Below are positions 1-64,000 of a stretch of DNA of 64,000 bases, piece after piece (the stretch's first letter is position 1; every line of letters starts with the position of its first letter). Source of the stretch: Onthophagus taurus (taxonomy: Eukaryota; Arthropoda; Insecta; Coleoptera; Scarabaeidae); NCBI RefSeq assembly GCF_036711975.1, contig NC_091976.1, positions 18,538,001 to 18,602,000 on the forward strand, read 5' to 3'. The notes under the pieces were generated by a model, which was not told where the DNA came from, searched no databases, and saw only the letters and a program-made list of their open reading frames with translations. The position numbers and the translations under genes were made by a program.

Positions 1-7
1 GTTTTAC

Positions 8-71
8 CCGAAAAAGCTTCGCAAGTAACTGCTAAAAAAATAGCGAAAACAACAGCTACAACAAAATTCAT
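8..71 (-). CDS. G1: first exon of a cluster-family secreted protein (cut by window edge)
   Basis: The exon reads from ATG at 71 to base 8 and is followed by a GT donor at 7-6. It encodes a signal peptide of 21 residues (MNFVVAVV...TCEAFS) with a hydrophobic core, ending in the CEAFSG-type junction seen in all its neighbours. The split glycine codon makes the intron phase 1, as in the other members. The remaining exons would lie left of base 1. The upstream region has the family promoter (TTTAAATA at 155-162, TGAGTCATGGTCGC motif at 231-248). The function is unknown; secretion is inferred from the signal peptide. Confidence 0.75.
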
Positions 72-154
72 TTTTATTTAAACAAAGTAGTTTTGTTATA
101 TAAAAACAATTTCTTTAATCGACTCGAAATGCTTTCAAAAGATAAAAGAAAGCC

Positions 155-248
155 TTTAAATACATACCACAAAAATGCGTAGCCTTAAGTTTTTCAATTT
201 TTCAAATATCTTTAAGATTCTTTAACAATCTGAGTCATGGTCGCTTTT
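155..248 (-). promoter_or_regulatory. G1 promoter: TATA box and ATGACTCA module
   Basis: On the minus strand a TATTTAAA box (162-155) lies about 90 bases upstream of the G1 ATG. AAAAGCGACCATGACTCA (248-231) lies about 160 bases upstream. The same pair is found upstream of G2 and G3 at similar distances. ATGACTCA resembles an AP-1/bZIP site; binding is inferred. Confidence 0.6.
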
Positions 249-435
249 ATTGTTGATTGCAGGAATGTTGCGAATGCAACATAATAAAGTTATAATAACT
301 TAAAGCTAGTTTTTAAAAATCATTGTCGAGAAAAAAATAAACAAATTCATAGAAAAAGTTTTATTAACATTATTTAATTTTACAAATGTAAAATTAATAA
401 TAATCAAATTTATTTATATATTTATCATCGAAATA

Positions 436-1025
436 TTATTGATGGCTTTTCTTAAAAACTTGATGTTTAACGTCATGTTTTCTATGATGTTTTTTGGTAT
501 CTTGATTATTAACTTCTTGCGGATTTTGTGTTATTTCTGGAGCAACAGTTGTGGTACTTGTAGAATTAGAGTTACAAGCGCATGTACAACCCAAAAATTG
601 GGTAAGATCATTCGATGAGCTTGAATCTACAAAACAAATCATTATTAAATCAAAACTACTTAAATCATACTACTTATACCTTCACCATCCTGAAGAGGTT
701 TTCTAACAAAATGTTTTTTATTATTAACATTGTGACTGTTCTTATGATGTGTTATACGTTTCGCATCAACAGGTTGTGCACAAAGTATTAAACAAGCTAA
801 TTCACATGCGCATTCTGGTACATTAGCTTGAGAAGATGAATCTTGAGGGGTTTCACTCGATGTGATTTCAGTTTCATCAGCTCTAACTTGACGGCGATGT
901 TTCTTGGGATGATGAACTTAAAATTTATTAAATTATTAAATTGAATCCTTAATGAGTTTATATTTACCATAAAATCCTTCGCAAACCACGATTAAATAAA
1001 CGACGAAAACAACGCAAAATTTCAT
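436..1025 (-). CDS. G2: secreted His- and Cys-rich protein, 161 aa, 3 exons
   Basis: Exons 1025-968, 916-680 and 626-436 join in phase 1 with GT-AG introns and give 161 residues. Order of parts: signal peptide (about residues 1-19, ending CEGFYG), a basic HHPKKHRRQ stretch, an acidic Ser/Thr segment, a Cys cluster ECACELACLILC, a His/Lys segment, an LGCTCACN Cys cluster, then a Thr-rich linker and a KKHHRKHD tail. It lacks the separate fourth exon of most neighbours; the tail is fused to exon 3. The start is the first ATG after the TATA box and begins the signal peptide. No known family is recognised. A secreted metal-binding or structural role is inference from the His and Cys content. Confidence 0.82.
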
Positions 1026-1120
1026 CTTGAATTGATTTATTATTGTTATTATTATTACGGTTATGTTGTTTATTATTAGTACGTTCAAATTAAACTAAAC
1101 TCATTAAACAAACCAAAGCC

Positions 1121-1201
1121 TTTAAATATGCCATAAATTGGAGCAGACAAGTTTTTAACATATTTTTATGATTCTTAAAGATTTGAGTCATGGTCGCTTT
1201 T
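1121..1201 (-). promoter_or_regulatory. G2 promoter: TATA box and ATGACTCA module
   Basis: TATTTAAA at 1128-1121 and AAAGCGACCATGACTCA at 1201-1184 on the coding strand, about 95 and 160 bases upstream of the ATG. The AAGAATC and AAAATAT words between them recur in other members. Confidence 0.62.
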
Positions 1202-1203
1202 GT

Positions 1204-4200
1204 TGTCATGTTATACAACTTTATGAAAGTAATTACTTTAACGGTGAGTCACTGCAGATTATTGAAATACTTGTGTTTTTATCATGTTTTAGTCATATTA
1301 GAAAAATTATGGATCAATCATCATTTTAATTCTATTTTATAACTTAGAAACAAGTATTTTCTACTTGTTTTGAAGAATTCTTCAAGTTCTAATTGTTTAT
1401 TGATTAGACATCGGATTTTATTAATAAGAAGTATGTGATGTTGAGATAGCGCCTCGGCCGCAAGACACCTCATTTCTTCAACTCTTGACAATAATACATC
1501 ATGGCCTTAGTAATACTTATACAAGTAAGTATTATTAGGTAGCGAAGATAAATTTGTACTGTTTGTGATAAACTGAAACCCACGTCATACAATCGATAAA
1601 TTAAATGATAAAACGTGATCGAGCTACTGCCTCGGCCGCAAGCGACCTTGACTTCACTCCATTCATGATTAAAGATAATACAAAGCGATCTTGTCACGGA
1701 AGTAACTATTATAGTATATCAAGATAGCGTGTATATGTTTGTATGACTACTCTTACTACTCTCTTTTCATTTTAGGACACATCCTAGCTATATGACAGCA
1801 ATGGATTGACATGAAATATATCACACTCTAGATATCTCATTAAATTCTTTCTTTGACAAGCACTTACGCTTTCTTTAATGATGATAAATACCGATTTTTA
1901 TGATATCTGAAACCCAAGCTATTGAAATAAGTCATAATATGGACTACATTGAAATGGAAAGATAATTGGCACAACATGATTTGAACGTAATTGAAAAAAA
2001 AGTTGTGTTCCAAACGTATGAAAAAATATCCTGAACTACTCTTTGAACTACTGAGAAGTAATGGATTAGCTGATAGTTTAAGTAGTCTGATCTATTACCA
2101 AAACAAGATTTGACTTGTTTCAATGCACGAGAAAGATGTCAAACCAAATATATGGCGAATTAATACACTAAAAAGGTCAATAAAAACCGAGCTCAACAAT
2201 TGAATAAAATAGTACCCATCAGTCGGTGCAACAACGAGGCACCAACCTGGTAGGGTAATGTTAAACGGAGCTGACTTCACCTTCAAATTATAGCAACAAC
2301 AGAGCAGCCTCGGAGCTACCTCGTTGTTGACCCAAACCTTTTATGGATGTGTTCAGAACATTTCGACCTCCTTCTAAAAGAGAAAATGTTTAAATAAAGA
2401 AAAATGGGAACGTAATTCAAGAAAATCTAAAAGAGTAAGAGGAGAAGAGTACATAAGTGTAAGAGGAAAAGTAGTCAAAGCTCGCGTAACTGAAAAAACC
2501 TACCAATGTAAACCACAACATTTTGACAAAGTTAACCCAGAAATTCGGGATGTTATCCTTACAAACTTTAATAGCAACGGCAATAAAAAAAGAACAGGAT
2601 AAGTATCTGTGTGGAATGGTAACATGTAACGAGATAAAACGTAAACGGAGTAAGACAAGTACTGGAAAACGTCGCAGTATATCTAACGTTTAGGTTGTAA
2701 GTACATATCTTTTTTTAAATACTCATCTTCTATTACTTATAGTAAGTGTTCTAAAATTTTAAATATTTTTCATTTCTTTATAAATACGAATCAGAACAAC
2801 AAAACTTAAAGTATGCAACAACACATTTTGTGAATTTCATGGAATATCCAGAAAGAGAGTACAAATTCTAGCTTCTCATATTGGATAACTAAGTTACTAC
2901 CTGCACCAATATTCATTGATCATTGTATACAATATGTCAAAAAAAGACGTCTAATAAGGTAAAGGAGAAATTTACTATGTCAAAACTCAAGTAAAAGGAT
3001 CCATCAATATGGTTCAATATCTGCTAGTTTGCTGATTCTTAAGGATTTCCCAATAGCCAGAATTAATGGACACATCCTTTTAGAACCTTCAGCAGCAGCA
3101 TATTCTACACCAGTGCCATTAAAATTTCAAAAATGAAACAAAATTTTTGATGCCTCCTGAACAATTTGTTAAAATGGAACTGACTCGTCGCTGCTGTAAG
3201 GTCTTCAATTTGGGTTTCTTCTGATTAAGCTGGTATATCAAACAGAGTACCGATGATTCGCGGGAAATAAATAAATTAATAAGTTGACACAGATGCACAG
3301 GTCCACTTCTAAGAATAGATGACACCAACTATTTTTCAAAGAGAACTGTCGTTGTGGGATGAGAAGCTGTGAAGAAAACGTAGAAAATTCTCACTTTTAG
3401 TGAACAATTGTGCTGCTCACCAAAATGTGTTACATTTGAAAAATATAAATGTTACAACCTATAAAAGGGAAGAGTAATTCGAAGTATCAAAGCACATTGC
3501 CCCGTCTATCTGAAAGCGTCGGATGCAGCGTTGCCAAAGTATTGTCTTTGATGGCTTCCATTCGATTGGTGGCACAAGCTTGGAATACAGAATACACGAA
3601 TTTATTGACTTAATTAACCATACCTATTTAAAAATTATATTTTATTATAACGTACACACATCCTGATCCCGTGATGATACGTTATACCCGGAGTCTACTG
3701 TATATCGTTTGGCAAATGTCGCTTTTTGAATTGGGACTGAATTTTCTTACCTATAGAGTGTGCAAACTTTAACACTTTATTATTACTAGTATGGCAAATG
3801 TTAACCGCTGTAGTTCTTCTTCAGTATTCTAAGACTGCGACTATTATTAGGATTATTCCTACTTTATCCATTATTCTGCTCTCTACTAGTGTTAACCCAC
3901 ATCTTATTATACATCCCTTATCAAATTTCTGTAATATCATTCCAGTTTTCTTTTGGTTTCTGATATTCCCATTACTTCTAATTTGTATTTGCTATAATAT
4001 CACCACTTCTTTCCCTATTAAAGTAGCAAAATAGTAAACAACACTTTATTTTTCGACTCTTATCAGGGAGTAGCAGGTTCAGGTAGGATTGCTATTTGGG
4101 TGACTCTAACATAAGTTAGGAATACCTCTTACTCTACTTCTTCATGAATCATGTTTCTTAGTATGAATGCCGCATCGCTATTTGGCAATGACAGAAATTG

Positions 4201-4674
4201 TTTCTTTTAAAATGAAACATTTCCACCAGATATTTCTAGTGTGATTTCAATCCAGGATCAAATTAAATACTTTTCGTTCCCATTATCTCCATTTTGGTTC
4301 ATCTTGAACGTTTAGTATTTACTTCTAGTGTTCCATGATCAACTCCTTCTATTTTTTTATAGAATTCTTGCATCAAGCATTGATTGATTAACTTTTGTAA
4401 TCGAATACATTCCATATATAGCTGATATCAGTATCACCCGTTCTTATGACTTGATGGATGTCGTTGTTTAAAACAATTTCTTGTTTTACTTTGCTCGAGT
4501 TAGCAAGGTTTTTCGTATATTAAAATAATCGTTAATAAGAAACAAGCAAGAAATGAACTAAGGGAAATAGTCATGTTTCAATGCATTTATTTATTTTTGG
4601 AAATTTTGTGTCAATAGTAAATAATAATATTTTCATTGAAGATTCAAAATTGTAAAGAACCTGTTAATTATAAC
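1204..4674. other. Intergenic stretch with two CTCGGCCGCAAG repeats, no gene seen
   Basis: No coding exon is recognised here. Two copies of a CCTCGGCCGCAAG core lie at about 1448 and 1632, the same core found in the tandem repeats at 36205-36520 and 47130-47310. The rest is AT-rich. The longest open frames have no protein-like composition. Confidence 0.5.
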
Positions 4675-4978
4675 AAACAATTATTTTAATTTTTCTTTCA
4701 ATGAACACCTTAACGATGTTACATTGTTTGAATTTTTAAAATTCTTTAGGATTATGGTGCATATGCCAAAAAATGGTCAAGGTTAATTTGTTGATATATA
4801 ATTTGTGTATTCATCTCTATTTATTGTTGATTGAGTAAGTTTAAATAAAGGAAAAGAAATGCAGTGATTGTGGCTAAGAAAATCTTTAATCTTTATTTTG
4901 AAGATTTAATACAATAAATCAATAACATTTCAATGATGTTTGATGTTTTTTTATCACGTAGATTCATTTAATAAATAA

Positions 4979-5613
4979 TTAAATAAAATAACTTGGTCCA
5001 GGATTTACCACTGTTGGTTCTTGTGAAATTGTTGATACATCTGGTTGTTTTGTTGTAGTTGATTTAGGACAGCGACGGCAAAAACAATAATGTCGAACAT
5101 ATCTTTTCTTTATATCTATAAAAAAATCATTTAAACAACTAGTTTATCACAAATTATTATTCAAAATTATTTATACATTTACCATTTCTAACAGCATGAT
5201 GATGTTTTTTATTAGCAGCATTGAAAATCTTCTTATTATGAAACATATGTCGTTTTCTCTGAGAAGTTTCTGTTGGAGCTGTGTAAATTGTTTCAGTCGT
5301 TTCAGTTATTTCAATTGGAACAGGTTCAATTCTACAAATAACTCCACAATGGCATAAAAGAACGGGTCCTGGTCCTAATATAGGTGGATAAATTTGTGAA
5401 GTTGTAGTTTCAGTGGGAGAATCAGAAGAAATTTCAGTCGATGTGGGGTCACCGTCACGAAGTTGATGGTGATGTTTCTTAATATGATGACGATGGGAGG
5501 CTTAAGTTTAAAAAATATGTTAGCTTGAAGTAAATATACAAACATTTTTGTATGTTACCTGATAAAGCTTCGCAGGCAACGCCTATAGAAATAATGAGGA
5601 AAACAAATTTCAT
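4979..5613 (-). CDS. G3: secreted His/Thr-rich protein, 169 aa, 3 exons
   Basis: Exons 5613-5559, 5500-5183 and 5115-4979 (all phase 1) give 169 residues. The signal peptide MKFVFLIISIGVACEALS (1-18) is followed by SHRHHIKKHHHQ, an acidic Ser/Thr stretch, a Pro-rich segment with a CHCGVIC Cys cluster, a Thr/Glu linker, a KKHHHAV His segment, then YCFCRRC and a Thr/Gln tail. In its duplicate G5 a fourth exon encoding a short His tail follows a normal GTAAGT donor. Here that donor reads GTTATT and the acceptor is lost, so translation runs on for a few codons to a TAA. G3 has therefore probably lost its last exon. No known family; secreted by inference. Confidence 0.78.
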
Positions 5614-5667
5614 TTTTATTTCTATAATAAATGCGAATACACTAGTTTCGCAAAATAAAACAACACC

Positions 5668-5752
5668 TTTAAATACATACTTCAACAATGATGGCTATGT
5701 GTTTTTTAAATATTTTCTAAATTCATAAATAAACCGAGTCATGGTCGCTTTT
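5668..5752 (-). promoter_or_regulatory. G3 promoter: TATA box and ATGACTC module
   Basis: TATTTAAA at 5675-5668 and AAAAGCGACCATGACTCG at 5752-5735 on the coding strand, about 60 and 130 bases upstream of the ATG. Confidence 0.6.
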
Positions 5753-6012
5753 GCTATGGAGTTATACAATGTTGTCATTTCCTAGAAAAACTTTCGTTAA
5801 TATGATATTAATGTTACATATATAAAACAATAAAGCTTTAATAATAATAAAGCTCAGCTTTTTTTAAAGTAATTAACAGAAAACTAATATTTATGCACAT
5901 TTTATTTATTCAACACTTTTCAATCAACTACAAATCATATAACAAATTTTAGAATTTCAAAAATTAATGATTTATTTAAGCTGAAACAATCGTGTTGTAA
6001 AGATGATTACAA

Positions 6013-6728
6013 TTAGTGATGATTTTTCTTCATATCATGATGTTTAACATGATGTGCTTTTACGTTATGGTGTTTTTTACCATCTGCATGTATAAAAAGA
6101 ATATTAAAAAATAAAATAGGAAAATATGTTAAAGTTACTTACGTCGGTTTTGAGGTGCTTCCGTGGTTACTGAACTTCCTTCACTTACAGTAGTTTCAGT
6201 GCTTTCAGTAGTTTCAGTGCTTTCAGTAGTTTCAGTGCTTTCAGTAGTTTCAGTACTTTCAGTAGTTACAGTACTTTCAGTAGTGTCCGGATTTTGTGTT
6301 GTAGTACTTGTAGTACCACTATTACATCGGCAAACATTACATAGATTTAAAAATGTACGAGTATCTTCCAATGAATTTAAATCTGCCAAGAAAAACTCGT
6401 TAAATACAATAATATTTATTAAAAAACAATAATTGTTTTTCATCATTTTCTTCCTCACCTTTTCTGACTGCATGATGGCGTTGACCACCAGAAATTGAAC
6501 ACACTGAGCACACAAAAACTCGACATAGAAATCCGCCAGGAATAACTCGTTTTGTATGTGAAACATCAAAAGATTCACTATGTTTTACTTGATGATGTTT
6601 CTTAGCATGATCATTTGAAGCTTAAATTAAGAGAAAAATTAAATACTTTTTAAAACATTGCTTTTTTATTTACCTGAAAATCCATCGCAAGCGATAATTA
6701 AAGTAATAGCGAACACCACCAGTTTCAT
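6013..6728 (-). CDS. G4: secreted His/Cys protein with Thr-Glu-Ser repeats, 175 aa, 4 exons
   Basis: Exons 6728-6674, 6620-6459, 6382-6143 and 6083-6013, all phase 1, give 175 residues. Parts in order: signal peptide MKLVVFAITLIIACDGFS; SNDHAKKHHQVKH; a Cys cluster LCRVFVCSVC; a basic RHHAVRK end; LCNVCRCN (CxxCxC); a mucin-like run of TTESTE repeats; and the tail HGKKHHNVKAHHVKHHD ending in NHH. The Thr/Ser repeats are likely O-glycosylated, and the His tail could bind Zn or Cu; both are inference. The gene is the duplicate partner of G6, which has one six-residue repeat fewer. Confidence 0.86.
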
Positions 6729-6805
6729 CTTATTTGGTTGAATTGGTTTTGTTACAGTTTTTTAAAAGAGTCGAACTGAATTGCTTTCATGAAAAAAACC
6801 AACGG

Positions 6806-6922
6806 CTTATATACCCAAGGAAATTTGAATAATATTTTTGAGGATTCTGGAATATTCAACAAGTTGATAACAATATACTAAAATTTATGTTGTTAGAAAG
6901 ATAAAGTCATGCTAAAAAAATG
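6806..6922 (-). promoter_or_regulatory. G4 promoter: TATATAAG box and distal AGCATGACT block
   Basis: TATATAAG at 6813-6806, about 80 bases upstream of the ATG. The block CATTTTTTTAGCATGACT at 6922-6905 is shared with G6 and, in altered form, with G7 (14915-14935) and G8 (19621-19640). Confidence 0.55.
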
Positions 6923-7620
6923 TGTATTAATTGCTTTTTCGAATGTTTTAAAAAGTAGTTCACTGAAAAAATCGTTAACCTTGAAGGAAAACTGTCATTA
7001 GAAATTTTCCTACGGTAAGAGTTGCAAATTGTCTTATTTGCTATCAGATCTACCAGAAAATAGTAGCTAGAGAAAAGTTTTGAAAACTGAAGACTAAATT
7101 TCAACAACAAATCTAGCTATCATTATACATACAACAGTACAGCCAATGATTAAAAAAAGAAAAAATTGACTACTGTATGACCTAAACATATTGAGCCAAT
7201 TTTAATGAATGTATGGAAAGAGTCGGCTTATTCGAAGAAATGATGGTTAAACTCAACCAACATTTAAAAGCTTTTCCGCTAATTAACTCGTAGGAGATTA
7301 TTCTTCTAGAAAGTTATAAATTATTTTGTCGGTAAAAACAAACTGAAAGAGATAAATGTAAAATTTCAATCGGAAATATACTTCTTATTCTTTCAGTTGC
7401 GTTACAGCACAGAACGAGCTTCAATTTCTACAACTCCTCGCACCCGCTCGCCAATTTCTTGCTCCAAGCAATTCCAAAATTATCTAAGCATCGCGTTCAT
7501 TACTTTTTTAGGAACCCTTCTTTCATCCACTCGTTATGTCCAGTCTACTGAAATCTTCGTATCTTAACAAATCTTACAATATCCAGGTCCTTGTATATCT
7601 CTCCCACTTCGTAGTTATAT
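6923..7620. other. Conserved upstream flank of G4, no gene seen
   Basis: Non-coding sequence that is closely repeated upstream of G6 (about 11523-11990). It contains no recognisable exon. Confidence 0.45.
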
Positions 7621-8935
7621 AATAATAAATAAATAAATAATAATTTATTGAGCCAAATTAGAAAAAACAAAATACAATAATAAGGAAAAGTACAATAATA
7701 TTAAACTTAAATTATAGCTCAAAGGGTGCAAGGGCAGAAAAGGCAAAACAATGCCACTGATTTTACTTGCCCTAATGAGAACAGCAGCAGAAAATAAAAT
7801 AAAAGTTAAACCAAATCAAAACTGAGCAGTATCAATGCTCCAATCGTCGCCTTTGGTTATTGCGCTAAAGATTTTCCTTAATACCCTCCATTCAAATACT
7901 GCTAACATTTAACTGCATTAAGTGCATATAGTGTTTTAGTTCACTTCATGCTCCTTTATCGTATTTTCTGTACGGTGTTATTGGTCTCATTTACTATGCT
8001 TCCCAGATAGGTAAAATATGGCACTATGTCAAAAATGTTATCGTTTCAAATCGTCCAGTTTTGTCCTAGCCTGTATGCCTTTATATGTAACGTTACACTG
8101 TGTGCATCCTCCTTAATCTCTTCATAGCACTTCTTCATTCCTTGTTTGGATCCATGGATATCATCTGCGTGCTGTTAATTGTATATCTTTGTACATATTG
8201 GTGCTATTCTGGTTTATTTGTAATTGCTTAGAGACCTTCTGTAGCACTACATTAAACAATATGGGAGCAAGTCCCATCACCTGGTCACTGCATCTGCCCT
8301 CCACTTTGACTATACCCTTCGAGTTGATCATCACCGTACGAGTCAGATTTACCAATTTAAAAGGAATTCCCATTTTCTGCATGGCTCTATATAGTGCTTC
8401 TCGATCCAAAGTGTTAGGCACTATTAAAATCTGATCTGAGGTGGATCTGCCACCTGTAAACCCATTCGAGTAAGTTCTCCTCGGCGTACGGGGTGATTTT
8501 GTACCGTAATGTATCTGTTATAATTTTATATGTGGTATCCTCTCTTAAATTATTTTTTATATATTGAACATATGAGGACAGTCCCTCAATCTGTAGGCAT
8601 CTTCTCAGTCTCCCACATTTTCACTAAAAGCGGATATATTAGCTCGTCACCTCCATGCTTCAGTAGCTCTGTTGGGATATATCTACCCCTGGTACCTAAT
8701 TACATTTTAGCCTCTTTATGCACTTATTTGGGGTTGTCTTTAAGGAGTCCCTCGAAATACTGCTTCGATTTATTCAGCACCTGATCCCTATTTACCAATA
8801 TCTCACCTTCCATGCTCCTACATATTGCATGCCTAGGCCTAGGTATGTGTTCCCAGTTTTCTTTATACATTTCTGGTTTCTTGTAGTAAACTTCTAGTAC
8901 TGTGCTTAGTTGGGTATGTATAATATAATATACTT
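7621..8935 (-). mobile_element. LINE (non-LTR retrotransposon) fossil, RT part, minus strand
   Basis: Frames read on the minus strand give reverse-transcriptase-like text. 8421-8161 has DREALYRAMQKMGIP, KLVNLTRTVM and a PILFNVVLQKVSKQL segment, typical of the thumb/palm region. About 8020-7960 reads FTYLGSIVNETNN, typical just after the RT domain. The element is in several frames and has no catalytic YADD block that I can see. A run of ATTT-like units at 7621-7650 could be its 3' tail. The clade is uncertain. A shorter copy of the same element lies in unit B. Confidence 0.7.
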
Positions 8936-9383
8936 ACCCTTGCAAAAATAAGTCTACATTATGTAGATGTGCAGATTGTATCACAGATATCAAGCCTAAA
9001 CGTTCCAGTAAATAGAAGGAATATAATTCCAGGTTTAATTTTCTGAGAGTGTGTATTTGCCTAATTTGTGCGTTCCTAATTTCGATCACATAACCTGCAT
9101 TTTGATATGAATTAAAATCATAATTCCTTTCTTCGTTATTAAACAATTATTTTAATTTTTCTTTCAATGAACACCTTAACGATGTTTCATTGTTAAAGTT
9201 TTTAAAATTCTTTAGAATTATGTGGCATACGCTAAAATGGTGAAGGTTCTTTTGATGATATATAATATGTGTACAGTGGTGTCATCTCTATTGTTGATTG
9301 AGTAAGCTTAAATGAAGGAAAAGAAAAACAATGATTGCGGCTGAGAAAAACTTTAATCTTTAACACAATAAATCAATAATAAT

Positions 9384-10096
9384 TCAATGATGTTTATGAT
9401 ATTTTTTATCACCTAAATTCATAAAATAAGTAATTAAAAAAATAGAATAACAAAATTAAGTAAAATAACTTACTTGGTCCAGAAGTTATCACTGTTGGTT
9501 CTTGTGAAATTGTTGATACATCTGGTTGTTCTGTTGTAGTTGATACAAGACACCGAAGGCAAAAACAAGGATGTGGAATATCTAATTTGTTTATATATAT
9601 AAAAAAATCATTTAAACACTAGTTTACCACAAATTATCATTTAAAATTGTTTATACCTTTACTATATCTAACAGCGTGATGTTTTTTATTAGGAGCATTA
9701 AAAATCTTCTTATTATGAAATATATGTCGTTTATTCTGAGAAGTTTCTGTTGGAATCGTATCACTTGCTTCAGTTGTTGTTTCAGTCGTTTCAGTTGTTT
9801 TAATTGAAACAGGTAAAAGTGGACAAAAAAACTCCACAATGGCATATAAGAGCGGGCCCGTGCCCAAAGTTAGGTGTAGAAATTTTTGGAATTATAGTTT
9901 CAGTGGGAGAATCAGAAGAAATTTCAGTCGATGTGGGGTCACCGTCACGAAGTTGATGGTGATCTTTTTTAATATGATGACGATGGGAGGCTTAAGTTTA
10001 AAAAATATGTTAGCTTGAAGTAAACATTTTTTTTATTTTACCTGAAAAAGCTTCGCAGACAACGCCTAAAGAAATAATGAGGAAAACAAATTTCAT
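9384..10096 (-). pseudogene. G5: frameshifted duplicate of G3
   Basis: Exons 10096-10042 (signal peptide), 9990-9657, 9581-9474 and 9412-9384 are recognisable and keep GT-AG sites in phase 1. Compared with G3, exon 2 has one extra base in the T-run after the CHCGV codons (about 9825). This ends the reading frame at a TAA shortly after. The sequence downstream of the shift still resembles G3 in the shifted frame, including KRHIFHNKKIFNAPNKKHH. Unlike G3, it keeps a fourth exon that would encode SDKKYHKHH. It is either a young pseudogene or carries a sequencing error in a homopolymer. Confidence 0.7.
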
Positions 10097-10150
10097 TTTT
10101 ATTTCTATAATAAATACGAATACACTAGTTTTGCAAAATAAAACAACGCA

Positions 10151-10234
10151 TTTAAATATATACTTCAACAATGATGGCTATGTGTTTTTTAAATATTTTC
10201 TAAATTCATAAATAATTCGATTCATGGTCGCTTG
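10151..10234 (-). promoter_or_regulatory. G5 promoter: TATA box and degenerate ATGAATCG module
   Basis: TATTTAAA at 10158-10151. The upstream motif reads ATGAATCG at about 10225-10218, one base off the ATGACTC core seen in G1 to G3. The AAGCGACC half next to it is kept. Confidence 0.5.
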
Positions 10235-10603
10235 TGTTGTGGAGTTATACAATGTTGTCAGTATACAGTTGCAATAACTTTATGGGAATAAGTAGAATGG
10301 CAATCACTTTCTAGAAAAACTTTCGTTAATATGATATTAATGTTACATATTTAAAACAATAAAGCTTTAATAATAATAAAGCTGAGATATTTTTTTAAAT
10401 AATTAATAAATTACTGATGATTTACTTCAACAACTTTAAGCAAAAGGTAATGATGTGTGAGATAGAAAGAAAAACTAATATTTATTCACATTTTATTTAT
10501 TCAACACTTTTAAATCAACTACAAATCATATAACAAAATCTAGAACTTCAAAAATTAATGATTTATTTAAGCTGAAACAATCGTGTTGTAAAGATGATTA
10601 AAA

Positions 10604-11289
10604 TCAGTGATGATTTTTCTTCATATCATGATGTGCTTTTACGTTATGATGTTTTTTACCATCTGCATGCATAAAAAGAATATTAAAAAATAAAATAGGA
10701 AAATATGTTAGAGTTACTTACGTCGGTTTTGAGGGGCTTCCGTGGTCACTGAACTTCCTTCACTTACAGTAGTTTCAGTGCTTTCAGTAGTTTCAGTGCT
10801 TTCAGTAGTTTCAGTACTTTCAGTAGTTACAGTACTTTCAGTAGTGTCCGGATTTTGTGATGTAGTACTTGTAGTACCACTATTACATCGGCAAACATTA
10901 CATAGGTTTAAAAATGTACGAGTATCTTCCAATGAATTTAAATCTGCCAACAAAAACTCGTTAAATACAATGATATTTATTAAAAAACAATAATTGTTTT
11001 TCATCATTTTCACCCTCACCATTTCTAACTGAATGATGGCGTTGACCACCAGAAGTTGAACACACTGGGCACACAAAAAATCGACATAGAAATCCGCCAG
11101 GAATAACTCGTTTTGTATGTGAAACATCAGAAGATTCACTATGTTTTACTTGATGATGTTTCTTGGCATGATCGTTTGAAGCTTAAATTAAGAGAAAAAT
11201 TAAATACTTTTTAAAATATTGCTTTTTTATTTACCTGAAAATCCATCGCAAGCGATAATTAAAGTAATAGCGAACACCACCAGTTTCAT
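10604..11289 (-). CDS. G6: secreted His/Cys protein with Thr-Glu-Ser repeats, 165 aa, 4 exons
   Basis: Exons 11289-11235, 11181-11020, 10943-10722 and 10662-10604 (phase 1 throughout) give 165 residues. The design is the same as G4: signal peptide MKLVVFAITLIIACDGFS, a KKHHQVKH stretch, LCRFFVCPVC, LCNVCRCN, TTESTE repeats, and a His tail ending KNHH. It differs from G4 by one 18-base Thr-Glu-Ser repeat fewer and by a 12-base deletion in the tail. The open frame is intact, so it is likely functional. The family and role are unknown. Confidence 0.85.
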
Positions 11290-11365
11290 CTTCTTTAGTT
11301 CAATTGGTTTTGTTATAGTTGTTTAAAATGTCGACCTGAATTGCCTTCATGAAAAAAACCAACGG

Positions 11366-11522
11366 CTTATATACTCAAGGAAATTTGAATAATATTTTTG
11401 AGGATTCTGGAATATTCAACAAGTTGATAACAAGTTTCTAACAATTTAGCAAATTGCGATTAATCATAACTATGTACTGAAATGTATGTTGTTAAAAAGA
11501 TAAAGTCATGCTAAAAAAATTT
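11366..11522 (-). promoter_or_regulatory. G6 promoter: TATATAAG box and AGCATGACT block
   Basis: TATATAAG at 11373-11366, with ATTTTTTTAGCATGACT at about 11520-11504. This is nearly identical to the G4 upstream region. Confidence 0.52.
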
Positions 11523-12039
11523 GTACCAATTGCTTTTTCGAATGTTTTAAAAAGTAGTTCACTGAAAAAATCGTTAACCTTGAAGGAAAACTGTCATTAG
11601 CAATTTTCCTACGGTAAGAGTTGCAAATTGTCTTATTTGTTATCAGATCTACCAGAAAACAGTAGCTAGAGAAAAGTTTTTAGCAGATGAAGTTTTGAAA
11701 ACTGATGAGTAAATTTCAACAACAAATTTAGCTAACATTATACATACAACAGTGCTTATAACCTAAACGTATTGATCCAATTTTAATGAATGTATGGAAA
11801 GAGTCGACTTATTTGAAGAAATGGTGGTTAAACTGAACTAGATAGTCATAAAAATCACAAATTATTGTTGGTTAAAACAAACTGAAAGAGATAAATGTAA
11901 AACTTCAATCAGAAATATACTTCTTCTTTCAGTAGCGTTACAGCACAGAACGAGCTTCAATTTCTACAACTCCTCGCACCCGCTCGCCTCTTTGTTATCT
12001 TATCATCGCGTTCGAGGTCTTAACCTTAGTTGGTTTGTG

Positions 12040-12610
12040 ACCTGGCAGTACTTCAAAATGTTATCGTTTCAAATCGTTTAGTTTTGTCCTAGCCTGTATG
12101 CCTTTATATGTAATCTTCATTCCTTCATCCTTCATTCCTTGTTTGGATCCATGGATATCATCTGCGTATGCTGTTAATTATATCTCTGTACAATGCTGGT
12201 GCTATTCTGGTTTATTTGCAATTGCTAGAGATTTTCTGTAGCGCTACATTAAACAATATGGGAGCAAACCGCATTACCCGGCCGTAAGCCCTCTTTAGGG
12301 TTGTCTGTACAGAGTCCCTCAAAATACTACTTCCATCTATTCAGCACCATTTATCAATATCTTACCTTCCATGCTGCTACAGATGGCATGCCTAGGCTTA
12401 GATATGTATTCCCAGTTTTTTTATACTACTAAATTTCTGGCTTCTTGTCAGAAGTATACTTCTTATACTTAGATTGGCAAATATAGGTCTACATTACGCA
12501 GATGTGCACATTGTATCACACATAACAAACCTAAACGTTCCAGTAGATAGAAAGAATATAATTTTAGGTTTAATTTTCTGGGAGTGTATATTTACCGAAA
12601 TGTCTAGTGC
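12040..12610 (-). mobile_element. LINE remnant, unit B copy
   Basis: Nucleotide match to the 8035-9130 LINE fossil of unit A (for example GTCCTAGCCTGTATGCC at about 12086 and GCGCTACATTAAACAATATG at 12241), with large internal deletions. No reading frame of any length survives. Confidence 0.65.
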
Positions 12611-12667
12611 GTTCCTAATTCCGATCATATAACCAGCATTTGATCTGGATTACTTCCTTCGTTATCA

Positions 12668-13993
12668 TTACATTCTGTAGGATTAGGAGTTTTAAGAGCA
12701 ACTATTTAGAGCAACGTGATTTTACTAATTATTGCATGAATACGATCTAATAACTGTATCATATAAGTTGTATTTGGATCATGGTCAACTTATTTGTTGA
12801 AGATTTTTTTGTCTGTCAGTCATTTAACAAGTAATTTAGTGATATTTATGCTATGCTTTCAACATACGATCTCTTGAAGTGTTGGGATAAAATAATAAGA
12901 TCATACCTCTTTAGCTATATTAAATGCACCAGCAGTTCTAAATTGTAGGTAACCAATTCTGCTAGACATTCTTTTCCAAAAGTGGCACTATCATCTACAT
13001 CTCGCACTTGATCTAGAGTGTATCCTTAATATTCAATAATTTTTCCAAATTTTATTAATTGTACTTTTGATCTACAACTTCTGCCAAAATTTCCTACCCG
13101 CAATATTAGTCCTAAGTGTTGTAGTAGTCCTATACATACATGAATTAGCGCCACACAAATCTGCATTCGAACTAAATCAGAAAGGAATAATCCTGAGTTA
13201 AATCAGAGAGAAAGAAGTCTGAACTAAACCAAAAAGAAAAATTCTCAAAACAGTCTAAAAAGACGCCAACAATATAGATAAGAAATAACCTAAACAAAAT
13301 CAGAAGGAAATATGCCGAAAGAAGTAACATTGAAAGGCAAAAGAAAGGACCCAATAAGTGATTAAGAAGAATGCATAAATTATTGTCAGTGCTTTACTGA
13401 TCAAATAAATTTCAACAAACCAAGAAGTAACGATTTTTGGAGTAGTCTTAACACTGCTTTCTAATGACATGAATCTTGTGGTTGCGAAGACAGTGTTGTA
13501 AGATTGACTTAGAATTGAATTTAGCTCATTGGAAATGGAAATAATCAACGAACAATGAAAAATTGTTTAAATAATTGATGCTCACACTCATTGGAATATA
13601 ATAAAATCATAATCGTTGGTTTTACGTTTCAAACTGAGGCACCATACGAGTCGCTAAAACATAGTTAGAAAAGAACTTAGTCACCTTAATAGCAGAGAAG
13701 TCTCGAAATCTTTGTATTCAACGATCCTCCTAAAATCAAATTGTTCGCAGGGGCAAATACCTTTATAACGAGTGCTTCTACAGAGTATCCCTGTTGGTTA
13801 TTGGAAAATTTTTCTCTTTGTTTTTCTCACCAAATAAGATATGTGATAGAAGATTTACGAGAAAAGACGTTAAATTATAGTTGGTAAAGTAATTAAAGAA
13901 AACGGAAATATTTATCCTCATTTTATTTATTCAAAACTTTTAAATTAATCACAATATTTGTAACCAATTTTCAGTTGGATAAGATCACTCCAA
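12668..13993. other. Intergenic stretch, no gene seen
   Basis: AT-rich sequence without a recognisable exon, RNA gene or transposon domain. The open frames at 13172-13548 are of low complexity and show no family. Confidence 0.4.
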
Positions 13994-14697
13994 TCAGTGA
14001 TGATTTTTCTTGCTCTCATGATGTTTACCATGATGTGCTTTAACATTGTGGTGTTTCTTAGCATCTGCATTCATGAAAATCGAAAATTTAATTTTAAAAA
14101 TAATACAAGAAAATATAAAACGTTACTTACGTCGTGCTTGAGGTTCGTCGGTGTTTTGTGAGGTTTCTGGCTCACCAGTAGTTTCTGGAGTTTCTGGAGT
14201 TGTTGGGGTTTCTGTATTTTCTTGATTTTCTGTACATTCTGTTGTTGTGTTACAATTGCACATTTTACACATATTTTTATCGCTAATATCTTCAGTTATA
14301 TTTACATCTACAAGAAAAAAATATTTAGATAAAATAAGAAGTGTTTACGTTTAAAACGAAAATATTTCTTGTTAATGATTTTTACCTTCACCATCTCTAA
14401 CAGAATGATGTTTTTTATGATGCACATTATGACTCTTCTTGTGAGAGTTATGGCGTTTTGCATCAGGAGTTTTCGGACAATTTGCACAAATCTCATCACA
14501 TAAGCTTCCCTCCCGTTTTGATGATGCGACATGAGAAGTTTTATCATGCTTTACTTGATTATGTTTTTTAGCATGATGATTGTTTGAAGCTTAAATTAGA
14601 ATAAGATAGATTTATTGTTTTATTGAATATTGTTTTCATTACCTGAAAAAGCTTCACAAGCTACTATTAAAGTAATAGCAAAGACAATCAGCTTCAT
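13994..14697 (-). CDS. G7: secreted His/Cys protein, 168 aa, 4 exons
   Basis: Exons 14697-14643, 14589-14386, 14307-14131 and 14064-13994, all phase 1, give 168 residues. Parts: signal peptide MKLIVFAITLIVACEAFS; SNNHHAKKHNQVKHD; a Cys cluster LCDEICANC (Cx3CxxC); a KRHNSHKKSHN-type His/Lys segment ending SVRDGE; MCKMCNCN (CxxCxC); a Thr/Pro/Glu linker; and a tail HAKKHHNVKAHHGKHHES ending NHH. The single KR and the basic His runs could be processing sites releasing His-rich peptides (inference). It best represents the full family design together with G8. Confidence 0.87.
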
Positions 14698-14776
14698 CTT
14701 GTTTGGTTGAATTAGTTATCTTGTAGTTCTTACAAAAGGCTCAAATTGAACTGCTTTCACAAAACAAACCCACCAC

Positions 14777-14935
14777 TTTAAATACTAATACGATAATTTA
14801 AAAAACGATTTTTAAAATATTTTCGAAACATTCTTAAGTTGCAATGTTATGTAAATGATAACTATAATTATGTTTAGTCATTGTGAGGAATTTAAGGTTG
14901 TTTTAAGGAACTTTTAGTCACGCTGAAAAAATTGT
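14777..14935 (-). promoter_or_regulatory. G7 promoter: TATA box and distal block
   Basis: TATTTAAA at 14784-14777, about 85 bases upstream of the ATG. The block CAATTTTTTCAGCGTGACTA at 14935-14915 aligns with the AGCATGACT blocks of G4 and G6. Confidence 0.5.
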
Positions 14936-15179
14936 ATATTTAATGAGCTTTTTAGAACCTTTTAAAAAAATTGTTTTACGCAAAATAACAGTTAATGTTA
15001 TGCAAACTATAATTATTTTTATTAGTTATAAATGACTCATAGAGAAAGTGAGAATCAACAAAATACTATTTTATAATGATTTTATACTTGTTTCGATTTC
15101 ATTGAGTTGATTAATTGACTTAATTTTTTTTTGTACTGAGAAGAGCTAATTCAAAACAAAATTGGTCGGAAAAATTTAG

Positions 15180-15640
15180 TACATGAAGATATCAGACAAT
15201 CCTAATATCAAAAATGAACAATTAAATCTAGCTATGATCTGGATGGCCAATTCTGGTCACATGATTGGAAAATTATAGGATGAGGAAATAACTCTTATTA
15301 ATTGAAGTACAAAAATAGTATGATTATTACTTTACTAGCAGCACATAAGAATTGTATGATGATACATCGAAACGATAATCTACACCAAACAATAACACCT
15401 TGTGGATGCATTTTTACTCCAATTGCAACAATTTGGACGATTTACGAATCCATCAAGATGAAAATGAGTTCCATCTCTCCAAATGATTTTGATTTTGTCT
15501 CATTTGATGTTCCAAAATTCTTCTTGATGATTGCTAGTTTTAAACTTATATTCTGTAACTTTAATTTAACAGTCGAGTCAGTGACTTTGCCTAGGTATAT
15601 TAGGTTTTTGAAATATCTTGACCAAGCTCTCTTTTTTAAA
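15180..15640 (-). mobile_element. Tc1/mariner-type transposase fossil, minus strand
   Basis: The minus strand around 15500-15410 reads WRDGTHFHLDGFVNRPNC, matching the DEAHFHL...VNKQNCRYW block of Tc1/mariner DDE transposases that also occurs intact at about 37490-37560 in the mariner at 36523. The frames before and after it are broken by stops. No terminal repeats were found. Confidence 0.5.
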
Positions 15641-15689
15641 CTTCATCCAATCACTACATGTCATTGCACCTACATATCATTAACGACAA

Positions 15690-17660
15690 GGTAAACTTGC
15701 TAAATCATTTGTTGATCTCAGCTATTGACATATATGCCCACCGTGTGAGAGTAACTTCTGCCAAGGATCCCTGTCCGTAGCTTACTGATAATGTTAGATT
15801 GGTGCAAGACTTAAGAGATGAGTCTCTGTCAAAATTTAAACAACCAAAAAATCAGTCTGACTGGATCTACTATAAAGAATGAAGAAATCTTGTAAATACC
15901 GCTATTAAGTGTGAAAAACGTGCTTACATTACTCATACGATACAAAATTCTGTTAACCCGTGGAAAGTGTTGCGAAAAAATAATTTATTGCAATGTAAGG
16001 TTCATTCTTGGAAGCTCAATGCTATGGCCACTGTAGGGTTGATAATTTGATTAATGGCTTTGGTAAGCAAAGTAAAAAATATTTGGCCCAGGTGTTTTCT
16101 CATTTAGGTTGGTGTCCGAGAGTGATATTTTAGCTGAATTACGTAATATAAGATCAAATGCTGTTGTCCTGTAATCTTACCTCATATAACAAATATTATT
16201 AATACTTGTCAATTAGAAGGTGTTTTCCCTTCAATGTGGAAACAGTCCATTGTGATACCGGTACCGAAGGTATCAAGTCCAAACGAATACTCATGCCTGA
16301 GACCCATAAGCATTTTGTGTTCCTTATGAAAAGTATTGGAAAAGGTAGTTAACAGACAATGGACGGAGTTTCTGAAGGCTGAGCGCATTGTTCCAGTGAA
16401 TCAGTCTGGTTTCAGGGAAGGGCATAGCTGTGAAACTGCTCTGAACAATATAGTGGATGATATTGTTACTGCAACTAACTCCAATAGATTGACTCTTCTG
16501 GGGATGTTGGATTTCTCCAGACCATTCGATACTCTAAACCAAGATTTGTTAATATCAATTCTTGACCATACCGGGCTTGATTCCGTCTCATTAGCTTTTT
16601 TCAAAAATTACCTTAAAGGCAGGATTCAATCAGTCAGTATTGATCAGGTGAAGTCGAGTGCCTTGGAGATAAAGTCTGGGGTAACGCAGGGATCGATTCT
16701 CGGCCCTACACTATTTAAAACACTATTTAAAACACGATAAATTTCAACAGCTTCGTTAATTTCTGTAGCGTCCACTACTATGCTGATGATACTCAGATTT
16801 ATCTGTCCTTTTCTGAAGGCCACTTTGATGAAAGCTTCAATAAGTTCAAGCGTGACTTACAGGCATTATCGACGGGGTTCGGTTGTATTGCTTAAAGATA
16901 AACACTAATAAGACCTAGATCATTCCGTTTGGGCCCCGAAGTTAAAAAAAAAATTTATTAATGGGTTTTATCACCTGTCGATTGGAGATACTCCTATTCC
17001 ATTGAGTAGTCTGTCAAAAACCTCGGACTGGTGGATGAGGCGTTGCGCTTTAGATTGCTCGAGCTTATGGCTGGTTATAATTGATTTATACTAATCGTTA
17101 TATTCTCGACTGGCACACAAAAAAACTTTTATGCGACTCTCTGGTATTGTTACACTTTAATTACTGTCACAGCATATACTGGGCTTTTTTGGATTCCAGA
17201 CATCAGGGAAAAATTCAAAAGCTTCAAACCTCGTGCATCCATTTAATTTTCGGAAATATGATCATGTGTTTTTTGGTTTTAAGCAGTTACAGAACATGAA
17301 ATCTCGCAGATACATCCACAAGGCCTGCTTGTATTATAGGGTCATCACTGAAGGTACCCCTCTATACCTGCACGATAGGATTAAATTCAAAACGGACGTA
17401 CATAATGTTAATATGCGCTTCAGGGGTACACTAAGACCTCCTTCCCACCGGACAGAATTTTTTAAACGGTGTTTTTCTTATCAGATATACACTACATAAA
17501 ATAATTTACCTCGGCACCTGATTGGACTGCCCCTGAACCGATTTAAAAGAGCATTGAAGTGTTGGGTTATAGAAAAGAATTAAATGGTTTGAACTTGTAT
17601 GCTGAGGAAATTCATTCCTAACTCGTTATCAGTTATCAATAAAGACTTAGTTTCACGAGG
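15690..17660 (+). mobile_element. LINE fossil, CR1/Jockey-superfamily-like, plus strand
   Basis: 16336-16740 encodes RT text: NQSGFREGHSCETALNNIVDDI, then LDFSRPFDTLNQDLLISIL, YLKGRIQSVSI and SGVTQGSILGPTLF. This is the order of RT motifs in CR1/Jockey-type LINEs; the expected KAFD is replaced by RPFD. Upstream (15780-16000) is the PWLTDN-like linker in broken frames, and downstream (17081-17499) is C-terminal text ending RPPSHRTEFFKRCF. Several stops and frameshifts make it dead. Confidence 0.8.
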
Positions 17661-18738
17661 CAAGAAACAAGTTTTAGAAGCAAATCTATTCAGCAGTCCT
17701 AGTTTCGACACCAATAGAGCTTTACCATCAAAGTAGTATTGTCCGGAGCATCAACTGTAATTCAATCATGATTGAGGTTGACACTAATCAATTAGCTCTG
17801 ATTGTAAAAATGTAGAAAAAATCTTGGGCACTTCTTCTCCAAATCCTGATACAAGACAGTTAAACGTTCTAACCGACTTACAGTTGGAAGACTGCGGTTT
17901 TTTCCGAATTTAAAAAATATTTACTAACGAAATGTATATTTTATTACAATTACTGTAAATTTATGATGATTGATTAATGGTGTAGAAATTTTAGAACTTA
18001 AAATGTTCCACAGAAACAGAAGTTTTGGAAACACTGATATAAACATTATTAAGAGTTATTTGGCGAGGATTGCCAATTAACAATTAATTCTTAACTACAT
18101 TTATGTGAGATCAATAAGGATACTAGTCAAAATTAAGAACCAATGTCAATTCATATTGTGCAACAAAGAAAAACATAGAAGAATGCATGCAGAAATCATG
18201 GATCGAATATTCCATTACTTCCAATCTTTTAGATATTTAGACAACAACATTTAGATAAGATAATTTGCATTTGGAACAGAGATCTGGAATATACAAGATC
18301 AAATATAAGATTGGTTTGTAAATTGTCTAAAATCTTTCATGTGTAAACTTAAAATTGTTGCTGCTCTTCAATCACAATTTGAATTCCATTTGAATGCATC
18401 TCGATTACGTTTGATGAAACCAAGAATTGAAATAAATACACTATATTAATCATCAGCTATTACTCTATGCTCTGAAACCTATCAGTTATAAAAAGTAAAC
18501 TCATAGAAGAACTCAAAGCAAGCTATTAATTGATGGAAACCAATTATACGCTTATCTTAAATATAAATTTATAGATAGATAGTGAAAGTATTGGAAAAAA
18601 GTATTTAGAAAAAAGCTAAGAACATCATGACGTGTAAAGCTAACACATAAAAATTGTATGAAATAATATAATATAATAATTTATATATATTTTATTTATT
18701 ATTATTCAGCTGGAAAGATCATATAAATAAAATTATAA
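17661..18738. other. Intergenic stretch, no gene seen
   Basis: AT-rich sequence. A possible LINE-like FRYLDNN fragment near 18200-18260 is too short to call. Nothing else is recognised. Confidence 0.35.
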
Positions 18739-19399
18739 TCAATGATGATTTTTCTTGTTAACATGATGTTTACCATGATGTGCTTTTGCATTGTGGTGTA
18801 TCTTAGCATCTGCATCTATAAAATAATTTATTTTAAAAATAAAATAAGGAAATATACAAGGTAACTTACGTCGTGCTTGCTGTCCTTGAGTATTTTGTTG
18901 CTCTCCTTGATTTTCGATAGATCCTGGAATTGTTGATACGTCTGGATTTTCTGTACTTTCCGTTATTGCGTTACATTTGCAATCATTACACAAAGTAGTT
19001 ATATCAGGAGTATTTTCATTTACATTTATATCTACAACAACATAAAGTAATCATATTTGATACGAAAAAAGTTCTTGTTAATCATTTTTACCTTCACCAT
19101 CTCTAACAGAACGATGTTTTTTATTATGACTCTTCTTGTGAGAATTATGCCGTTTTGCGTTAGGAGTTTCTATTTTCTGACAAAGTAAGCAAATTTTATC
19201 GCAAATGGGTTCTGTCCGTTTTGAAGATGCAACATGAGGAGTTTCACCATGATTAAGTTGGTGACGGTTTTTAGTATGGCTATTTGTAGCTTAAATTAAA
19301 ATAAGATACTATATTTATTTTTTATTAAATATTGTTTTAGTTACCTGAGAAAGCTTCACACGCTACTATTAAAGAAATAGCAAAAATAATTAGTTTCAT
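18739..19399 (-). CDS. G8: secreted His/Cys protein, 161 aa, 4 exons
   Basis: Exons 19399-19345, 19289-19092, 19031-18870 and 18809-18739, all phase 1, give 161 residues. Signal peptide MKLIIFAISLIVACEAFS, then TNSHTKNRHQLNH, ICDKICLLC (Cx3CxxC), an AKRHNSHKKSHNKKHR segment ending SVRDGE, LCNDCKCN (CxxCxC), an Asn/Gln/Glu/Ser linker instead of the Thr-rich one, and the His tail HAKIHHNAKAHHGKHH ending NHH. It is closest to G7. The role is unknown. Confidence 0.86.
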
Positions 19400-19479
19400 C
19401 TTGTTTGGGTGAGTTGGTTTTCTCGTAGTTTGGTTTAAAAAGCTTGAATTGAACTGCTTTCATTAAACAAACACATGTG

Positions 19480-19640
19480 TTTAAATACTCAACGATAATT
19501 TAAACAAACGACTTTTGAAATATTTTGGAAAATTCTTATGTATTTTGAGTCATAGAGTTTTTGTTGCTAAGTTATGCAATGTTGTCTAAATAATAGTTGC
19601 AGTAATGTTTGAGGAAATTAGAGTCATGGTAAAAAAATTG
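19480..19640 (-). promoter_or_regulatory. G8 promoter: TATA box, ATGACTCA and distal block
   Basis: TATTTAAA at 19487-19480, ATGACTCA at 19553-19546 and a second block CAATTTTTTTACCATGACTC at 19640-19621. G8 carries both motif classes that are split among the other members. Confidence 0.58.
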
Positions 19641-20018
19641 TATCAATAATGAGTTTTTAGAATCTTTTAAAAAATTGCTTATTACAAAACAATTATAATT
19701 TAGCCAACAATTATTTTCATGAATTACAAATGACTCTAAGGCAGAAAAGTTGTTCATATATTTCGGTACAGATTTCTAAGAAATTTTTGATTGACGTTGT
19801 AAATATTATTTTGGATAACATTTTAATTTACAATGATTTACAAATCCCATAAAGATAAGAATAAAAATATTTTTATAACATGTAATTTAATTTATTGATA
19901 AGGAATTTTTTTCCAGGCTATTTTTTTAAATATTTCTAAACCTCTATTATACAATTCTTATCAACGTTTTGTAAGTAATTAAGTTAAAATCATTGCATGA
20001 CAGCAACAAAAACAATTA

Positions 20019-20083
20019 TGACTCAGAATGTTTAGGAATCCTTAAAATATTTGTTCCTTTAATTTTAGTCGTATGTACTTAAA
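20019..20083 (+). promoter_or_regulatory. G9 promoter: ATGACTCA module on the plus strand
   Basis: ATGACTCAGAATG at 20018-20030 lies about 150 bases upstream of the G9 ATG, followed by GGAATCCTTAAAATATTT, which resembles the AGAATC..AAAATATT spacing of G4 and G8. A weaker TACTTAAA lies at 20076-20083. Confidence 0.55.
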
Positions 20084-20175
20084 GACGTTAACTTGCTTAA
20101 AGTAGCTAGTTAATTTCCAAGTTTTAAAGCAAGTATTATTACAAGACACAATCTAATAAAGAAAATCACACCAAG

Positions 20176-20725
20176 ATGAAAGTTTGTGTCATTTTTGTTA
20201 TTGCTTTAATCATAACTTGTGAAGCTTTATCAGGTAAATTAAATAATACTTTAATTTATTTTTGATTTTTACCTAATAGTTCTTATAAATGAAAAGTTTC
20301 TCGTCAACATACCAAGAAATATCACAATCAAGTTAGAGATGGTGGAAATGAAACAACAATTGATGAATCAACATGTAAATTAATTTGTGAACAAATTTGC
20401 CTTAATAAGAAATCTGGCGAAAAACATCATAATAGAAAACATCGTTCTGTTCGAGATAGTACTAGTGGTAATAATTTATAAAAAAAATTATTTCTTGGTT
20501 ATTTCATCAACTTCTCCTTATAGATTCGATGGATGTATGTGCTATGTGCAAATGTGGTACTCTAACTCCTGTTTTATCATATCAAACCGGAGAACCCCAA
20601 AATCAAAGTGCGTAACTTTTTTTGGTAGTTTTATTTATTAATATTTTTTTAAATATATTTTAGGTGGCAAAAAGAGGCATAACGTACGAGCACATCATGT
20701 TTCAAAGAAGACTCTCCACCAATAA
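20176..20725 (+). CDS. G9: secreted His/Cys protein, 124 aa, 4 exons, opposite strand
   Basis: Exons 20176-20233, 20297-20467, 20524-20607 and 20664-20725, phase 1 throughout, give 124 residues. It is the only plus-strand member and forms the right end of the cluster. Signal peptide MKVCVIFVIALIITCEALS; SRQHTKKYHNQVRDG; TCKLICEQIC (Cx3Cx3C); EKHHNRKHRSVRD; VCAMCKC (CxxCxC); a short linker without Thr repeats; tail KKRHNVRAHHVSKKTLHQ. The linker and tail are the shortest in the family, so it may be an early or reduced form. The third donor is GTGCGT. Function unknown. Confidence 0.84.
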
Positions 20726-22009
20726 AAATGACCTTTTTATACGACGATTAATTAAATTGTGATATCTATTATAAAAAAGTAGTTGATATGCTTTGAAATG
20801 CTTTAATTGAATAGTATTAAACAATTTTTGTTTACGATTCTATTGTATTAAATAAATAACATTCATAAATACGTAAACTTTTATTAAGGGAGAAATTTTG
20901 ATGTCATCCTCCTTTGTTAGGCAGTTATTAGTCAATAGAGTGTCAGTTATAGATTAGATGGCGGTCAGATGAATCAGCAAATTGAGATCATCAACGTCCA
21001 ATAAGTAACAATAGATGATTTTGATAGACGACACAATCAACACAAAATAGAGTTGAGAAGGTCTAGAAAAGACAGTCACAGAAACACTATAAACTAGATC
21101 AAATATGTACCGATGTAGTTGTTTTTTAACTTGATTAAAATAAAAGATATGTTATAACAAGTAACTATCAGATTTGTATTGATGTTATTCATGTCCAAAT
21201 TTGGGTATATTCGGTAAACATAACTGCTCGAATTTATTAGACTTTAATTCTCTTTTGATATAATATATCAATATATTATATCAGATAATATAAGAAAGAA
21301 GTTTGTCCTAGGCTTAGGTATAGTACGTTTTTTTTTATCTACACCTCTATGTTTGAATAAACCGCATATTCCGCCAATATCTTCCTTTGAGACATATTTG
21401 TCTCATCCCCATCAATAGTAAAAAGATAAGAGTTTCTCCTTTCAACATATCATAATAAGAAACATGATAAAAGAAGCTTGGGAAATCAGTACGTCAAAGA
21501 AAATATAAGTCTCTATCCTTTTCTGAAAGTGTATTTATTCTGATGCTTGATAGACTTATGCAGAGAAACCAAAAAGATAGCAGAGAACCAGCTACCAACT
21601 TGTGTTCGCGTTCTGAAAGGTCCTAACTGACAAAATATTAATTTAGGTCCAAAAGTCTATCTGTTGTCCAATATCACAACTAAAATTATATTACTAAGCA
21701 GTACGGCCCAACGGAGTGCGACAAATTTGTCAAAACAGTCCTATCTGACAGGACAGATAGATGTACTTGTTCTTTGTGAAATTCTTGTGATTGATTCATA
21801 ACCTCAAATTGTATCTAACGCAATTAGTTGTGCAAGTAATTTTGCAAAATAAGTATTAAATCTACTTGACTTTCTATGTAAGCACTCATTATTGTCCTGT
21901 ATTACCAACTTATTATTTTTTCAACACTACGACCAGCCGTGGTCACCGAATGGTTACTCTTACACTAAATTAACAACTAAAACAACGTATGTATTTTAAA
22001 CCAAAAATG
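20726..22009. other. Intergenic stretch, no gene seen
   Basis: No exon or repeat recognised. An AATAAATAA run at 20851-20860, about 130 bases after the G9 stop, may hold its polyadenylation signal. Confidence 0.4.
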
Positions 22010-22460
22010 TCAAGAAAGAAACAAGATGACTTTAACAATTCATCGTTTACAAATGAAGAATCAGATGATATATCTTATTGCAAACCTAATACGGCTAGCA
22101 TGTCCAATAGCGAAGGTAAAAATGAAGATCAATCTACCCATGTATATTTCTAATAACAACCTCAGAGTATTTGATAAAGCACCTCCAGAGAGAGAAAAAA
22201 AGGTTCATCCATCACCATTGACCACGAAATAAAAACTTCTTGCAACAGGAATACCTGCATAATGAAATGTTCAGAGGTAATAGACGAAATGAGACAAAAA
22301 GATATAAATAAGTCAGCTGCGTTAAAAAGATATGTAAAAAAAAGTACTGTTGCTTCCGTTTCATGCCGTAATAATACATACAACTATTTGCTAAAGAATT
22401 TTAATGGGTTGGACATGAAAGTGTGCAAAACGTTCTTTCTTGCCACCTTAATATAAGATA
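22010..22460 (+). mobile_element. Possible transposase fragment of unknown family
   Basis: 22262-22456 reads as a Lys-rich peptide with SVSCRNNTYNYLLK and LDMKVCKTFFLATL. The VCKTFFL phrase recalls a repetitive transposase-like protein common in insect genomes, but I cannot name the family. It is broken at both ends. Confidence 0.3.
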
Positions 22461-22529
22461 AAGTAGTAGTGCTATTATCCCCAAAAAAGTCAAGACGGGC
22501 ACCGTCCAGCACGGAATTTTGTTAACAAA

Positions 22530-22725
22530 AAATCTATTATACAGCATTAATACACCTCTTCTCTATCTCCTCACTTCCAGCCTCCTCAGATCAGCCTCCA
22601 CGTCATCCAGTCATCTTCTGCGCGGAAATCATCGACCCTCGCGTTTCTGTCGGTATGCTCTTCTTACCACCCCCTCCTCCCACATCCTCTCCATATGGCC
22701 ATGTCATCTAAGTCTCGTCTTTCTG
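22530..22725 (-). mobile_element. LINE 3'-end fragment, minus strand
   Basis: The minus strand from about 22700 reads MERMWEEGVVRRAYRQKREG, a stop, RRR, and LDDVEADLRRLEVRR. This is the usual C-terminal end of RTE/Jockey-type LINE ORF2 proteins. Two stops interrupt it. The C/T-rich plus strand (22540-23000) is the mirror of this. Confidence 0.55.
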
Positions 22726-23915
22726 ATGCTCCGAATGACACTTTCTACAATCAGGTTGGACAACATACAGGGCAAGGCATTCCCATGTCATCCTTACTAC
22801 TCGGATCTTATTTCCTACAATGCCGCCACCTCAGTCTTTTAGAGAGCCATGAACGTTGTCAACTCTTCAACTCTGAAAAGGGTGTACACGTTCCATGTCG
22901 CCATCCATATTCCTAAATATGTCCCTTTTCTCATCTTAATCGTCTCCGTACCGTCTCCGTATCAGTTCTAGTTCTGAGACTTAGTTTGGGTTTCGTAACC
23001 GGTGTATTTTTGTAGATCGTGGCACAACTCCCTAATGATCAGAGGACTATTTGCCCCGCTTTCATTCATGCTGACCCTGCTTTCCATAAAGCTTGACTAC
23101 CGCATTTCTAGTGGGATTGCTCAGGTTTCCAGGGTTCACTGTCTCTTCAAGCTACGTACCCCATTTGAACTCCGATATGTCTATTGTAATGATGTATAAT
23201 GTTTTTAAAGCAAAAAAATCCATGCTTTATGGGTAGTTATGAGTTGTATCGTCATGAAGTCTCAAAAATGAATATATCTTTTGACCAACTTGGGTGCGAA
23301 GTATGTTTCCAGTGTTCATCATATTATTATCTTTACAAAATCTTATAAAGCTAAATATATCTTTGGGAGAAACGACGCAGAGTCACAAGGATAACCAGAG
23401 CAGAGTTTCTTTAAGATGTAATCTTTACAAAACGCATTATTGCTTTCATTGAAAGTTTTGTTCCTGAGTCGTGTGCCGAGAAATTTTATAGCATGAGGAA
23501 TCACTCTACAGAACAGAGACAAAGAATCTATAACCATTTGGCTTGACAATTGTTGCGGCCAAAATAAAAATTGACAAATAAGCTGTAAATTTAGTAAACC
23601 TTCTAGAAAGAAATCCATACTCCGAGCGTAGAGATTCGTTGACCAATTTCATCATCAAGCGGAAAAATCTTTAAAACGTGTCAAAATAGAATCACATTAG
23701 GTTCCAAGAAATAATAAAAGCAACTTGCTGAACGTCAACATTTCATATTTTCATCAATATTTATTTTTGGTTTAAGCAAGATGGTGCATGTCCGTGGTTT
23801 GCACATCCTCATACATTTTTTAGACAAAGATTTTTCATAAAGGTGTTCCTAGATCTTAACTCGCAACTTATTTGCAATGTTTTGAAACAGTGAATTACAA
23901 GAATTAATTGATTAT
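22726..23915. other. No gene seen; possible degenerate transposon sequence
   Basis: Slightly higher GC up to about 23200, perhaps more of the adjacent LINE, then AT-rich sequence. No domain could be read on either strand. Confidence 0.35.
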
Positions 23916-24765
23916 AGTGATGGAACGGATAGTGATTTTGCAAAACGTCGGATACCGGATATTCGGCATCCCCTTCGGCAGGATATCCGGTTATCCGACA
24001 TATCTATCCGGCCATTATGGTGATAATTTCTGGTGCATTTCTTCTCTTTGCATATTTGAATAATTATTTGGATCCAAGATACAAAAAGAACTTTTTTGAT
24101 GCTGATTTAACTAACGAAGCAACTCAAAAAAGAGAATACATTAATTAATAATTGGCGACATTTCCACAAGGATCCTGCAAGAAATTAATTTTATAGCGAA
24201 TTTTGAAAGTTATCGATGAAAATTGCAACATCGAAAATTTTATCAAAACTTCAAATATTGTTTTCTCAAAAATTAAAATTTATTTTTCAAAACGGGTTGG
24301 TTCATTGAAAAGAGGACACTTTTATTGACACTTTGGGAAATTTTTATACTCATATTCCGACAACTGAATTTTATACGAATTTTTAAAACTTAATCGGCGA
24401 AAATTGCAAAATTTAAAAAAATTGTCAATTATTTCAAAAGATTATTTCTCAAGAACTAAAAGTGATTTTTCAAAACGCCTTGTTGCATTAAAAAGAGGAT
24501 ACTTTAATTAATAATTGGTGATATTTCCACAAGGATCCTCCCAGAAATTAATTTTATAGCGAATTTTGAAAATTATCGATGAAAATTGCAACATCGAAAA
24601 TTTTATCAAAACTTCAAATTAATGTTTTCTCAAAAACTAAAAGTTATTTTTCAAAACGGGTTGGTTCATTGGAAAGAGGACACTTTTATTAACACTTTGG
24701 GAACTTTTCATATCCATATTGCCAGAACTGGAGTTTATACGAATTTTTAAAACTTAATTATTTTT
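23916..24765 (+). mobile_element. hAT element copy 1 (left end plus internal satellite; right end missing)
   Basis: Starts with the terminal repeat AGTGATGGAACGGATAGTG, shared with copies at 55001-56155 and 60028-62453. Next comes a remnant of hAT transposase reading LDPRYKKNFFDADL (about 24070-24110). About two units of the 361-base dimeric satellite follow (GGATCC landmarks at 24170 and 24533). No right terminal repeat was found, so the copy is truncated. Confidence 0.72.
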
Positions 24766-25499
24766 ACTGGTATTTTATCGAACGTCTAAAATATTCAAGG
24801 GAACTTATTTACCCATTAACGATCTTATAACATATTTTTATAAAATTAGTGATATATCTTAATTATTTCACTGTTTATAATAAAAACAACAAATTCAACG
24901 AAAATTTCGTGAATAACTCAATTTAATAATTTATGTCATCGAGGATCTAATTCCTTGTCTTATCCCTTTTCGGTGTGGGTTGGATTGTGATTGGACTCAA
25001 AAGGGCAAGGGTCTGAGACGGTTACATGTATTCCACATCTGAAGTATGCATAATTCATGCTCGGTTTTGGTCGAAATCTCAAAATTCTAGAATCCCAAAA
25101 TAATTCAAAATAAAAAATTAATAAAGAAAAAATTAAATAGGGTTGGTTTCAAAATTGGGCCGTCTATTTACGTACAACAAAACACAGAAAGCACCCATTC
25201 AAATCAAATCAAAAGGAAAGTCTTGAATAACCTACATTCGATCTCCCCACATCTTTTATTCAATTTGTCTTTTATTATCAACCCTTTTAAAAAAGAACGT
25301 GCACCCAACCACCTGTTCGTTCTACTTTTCTTTTGGTTCTTTTTCGTTCTGTGTAAGGGTTTATGAAAAAATAAAGGCCAGAAAAGTTGTTGTAACTTGA
25401 TATTAAAAGAATAAAAAAAAGTTATAAGAATTTAGTTTGCATTTACTTATTTTAAGAAGCATAAATTCCCTGAAGAAATAAACAATAAACAATATTGAT
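24766..25499. other. No gene seen
   Basis: AT-rich, no recognisable feature. Confidence 0.35.
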
Positions 25500-26340
25500 A
25501 ACAAGTCGACGTGGCTCCTATAATTGAATGCGCCGCATAGGGCCGCACGATATTGTGCTGGGACGTGGGGACTGAGGCTATTTGTTTCCTATAAGATCAA
25601 AAATCGACAAGAATGCCCCCGGAAATATTTCTCCAGGCGAAATTTATTCAGCGACCGTTTCGCCTCCCGAGAGCTTTTGCTCTCGTCCCGTCCTTTCTCA
25701 TATATAAACATCTACAAAACCAAAAAAATATCAAATTATTTCCAGAAGAATTCATACCTATTTCTACATAAAATCATGGTTCGATTATTCTATATTGAGA
25801 TCAAAAACATATTCATCAATATATACAAAAAGCTTTTTGATAAACCTATTCCTTAAATAATTTTCCAAAACCATTAAACTTAACCCCAAAATATACATCA
25901 AATTAAGTTTTAACGCCCCCCTCCCTATTTAATAGTTTCCAATAAATATCCAACTAAACTGCACTCCCAAAGTAATATCGAACATTACAACCTCGTCCCC
26001 CCTTAATAAAAGGTGGTCCTTCTCGAAACGTTAAGGTGGAGGTGATGCAGCTGGGCATCTTTTAACGGGCTTGAAAACCGACCGGAAGGTGGAGAAGGAG
26101 GAAAACTTTTGCAATTATTTACAAAACGTAGCAGGTGCAACGGTTCCTCCTTCTCCTTTAGGCCTTTTCCCTCTCCATTCTAAACTCGAGAAACGTTTTC
26201 TCTTACCCCATCAGGAAAAGGGGACGAAGAAGTCCAAGAGAACTGTACGGACTCCGGCGAGCGCACCCCCGGGGAGTTGTACTGCCTCCTTGACAACCCC
26301 ATTCGCAAACAATTCTTCGGCTTTCAAAATGTGACTACAA
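25500..26340. other. GC-rich island with an open frame but no start codon
   Basis: Base composition rises sharply against the AT-rich surroundings at 25500-25700 and 26020-26335. A plus-strand frame stays open at about 26044-26334 (Lys/Pro/Ser-rich) but has no ATG and no clear splice sites. It could be an untranslated first exon, a regulatory island, or an old repeat. I cannot decide. Confidence 0.3.
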
Positions 26341-26759
26341 CATGTATGTGTGAAAAGTTTTTTAAATAATACGATTTAAAAAAATACTTAAATATAATCT
26401 TCTTAATTTAAAGTCATCTGCAACAATTGTGATTTTAAGCTTTAACCACTAATCATTCGTAATTCTTACAACCGTGAAAATGGATTTTTTGTCGTCTGCC
26501 TCAGTGTATTGACCTTAAGCGCTGAAAGCCGCAATACCTTCTTCCCTCCTTACGATCTATTAAGTCTGCCTTTGGCTGTTGCCCGGCGCATATCCATTTT
26601 CTCAAAATTGTCACGTAGTCGTATATTTTACAAATGCTTAGTGGTAGTGTTACATTTTTCTCTCGTACCAAAGATCGCAATTTAGTTTATAATGTCGGTA
26701 TTTGTTACTTTTAGTGTATTAAAGTGTGTGTAACATTGTTGTAATTATTGTGCAGTGTG

Positions 26760-27625
26760 AATAATCTAGTATTTAGCTGATACTGATGACGATGACAAAT
26801 CAGATTTGAAGGAAGCGAAAACGAAAATGACATTTTGGCCAATTCCGGATCTGGATATGAGCCGTCTGACAGCAGCTTGAGTCATGAAAGTGATGCTATT
26901 GTTGAGGACCTGAGCGTCAAAAGACTTGTACACAAACTAGACCATCGACCATAGAAAGAATTATAAGAGGAAAAAAATGGACATGCTTGGTCCACTACTC
27001 CACCAACAATGACTACTCGTACTGCAGTCCGAAACATAGTTTTGAGACGACGCAGCACAAAAGACGCAGCAATACTGGTGTCAAAGCCTTTGGAAGCATT
27101 GCAATTATGTTTCAGTGATAATTTGATTACAAAAATCGTCCAGCACACAAATTCAGAAATAATACGTAGAGAAGTTATGTATTCAAATATTACAGCTAGT
27201 AGCTAGTAGCCAACTATTTTGTTAGAAATAAAGGCTTTACTTGGTTTATTAGTTTTTTCTGCTCTTCACAACGACAACCATGTTGCCAGCACTGAATTAT
27301 TTGATACCAATCTAAGTGGTACAATTTGCTTTTTATTCATACAATGATTAGCGATCGCTCCGATCACTTATCAGTAGCGTTTTGGGTAAAGACGAGTCAG
27401 TAGAAGTTGCACCGGTTCCCGGAAGAAGGACAACATGCAGTTTATGCTCGTACACAAAAAGAAGAATGACAACCAATTATTGTACAAGATACCAGAATCC
27501 ATTTTATGGCTACAACCATGCGAAAATGTGCACTGACTGTGTGTAGTAACTTGTGGAAGAAATCGAACCAAAGTGTGACATACATTACTTACATACAGAA
27601 GTATATCCTGCATTATCAATAATCT
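26760..27625 (+). mobile_element. piggyBac transposase fossil with internal deletion
   Basis: 27009-27206 reads TAVRNIVLRRRSTKDAAILV and LCFSDNLITKIVQHTNSEI, typical of the piggyBac N-terminal half. 27220-27300 reads ALLGLLVFSALHNDNHVAS...ELFD. 27425-27540 reads CSLCSYTKRRMTTNYCTRYQ and AKMCTDC, matching the C-terminal cysteine-rich domain. The central catalytic part between them is missing and stops are present. No terminal repeats or TTAA ends could be fixed. Confidence 0.75.
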
Positions 27626-27640
27626 AAAACTTATTTATGT

Positions 27641-28009
27641 ACATATAATAAATTGAAGTAAAACTTTGAAAAGAAAAATGCATATAAAATATTTTCTCAG
27701 TTTTACATAACACATTTTAACCATTTATTATGTTTTTCCTGTCAAAACTGATGTATATTAGATATAAAGGTGTATTACTTTACTGTCTTGTCATTAAAAC
27801 CCAAGCAATAATAAAAATAAAAATAGTCGTAGTAATTACTTATGGTTAGTATTAGTGTTAGCATTACGAATGGTTAGTGTTTAAAGGTTAAGCAACTAAA
27901 AACTTTGAATATGGCACGATACTTATCGCGGTACATATTCACATCCTCAAGTCCATACAGTGGTTGGTCCAGAAAACTGTTTGTAAGAAAAAAAGAATGA
28001 AAGAGGAAA
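27641..28009. other. No gene seen
   Basis: AT-rich, no recognisable feature. Confidence 0.35.
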
Positions 28010-28310
28010 AAAAATGGGGGAAGACCGCAACTCCCCGAGGCCTCGTCCCGGCAAAATTACATTCTTCCCGAGCCCCCACCTGACGTTCCCGCGGGGGGCA
28101 CCTCCGGGTAAGGCGGTAGGTGGGTTAAAACTCGACGGTCGTCCCCCGCTACCGGACCGGAGGGTTTCCGGGAATTTTACAGTGTATGTATGTATATATT
28201 CAGCAGGATACTACGCTGACATTTTCATTTAATAATGTACGGTCCAAAAACGTAAGCGTGCGATTCCCGCTACCGTGTTATGTGTTGTCCCTGGGAAGAA
28301 TTTTTTAAAA
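28010..28310. other. Second GC-rich island
   Basis: 28014-28170 is strongly GC-rich (CCCGCGGGGGGCACC, CCGGACCGGAGGGTTTCCGG) in an AT-rich region. A frame from an ATG at 28014 encodes a Pro/Gly/Arg-rich 72-aa peptide with no family, which I do not accept as a gene. It resembles the island at 25500-26340 in composition. Confidence 0.3.
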
Positions 28311-28959
28311 TGTCCATCGATATTTTATGTTAACATTATTTTTTATTATTAAGAAGGAATTTTGTAAATGATGAAATTAAACAAGGTTTTGTTTCAATTC
28401 TTTTTCTGCTAAAATATGCTCATTAACACATTCTGAAATTTGTAGGTATAAATAATCACTTGATGTATGTAATACATTCACATCATTCCGTTCTAGATAA
28501 CGCCTCAGTCATTGGATCAAAATTCAATATTCATAATCATTCCAAATTGGATTGATTTTCTGTCAGCAATTGCAATATTTATTTCCAATTCCGACATTTT
28601 CTGTGGCAACTAATTAATTTTTCCGCAATCCAACTAAGTTTCTCTTCCTATCACATCACAAGCATTGTTTATGCTTCTTTGAGCATGCTCTATATTAATT
28701 ACGAATATCGCCACGAGACATCATTCTCACCTGCGAGAAATATTTCTTTGAAGATTTTCGAGTGATAATAATTCAAAGTTGAGACAGATCCTTGCGTTAT
28801 CCCACAAGAATCATTCTAGGCATGGAATTGTAATGCTTATGTATGACTCAGACTCTGTATGTACAATTCCAACATTAATCTATCAAGGAAACACCTTTAG
28901 CACAGCTGCTGATAAGGCTGCAGGTTTCTAATTGGGAAGATCAAAAATCTTAGATCTTT

Positions 28960-29640
28960 AAATTATATTCACCTCCAAATTTAACATCTGCATGAATCTG
29001 GGATACTTTCCTAACATCTCGAAAGAAGCTGAAATATTAATGTTTAGGAAACCTGACAAAAATAAACGAGAAATTGAAAAATAGGTCTACTACTAGTCTG
29101 CCTTCTACCATGGCCAAACTTTTTGAGAAACAGATTTTTGAATGCTTACGATCCAAAATCACAGTTATAAATAGCAGTCAATATGAGTTTAAAATTGGCC
29201 ATTCAACAGTACATCAACTCAAAAGAGTGGCAGAAATAATTAAGCGAGGATATAAAACGAAAGAGTACACAACAGTTGCCTTTATTGGGGTTGAACTTGA
29301 TTATTATCTGCACTGTCCAAAACCTAAAAGAGATACTAATTATTGTGAATTAGGAATTTCAAGGATGGAGTTCCCCATGGCAGAATCCTCTCGCCGTTAC
29401 TGTTTAATATCTATATCTTATTTGCAGATGACATGGGTACAATAACCCAAAATGAAATTCTAGAAAAATTCATTCAAAATCTCCTAAACTCGGTTAATGA
29501 GATTCATAAATCATCTAATAAACGTGAGATCTAAATATTTACTTTTAGGAAAGTTAAAGATCATTAACAGAAAATCGAAATTGCAGATCTAATGAGCAAT
29601 ATTACTAGCAATATTACTACTATAAATCGTTAATAAAACC
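28960..29640 (+). mobile_element. Jockey-type LINE fossil carrying a hAT-like patch
   Basis: 29000-29300 reads NLGYFPNISKEAEILMF, a KPDKNKREIE segment, STMAKLFEKQIFECL, SSQYEFKIGHSTVHQLKR and TTVAFI, the usual approach to the Jockey RT palm. 29360-29450 in another frame reads KDGVPHGRILSPLLFNIYI. Between them (about 29286-29350), instead of the expected FDRVW region, the DNA matches the C-terminal hAT segment at about 62328-62392. The copy is dead. Confidence 0.7.
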
Positions 29641-29889
29641 TGTAATAGCCTATACATACCCAGTTTGGAGCACAACTACATAAGCCTCCGTAGTTGTTTC
29701 GTGATTATTGTGTAATTAATTTCAATTTGTTATATTGGATAAAGGATGACCTTTATTACTCCCATATTTTTGACTTTATCTCAGTGGATGAATCTTGCTC
29801 TTCATTAACCCATTTGCATCATGAGCTTGTTTTTATGAGACGGTCGCATGCTCGCGGAATCAGTTAGCTTTGGTGAACATTTGAAGAAC

Positions 29890-30370
29890 TTCTTCTTCTT
29901 CTTCTCCTGATCTTTATGCCTGATGTCGTCGGATAAATCTTTTTCCTATTCCTCCATCCACCTCTTCCACTCCCTCCGGTTCCTGGCTAATTCCGTTATA
30001 TCTTCTAGAGCCTTCCCTTTTTTCTTCCCAACTTCTGCTATTCTTTCCAGGTATTACTTCTTCCTAGGTCTTCCCCTCTTTTTCTTATCCTTATTTTGTT
30101 ATCCTATTTATCCTATTATCCTATTTGAAGCAAAGATTCAAATGTTCCATTCTAATTATGTGGGCGTACCAGTTTAGTTGCTTTCTCTCTATTTTGCTGA
30201 TTATGTCCTCTTGATCTACAACCAGTCTTATTTCCTCATTCTTTATCCTATCCCACTTCATCTTCCCCACTATTTTCCTTAAAAATTTCATTTCCATTGC
30301 TGTGATCTTTCCTTCTTGTTTATCTTGGAGTGGCCATGATTAACTGGCACATGTTAATACATATTTGAAG
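29890..30370 (-). mobile_element. LINE 3'-end fragment, minus strand
   Basis: The minus strand from about 30350 reads SWPLQDKQEGKITAMEMKFL, WDRIKNEEIR and KIERKQLNWYAHIIRM, the standard ORF2 C-terminal region of RTE-like LINEs. It then breaks up into a GAAGAA-rich end at 29890. Confidence 0.68.
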
Positions 30371-31895
30371 AACTAGATGGCTTAATTATTAGTATAATAG
30401 GTATTGGCTTCTAAGGTGGAACTGCAAAGTTTGCATTCACGAAGATTATTTGATCTATTTTAATAATATTGAAAGTAATTTTTAGCCGAACACAAGCTGT
30501 TATCCATTCAGCTGATTGTAATTGCTACACTTATACTTGTTATTGTTAACAGATTTGGTCGCTGGTTTGCTAGCGTTATAACAACGGTATCATTGCAAGC
30601 ACATGTGCTTCTATAACTTCTGCCGTTCGTACACTTAGCCTGATTCTAGGACTCTTCAACATATATTCCATTTAATTATTAAACGTTTCATCTCTCCAAT
30701 ACTTTGGAAAGTTGATAGAATACATTTTGATTCTTAAAAAGACAAGAGGTCTACTTGGCAGCTCTATTGAAATTGATATAAATAACTTTGATCAACTCTT
30801 CCAACATATTGATAATCATTAATCATAAAATTAACAATTAAGTCCTATTTTAAAGATCACACAATTTTTTGTTTGTTAAACCCTTTTCGGGACACAGTTA
30901 TGTTTTAACAGTTCCACAACAGTTTATCATATTCTCACAAATATTATATGATAATGGCCTAAGGTACCAGTTACCTTTTCAGCAAAATGGTTTAACCATC
31001 ATCACAATATTACACAATGTCGTCAGAGCTTTATCAAGATCTGTTATTTGTATTAATGTTTTACTATAAATTATAGTCTTAAAAGTAATCGATTCATACG
31101 AATTTTCCAATTATTATTAGTGGTTTTATTTTGATCGAAGTTGCCATTTAATTGTTTTCAAATAATTCTGTTGGCAACAATGTAATATTTGTAACGCCAA
31201 CGCTTGTTAGGGGATTCCCAGTTAGTTTGTTAAACGTTAGAGGATTTAAAGAATATATTTCTTCTCCCAGCTCTTATACAATTCTTTGTATTACAAACTC
31301 ATAGATTCTTGTATTCAAAGCATCAACAATCGCTGTGTTTTTGTTGTATTTCAATCAATGTTTTTGTTGAAGAACAATTATACTAGAATGCTTGAAGAGC
31401 ACTATAATGACGATTTTGACTATTCTATTAACATCTTGTACTTCTGATAGAAGCTATTCAAATTTACGCAGATTAAAAACATTTTTAAGAACAACCATAA
31501 CGCAGATTAGGTTAAACGACTGCATTATATACTAAATAATAGCTTAAAAATCTTAGCAAATGTTACTTCTCATATTATTTAATTGAATTAAGCGTTATTT
31601 ATTAAACATGCAATATTCTTTTTTAACAAAATACATCACATAGTTGTGATCTCATCTCTAGACAAGCAGAAATAATAATAATTAAATGTTATTTTACAAT
31701 TACATAAGGATAAAAAGTTAATCTAGGTATTCTAAGTTACAAAAGAAATCTTTAAAACTTCATCACTTTATTTAACAATTATCTTCATAAACCTTCGTTT
31801 TCTCTAGTGATATTTTCTTCTAACACTAACATACAAACATTTTTAGTTGGTTCAAATAATACATATTTAATATAAAGTAACTTTTATTTTAAAAA
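30371..31895. other. No gene seen
   Basis: AT-rich sequence downstream of the minus-strand gene at 31896. No exon, RNA gene or transposon domain recognised. Confidence 0.4.
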
Positions 31896-32619
31896 TTATT
31901 TTGTTGCTAAACATTCACATAACTTTGTAAAGAATACTTTACAACATTTATTAGTCTCTAAAATCTGTAATAATTCATTTTTAACATTAACATTTTTTAA
32001 ATTATCCAGATCACAATCTAAAAAAGATAAATCACATAATTTTTCATGAAAATTTATTAAAAATAACTCACCAATAATCATTTCAGTTCGTGTATCTACA
32101 ACAATTTTAATAAATTCTTTTTTCTTGTCTAAAAGTACTAATTTTGCAGTAAATGAATTCTCTTTAACATGAACAAGAACGAAATCAATATTCAAATGTT
32201 TAATATCGGAAATAATTGCTTTTAATATATTTAATTGTAATTGTACAGATGGAAACTCTGAAATGTTAAAAGTAAACAATCATATAAAAAAGTTAAAATA
32301 AGAAACTACCTTTTTGATATTTAATTTTTTTCTCAACAATTTCTTTCTCTTCTTCATCGCATTTCGCTAAATCTTGATGCAACTTTTCTTTAAGTAAAAG
32401 TAACCCCTTTTTCTTCGTTCTTAGCTTAATTAATTGATGCATTTTCGCGGTGTTATTTAAATTAAAATCTAACAACAAAGAAATAATGTTTAAAAGGAAC
32501 AAGAATGTTAAAAAAAAATTCTAACCATTTACAAACCCCAAATTTTTTAGGTTTTGTCTTTCTAACTCTGAATGCAGCGCAATAAAATTCTTTCTTTCAT
32601 CATTTATGAACTCAATCAT
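31896..32619 (-). CDS. 204-aa coiled-coil protein, possible Spc24/Spc25-like kinetochore protein
   Basis: Exons 32619-32526, 32468-32310 and 32257-31896 (phase 1, GT-AG) give 204 residues. The first 85 residues are charged and helical (MIEFINDERKNF..., then LRTKKKGLLLLKEKLHQ and EEEKEIVEKK), consistent with a coiled coil. The remainder alternates hydrophobic residues like a small alpha/beta domain. Length and layout fit the Spc24/Spc25 class or another RWD-domain kinetochore subunit, but no diagnostic motif is visible, so this is a guess. Upstream (about 32659-32705) are GAGGTTAG and TTGACAGTTGACGT words like those near other gene starts here. It lies 255 bases downstream of the CLASRP stop on the same strand. 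Confidence 0.7.
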
Positions 32620-32873
32620 ACTTAAAAACACTTTTAAAATTGTAAAATTCAATTTGTTATTTGAGGTTAGAATTCACTTGACAGTTGACGTTAAATTCGT
32701 TGGAAAGCATTTTGAATTTACAGATTCCTGTAATACAAAACATTATTTTTAACAACATACTGAAACAACCTCATTTTAATATACCAATACATATATTTAA
32801 TTAATACAATGTAATTGTTACAACATAAATCTGAAAGCAATATAACCTCAAAATAATTAATAGGATTCACAAT

Positions 32874-35800
32874 TTAATAATCAACCAATGATCGCCCATG
32901 ATCCCTATTTTTATAACTTTCTCGCCTTGAATCATAATCATCACGCTTTCTATAAGCTTTATCACGATCGTTATCGCTTTTATACGATTTAGAATCTTCG
33001 TAACGAGAAGATTTTTCACTGCGATGATCACGATCACGATCTCTCTTCGTATCGTATTTTTTGGAGTCTTTAAAATCTCTCGAATCTCTACTTTTTCTAT
33101 CACGACTTGGACTATTCGACTTACTTCTTTTGTATTCAACGGTTGGAAGTGGACTTTTTGATTTCCGGTCGTTATCAGACGAAGAAGTCGAGTTACTATC
33201 ATAAGCGTGACGTCTTTCTCTTTGTCTAAAAATATGAAAATTGTTAAATCAAAAATTTTTTAAACAATTATGATTACCTTCTTCTAAGTTTAATAGCCAT
33301 TTCTCTCAATTCATCTTCTCGATTTTGTTGTTCTTGTTTTTCTCGTTCAGTCTTTAATTGTTCAGCTATTTTATCAGCTTTGACTACAAAAAGAGATTGT
33401 GTTAAATTAAGATGGTTTTTGGTCAAGGTTTATAGAACATAAGGTTACCTCATTCCCTATGCCTCTGTAGTATCGATTATTACCCCGCAAATTGACGTCA
33501 CTGGTTCGATACAGTCAGAATAAAAGATAGATACGTACCTATACTGTGGTACAGTCTATATAAAATATTTAAACCTCGCATCGTGTTGTCCTTGTTTATA
33601 GATATATCTATAAACAAGGACATTGTTGTTCATAGAACCAGCTACGTCACTGACCCACCTTGCCTCTCAGAGGAGGAGAATCGGTATTGGGTAACCTTAT
33701 GTTCTATAGACCTTGGTTTTTGGTTATATTTATATTTACATTGTTTATTCAACAAAGCTTGTCTTTTTCTTCTAAGCCGCTCTTGGAGGCTTAAATTTGT
33801 AGGAGTTTTCTGAAATTAAGCTTATGTCTATAAAACTTAGAAAGAAAATTAATTATAAATGTCAATTTTGGGGTTACACGAAATTTTTGATGAATATTTA
33901 AGAAACTAAAAGAATTTTAATTTAAGAAATTTATTGCAAGATTAAAAATATTTTAAACTAAGTATAAACGTATTCATGATTTTATTGTTCATGATTTCCT
34001 ACGTTGAGATTGATACTGTTTCTTTGACTATGAAAAATTTTGCCAGCAAGTCCTACCCTCAACGTACTCGAAGACATTACTGCATTATATGCACCTCAAA
34101 ACCAAACTCACTCGACTAGGGCAGACAACCCCTACAAAAAATCTTGGTCCTCCAAGTATGGGTGTTGGGCTAGACTAACTCCTGAGTTCCATAAACATCT
34201 GATAAGTTGTTGATCCCAATACCACATTGATTATATTGAACCAACATTCCAAAATGAAAGCTTGCAGGATAAAACGAGGTACCAATGGTGACACCGACCG
34301 CTTACTTGTGGCAAAAATCCTATTTCCATATAGATACCATAAGGTGGCCAAAGAGAGCAAAGAAGGAAAGGGAAACTTGAAACATCAACAGGAGAAGAAA
34401 AACAAACTGTATCTATTACAAGAACAAAGTAATCAACTCTACCAAAGAAGATAAAAACCTAACTTGAACTAAAACCCATAAGCAACGATGTGGAAATAGA
34501 ATACAATAATAGAAGCGTTCCACAAAGTAGCTCCAGAGGCTTTAGGTAAACTGGAAATTAGAAAAAGAAAAATACATCGCCAAGAATGGCTTCAGCCAGA
34601 TTTCAGAAATGGCTCTTAAAGAAAAGAAATAAAACTGGACAGGAAGAAAATGCCGAGGAATAGAAACTTTAATTGGTGATGTAAAATCAACAGAAGCATG
34701 GAGATGCGTCAAACGACTCAATTCGAACCATACAGTTTTATCTAACGACTTCATCAACCTGAAGCAATGATACCATCACTACGAGAATCAAGGAATAACG
34801 AGAATTGAGATTGCTAAGAACAGGAAAGTCACAATATTGGAAGAAGTTAGAAAGGGAATACAAAAAATGAAGAATGAACGACCAATAGGACCAGGGATTG
34901 AATGGAACTGATTTTATACATAATTACAACATTTATGAAAGGTGGTCCAAAATGTTATAGAGGTTTGAGCATATTAAGCACCCCGAGTCGTTTGTTTGGA
35001 AGAAACCTGCAAGAAAAGTACCAGAATAAACGAAGACCGGACTGGATTCATGCCAGGTAGATCTTCTACGGACAACTTCATCATGCAACAACTATAGGAG
35101 AAAGTAATAAAGATAAGACAAGAAGCACATCTAGGATTTATCGATTTGGAGAAAGCATCTGACTCCATTCCTAGGTGCAAACTATAACAAGTTTTAACAA
35201 CTACTCAAACAAAACTCTCATTTAATAACCATCTATACACAAACAATGTAGCCTATGTCAAATCGGAAAAAAATTGTCTAAGGTATAGTTTAGTCATGAT
35301 TTCAGTTCAACATTTATATGTATGTTGAAATGGCTCTAAAAGATTGAAAAAGACGATGTGGAGATACGTGAGTTCCTATCAATAACGAAACCTTGTTCTC
35401 TATGAACTTCGTTGACGACCAGTGGTTGTCGTCCAGGACGTGTATGACTTGGAGTTCATGATTACATGGTTATACTCAACTGAAAGTTAATCGAACCGAC
35501 ACAAGAAAAGAATAGAGCAATCCTTCATAGAATCAGTACTGTACTATGGAAATGAGGTACGCACTAAATGGATTACCTCAGAAGAAGTGCTCGAGTATCA
35601 AAATTGGGTCGAGTTAGAAATGATGAGATAAAAAATAGAATAGATGGGAAAATAACAGTGCTTGACAGAATAAAAAGGAAGGATTTAATTTGGTTTGGTC
35701 ACATAATGAGGATGTTAGAGGATAGATGGCCAAAAAGATGTTTAAGTGAACTCCACCAGGCAAAAGAGGGAAATCACGGCAATCGTGAAGTGGTGATATA

Positions 35801-38800
35801 AGGGTACGTACATAGTGGAACGAAGAGCAAAGCGATGATTAAAACGACTATCGCATATAGTGGAGAGTTGATAAGAGCGGCGTGCTGTGTCGTACACTGT
35901 ACAGAATGGCTGCTAACGAAGTGGATAATTTGTTCTTATATTTATTATTTATGTATGTACAGCTGGTATAAAAAGTATCTGAACAGACGGAATTAGAAAT
36001 CTGAAAAGCATTTTCAGCTATCGAAAAAGCTTTGATCATCCAGTAGTCTCATTTTCCAGCAGTTTTAGTTGAGTTTTTTCTATGTCACACAATGTTTTTC
36101 CAATATCATGGTGTTCTTCACGTTTGCATCATTTAGGTGGTGGTGTAAATGTTTCAGTAGTCGAAGCTACAGATATAACTAATTTTTCTTGAGTTGGTAG
36201 ACGGCCTCGGCTTTATCAAGTCGACTTATAGGTCTTTTGAAAAATTAAGTCAAAGCCTTGCGGTCGAGATTTAATGATTAACATTATACCAACTTTAAAC
36301 TGATGATCATATTATAACGCCTCGACTATATCAAATGGAGTTATAGGTCTTTTGACTAATTAAGCCGCGGTTACTTGCGGCTGAGGCTCGGAGATTAAAA
36401 TTATATTAACTTGAAACTGGTAACGATATTGTGGTGTTTCGGCTTTACCAAAAGAAGTTGTAGTTCTGTTGTCTAGTTAAGACAAAATCGCTTGCGATTG
36501 AGGTTTAGTAATTAATATTATACGGGGTGGGGCAGAACGGACGGACTTTTTTAAAACAAATAGTATTCAGGCTCAGGTACTAGGATTGGTACCTCCTGTA
36601 ATTTTGTCGGTATCATGGAGCCGTGGTGTGTGCAATATCGTGTGTTTGCTTACGATAGTATTGTGAGATCTATCGTTGCGGTTCAGCGTGAATTTTGTAG
36701 CCATTTCAATCTTGCAAGACGTGATAATGTTCCCACTCGTAACAGCATTTTATGTTGGGTAAAATCATTTCGTTTACGAGGAACAGTCATGAATAGAAAA
36801 CCAGCAGGGACTCCTCGCTCAGTACGCACTCCAGAAAATAATAATAATAACAATTCATTTATTGACCTGATAACAAAAACCTAATTCAAAAATGTAATAA
36901 CATATCAAAATAAAAATACTCTGAGTACGAAGGCTTTCACGGCCGGTGTGAATTAAACTAAGATTAGAACTAAAACTAGAACTATATATCCGAAACGTCA
37001 AACCTTTTATTAAAAGACGCACGGCAAAACCCGAAAGTTTCTAGTGTTAGTTCTAGTTTTAGTTCTAATCTTAGTTTAAAAATACTCTGATTTTCACAAT
37101 CGCCCGAAAATACTATAAATAAGAAGAGAATAGAAGAAAAGAGATAAATCAAAAAACACGCATAACGTGACAAAACACAAAAGAACAAAAACAAAATTAT
37201 TTTTTCAAGTAACATCAAAAAACAAATTGTAATTTAAATGCTTTTTTGAAAGCAAGCACTGATTGTGGAAATGTGGATTGCGATTGAAATGTGGAAAGAC
37301 TTCGGCAAGTCATACTCTGTAGTCCTGTTCGATCTGCTAAGAGGCATTCTGCTGAACTACGCATTTTTCATCCCTACAAAATGGCCATTGTACAACAATC
37401 GAACCCTGGAGATTATGAACAGCGCCTAAACTTTGCTCGAGAAATGGAGGCCATACTTGAGCAAAATGACAACATTATTTTGTTTATGAGTGATGAAGCT
37501 CATTTTCATATGAACAGCATGGTAAATCGGCAGAACTGTCGTTATTGGGCCGTTGAAACTCCTAAACTAATGCATGAGAGACCATTACATAGGTGACTTA
37601 GTCACTTTGGTGTGCTGTAACAGGTACAGATGTTATTGGTCCATACTTTTTTCAAGACGATAACGGAAACACTAACACAACCTCGGAATAGTATAGACTC
37701 CTATGCAGCAAGTTTGCTGGACAGCAGGACGGGCCACTGCTCACACAGCAAGAATGTCAATGGTAGCTATTTTTCGTGGTCGCGTCATTTCCCGATTTGG
37801 TGATATTAGTTGGCGTCCTCGATCTCCAGACTTGTCCACGTACGACTACTTTTTGTGGGGTTACCTCAAGTCACGTGAATACGAGCGTAAACCACGTACA
37901 AAGAACTAAAGTAAGCAAATTGTGTGAAGTTGTTCAAATCGACAGAACAATGTTGAAGAGAGTGGAAGCCAACTTTTGTTTCAGCGAAATCGCTGAAAAC
38001 GGCCGTCAACTGAGAAATGTTGTTTTCAAGCATTAATTTTGTAAAATGACATAATCATTTGATTCTGTAAATAATATTTTTTTTTGAAGCACAAGTAACG
38101 ATATATTGTTTTTTAAAAAACGTCCGCCCTTTATGCCTCATTCTGTATTAATCTGAAGCTGGTCATCATATTATGAGACCTCGGCCGCAAGTTATGGTCC
38201 CAATAGTCCATATCAAATACATACACTAATACTTTTGTTGGGCAATGTAAAGGCACACTACGGCGTGGCGCATTTAACTTTGACCGACCTCTTCTACTCC
38301 AGCATCATACTCCCATCACTAAGATACGCCGCCCCCATGTGGTCTAACTCTAACTGCTGCGTCACTAACCTCAAAACATTTCAAACCACTCAAAACAAAA
38401 TCATTTCCAATTCAAACAGATACACAAACATCTGACATCTTCTCAAAACGACCAAAACCCGTCCAATCAAACAGATTCTCCAAAAACTGTCCAGTAAATT
38501 TTTATCCCATCAATCCAAAACATAACCAAAAAACCAGCATCAAACACAAGTTCCCACACGAATTTAATAAATTCCAGATTCCAAGCTTGAAAACCTCCAA
38601 AACCCCTCAACACCTCACGTCCTCACCTCTCATTCCCACACTCCACTCAAAAAATAAAACATGCCCAACTAACTTTAGAATTACAGGTGGAACCCACACT
38701 TACATGTAATCTTTGCTTACATATCCCAAATAGAAAATGACTGGCTTGCCACAACCCCAATCGAAAACAACTATTATTAGGCGGCTCTTTTTACTACACC

Positions 38801-41800
38801 TTATGAATATGTATTCATTATTAGCCCCCAACAAGTCCACTGGACGCTATTCCGTTATATACGCAGATACATTATATTTTAAGTAGTGTATAAATAATGT
38901 ACTATAACTAATAAAGCAATTTTGTTTTTGTATTTTTTTTATACCTTCACCAGCCAAGATAGATTTGCCAAACTGTATTATATGTTACAATATACACATG
39001 TATAAGCATTGTATACCCCAAGTAAATAATATACACTAAAATCTTTATTTTCAGATTGCACCATTAACATAGCTTCTTTATATTCATCCTCTATTTGGAA
39101 CTAAACGTGCTTTTATTTAAAACTTTGTCGTTTTGTTTATGTAATTACTTGATTTAAAATTAATACTTATGATTTAATACGTTTATCTTGTTTAAAAAGA
39201 TTTTTAATCTCCTTCAAGATAATATCAACAAATCCATAAAAATTTAAAAAAGAATATGAATAAAGGATTAAAGGGTTATTTTTACAAAACATTAATTAAA
39301 AAAAATAATTTTTGAATTGAAAAATTAAATATGTTTCTTACTGACTTTGGTTGAAGTGCCAGAATTACCACTGCTTTTCAATGTAGAAACCCTAAAAATA
39401 AATAAAATAAAATAACAACTTCGAAACCATGCAAAAAGAAACATACTGAGGATCCTCAACAGCGTTATCTTTAGCTCCTTCATCAACTTCGCTCGACTCG
39501 GACGAACTTTGATCGCTTCTTTTCCTCCCATAATACCTAGTCATAACTTTTGGTGGCGATTCTTTCTTTACCGAAGGACTCCGACTTCTTGAGGTCGTAG
39601 TTTCTTTTTTAATTGGTACTTTTTTCGGTGAAGTTGTCGATGAAGAGTTAAAACTTCTTGAACTTCTCGACGAACTTCGACTTTTTCGACTTCGATTGCG
39701 ACTTTTTGATCTTCTCCTTGATCTTGATGAACTTTCTTTCGAAATTGATCTGGAATAAGATCTTCTTCTTGATCTACAAATTGATCGACTTCTTCGATTT
39801 TTCGATAAACTTCGAGTTTTTGATGAACTCCTTCGATTCTTTGACAAACTTCTTCGATTTTTCGACAAACTTCTTCGACTTCGTGATAAACTCCTTCGAT
39901 TTCTCGATAAACTCCTTTTTCTAGAATGACTTCTCGAAGAACTTGTTGAAGATGAAGATGAACTAAAACTGGATGAACTCGTTGAAGATCTTCTTCGGTA
40001 CCGTTTTGAATAAGATCTATGGGCGGATCTTCTTCTTTCTTTTGATCGCCTCGGACTTGAATCGTCGCTGCTTTCAAAGCGGGGTCGTTTTTTGTGGCGT
40101 TCGTGATTATTTCCGGCTGAGACGTCGAAATAAACGATGCGATGTTCTTTGTTTGAATCGGATTTTTTCGGTTTTCCGTATTTTACTTTATCGGCGTAAG
40201 TTGGTTTTGAAGATGAACTGGGTTCATCTTCATCACCGAAGGATGTTATGTAAGTTATTTTTCCGGTGTTTTCCGGAGATGGAGATTTTGAGACCGATTT
40301 ACTTAACCGTAGGATTGGATATGTTGGTGAAATTCGAGCTGCGTAACTTGGAGGGCTTAAAACTCGGTTTGCCAAACGTTTTTCACGATGTGCTCTGTTT
40401 TAAATTAAGTCATTTTTAATTAAAATTAAGAAGTAACAAATTTTACAAAAACATAACCTCAATATTTTGACATTTATCACATTAATTTTAATTCTAGCAA
40501 AAATATATTTTTTTACAAAAAGGTTCTTTATTAATAAAAGAACATTTTATGTACAAAAATTTGGATATCTCCAATAATTCTTTATCTTTATGGAATGTAT
40601 TAATCCATATTAAAAAAGTTAGGTTATGTAATTAAGAAGTAACAAATTTAACAAAAACATAACCTCAATATTTGACATTTATTATAACATTAATTTTAAT
40701 TCTATCAAAAATATATTTTTTTTACAAGAAGGTTCTTTATTAATAAAAGGAAATTTGGATTCTCCAATAATTCTTTATCTTTATGGGATGTATTAACCCA
40801 TATTAAAAAAGTGAGGTTATGTAATTAAGTAACAAATTTAACAAAAACATAACCTCAATATCTGACATTTATCACATTAATTTTAATTCTAACAATATAT
40901 TTTTTTTACAAAAAGGTTCTTTATTAATAAAAGAATATTTTATGTACAAAAATTTGGGTATCTCCAATAAATCTTTATCTTTATGGGATGAATTAACCCA
41001 TATTAAAAAAGTTAGGTTATATACCTAACTTACCTTCGTTCCCGACGTGATTTTCGCCCAGAAAATAAAGCCTTTTCATGTTCTTCTTCCTTAGCAAGCC
41101 TATAATTTTCAGCTTCCTCCATATCGTTTGTTAAAAATGAGTAAAAATCGTTTGTACTCATCCCGAAATTACGCCCATGCCTATTCATTTCATGAGCTTG
41201 CATTGGGTCCATTTTTGAAACGTTTATTGCAAGGTCTACATCTAAATCGCTATCAGATTGTTCATCCGAACTGTTTGATGGTGGAATTGCAGGTGTAGGG
41301 GCTGTCCCTGAACACAAAAATTGTAAAAATAATAAAAATAACTTGAATAAATGTACCATCATCATAATTGAAACCAATAGCAGCTCCTCCTGTCTTTTTA
41401 GTTTTGTTCTTTTCGTTTTCAGTGTAACCAAATTGCTCCTCTAAATGGAGTTGCTTAAGAAACTTTTCTTCTGTAATTCCCAAAAAGGAGTTTTGAGCAA
41501 TAATTCTATACCTTTCATAATTTAATTGGCGTTCTTCGTTGGTTATTTCATCTTCTTCAAATTTATTATTAACAGGTGGGATATAATCTAAATGAGCCCT
41601 AACATCAAATCTATCGATTAAGTTATCAGTTTGTCCTTGCCAAGGCATCCTAGGAACGATTTAATTATCTTATTTCAAATTGTTAAATTAAAATAAATTC
41701 TTACATCGCAGCAGGACTATCAGCTGCAGCAGCCACATTAGGATCCAAATGGATTTTGCATTGTCGCCCGTGCAGTTGTAAAAACTGTGTAGGATCAGCT

Positions 41801-41982
41801 CGCTAAAATCACATAACGTTTAAGTAAAAAAGGGGGCGACAGTTAACGCGATTTAATGGACGAATGCGGTTTGGGTTCATTACAATTTTCTCGTAGAAAT
41901 CTCGTCTTCGTTCGGCTCTTTTGCGGTAATCTACTAACATACCGCGAATTTTTCGCTCTTGTTTTCTCGCCTCGTGCCACAT
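32874..41982 (-). CDS. CLASRP: CLASRP: CLK4-associating SR-related splicing regulator, 761 aa, 9 exons
   Basis: Exons 41982-41884, 41802-41705, 41649-41357, 41307-41034, 40394-39447, 39391-39346, 33809-33740, 33383-33278 and 33225-32874 splice into one frame of 762 codons. The N-terminus MWHEARKQERKIRGMLVDYR, the MMPWQGQTDNLIDRFDVRAH block (about residues 66-85) and NYERYRIIAQ are signatures of the CLASRP/SWAP2 family (early pre-mRNA splicing factor region). Then come an FSGRKSRRERR stretch, SPPSYAARISPTY, ITYITSFG, and a long Arg/Ser domain of SLSRNRRSLS-type repeats. The C-terminus has LSLQERLRRKRQALLNKQ, REDELREMAIKLRRR and an Arg/Asp/Ser-rich tail. It is a nuclear protein acting with CLK kinases in alternative splicing (family knowledge). 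Exon 6 must end at the GTCAGT donor to keep frame. Intron 6 is 5.5 kb and full of transposons. Confidence 0.92.
33424..33715. mobile_element. MITE with 9-bp target duplication in CLASRP intron 7
   Basis: About 292 bases with 26-base terminal inverted repeats (CAAGGTTTATAGAACATAAG... at the left; the mirror of CAAGGTCTATAGAACATAAG... at the right, one mismatch). It is flanked by GTTTTTGGT at 33415-33423 and 33716-33724. An internal perfect hairpin TTGTTTATAGA/TCTATAAACAA sits at about 33593-33617. It has no coding capacity. The 9-bp duplication suggests a Mutator-like origin; the superfamily is uncertain. Confidence 0.8.
34030..35830 (+). mobile_element. LINE fossil in CLASRP intron 6
   Basis: The plus strand reads RIKRGTNGDTDRLLVAKI at about 34275-34325 (end of the endonuclease domain), GIQKMKNERPIGPGI at about 34855-34900, RSSTDNFIMQQL and AHLGFIDLEKASDSIP at about 35055-35170 (RT), and RVSKLGRVRNDEIKNRI with LIWFGHIMRM at 35590-35715 (C-terminus). 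Frames are broken in several places. RTE- or Jockey-like, clade not fixed. Confidence 0.72.
36205..36520. repeat. Tandem repeat with CTTGCGGTCGAGG core, about three units
   Basis: Three degenerate units of about 110-120 bases, each with GCCTCGRCTTTA, TATAGGTCTTTTGA, a CTTGCGG(T/C)(C/T)GAGG core, TTAATATTATA and AACTGRT words. A further piece with CCTCGGCCGCAAG continues at about 38150-38200, on the other side of the mariner, showing that the mariner jumped into this repeat. Confidence 0.65.
36523..38145 (+). mobile_element. Tc1/mariner-superfamily element with matching terminal repeats
   Basis: Terminal inverted repeats of about 30 bases (start CGGGGTGGGGCAGAACGGAC; the complement of the end begins CAGAATGAGGCATAAAGGGC) are flanked by TA on both sides. 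The transposase reads from 36615: MEPWCVQYRVFAYDSIV, then RDNVPTRNSILCWVKSFRLR and GTPRSVRTPEN (helix-turn-helix type N-terminus). It resumes at 37285 with ERLRQVILCSPVRSAKRHSA, IILFMSDEAHFHMN, GRATAHTARMSM and YDYFLWGYLKS (DDE domain). An insertion of about 440 bases at roughly 36838-37280 separates the two halves, and stops and frameshifts follow. Dead copy. Confidence 0.85.
36925..37077. mobile_element. Single palindromic CTAG-rich element with 13-bp target duplication
   Basis: 153 bases bounded by direct repeats AAAAATACTCTGA (36912-36924 and 37078-37090). A 28-base perfect inverted repeat (AAACTAAGATTAGAACTAAA... against its complement) frames a core with CCGAAACGTCAAACC and GACGCACGGCAAAACCCGAA. 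The core is close to the cores of the arrays at 45483-46260 and 50342-51180. The left edge GAAGGCTTTCACGGCCGG lies outside the palindrome. Confidence 0.75.
38225..38760 (+). mobile_element. LINE 3' fragment (Jockey-like), plus strand
   Basis: 38235-38435 reads HLTLTDLFYSSIILPSLRYA, APMWSNSNC and LKTFQTTQNKIISNSNRY, the usual C-terminal region of Jockey-type ORF2. It then runs on in broken frames to about 38760 with a C/A-rich sense strand. Confidence 0.6.
38761..39345. other. Proximal part of CLASRP intron 6, nothing recognised
   Basis: AT-rich intron sequence between the LINE fragment and the exon 6 donor. No domain or repeat seen. Confidence 0.4.
40424..41025. repeat. Three-copy tandem repeat in CLASRP intron 4
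   Basis: Three units starting AATTAAG at 40424, 40630 and 40823 (periods 206 and 193). Each contains AACATAACCTCAATA, TTGACATTTAT, a T/A-rich run and TCTTTATCTTTATGG(A/G)ATG. It fills almost the whole intron. Confidence 0.85.
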
Positions 41983-42308
41983 TATTATAGATTCTCACAA
42001 AAAATAATCCGCTTTTGTGTTGTATTGATATTATATTGACAAGAAACGAATAAGCCCATAAACGTCAAATGTCAAAGTGATTTTAGTTATTTCAGGAACA
42101 CCAACATAAAATTAACCACTATCTTTATTATAAACAAATAAATTTTATTCAATTTTTGCTCATACATTTATATATACAATCAGTCGCTTACAAAAACGTT
42201 TTAAATATCAATAAAAACATATATTTACACAATAATAAAAAAGTTATAACTTAAAAACTAGTTATTTTAAAAAGATCCAATTCTTGAATGAGTATTAACT
42301 TTCGCTTC
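41983..42308. promoter_or_regulatory. CLASRP upstream region / 3' flank of the synthetase gene
   Basis: Contains ACGTCAAATGTCAAAG at 42063-42078, similar to TGACATTT and TTGACAGTTGACG words near other gene starts in the window. The synthetase 3' UTR must end in here (TTTATT complement signals at about 42126-42150). Promoter role is inferred from position. Confidence 0.4.
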
Positions 42309-45300
42309 TCATTTAATCAATCTAAGCTCATTCCTGAGAATTTTTCCATTTGGATTACGTGGAATCATGTTCAAAAAGCGTATACCTCCCGATAATTTCT
42401 TATAATGAACCACTTTTGGGTTTACATACTTTAAAACGTCTTCCTCTGTTAAAGCCGCTTTTGGTTTCTTTACAATAAAAGCTCTTGGAACTTCTCCAGC
42501 TAAAGTATCTGGTACTCCAACCACAGCAACATCAGCTACTGCAGGCATTTCGAGAATTATATTTTCCAATTCAGTTGGAGATACCTTAAACAAAAAATTA
42601 AATGAAATTAGTAAAACAAACACAATTTTATACTTGGTTTAAACCTTATACCACATATTCGTGAACATAATTAAAATTGTTTTGAAATCATTAAAATAAT
42701 TAATGTTAAAAACATTTTTTTAATGTTTTAGAAACTTTAAATAAACTTCGATGATTCAATATAAGATGGCGCTGTCGAATTAAATTATTAAATTATTTTT
42801 AAGATTTTTATTTTAATTAATAATACGGATTTAATTATTAATACGAAATTAAATTATTAAATATAAATTGATTATAATTATGTATAAATAGTGATTAAAC
42901 TTCGACCTCGAGAAATTGTTTATTTTAAGGTTGGTAGTAAACGTCACCTTGCTCAGTTTAGCGATTCAGGCGTACTTCACGTTATTGTCAGCACAACGCA
43001 AGTGCTCGCTCGATTTTTTGTTGTTTGTCAAATCAAAGTGTTCAAAGTACGAAGTAAATAGTGTTCAATCGGTTTTGAGACGAAATCGTCGTAAAACGAG
43101 ACGCAATGGAAAATCCGGAGGAAATCCTACATAGTTTGGAAGAGTTCGCAAAACTAAAACCCAAGGACATTCCGCGCGAACTCGAGGAGTACTTGTGTTT
43201 CGTGGCTAAAACGGGGGACCCCGTTTACCAATGGTCCGCTATTAAAAGCCTTTTTAGAGAGAAATTGATTAACGTTATCACGGAGTTTTACGTGTCGTGT
43301 CCTTCGATGGACATACCGCCCTGCCCAAATGTCGAAATGTTTAACTACGATTCCATGAAAAATTTTATTTTAGAAAAGTTAGATACGTTTACTTCGGCTC
43401 CTTTTACTGTACAGAGAATATGTGAATTACTAACAACCCCACGGAAAGAATATAATAGAATAGATAAATATATGAGGGCCTTAGAGAAGAATATTTTAGT
43501 TGTTAGTACGATGGAACCAGGTAAAATAAACGTTTTAAAAGTACATTTTGTACATATACATGTTTCCCTAAATATTTAATATCAAAATTCTCATTAAATT
43601 AAAAATTAGTGTTAAAAAGTGAGGTTATGACTCATATTTATGACATTTTCATTTAATTTTAAGGTTAGGTTGAAATGTCATAAACGAAAAGTGAGGTTAT
43701 GATACATTTTGGTATTAATTTTACTTTTTATTTCTATAGGTACAAGGAGAAATGCAGAAAACGGCGATGGAATAGTAAATGGAATAGAAAACGAACATTT
43801 ACCCGAAATAATAGCGATCGCAACTGCCACAAACGATATGATGAAAGACATCGATTACAACGCATCATGGCCTCGTATTAACCAAGAAGAACAAGCTTTT
43901 ATAAACGTAGATCGCCCCACAAGCGAACAATCCTCTTCTTCGTCATCATCTTCATCCTCCTCATCAACAACATCCGAAATTAGCCCACCTCAAGAATCTA
44001 GAATTAACATAGACGCGACTACTTCCACCACAGAAACGGTTATAACTTGTTCTGTTACAGAAAGTTCAAGTACATTAACCATTCCAGCCATAATAATAAC
44101 AGAAAGCGAAGAAAGTTTGGAAAAACCCCTCGAAAATGTTGATGATAACGTCGATGATGAAACTCAAAGCGTTCCAGCACAAGTACAGAAAAGAAGAAAT
44201 AGTATAGAACCAATTACGACGGATGATGATAACGCAGTAAGCGAACCAGTTGAGAAAATCGATAATCTCGAATTACAAAACGAAGCTGTTGTTTCATCTT
44301 CAGAGACGGAAAGTTCAAATTCAAGTTGTTCAAATGATACTGTTCAAACTGACGCTTCGGATAAAAGTGAAAACGAAGAGAATTCTTCGCAACTAACCGA
44401 AGAGAATCAAAAGATTAATGTCGATATTGATGAAACTACCTTAGATGAACCAAATATAGAAGAAACTACTAATTTGGAGGAACCAAATATAGAGGAAACA
44501 AACTTGGAAGAAACGAATTTGGAAGAAACAAATTTGGAGGAAACTAATTTGAGAGATACGAATTTGGAGGATACAAATATAGGGGAAAAAAATTTGGAAC
44601 CAAATTCACAAAAAAATTCGGATAAAGATGAAGAGGTTAAAGTGGATGTTGAAGTTTCAAAAGACATAATTGATGAGAAAGTTAATTTTGTAACTGTCAC
44701 TCCTCCGGATGAACCTGTAAAAGAAATGGTGGTTGAAGAGTGTCCAACAAGTCATAATAAAAAAGAAACGTCAACAGAATCTCCAAAGGTGGAACAAGAC
44801 CAAGAGACCATCGAAAATAAACCAAACCCTGTATTACAACACCAAGAACAACTAGAAGAAACTCCAATGGAAGTTGATGTTGAAAATCCAGATTCAACAG
44901 ATATTACTTCTGATGAAACAGCTTCCGTTTAAATAAGGCATTTACCAAAAGTGAAAAAAAAAATGAAAAAAATCGTATCTTAATAATGTGGTTAATTTTT
45001 TAATTTTTACGTAATTACTAGCTAATAGATCGTTTACCTGAGGATTTATAAGTGCCTAATTATTTTATTTCCGATTCCCAGTAATTACTATCTACCTTTT
45101 TACTTCAGTATTTATTGTAGCTCGATTTTCCGTTTTTATCATTAAGAATTTAAGTTGTAATAAGCAATAAAGTCCCTCATTTGTCACAAGAACAACTGTC
45201 TTATTTTTGGTGAGAGAACCTAATAAATAACAGTTTAAATAATAATTTCGTCTGCATAATATTAATTTCATTACTTTTTCTATAAATCCTCAAAAATATT

Positions 45301-48300
45301 AACTTTCCAATCATAGGCAGAGGACTGCCAGTCTGCATTTACCAACAGAAACGATCGCCGGGCAAAAGATGGCGTTAATTAGAAATTATTAAATTTAAAA
45401 TTTGTTATCCAACATTCTATTATTTACTTTTTCGTATTAAATCCATATAAAATATATTTGTATCATAAACTCAGATACTTGTGGTACAATTAAAACTAGA
45501 ACTATTACTGCCATTAGAACTAATAGTAAAACAAGAAACATTCGTGTTTGGCTGTCTTACAAGACGCACAGCTAAATCCGAATGTTTCTAGTTTCAGGTC
45601 TAATGTTAGTTCTAGCGACAGTGCTAGTTAACATTAGATAGCGCTAGGTTGTATATTTGTATTGAACTAAAACTAACACAAGACCTAGAACTAGAATCAT
45701 TCGGATTTAGCCGTCTTGAGAGACGTGCGGCTCAATCCGAGTGTTTCTAGTTCTCAGTCTAGTGTTAGTTCTAGTTTTACACTATCACTAAAACTAACAC
45801 AAGACGTAGAACTAGAATCATTCGGATTTAGCCGTCTTGAGAGACGTGCGGCTCAATCCGAGTGTTTCTAGTTCTCAGTCTAGTGTTAGTTCTAGTTTTA
45901 CACTATCACTAAAACTAACACAAGACGTAGAACTAGAAACATTCTGATTAGCCATGCGTCTCTTAAGACGACTAAACCCGAATGATTCTAGATCTAGTGT
46001 TAGTTCTGTTTTTGTGTTAGTACTGTCACTAAAACTAAATCTAGAACTAGAATCATTCAGGTTTAGCCGTGCTTCTCTTAAGACGGCTAAACCCGAATGT
46101 TTCTAGGTCTAGTGTTAGTTCTAATGCTAGTGCCAACTCTCTAGTTTTAGTACTTATTCAGCGCTAGGTTGTTGTATATTTTTATTGATCTAACACTTGA
46201 CCATTCGGTTTTAGCCGAATGCGTCTGAAGATCGCATGGCAAATGCTATGATTCTATTTCTATGCTTTTTTTCTAGTTTTAATTGTTATTTAGCGCTAGA
46301 TGTCGCTAACAAGACTTCTTGCTTCTCTTGGTAGATGATTAATTCATTGCAAGTCAAGAGTGGATTAAGAACCTCGAACACTCACAAATCTCTGGAACAT
46401 GATGAAACCGGGGATTTCTTATTAAGGATTTTTAAGACAATCTTACACTACATCCTCGTCAACTGAAAGAAACTAATGTCAAAATCGGGCCTATTTGGCC
46501 CAACCCAATCCGTGAACAATGATTGAGGCAAACAAAGAACGGGACACTGTTTTATACTTGAAGGTGCTAACTTTTTGGTTTATATTTAATCACTTCATAT
46601 TCAAGAATGAAGACCACTTTGTTAAGTACAGAAACTCTACTAACACGTCACTGTTATAGAATAATTGTTAGATAGGCAGCTCTTGATTTCTAATGGTTAT
46701 ATAACCAAACGTACAATAGCATGAACCAGCCGCGAATATCATGAAGAACTAACATTAAAAAATAACATTACGTGATTATTATGGACTTATTGTTACTATG
46801 TTAGCAGAATATCTGAAGTGTTATGCGATGATGTTAAGTTCGATTGATGAATTGTTTGGTGGTTTGTGAGAGTTGTATCTAAAAGCTAATAGTGGTGATC
46901 CTTCAGCTAAAATGGAAAACATACGATGGGGTACTGCTACATCTCAATTTATTATATGCCATAAGATAATTGCTTCTCCCAACATGGCGATCTTTATATT
47001 TTTTTGCTAAATAGCCAGCTGTATACTAAATTTGAAGAATCAGTTGAGTAATAGTAGTTTCACACTTGACCAGTTGATATTACAACTCCCCAGCTAAATT
47101 AAGTGGAATGCATAACAAAGACTACATGATGCTGATTGATTAAGCTGAGGTTGCTTGTGGCCGAGGCTCTATAACTAATACTTATATTAACAGAAAACTG
47201 GTATGGAACAATACAACGCCTCGGTTAATAAGCTGAAAATCGTACATTTCATTCTATTAGGCCGAGGCGCTACTTTTAATACCATATCAACACAAGACTG
47301 ACATCAAACAACACCTTTTAAAACTTCTAAAAGCAACAATCTCTTAATCAGCGTGGTATGACGTATTAGATGACAGAAGAACGAAGGATTTACCAGTCCT
47401 TGTAAATTCTACCATCCTTGTTTTATACCCAATTTTAAGTCTTCAATCGACAAAGACTTAAAAATCGAGGACTGTGAAGTTAGTTTTATTTGCGAGTGTT
47501 CTTTGGTTATCCGCGATATCGGTGTTTGTGGTTCCTACTTTTATGGATAAGTTTCCGAAAAATCTAAAGAGTTCTAAAGAAACATTTCCAGTGAAGGTAA
47601 AAGAGTATAAACAACATGCATCAACTCAACCTCAACAAGAGGTGGTAGTTGGGTTCGGTTGGTATTTGATACAAATAAAGTATTCCAGAAAAATGAAGAT
47701 TGGGGTGCTTTTATCGTACACTATACAAACACCAAGAGGAGCTAAACCAACCGATCCTCCCATTGTGGTGTGCAAGATACACATGACAGAATTGATTAAT
47801 TACTATAACACAAGGTGTGTTACATAACTACACAATATCCGAATTGCACGCCATTTCGGTTGTCATACTTCAATTGGCCAATAATTATAGCAATTAGATT
47901 AAAAATAGAGAGAGATAGGTGGTGAAAGCTTGATCATCAAGCGATCTTGGTTACATTTTGTGCGGATACTGTATGCTTTTACCTGATTAAGCCTACAATA
48001 TTAGATAATACATTGCAGCACCTTCATCTTTAACTTTAGCCTAACTAAAACAGATGAAGTATCATGCCGCTTCATTAATTAGGGGCAATATATTTTTGTT
48101 TAGTTAAGGTGAGGTTGCTTTGATTAAAGCAACATTAATACCAGATTAGACAACATATATTGTAGCATCTTGACCTCAAACATGTTCAGCTTAAATTAGG
48201 ACAAAAATGTGTAATGCATAAATTGACATAAGAAGTGCGCCACATGCTGCTCATATCAGTCCTGTGGAGTTATGTTATGGAAGGCAAATTAAATCTCCAT

Positions 48301-51300
48301 TAAGTATGTAGAAAGACTTACGGAAGAAATTGTAATCTGCAGCAATACGAGAAATTATAGACGAAAAAATAGATAAAAATGTTGACTTACAATTAGCTGT
48401 AATTAAATCAAGTGACAGTCCATATTCTTCGCCAATGATTATAATGGAAATAGAAGGCAAAGTACCAAGACCAGTAGGTGTAGTAACGCAAAATATTTAA
48501 GTCAGTAAGTAAGTTATTGGCAAATTGGAATGACTGATTTCATCAAAGAGTATTTGAACTAGTAACATTGCTCAATCTGCTCCTTTTTCCAAAGATTAAT
48601 GAATAAAATTTTGGAAGGTTATAATAAATTTGCCAAAACTTATTTTTATGATATAGCAGTAAATTCAATGACATGGATAAATCATTTGCAGCATTTGCTG
48701 TTTGTTTTTATAGCTATGCTTCAGGCTGGTCTTACAAAAAGAATCTTTTTAGACATAACTGGATATTATAACCATTATGATATACCAAATTATGACAGAA
48801 AAAAAGTGCATAATTTTAACCTACCTGGTTTCCTTTAACTTTGATTAACTCCTTTGTACGATCAACTATGAAGAAATATTTATCCTCATCATAATAAGCA
48901 ACATCTCCTGTATGCAACCAACCCTCTTCATCAATAGTTTCAGCTGTCGCTTTTTCATTATTTAAGTATCCTGCCATAATCTAAAACAAAATTATTTTCT
49001 TATTTATTATTATAATTTCTTAGGCTGATTCCATTTGAATTAATGACAATCAATTTGAAATTATTACCTGTGGACCTCTAACCAGTAATTCACCTGATTT
49101 AAGTTCAGGTAATTCTTCACCTGTAACTAAATCGACAATCTTTGCTTCTGTACTAGCTGCCAAAACCCCACAAGTACCAATTTTGGAGGGTGGAGTCAGA
49201 AGAGGCATAAATAAAGTAACTGGTGAACTTTCTGTCATACCATATCCTTAAAACCCACAAAAATATAATTAATCCCATTTTTTTTAATAATAACTAAAAA
49301 TTACCTTGTCTTATAACAACATCATTGCCACATTTTTGCCGGAACTTCTGTAATAATCCTTCAGGTGCAGAAGCTGCTCCTGAAGTAACATTTTTAATCG
49401 ATGATAAATGATCTTTGGTAATAGCCGGATGTGACGCTAAGAATAAAAGCAAAGAAGGCACCACGAATAGGAACGTTGGTCGGAATTCTTCTAAAGCTTT
49501 AATATAATCTTCCGGCGTGAATTTTGGGAGGGTAATTATATGAACTCCTTGAGATAACGTTGTGTTTAAGATACCGTTAAATCCATAAATGTGGAAGAAT
49601 GGTAAAACGGTTAAAGCTTGTTCTTGGACATCTAAAACGTAAAAAAAATAATTAAAAACATTTATTTTGGTTAAAGCAAAATTAATTTTTACCAGGATCT
49701 CTTTCTTCCATAAAAGCCGGATGTTTAATTTGCAATAAATTAGCGATAAGATTATAATGAGACAACATAACCCCTTTTGGCATTCCGGTTGTACCACTGG
49801 AATACGGAAGAATTGCAATTTCTTTTGGATTTATCCCCGGTAGTTCAGCTTGATAATCGGCCATTAATAAATCTTGAAAACCGTGAACATTTTGCGATGC
49901 ATCATCTTCGCCACCGATGCAAATCGTCGATTTATACCCAAGCAAATGTTTTCCTATCGTTGTTGCTACTTCCAAAAATAACGGAATCGTCATTATCATT
50001 TTAACACCAGCATTCTCAAACTGTCTTTTAACTTCATCTAATAACATAATAACAAAGATAATTAATTTAAAATTGTTTTATAATATAATTGTTTTGTATT
50101 AACCTGGGGTATATAATGGATTTACAAACGTGACAGTTAATCCAGCTTCTAAAGCTCCGTGACATGCCACTATGTATTCTGGAATGTTTGGAAGAAGCAA
50201 ACCAACAACGTCTCTTGGTTCCATTCCGCAATGTGCTATTAAACCTTTTGCACATCTTTGAATCATCATTCTCATCATGAAGTAACTGTAAGTTCTTCCT
50301 GATACTGCACATGTCTGAAAAATTATTAAAAAATAATTAAATACAATAGTTCTAGGTTTATTGTTAGTTCTAATGGTAATGTTAGTTCTTGTTTTAGTTG
50401 TTATTCAGTGTTAGATTGTTGTATATTTTTCATTGAAATAAATCTAGAACTAACACTAGAACTAGAAACGTTCGGGTTTAGCCGCACGTCTCTTAAGACG
50501 ACTAAACCCGAATGATTCTAGTTTTAGGTTTAGTGTCAGTTCTAGTCACAGTGCTACTGCAAAAGCAGAACTAACACTAGACCTAGAACTAGAAACATTC
50601 GGGTTTAGCCGCACGTCTCTTAAGACGGCTAAACCCGAATGATTTTAGTTCTAAGTCTAGTTTTAGTTCTAGTGACAATGCTAATGCAAAAGCAGAACTA
50701 ACACTAGACCTAGAACTAGAAACATTCGGATTTAGCCGCACATCTTTTAAGACGGCTAAACTCGAATGATTCTAGGTCTAGTGTTAGTTCTAGTTTTAGT
50801 TGTTATATAGTGCTAGACTGTTGAATATTTTTTGAGCTAAAGCTAGAACTAACATTAGGCTTAGAACTAGAAACATTCGGATTTAGCCGTCTTAAGAGAC
50901 GTACGGCTAAACCCGAATATTTCTAGTTCTAGGTCTAGTGTTAGTTTTAGTGATAAGGTTAGTGATAAGGCTCTAGTTCTAGTTGTTATTCAGAGCTAGA
51001 TTGTTGTATATTTCTATTGAACTAAAACTAGAACTAACGCTTGACCTAGAACTAGAAACATTGGGATTTGAATGTTTCTAGTTCTAGTTCTAGTGTTAGT
51101 TCTAATGCTAGTATTAGTTCTTGTTTTAATTGTGATTCAGCGTTAAATTGTCGTGTATTTTTCATTGAACTAAAAATGATTTATTATTCTACAATAAATA
51201 TAGATTTATTTTTTTTATAAAAATCTATCTAGACAAACATCGAGCCGCAATCATAAATTCATCAACACAGGCAATAAAATTAACCTTTGATCGCAATACA

Positions 51301-54300
51301 TTTCGAAAATTAATTCCTAATACCGAAACCAATCGACTTCGGACGTTGTACGTAAAATCGTATTGATAAAATGAGTTTGATATTGTAAAAATGAAAAGTA
51401 CAAATTAATTATCATCGATCTACGAACGTGGGGGACAATCTGCTTAAGATCATCAAGTAGATATGAATTTTTGAACGTTGTTCTTGTTACAGGTATCTTA
51501 AAATAGAAACTAATTTAAGTTAGGAGTCAAAATAATCTTGTTGAGAATTGTTTTGGTGGAATTGTACTTTTGTACATTTCAATTACTGTTTAGACTCATC
51601 TCGATTAATAAAAGTGTGTTTGCGTCAATTGCAGTACACCGAGTAAAGCAATTGGTGTTAATACGTCTATTAAAACGATAAAAACAAGAATGTAAGATGT
51701 TAATTTTCGGATTCATTTTAGTAATAACAAAATTGTATTAAATATTTTAACATGTGCGAATTATTTTCATCTTGGGGTTAAAGTTCAAAAAAGTTATTCG
51801 GACGTGTGTATATTTATAATTTAGAACACACGTAACTTTATTTTCGTTTCGATGCAGTTTTTTCGTAACTATTTTCGAATCAAAATGCAACTGGTTATAT
51901 TTAAGATCTATTTGGCAACGCTACTTGTTTATTTAATATTATTATTGCAATCTAATGTTGAATAATTTTTTATCTTTTATTTGGTCTGTAAGTGTTTGTC
52001 TCTTCCCTTCGATTTTTTCTTCTGATTATTTTCGATTCTATCGATCGATAAGGGGGCTCGTCCGTATACCTCTCTCGTAATCTTCTGTGTTCAAAAACAT
52101 ATCTCGTTATCAATTAGAACTTCGACCTTTGGATGCATACACATATTCATTTTAATATAGCAATATTACAGCGAGTCGCGATTAAAATCCGGATTTCGTT
52201 ATCTACACGTGGATAAAAAACTAAAATTGCAGTAAATTTTTTTTTGATATGTGTAATGATAAATGAATATTAATTGAGAAAATCATATTAAGCAAAAAAT
52301 TCAACTTTGAACTCTGACGTAAAACAACGTCTGAAACAATTCGTATTATTTGATAAATTTGTAATTTATCTATAATCTTCAATAACGTCAATAAACTAAT
52401 CAGTAGTATATTTTCTAACTCAAACAGTGTAAACCCCTTCAAAAAAATGTTGTAGTTTTGTTGTAGTTATCGTAAACTTTTTGTTAATTTAATCAGTTTT
52501 ATTGACTTTTATCGTTTTATTACGCACGATGAATTTTGTTGACACATTTTTGAATGGAAGGTGTGGTTTGTTTTCAATGTTAGTTTAAAATATTTGAAAT
52601 TAGAACGAATATATTTTTATTTATTAAAACGGAACCAATTTGTACAACTACTTCGTATTGATAGAATTTGTAGAACATTCTCATAACAAGGCTGTAGCAT
52701 AGAACTTTATTTCTTTATTGATTCATGCCAATGTTCTTCTATGAAGAAATTATTGCATCAGTTTATAATCTCAATAGATAATGACATTTCTTTGCGTCAC
52801 GTTAGTAACTGTACAAAATAAATGTTGCTACCAAATTTTGTACTAATACTGGTTTAAGAAAAGATAACAAACCTCAAAAATGATTCTTGCAGTCTTGTAA
52901 AAGCTTCGGAGAAGATTAGCAAGGTTCAAAATGACACATCTCTCTAAAAACTGAAATTCATGAAGCTTTTGGGGAATATACCAAATCTAAACAAAAATTT
53001 CCTGAAACAAGAAAGCTAGTACTTTTGCTCAATTAGTAAGCAATTTTAGTAAGCATAACATTTCTTCCTGTGTATCTTTGAAAATCTATGTGCGTGACCT
53101 AAACGATTAATATTGTACCACTTGGTACATAAGTTGATTCATCTTACTTATTAATATGGTGACTGTCTTAATTTTTCAAGTAATTGTGATTCTATGTCAT
53201 TGAAAATATTAATTTTTGCATCATATTCTTATTGGCGAAGAAATAATATTACAACACAAAACCAAATAATTCCCAATGAACACGATGGGATAATACAAGA
53301 GTGCCGAAGCAGACTTGGAGCTGGATGAATCAAGGTTCAGATTGTGTTGCTCTCGAGATCGCGATCCTGAAATTTGATAGGGATTTTGATCAAGTTGAAT
53401 AAGAAAAATGGAACAAGATCCAATCAGAAGAGCACAGAAAGCACTTATCAAAAGCAATTAGATCTTACTTGTTATGAAAAGTAATAGTACCGAAAAGAAA
53501 CTTTGTATATATTATAATGAGTGAGATTCCTCGTCAACTTAAAGGATTGACATTAAAACAGGCCAAAAAAAGCGGATACATAAGATACAGCGCGATACAC
53601 CTGTATACAATGTATGGTAGGAGAAAACTTGGTAACCTTGATTATCTTGATAAAGGTATAAAAGTACATATTAAGAAAATGACGAAACGAGCCAAAATCT
53701 CCACAAAACCCAAAGTTAAGTGTGAGAAGTTTTTATACCAGCAAAGCAAAGCTCATAGCAATGGTTATGTTGTACACGGTATCTGCATTGAGCATTACAG
53801 TAACATAATGGTAATTTTTGCATAAAGTGTACAGCTTGGTGACCTTCGACTTGCTTGTCAACGAAAGACAGGCGAAGAAATAAAGGAATACACAGGTGAA
53901 GCCAGATAAGTGCTTATAGCTAGCTGACTAAACACACTTATACCAAACAAGAATATGGAACGAAGTGCACTAATGAAAAGTAATTTTGAAGAAAAATATA
54001 AGATATAGAATCATGTATTGGCTGATATTTTACTATGACTTGGTATAAATAACTGTTGCTATATAAGCAGGCATAAAAACCTACGGTATCATACCGACGC
54101 TGCCAAGCCAAAACGACATAAACGACATTTACTTGATTTTTCAGGAATCACTAAAAAATTTCATCAGGTCGTATTCAAATAGGCATTTGCGCAATCTTTA
54201 AACCAATATTACGGCGATTGATTGTTTGCAGTTATGTAGCTTTAATTGTTGGATGCTGATTTAAAAATCCTGTTCAACGGTGTACCTAAGTAAAAAGTGA

Positions 54301-57300
54301 CCATTTTGGCGTTTATGCCATTTTGACTTGACACCGTCGATATCTAGCTATATCTAGCTACATAGCCAGAATTCAAAGATTTTAGAAGAAAATTTTAAGA
54401 TACATTGTTGATATAGTTTGGTACATTAGGAACAGCGGCGTCCATAAGGACCTGAAAATTTAAACAATAGACTAAACTATCAGGAAATTTGCCAAGATGT
54501 ATCTAAAATTCTTGTAGGTGTGTCTAAAGTCCTTCAAATCGAGCAGATGTAGATGTAGTTCCATCAGTTACATTTAAATTGTTCATCGGCAAAAAAAAAA
54601 AATGTTTGCCCCATCTAGTACAACGAGTAAAATCAAGTCAGTTCTTTTTCTTTCTACTCTGTCTCATTTCTAGTGACCTATTCTGTTATGTTGTAAGTGT
54701 GTCTACAATCCTTCATATCGACTAGATACAGATGGAGCTCCATCAGTTAGATTTAAATTGCTCCTGTGCAAGAAAAACCTTTTCCCCAGTTACTACAACG
54801 GTTTTCTATCCATTTCTTCTTCTTTCTAGTTTTTCTCATTTCTAGTCGACTAGATATAGATGGAACTCCATCAGTACTCCCACGGATACAATTTTATCCA
54901 AAGGAACTCCCAGTATTGTTCAACCATATTAAACCAATTAGGGTCCAGGTATCAGCTTATTTTAAAATTAGCATTTCAAAGCCTAAATTAACATTTACAC
55001 TAGTGGTGGAACGGATATCCGGCAACTATCCGGTATCCTGCTTATCCGGCCATTTTTTACAATCCGTCCGGATACCGGATAGTTACCAAATATGCAGCTT
55101 TGGCCGGATATTAAAAACCTATTACTAAGTACTTCATCATTCACAGGAATTAGTATCTCTTTTAGGTGTTGGACACTGCAAATAATAATCAAGTTCAACC
55201 GCAATAGGACTTTTTTCTTTGAATACAACTTTATATATATCAGGTTTGTCATTAGCCAACCTCATTGTAACAATCCCAATACGATATATGTATAAAATCT
55301 CTTGTTGCAGTTTCGTCTAATTTTCATCGATAACTTGCAAAATTCGCTATAAAATTAATTTCTTAAAGGATCCTTGTGGAAATATCACCAATTATTAATT
55401 AAAGTATCCTCTTTTTAATGCAACAAGCCGTTTTGACAAATAGCTTTTAGTTTTTGAGAAATAAATTTTTGAAATTGTCAACAATTTTTCGAATTTTGCA
55501 ATTTCGTCCATTAAGTTTTAAAAATTCGTATAAAATCCATTTCTTGGAATATGAGTATGAAAATCTCCTAAAGTGTTAATAAAAGTGCCTTCTTTCCAAT
55601 GAAAAAGCCGTTTTGAAAAATCACATTTAGTTCTTCAGAAATAAATTTTTGAAATTATCGACAATTTATGGAATTTTGCAATTTTCGCCGATTAAGTTTT
55701 AAAAATTCCTATAAAATCCAGTTCTTGGAATATGAGTATGAAAATCTCCCAAAATGTTAATAAAAGTGTCTTCTTTCCAATGAACCAACCCGTTTTGAAA
55801 AATAGCTTTTAGTTTTTGAGAAAACAATATTTGAAGTTTTGATCAATTTTTCAATGTTGCAATTTTCATCGATAACTTGCAAAATTCGCTATAGAATTCA
55901 TTTCTTGAAGGGTTGCTTCGTTAGTTAAATCAGCATTAAAAAAGTTCATGTTGTATCTTGGATCCAAATAAGTTGACATATCTATCACCTTTCTTATTAA
56001 TTTCATTTTTATTCAAATATCGCAATAATGTGACAATGTAGGGTATCACTTCAGAAATGTATCAGAAATTATAACCATAATGGCCGGATAGATAACCGGC
56101 TATCCGGCCGAAGGGGATCCGTCTCTTCGCAAAATCATTATCCGTTGCATCACTAATTTACACTCTTAGTTGAGTTGATGACTTCCTTATTTAATAAAAA
56201 TCTTTCTATTTTTCTACAACTTCATGAAATCTGATCTCGGGTTTTTGAACACCGTTTATATTTCTTCTCGGCTGTTTATTATTCAGTTGTGGTTTAACAT
56301 GAAAAGCTTAAAGGTAAAAGTGCCTCGTGGCGCCTCTGTTTACTTTGATACACATGTTGGAAACCTTGCCTTTCGTGGTCGAAATCAATTTACAAGGATC
56401 GATTTTGATATGGAGTTGTTTGAAATATATTCTATTCTATAATGTAAATACAATTCTATAAAATACTAGGTATCAAGTTTTCTAGGAATGCAACAAATGA
56501 AAAATACGTCAACATGATTATTAATAATAACTGAATATCATCTGCTTAAGGATGATACTTGTTATGTTATCTAATTAATGAATGATTTGAATATGTTGAT
56601 AGAAATTTATTTGGATTGAGTTAAAACAGTTGTGTTTACCTTAGGGTCATTCTAAATCACTAATTAAATCAACAATAAAATACCTCAATAAATTTACAAA
56701 TAATGACCGATTATCGTTCTATTGTTAAACGTGTTTGTGCAAATATTTTGCTATCTAAATGAAAGGAAACCGATGATTACAAATAATTTCCTTTTCCTCG
56801 TGGTACAAAGTACAAATTTCATTCTACACGCTCACCTGGTTAATCTTAATACGAATTTGAGATCAGACTTTGAGGTTTTATTATGGATTAAAAAAGGTGA
56901 TTATCACTAAATATGAATCGTAAAATGAACAATCAGAGATGAGTAATAAATTTTTTGAGTTGTTTTTTTATTCATGTCGATTCAAATAAAAAATAATTAC
57001 ACATTTTTTTCTAAGTAATAAAAGTAATTATTGTTGACCTTTAATTAAATCCTATTATTTTTGTTTGAATGTTAAAACGTGTTTATTTCTTATAGTTTTT
57101 CAAGGTTTTCTAAATATTCTTTATCATAAGTAAATAAGAAAATATTTTTAGATAAAACTTACCGATGCTGGTTGATCGCCCCACTTTTCGTAGTCCTTCC
57201 AAATGTGTTCAACGACATTCTCATTAGGCACTTTCACATTACCTAACGATGTCTGCACGATGTTACTGTTGTATTTCTCCTCAGGTTGATGTTTCAAACT

Positions 57301-57408
57301 GCTGTATTCTCTCCTTCCAAACGCACTACTACACTGAATACTTTCAATACTTTTCAATTTAGACCATTGTAAACTATGATTTTTTAAAACACGCATAAAC
57401 TTGGCCAT
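42309..57408 (-). CDS. Acyl-CoA synthetase of the 4-coumarate-CoA ligase / luciferase family, 579 aa, 7 exons
   Basis: Exons 57408-57163, 50314-50104, 50037-49693, 49631-49305, 49246-49068, 48980-48825 and 42584-42309 splice to 580 codons. The enzyme activates a carboxylic acid with ATP and joins it to CoA. Motifs: phosphate loop [16 protein letters not shown] (about 231-246), [10 protein letters not shown] (377-386), LHTGD (about 458-462), [12 protein letters not shown] (about 475-486) and the C-terminal [13 protein letters not shown] with the catalytic Lys at about 569. The first 37 residues are basic and hydroxylated without acids until later, like a mitochondrial presequence, and there is no C-terminal SKL, so mitochondria rather than peroxisomes are likely (inference). 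The substrate is unknown. Introns 1 (6.8 kb) and 6 (6.2 kb) carry repeats, and intron 6 hosts PPP4R2. Confidence 0.94.
43106..44932 (+). CDS. PPP4R2: PPP4R2: protein phosphatase 4 regulatory subunit 2, 535 aa, 2 exons
   Basis: Exons 43106-43520 and 43740-44932 join at a split Gly codon (phase 1) and give 535 residues. The N-terminal 140 residues match the PPP4R2 family: [53 protein letters not shown] and [15 protein letters not shown]. The remainder is an acidic, Ser/Thr/Glu-rich disordered tail, including a run of LEETN repeats at about residues 393-425, as usual for the family in kind though not in sequence. The protein targets PP4 phosphatase, with roles in DNA-damage and splicing-related dephosphorylation (family knowledge). 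The whole gene is inside intron 6 of the synthetase on the opposite strand. AATAAA at 45165 fits the poly(A) site. Confidence 0.95.
45165..45170 (+). terminator. PPP4R2 polyadenylation signal
   Basis: AATAAA (within GCAATAAAGTCC), about 230 bases after the stop codon. It is the best candidate signal for the transcript end. Confidence 0.6.
45483..46260. repeat. Array 1 of palindromic CTAG-rich repeats
   Basis: About six inverted-repeat units. Each has the form arm (CTAAAACTAACAC..CTAGAACTAGAA), core (CATTCGG(G/A)TTTAGCCG), central loop, then core and arm in reverse complement. Two neighbouring units are almost identical with a period of 121 bases (unit starts 45667, 45788, 45909). The loop reads GTCTTGAGAGACGTGC in some units and TGCGTCTCTTAAGACG in others, that is, in both orientations. 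A linker with TTATTCAGCGCTAGGTTG, followed by TTGTATATTTTTATTG, recurs in array 2. It lies in intron 6 of the synthetase. Confidence 0.85.
46261..47129. other. Intron sequence, nothing recognised
   Basis: AT-rich, no exon or domain recognised. Confidence 0.35.
47130..47310. repeat. Dispersed repeat related to 36205-36520
   Basis: Carries GGTTGCTTGTGGCCGAGGCTC, GCCTCGGTTAATAAG and TAGGCCGAGGCGC words spaced about 55-70 bases apart, matching the CTTGCGG..GAGGCTC core family. Confidence 0.5.
47311..48229. other. Intron sequence with an unexplained open frame
   Basis: 47474-47827 is open on the plus strand and would begin with a hydrophobic stretch ([15 protein letters not shown]), but it starts at GTG with a stop four codons earlier and has no ATG before residue 24. 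I see no splice acceptor that rescues it. It may be an exon of an unseen gene or chance. Confidence 0.3.
48230..48840 (+). mobile_element. Fossil of a Gypsy-like LTR retrotransposon
   Basis: Two pieces of polyprotein-like sequence are recognisable: an integrase-type [15 protein letters not shown] region at about 48255-48300 and a reverse-transcriptase-type [28 protein letters not shown] region at 48619-48740. They lie in the wrong order for one intact element. No terminal repeats are visible. It is a short, old, broken remnant with several breaks. Confidence 0.55.
50342..51180. repeat. Array 2 of palindromic CTAG-rich repeats
   Basis: About five inverted-repeat units of the same family as array 1 (arms AACTAACACTAGACCTAGAA, core ACATTCGGGTTTAGCCGCAC). 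Loops occur as CACGTCTCTTAAGACG in three units and as GTCTTAAGAGACGTAC in another. Linkers with TTATTCAG(T/C/A)G(C/T)TAGATTG and TTGTATATTTTTCATTG match array 1. It lies in intron 1 of the synthetase, 28 bases from the exon 2 acceptor. Confidence 0.85.
51181..53516. other. Synthetase intron 1, nothing recognised
   Basis: AT-rich intron sequence without coding exon or known repeat. Confidence 0.4.
53517..53825 (+). CDS. Unrecognised 102-codon open frame in synthetase intron 1
   Basis: An ATG-started frame encodes a Lys-rich basic peptide ([48 protein letters not shown]) with two Cys near the end. The composition is protein-like rather than random, but I recognise no family, see no promoter or poly(A) signal, and it is antisense inside an intron. 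It could be a fragment of an unknown mobile element. Confidence 0.25.
   Translation: MSEIPRQLKGLTLKQAKKSGYIRYSAIHLYTMYGRRKLGNLDYLDKGIKVHIKKMTKRAKISTKPKVKCEKFLYQQSKAHSNGYVVHGICIEHYSNIMVIFA
53826..54511. other. Synthetase intron 1, nothing recognised
   Basis: AT-rich sequence with a short ATATCTAGCTATATCTAGCTA direct repeat at about 54339-54360. Confidence 0.35.
54512..54880. repeat. Short tandem duplication, period 179
   Basis: Units start TTGTAGGTGTGTCTAAAGTC (54512) and TTGTAAGTGTGTCTACAATC (54691). A third partial piece, TCGACTAGATATAGATGGAA, lies at about 54844. Each contains a GATGGA(A/G)CTCCATCAG-type word. Confidence 0.6.
55001..56155 (-). mobile_element. hAT element copy 2, complete ends, with internal satellite
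   Basis: 1155 bases with 17-base terminal repeats (TAGTGGTGGAACGGATA and the complement of TATCCGTTGCATCACTA) and a perfect 8-bp target duplication ATTTACAC (54993-55000 and 56156-56163), the hallmark of hAT transposition. Read on the minus strand it has a transposase remnant with the LDPRYK-type segment near 55970-55930, then about one and a half satellite dimers, then a C-terminal remnant at about 55320-55110. It cannot encode a transposase and must have moved with help from a related element. Confidence 0.85.
56164..57162. other. Start of synthetase intron 1, nothing recognised
   Basis: AT-rich intron sequence next to the exon 1 donor. The open frames seen have no family. Confidence 0.4.
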
Positions 57409-58545
57409 TCTTTAATAAACGCAGATTTTTCTGAAAGGAAATAAGAAATATTTAGAACTGAAATTAGAACCGTTTCGAATGTGTTTTTGAAAGGTTTCGC
57501 GGGAGAATAAATTTAGAAATAAATTGATTTTCTTCGCATTCTTAAATTACGATTAATAAATCAAAATAAATACGTACCAATTCACTAAATTTCAAATTAA
57601 ATGAAATCAGAAATAGTTTTTCACTGGCGGGATTATTATTTATTTATAGCTTGGTTGTACGCAATAGGATAAACTTGTACTGAAGGGTGCTAAATACCAC
57701 AAATTATTTGCAAACGTGCGGGAGTGAAAGTACTGGTCCAAATTCACACCTTTCTTATAAATAAGTAAAACGATTGACGAGAAATTGAATTTATAAACTT
57801 GTGCCCAAGTCCAAACACAACTAGGTGCAAAGTTCAGGACGCTCTCCGTCGTTCTCTTGTACAAATATATTGTATTCCACAACTAAAACTAGGTATATAT
57901 ACTACGTCCCTGCCTCTCTTATCGGGTGTGTGCATCTTTAACCGACATTCTCTTAGAACCCCCCAGATTAGTATCTTTTAAGTTTATCTGATTTGCGCTA
58001 GATTAATTATTAAGTGCATCCTTTTATAAATTAGGTTGTTTTTTTCGACAATAATCTTGATTTCTATGTAATAAAATGATTAATTTAATAAAAAACCAAA
58101 GTATTTATCGAAAAAAACAATTTTTAGAAATAACATTAATTAATAAATAATTTTTCAAAATGATCGTTTATACCGCCATCTATTATAAATAAATCAAAAT
58201 TATATGCGTGATATTTGGGTTGCCTATTATTTCACAATCTCCTCTTAATGATTTTTAAATCTTTTTATGAATTATTAATTTAATCTATTTTTAACCCAAC
58301 TCATTTTTTATTCAATTGAACGCAACGATTTAATTAATTTTTATTATTTCGCAAAATATTTCAAATTTTTAACTGTCAAAAAAATCAAAAATACATAACC
58401 TAAAATAATTGTCACCGTATAACCTACAAAAAAATTATTACGAATTAATTGAAAAGGATTAAAAAGAAAAATTATATGTTAAAAAGGTGTTTATTTAAAG
58501 CTCTAATTAGATAGTTTTGAGCCAAGTTTTCGTCACGTTTAGAAA
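57409..58545. promoter_or_regulatory. Divergent promoter region between the synthetase and ABCB10
   Basis: 1.1 kb separates the two start codons, which face away from each other. CTGTCAAAAAAATC at 58372-58385 and CATAACCTAAAAT at 58395-58407 near ABCB10 echo the TGACATTT and AACCTCA words near PPP4R2, CLASRP and the 31896 gene. No TATA box is obvious. Confidence 0.4.
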
Positions 58546-59343
58546 ATGTTCGTATACCATTGCGTTCTAAATAAAGGTTACTTAAAGTTGGGCGCTTTTA
58601 AACAAATCAATAAATTCTACAATGGTCCGATATGCGGTAAGCATTTTTCTACTGCCTCAAGGAAGGCAACAACGGTTTTAAAAAGTGTCAATAAATATGA
58701 ATTGTCACGAATATTGCAAAGAGAGATGTCAGGCAGTAGTAAAGGTCCTCGGCCAAGATTAAAACATTCTGATGTAGCTAGGTTGTTTTCTTTGGCAAAA
58801 CCAGAAAGATGGAAATTATTAGGTAAATAATATAGACAAGTATAAAAAAATTAATAAAATTAATACACTTTTTAGGAGCTGTTTCATTATTATTAGTATC
58901 TAGCACTGTTACGATGGCGGTGCCTTTTAGTTTAGGTAAAATTTTAGATATTATTTATACAAGCACCGAAGAAATTGATGCAGCAAGGGCTAAATTAAAC
59001 AAAGTTTGTGCAGTTTTGTTAACTGTATTTTTTGTTGGAGCTATATGTAATTTTGGGAGAATTTATATTATGTCAACAGCTGGTAAAAAGAGATATTAAA
59101 AGATTTTTCATATCTTACAAGTCGAGTTAATTGTTTGTAGGATATAGAATGACACAAGCTTTAAGATTAAAGGTGTTTTCGTCAGTTTTAAAACAAGAAC
59201 AAGGTTTTTTTGATACCAGACCAACCGGTGAGCTTGTAAATCGATTATCGGCGGACACACAACTTGTTGGTCAAGCATTAACAGGAAATATTTCAGATGG
59301 TTTGAGGTCTACTATTATGGTGTGTGCAGGAACTGGAATGATG
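58546..59343 (+). CDS. ABCB10: ABCB10: mitochondrial ABC transporter, first 3 exons (229 aa)
   Basis: Exons 58546-58822, 58876-59082 and 59141-59343 splice in frame to 229 residues and end at a phase-0 donor. The N-terminus is a mitochondrial presequence (MFVYHCVLNKGYLKLGAF..., basic, no acids early). Then come HSDVARLFSLAKPERWKLLG, membrane helices AVSLLLVSSTVTMAVPFSLG and VCAVLLTVFFVGAICNFGRI, and the conserved GYRMTQALRLKVFSSVLKQE, FFDTRPTGELVNRLSADT and ISDGLRSTIMVCAGTGMM. This is the first half of the transmembrane domain of ABCB10, an inner-membrane exporter linked to haem and iron metabolism (family knowledge). The rest of the membrane domain and the ATPase lie right of the window; the fourth intron exceeds 4.6 kb. 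Confidence 0.93.
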
Positions 59344-60027
59344 GTAATTATTTAAAAAATATATTTTTGGTAATAAGTTGTTTTTAAAAAAATAAGCTAC
59401 TTTATGCTTATAAATAGAATGGTTCATTTTTGTTTTAACTATAAAGCTAACCTCAATTAACTCATTATAAAGCTCAATGAGCTCTACACTACCTATTGCT
59501 ATGTTGATCTTTGCTGTCATTGCATAACTGAAGCCACATTTCGATTTGTCTGTTGTAAAAAATCATCAATTTTGGTTCTTTTCATAGTTCAAAAACAGTA
59601 AATAGTTCAGTATAACAGTGGTAGACTATCGACAGTAACCCAAGAGCTTTCTTTTTCTTATGTTTCTGAGGGAAAGGTGCTTTGAGCACCAAATCAAATT
59701 ATAACAAATGTTGTTGGTAATGATGGAATAACAAGACAGATCCCTCTATTAAGTTTTCCAGTCATATTGTCCTATGTTTGTCACATAATAAATTTTTGCC
59801 TTGAGAATTCTATATTCTCACTTCCTGTCTTGTACGTCTTTTTAATTTCTTCAGACTCTCGACGCACGCTAAGTACATTTCTTAGTTACCAAGCCCCCCA
59901 AACAAATCAAAAATGATGAAACCAGTTAAAAAAAACTCAAGCAAAAGCCCTCTGATCTTCAATTATGAATTTATCACTCAAAATTATGCGGATATTGTTT
60001 CATGTATGGCGATTTTGATTGATATTG
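59344..60027. other. ABCB10 intron 3, nothing recognised
   Basis: AT-rich intron sequence without recognised exon or repeat. Confidence 0.4.
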
Positions 60028-60658
60028 AGTGATGGAACGGATAGTGATTTTACAAAAAGCCGGATATTCGGCATCCCCTTCGGTCGGATATCCGGTTATC
60101 CAGCATATAGTGATCCCTATATTGCCACATCATTGCGATATTTGAATAAAAATAAAATTAATAAGAAAGCTGATAAGATATGTCAACTTATTTGGATCCA
60201 AGATACAAAATGAATTTTTTGATGCTGATTTAACTAACGAAGCAACTCTAAAAAGAGGATACTTTAATTAATAATTGGCGATATTTCCACAAGGATCCTT
60301 CAAGAAATAAATTTTACAGCGAATTTTGAAAATTATCGATGAAAATTGCAACATCGAAAATTTTATCAAAACTTCAAATTTCATACTCATATTCCAAGAA
60401 ATCGATTTTATACGAATTTTTAAAACTTAATCGATGAAAATTACAAAATTCGAACAAATTGTCGATTATTTCAAAAACTTATTTCTCAAGAACTAATAGT
60501 GATTTTTCAAAACGGCTTGTTGCATTAAAAAGAGGATACTTTAATTAATAATTGATGATATTTCCACAAGGATCCTTCAAGATATGAATTTTATAGCGAA
60601 TTTTGAAACTTATCGATGAAAATTGCAACATCGAAAATTTATCAAAACTTCAAATATT

Positions 60659-61415
60659 CTAGTAAATCCATAATCACTGAGGTGTATGATTTAAAATAAG
60701 GTAAAAATTAAAAGAGCTACAATATTGGTTTTAAAAATAACCACAAACTTATAGATATATTGTCTAACTTCAAAAGCAAAGAACATAATATTAAATAAAA
60801 ATGGTGTTTATTCTATTAAATGTAACGAATGTGAGGCATTATACATTGGCCAAACAGGTAGAAAACTCGCAAAAAGAATTAAGGAACATAAAAATACTTC
60901 TTCTTCAAATGTCTACCAACATAAAATGGAATTTAATCATGACATCGATTATAACAATGTGTCTCTCCTACACAACTGTAAGAAGGGTAAAAAATTAGAC
61001 CTTTTAGAACAACTCGAGATAGATAAACACAAACATAAAAATCTAAAATTAATGAATGATCAGCTTTGCTCCATTTACAAACCTTTATACTCACACTTAA
61101 AATTCTAGTTTTTAATATATCCGTGAAACTTGTTTTATTCTTTTGTGATTACTCCATTTTAACCTGTAGTGTTGTTCAGTGTCGTCCACTTTACATCTTT
61201 ATTTCTCGTTATTTTAGTTTTTAAATCATTTTATATTGTGACTTTTATTATTTATTTGACTGTAAGATTACTTATTTTATTTATTTATTTCTATACGCCT
61301 TTATTATAATTTCGCTTGTAGATTTAGCTGATGATGATAAGTAATTATCGAAACCGGTACTAAGTATATTTATTAGAAAAATGAGAAAGAGCTCTTTTAA
61401 TTTTTACCTTATTTT
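60659..61415 (+). mobile_element. 5'-truncated Penelope-like element with GIY-YIG domain
   Basis: The open frame ending at 61108 reads NGVYSIKCNECEALYIGQTG, RKLAKRIKEHKNTSSSNVYQ, HKMEFNHDIDY and LDLLEQLEI, the GIY-YIG endonuclease domain found at the C-terminus of Penelope-like retroelements. The RT part is missing. The insert is flanked by a 12-bp duplication ACTTCAAATATT (60647-60658 and 61416-61427). A 26-base perfect inverted repeat links 60693-60718 and 61390-61415, fitting the inverted end fragments known in this family. The GIY-YIG frame is open to its natural stop. Confidence 0.87.
61322..61365 (+). ncRNA. Type I hammerhead ribozyme motif in the Penelope 3' region
   Basis: Core CTGATGA (61328-61334) and GAAA (61350-61353) flank a perfect 5-bp stem GATAA/TTATC with loop GTAA. 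Stem I is ATTTAG (61322-61327) with CTAAGT (61360-61365), six pairs including one G-T. Stem III is the palindromic ACCGGT (61353-61358), so cleavage would follow GTA (61357-61359). One extra T (61335) sits between the core and stem II. Penelope-like elements are known to carry hammerheads with short stem III; activity here is untested. Confidence 0.72.
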
Positions 61416-62453
61416 ACTTCAAATATTGTTTTCTCAAAAACGAAAAGTTATTTTTCAAAACGAGTTGGTTCATTGGAAAGAGGACGCTTTTATTAACGCT
61501 TTGGGAAATTTTCATACTCATATCCCAAGAACTGGATTTTATAGGAATTTTTTAAACTTAATCGCCGAAAATTGCAAAATTCGAAAAAATTGTCGATTAT
61601 TTCAAAAACTTATTTCTCAAGAACTAAAAGTGATTTTTCAAAACGGCTTGTTGCATTAAAAAGATGATACTTTAATTAATAATTGGCGATATTTCCACAA
61701 GGATCCTTCAAGAAATGAATTTTACAGCGAATTTTGAAAATTATCGATGAAAATTGCAACATCGAAAATTTATCAAAACTTCAAATATTGTTTTCTCAAA
61801 AACTAAAAGTTATTTTTCAAAACGAGTTGGTTCATTGGAAAGAGGACACTCTTATTAACACTTTGGGAAATTTTCAAACTCTTATTCCAAGAAATGGATT
61901 TTATACGAATTTTTAAAACTTTATCGGCGAAAATTGCAAATTCTAAAAAATTGTAAATTATTTCAAAAATTTATGTCTCATGAACTAAAAGTGATTTTTC
62001 AAAACGGCTTGTTGCATTAAAAAGAGGATACTTTAATTTATAATTGGTAATATTTCCACAAGGATCCTTCAAGAAATTAATTTTACAGCGAATTTTGAAA
62101 ATTATTGATGAAAATTGCAACATCGAAAATATCGATACTTTAATTAATAATCGAAAGTGATAACAGTGACAGTTCTGTTAGTAATGAATGTGATGATGAA
62201 TTACAAGCGAAGAGAAGAAAACTAGACGAAACTGCAACAAGAGAGATTTGTATATCTTATTGGGATTGTTACAATGAGGTTGCTAATGATAAATAAAGTT
62301 GTATTAAATGAAAAAAATCCTATTGTGGTTGAACTTGTATATTATCTGCAGTGCCCAACACCTAAAAGAGATACTAATTCCTGTGACTGGTGGAGTACTA
62401 AATAATAGGTTTTTAATATCGCGATAGTTGCCGGATATCCGTTCCACCACTAA

Positions 62454-62829
62454 TCAAAAGGACTTCAAAATCAAAACTGGCGATTTTCACAAATAGCGGC
62501 CAATTAGCTGTATTTTATTTCTGTTCGACTATTTGGGGTTTCGGTATTGTTTTACGCGAACTATTAATTCCTGAGATTTCTTTGATATGGAACAATTACC
62601 CCACACCTGACACCAGAATTTTATTGTGAACCAAAGGGTTCTTGGTTCTTGAGGAAGAAATAGGATGAATAAATACTAATTTTTATTTCGATGTTTTTCT
62701 GACAACAGCAACTTAGTTCTATTGATTTCAAATCGTTGGTGTCATGCATGAAAATCAAGTGTTACATTTCATTACATCAGCACATTCAACCGATAGTTGC
62801 TAAGTTAAAATAATTACCAAAAAGTAATG
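62454..62829. other. ABCB10 intron 3, nothing recognised
   Basis: AT-rich sequence without recognised feature. Confidence 0.35.
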
Positions 62830-63790
62830 AATTTACCAAAGAAAGGGTTGTTCCTAAAACTAGTAAGGTTTCTCAGTTACAGTATCTGCGGTTAATTAAT
62901 ATTTTATCGGTACTTTTTAAAGTTAGAAAGAATATTTCCTACTTCTCAATCGGACTTCTGTTCTGGTTTCAGTTGTACTACGGCTCACTTGGATGTCATT
63001 GATAATGTACTTCGTGGAATTGACAATAAATTGATCACTATCCTTGTTCTTTTGACTTTTTGAAAGGATTTGGTACTTTGCAACATCAGCTTACTGGTTG
63101 CAATCCTTCAATATATTGGATTATCGCAATCTGCGCTTAACCTTATGCAGAACTATCTTTGCAGCCAATCATAGAAAGTAACTTTTAATGGAGAGCTGTC
63201 TGTACAGGGTAAGGTGTACCACAGGGTTCCATACTTATTTTGACCTATTTTGCTTTCGATTTACACTTCTCAGCTGTGTTTGGTTCTGGTTTATTACACA
63301 TTTCCTATTTCACACAGCACAATAGAGTACGAGTTGGCTCTGATATTTTTGAAGTTGTTGGGAGGTCGAGAAATCTTGGTGTTACTACTGATAGCAAGTT
63401 AAGATTTCGATCACGTGCCGGTGACCTTCTGCGTCGGAAGCAGAAACTCCGAACGTTTATGTGATGTGTTGATTCTCTCATTCTTTAATTACGGTGTATT
63501 GACAGTGTTCACAGAACGAAGATACAAACAGTTTAAAATGTGTGTGTGTAATGACGTGAAGAACGATTTTTGCTTCACTTTTCTGCTGGAGAAGCACGAC
63601 TTTTGCAACTATAAGCAATTGTTTTGCGATTTCCCTTTATTGTAAGCAGGTATCACTTCTGGTTTTTTCTTTATTTGTCCTCGACGATTTCATACTTAAA
63701 TCTGCAAATCTGAGTGCTTTGTAGAGAACATTAAGACGTACCGTTTATCTCTCCAGGAAACAACATTTATTTGTAGCTCTTGCTTTAAGT
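62830..63790 (+). mobile_element. LINE fossil (CR1/Jockey-like RT), plus strand
   Basis: In broken frames the plus strand reads QSDFCSGFSCTTAHLDVIDN, NKLITILVLL, SLLVAILQYIGLSQSALNLM, QNYLC and GVPQGSI (about 62955-63230). 63330-63420 reads VRVGSDIFEVVGRSRNLGV and TTDSKLRF, text typical of the RT palm/thumb to C-terminal region. It resembles the element at 15690-17660 in type. Many breaks; dead. Confidence 0.68.
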
Positions 63791-64000
63791 GCCATGATAA
63801 ACAAAATGATAAACTAGTCTACCAATTGCCCGTGACCACGGTTTTTTCGAAAACCAGTAATGTCTCGAATGCAGCATCGACTTGGTCATGATCGAGGCGC
63901 ACTTCTGTTATGAGACATCATGTGCCAAAAAATGAAAATATTGTCCACACATGAAACTTATCCCCGGCCTCAAACTTAAAATAATAAAAATAGCTCCACA
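63791..64000. other. Right edge, nothing recognised
   Basis: No feature can be read before the window ends inside ABCB10 intron 3. Confidence 0.35.

What the first reader, a model, noticed from the sequence alone, without database searches (positions are those of the whole stretch)
1..20725. A tandem family of secreted His- and Cys-rich proteins that matches no family I know
Nine related genes share a signal peptide ending C(E/D)(A/G)(F/L)SG-like, a His/Lys block, a Cys cluster near Cx3CxxC, a second cluster CxxCxC, a low-complexity Thr/Glu/Pro or Asn/Gln linker and a tail such as HHNVKAHHGKHH. The Cys pattern and the signal peptide are conserved while the linker varies freely, which suggests selection on the Cys and His parts. 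Such proteins could bind metals, form an adhesive or cuticle-like material, or release His-rich antimicrobial peptides. The last three are inference only.
Basis: partly seen in the sequence, partly recalled or inferred. Interest (0 to 1): 0.8.

Follow-up and report, generated by a model that had tools for sequence, protein, structure and literature searches.

The report
Secreted histidine-rich tandem gene family
A probable beetle carries a small cluster of related genes for secreted proteins rich in histidine, lysine and cysteine that matched no described family in the libraries searched; they look like real, selected genes, but what they do (antimicrobial peptide precursor, cross-linked secretion or metal binder) is not yet shown.

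Summary
Nine related loci lie in tandem (window -595 to 20725; eight on the minus strand, G9 on the plus strand). They share a signal peptide, His/Lys blocks, two Cys clusters (usually three Cys each), a variable Thr/Glu-rich linker and a His-rich tail; every modelled intron is in phase 1. G5 is a pseudogene and G3 has lost its tail. A partial third copy of the G3+G4 unit lies 0.5 Mb away; four protein searches of the 290.8-Mb genome found no other member. A promoter pattern written from five of these genes matches nowhere else. dN/dS is 0.24-0.54 in six of seven pairs and 1.18 in the seventh. No Pfam match reaches its cut-off in nine proteins; PDB gives none. AlphaFold2 gives no confident fold for exon 2. 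New: the motif KKHHx(V/L)(R/K) recurs within the proteins, and the middle block is bounded by basic sites. I favour a precursor of histatin-like cationic peptides (0.38), with a cross-linked mucin-like secretion as close rival (0.3). The organism is probably a polyphagan beetle (recalled marker). Function is inference throughout.

The parts
1..71 (-). G1, exon 1 (71-8, signal peptide MNFVVAVVFAIFLAVTCEAFS) and start of intron 1; exons 2-4 lie left of the window (-53 to -595, in L002); 164 aa
436..1025 (-). G2, exons 1025-968, 916-680, 626-436; 161 aa; tail fused into exon 3
4979..5613 (-). G3, exons 5613-5559, 5500-5183, 5115-4979; 169 aa; tail exon lost
   Evidence: comparison with G10
6013..6728 (-). 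G4, exons 6728-6674, 6620-6459, 6382-6143, 6083-6013; 175 aa
9400..10096 (-). G5, pseudogene of the G3 type (frameshift in exon 2; exon 3 acceptor AG to AT); low end approximate, no spliced model made
10604..11289 (-). G6, exons 11289-11235, 11181-11020, 10943-10722, 10662-10604; 165 aa
13994..14697 (-). G7, exons 14697-14643, 14589-14386, 14307-14131, 14064-13994; 168 aa
18739..19399 (-). G8, exons 19399-19345, 19289-19092, 19031-18870, 18815-18739; 163 aa
20176..20725 (+). G9, exons 20176-20233, 20297-20467, 20524-20607, 20664-20725; 124 aa; divergent to G8
206..237 (-). promoter pattern match upstream of G1
1160..1190 (-). promoter pattern match upstream of G2
5710..5741 (-). promoter pattern match upstream of G3
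19520..19552 (-). promoter pattern match upstream of G8
20019..20050 (+). promoter pattern match upstream of G9
6184..6284 (-). 9/18-bp minisatellite that codes the Thr/Glu linker of G4
10762..10845 (-). the same minisatellite in G6, shorter
4675..7460 (.). duplication unit G3+G4, repeated at 9141-11996 as G5+G6 (81.6% over 2997 aligned columns)

Best explanation
A tandem family of secreted proteins, found only at two sites of one chromosome of this genome and probably of a polyphagan beetle, that I read as precursors of several cationic His/Lys-rich peptides. Shown by sequence: N-terminal signal-peptide-like exon; His/Lys blocks with the motif KKHHx(V/L)(R/K); Arg or Lys-Arg before the middle block in most copies and (V/L)R at its end; two Cys clusters; an acidic or Thr/Glu linker; a promoter block common to several copies; duplication, decay and purifying selection in most pairs. 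Inferred: cleavage at the basic sites frees histatin-like peptides from the acidic spacers; the Cys clusters form disulphides; the peptides bind anionic microbial surfaces and Zn or Cu through His, so that the family acts in epithelial or glandular defence.
For: Real genes. Motif KKHHx(V/L)(R/K) or close forms: 1 to 3 matches in each of 9 proteins against 0.004-0.033 in residue shuffles (p 0.024 in G8, at most 0.0004 in the other 8; pattern chosen after seeing these sequences). Sites: (K/Q)R before H or I at the start of the middle block in 8 of 9, strict KR in 6 of 9; (V/L)R at its end in 9 of 9 (read from the sequences; KR positions). Constraint: omega of His/Lys/Arg/Cys positions 0.19-0.31 in the 4 of 7 pairs where it could be computed, against 0.19, 0.54, 0.73 and 1.45 for Thr/Glu/Ser/Pro/Asn/Gln positions in the same pairs. 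G7/G8: tail exon 90.1% and signal exon 87.3% identical, introns 76.7-81.1%. Promoter pattern: 5 of 5 genome matches are this family. No confident fold: AlphaFold2 of G7 exon 2, 7-row alignment, pLDDT 59.4, pTM 0.15. Precedent: Cys-containing His-rich plant defensins; four of four expressed bound metal, two of four were antifungal (PMC7557933, abstract).
Against: No expression, peptide or activity data. Net charge (K+R minus D+E) of the mature protein is only -1 to +9. In G4 and G6 the stretch between the two sites is five residues, so little would be released. RxxR occurs in 4 of 9 proteins and the furin-type Rx(K/R)R in 0 of 9. Only G7 has the motif in all three blocks; the third match of G3 lies outside them. 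Exon 2, which holds two of the blocks, is 79.7% identical in G7/G8, no more than the introns; in G4/G6 exons (94.4-100%) and introns (94.7-98.1%) do not differ. The promoter pattern fails in G4, G6, G7, G10 and the pseudogene G5. The G3/G10 pair shows no constraint. His content and Thr-rich linker fit a cross-linked secretion equally well.
Confidence: 0.38

Rival explanations
1. A structural secretion (glue, cocoon, egg coat or a cuticle layer): mucin-like O-glycosylated linker, Cys disulphides and His residues cross-linked by quinones or by metal.
For: Thr/Glu/Ser linker coded by a minisatellite in G4 and G6; Thr 8-17% and His 8.5-14% of the mature protein; sub-threshold Pfam matches to New_glue (G6 18.3 bits, G1 10.6, cut-off 31) and to the silk protein SSP160 (G4 11.9, cut-off 25); His takes part in sclerotization in the beetle Tenebrio molitor according to PMC8062583 (passages).
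Against: Those Pfam matches are far below cut-off and lie mainly in low-complexity sequence. The proteins are short; Tyr is absent in 5 of 9 and 2 to 5 per protein in the other 4. No chitin-binding family is listed at E up to 1 for 9 proteins.
Confidence: 0.3
2. A secreted metal-handling protein (Zn/Cu/Ni binding, storage or withholding from microbes) that works uncleaved.
For: His clusters such as HHNVKAHHGKHH; tail exon of G7/G8 90.1% identical; low omega at His/Lys/Arg/Cys positions.
Against: No folded metal site predicted (exon 2 only); the tail is lost in G3; Lys-rich blocks are not expected of a metal site (inference).
Confidence: 0.15
3. Seminal fluid or other rapidly evolving reproductive protein.
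For: Small, secreted, birth-and-death cluster; G3/G10 dN/dS 1.18; exons 2+3 of G3/G5 differ more than introns plus upstream (13.3% against 7.0%, p 0.006).
Against: That excess vanishes when the 3' flank is counted as non-coding too (13.3% against 10.8%, p 0.27), and G3/G10 (p 0.39) and G5/G10 (p 0.13) do not show it even without the flank. Six of seven pairs have dN/dS of 0.24-0.54.
Confidence: 0.12
4. Effector of the bicycle kind injected into a plant.
For: Secreted, Cys motifs, all introns in the same phase, partly fast evolution.
Against: Published classifier coefficients give -7.2 to -16.5 for 8 of 8 genes scored; no CYC motif in 9 of 9; three or four exons, where characterized bicycle genes have at least five.
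Confidence: 0.03

Closest known systems
Histatins (human salivary His-rich antifungal peptides)
   Same: Short, cationic His/Lys-rich stretches without a fixed fold (PMC2853521 passage names histatin as histidine-rich and that group as unstructured; the rest recalled)
   Different: No Cys clusters and no Thr/Glu linker in histatins (recalled); no homology claimed, none tested
Tenecin 3 / holotricin 3 (antifungal peptides of beetles)
   Same: Beetle peptides with many His (sequences and descriptions in passages of PMC5715947)
   Different: Those are Gly-rich and the printed sequences hold no Cys; BLASTP of G7 with tenecin 3 gives no alignment
Histidine-rich plant defensins
   Same: Cys plus His-rich, metal binding, some antifungal (PMC7557933, abstract)
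   Different: Eight-Cys defensin fold; no sequence comparison was made here
Bicycle genes of aphids
   Same: Putatively secreted, Cys motifs, almost all internal exons in one phase, fast-evolving (PMC9168663, passages)
   Different: Many small exons and CYC motifs; both tested here and not met
His-rich RR-2 cuticular proteins of moth scales
   Same: Secreted His-rich proteins (PMC8062583, passages)
   Different: They belong to the RR-2 cuticular group; no chitin-binding Pfam match here

Membership tests
Bicycle genes | CYC motifs | tested here: not met
   0 of 9 proteins hold C-Y-C; the one count in G3 is CFC
Bicycle genes | Gene-structure classifier | tested here: not met
   strongly negative, -7.2 to -16.5, in 8 of 8 genes scored with coefficients from PMC9168663, taking 'mean exon length' as that of internal exons; G3 and G5 not scored
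Tenecin 3 / holotricin 3 | Sequence similarity; Gly-rich, Cys-free | tested here: not met
   no BLASTP alignment of G7 with tenecin 3 at E up to 100 (holotricin 3 not compared); 2 to 7 Gly and 4 to 7 Cys per mature protein in 9 proteins
New glue proteins (PF21827) | Pfam curated score | tested here: not met
   G6 18.3 and G1 10.6 bits against 31; no match at E up to 1 in the other 7 of 9 proteins
RR cuticular proteins | Chitin-binding RR consensus (Pfam) | tested here: not met
   not among Pfam matches at E up to 1 for 9 proteins
Antimicrobial His-rich peptide precursor (functional class) | Signal peptide and cationic His-rich blocks | tested here: met
   sequences; signal peptide judged by eye, no predictor was run
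Antimicrobial His-rich peptide precursor (functional class) | Proteolytic release at basic sites | not testable with these tools
   sites present ((K/Q)R before H/I in 8 of 9, read; no Rx(K/R)R in 9 of 9); cleavage not shown
Antimicrobial His-rich peptide precursor (functional class) | Antimicrobial activity or immune induction | not testable with these tools
   no RNA-seq or protein on hand

The most novel reading that the evidence does not exclude
A beetle lineage evolved its own multi-peptide precursor: one gene yields up to three histatin-like, metal-binding His/Lys peptides (KKHHxVR blocks) cut from acidic, Cys-bridged and mucin-like spacers, from an array with a common promoter block. 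It would be a family of defence or gland peptides not described in the sources searched.
Probability: 0.28. Interest if true: 0.6.

Novelty: new variant of a known kind. Interest (0 to 1): 0.42.

Why it matters
Taxon-restricted secreted families are common but mostly unexplained. This one has a clear anatomy (KKHHxVR blocks, two Cys clusters, a minisatellite-coded linker), a promoter block of its own and graded copies from intact to decayed, so an RNA-seq atlas and a peptide assay would decide its role. If the precursor reading holds, it adds a convergent case to histatins and His-rich plant defensins, with metal-assisted activity that can be tested directly.

Tried and rejected
Pfam, NCBIfam and PDB gave no match that I accept. 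In Pfam none of the matches at E up to 1 reaches its cut-off in nine proteins. NCBIfam gave scattered weak matches, best E 0.0067 to NuoI, cut-offs not printed (8 proteins). PDB gave none. GH48 and telomerase RBD searches meant to place the organism gave nothing and their controls were silent too, so they say nothing. An exact 26-base pattern for the tail gave 0 matches. Weak protein matches outside C11 were dropped before counting: C6 (E 0.010), C1 (E 2.28 and 0.78) and C2 (E 6.4). Their DNA was read afterwards in three frames (L012 and L028 both strands, L030 and L045 one strand) and shows none of the Cys clusters or His blocks. The bicycle idea was tested and dropped. Nine paper searches listed no title or abstract start that describes this family; most subscription papers are not in that library.

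A first reading that exons of the G3 branch evolve faster than non-coding DNA was withdrawn: it held only for G3/G5 with the 3' flank left out. The shuffle test of KKHHx(V/L)(R/K) and the promoter pattern were both built from these same genes, so they show concentration here, not an independent prediction. Splitting omega by residue type uses the residue of one member of each pair and is rough. Gene conversion between copies was not tested. The exon 2 donor of G10 has a second possible site; the G3-type site was used.
Full report
What was checked. The window lies at C11:18538001-18602000 of an unnamed 290.8-Mb genome in 33 contigs. Translated searches with exon peptides over the window, reading of the DNA and a signal-peptide/donor pattern over 104 kb (40 kb left of the window plus the window) give nine loci; the pattern finds those nine and no other. 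Eight are on the minus strand and G9 on the plus strand. Spliced models of eight of them (G9 corrected) have three or four exons, GT-AG introns and every intron in phase 1. G1 runs off the left edge. G5 is a pseudogene by a frameshift and a lost acceptor and was not modelled. G3 has lost its tail exon.

Whole genome. With G7, G1, G2 and G9 proteins as queries the only further family site is C11:18039769-18041285, 0.5 Mb away and inverted. It holds one open copy, G10, and a G4/G6-like fragment with a Cys-to-Ser change and a stop. It is a third copy of the G3+G4 unit (82.8% to G3+G4, 82.7% to G5+G6), which is also duplicated in the window as G5+G6 (81.6%). Weak matches on C6, C1 and C2 were read and are not this family. 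These searches score only the best candidates exon by exon, so distant members cannot be excluded.

Organism. A near-complete mitochondrial copy sits in contig C1. Its tRNA order is, from memory, the ancestral insect one, and its tRNA-Ser(AGN) reads TCT; from memory, that anticodon is a mark of polyphagan beetles. These are recalled rules applied to a nuclear copy, so 'probably a beetle' is as far as I go.

Anatomy. After the signal peptide comes block A, then Cys cluster 1, middle block B, a spacer, Cys cluster 2, a Thr/Glu/Ser/Asn linker and tail block C. KKHHx(V/L)(R/K) or close forms occur one to three times per protein in 9 proteins, against means of 0.004-0.033 in shuffles (pattern chosen afterwards); only G7 has it in all three blocks. 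Block B follows (K/Q)R in 8 of 9 proteins (strict KR in 6) and ends in (V/L)R in 9 of 9, but Rx(K/R)R occurs in none. Seven of nine proteins have their Cys split as three plus three or, in G7, three plus four; G2 has four plus three and G1 two plus two. The linker of G4 and G6 is coded by a 9/18-bp minisatellite, which offers a reason for its free variation. AlphaFold2 gives no confident fold for exon 2 of G7 (7-row alignment, pLDDT 59.4); the full spliced protein was not folded.

Selection. NG86 omega for seven pairs: G4/G6 0.24, G7/G8 0.54, G7/G4 0.44, G8/G4 0.45, G1/G10 0.42, G1/G3 0.50, G3/G10 1.18. Five were tested: p 0.007 (G4/G6), 0.008 (G7/G8), 0.0004 (G7/G4), 0.00004 (G1/G10) and 0.72 (G3/G10). 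Signal-peptide omega is 0.09-0.11 in G7/G8, G7/G4 and G8/G4, 0.65-0.74 in G1/G3 and G1/G10, and not computable in the other two. In G7/G8 the tail exon (90.1%) and signal exon (87.3%) are more alike than the introns (76.7-81.1%), exon 2 is equal to them (79.7%) and the linker exon less (68.6%); in G4/G6 exons and introns do not differ. In the G3 branch, exons 2+3 against introns plus upstream: G3/G5 13.3% and 7.0% (p 0.006), G3/G10 10.3% and 8.4% (p 0.39), G5/G10 12.0% and 8.6% (p 0.13). With the 3' flank added to the non-coding part none of the three differs (p 0.14-0.27). So this branch shows no constraint, and I do not claim positive selection.

Regulation. Upstream regions of ten copies align in a block; TATTTAAA follows in 7 of 10 (not in G4, G6 and G9, which have variants). 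The pattern TGACTC-N5/6-YWWADGAAT-N6/8-ATAT has five matches in the genome, starting 128-166 bp before the ATG of G1, G2, G3, G8 and G9, and none elsewhere; the control pattern has one. The pattern was written from these five, and it fails in G4, G5, G6, G7 and G10.

Comparison. No Pfam match at E up to 1 reached its cut-off in 9 proteins, NCBIfam gave scattered weak matches (8 proteins) and PDB none. Bicycle genes were tested and rejected; tenecin 3 gave no alignment. Histatins and His-rich plant defensins are functional analogies only.

Judgement. That these are real, secreted, mostly selected genes of a family private to these two sites in this genome is well supported (about 0.9). Their function is not. 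I put the precursor-of-cationic-peptides reading at about 0.38, a cross-linked secretion at 0.3, an uncleaved metal protein at 0.15 and a reproductive protein at 0.12.

Noticed in passing
G000:C1:21443200-21459400 (L049-L051): Near-complete mitochondrial genome copy inside a nuclear contig; a reverse-strand ORF that looks by eye like a LINE reverse transcriptase splits ND2, COX3 is broken between frames and a tandem array lies to the left: a nuclear copy or a misassembly.
   Followed up: partly
G000:C11:18524027-18536771 (left of the window): Several alpha-amylase family (PF00128; maltase-like by inference) exons on the minus strand; the nearest match ends about 0.6 kb from the end of G1. The promoter pattern has no match there.
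   Followed up: no
window 19399-20176: G8 and G9 are divergent with 776 bp between their start codons, each with its own promoter pattern match.
   Followed up: partly
window 43079-44932: PPP4R2 exon, followed by an acidic ORF with EETNL-like repeats that score over the Pfam Pentapeptide cut-off; that both belong to one gene is assumed.
   Followed up: no
window 49294-50077: Two stretches of an AMP-binding enzyme on the minus strand.
   Followed up: no
window 16330-16740: Reverse transcriptase (RVT_1) fragment between G7 and G8.
   Followed up: no
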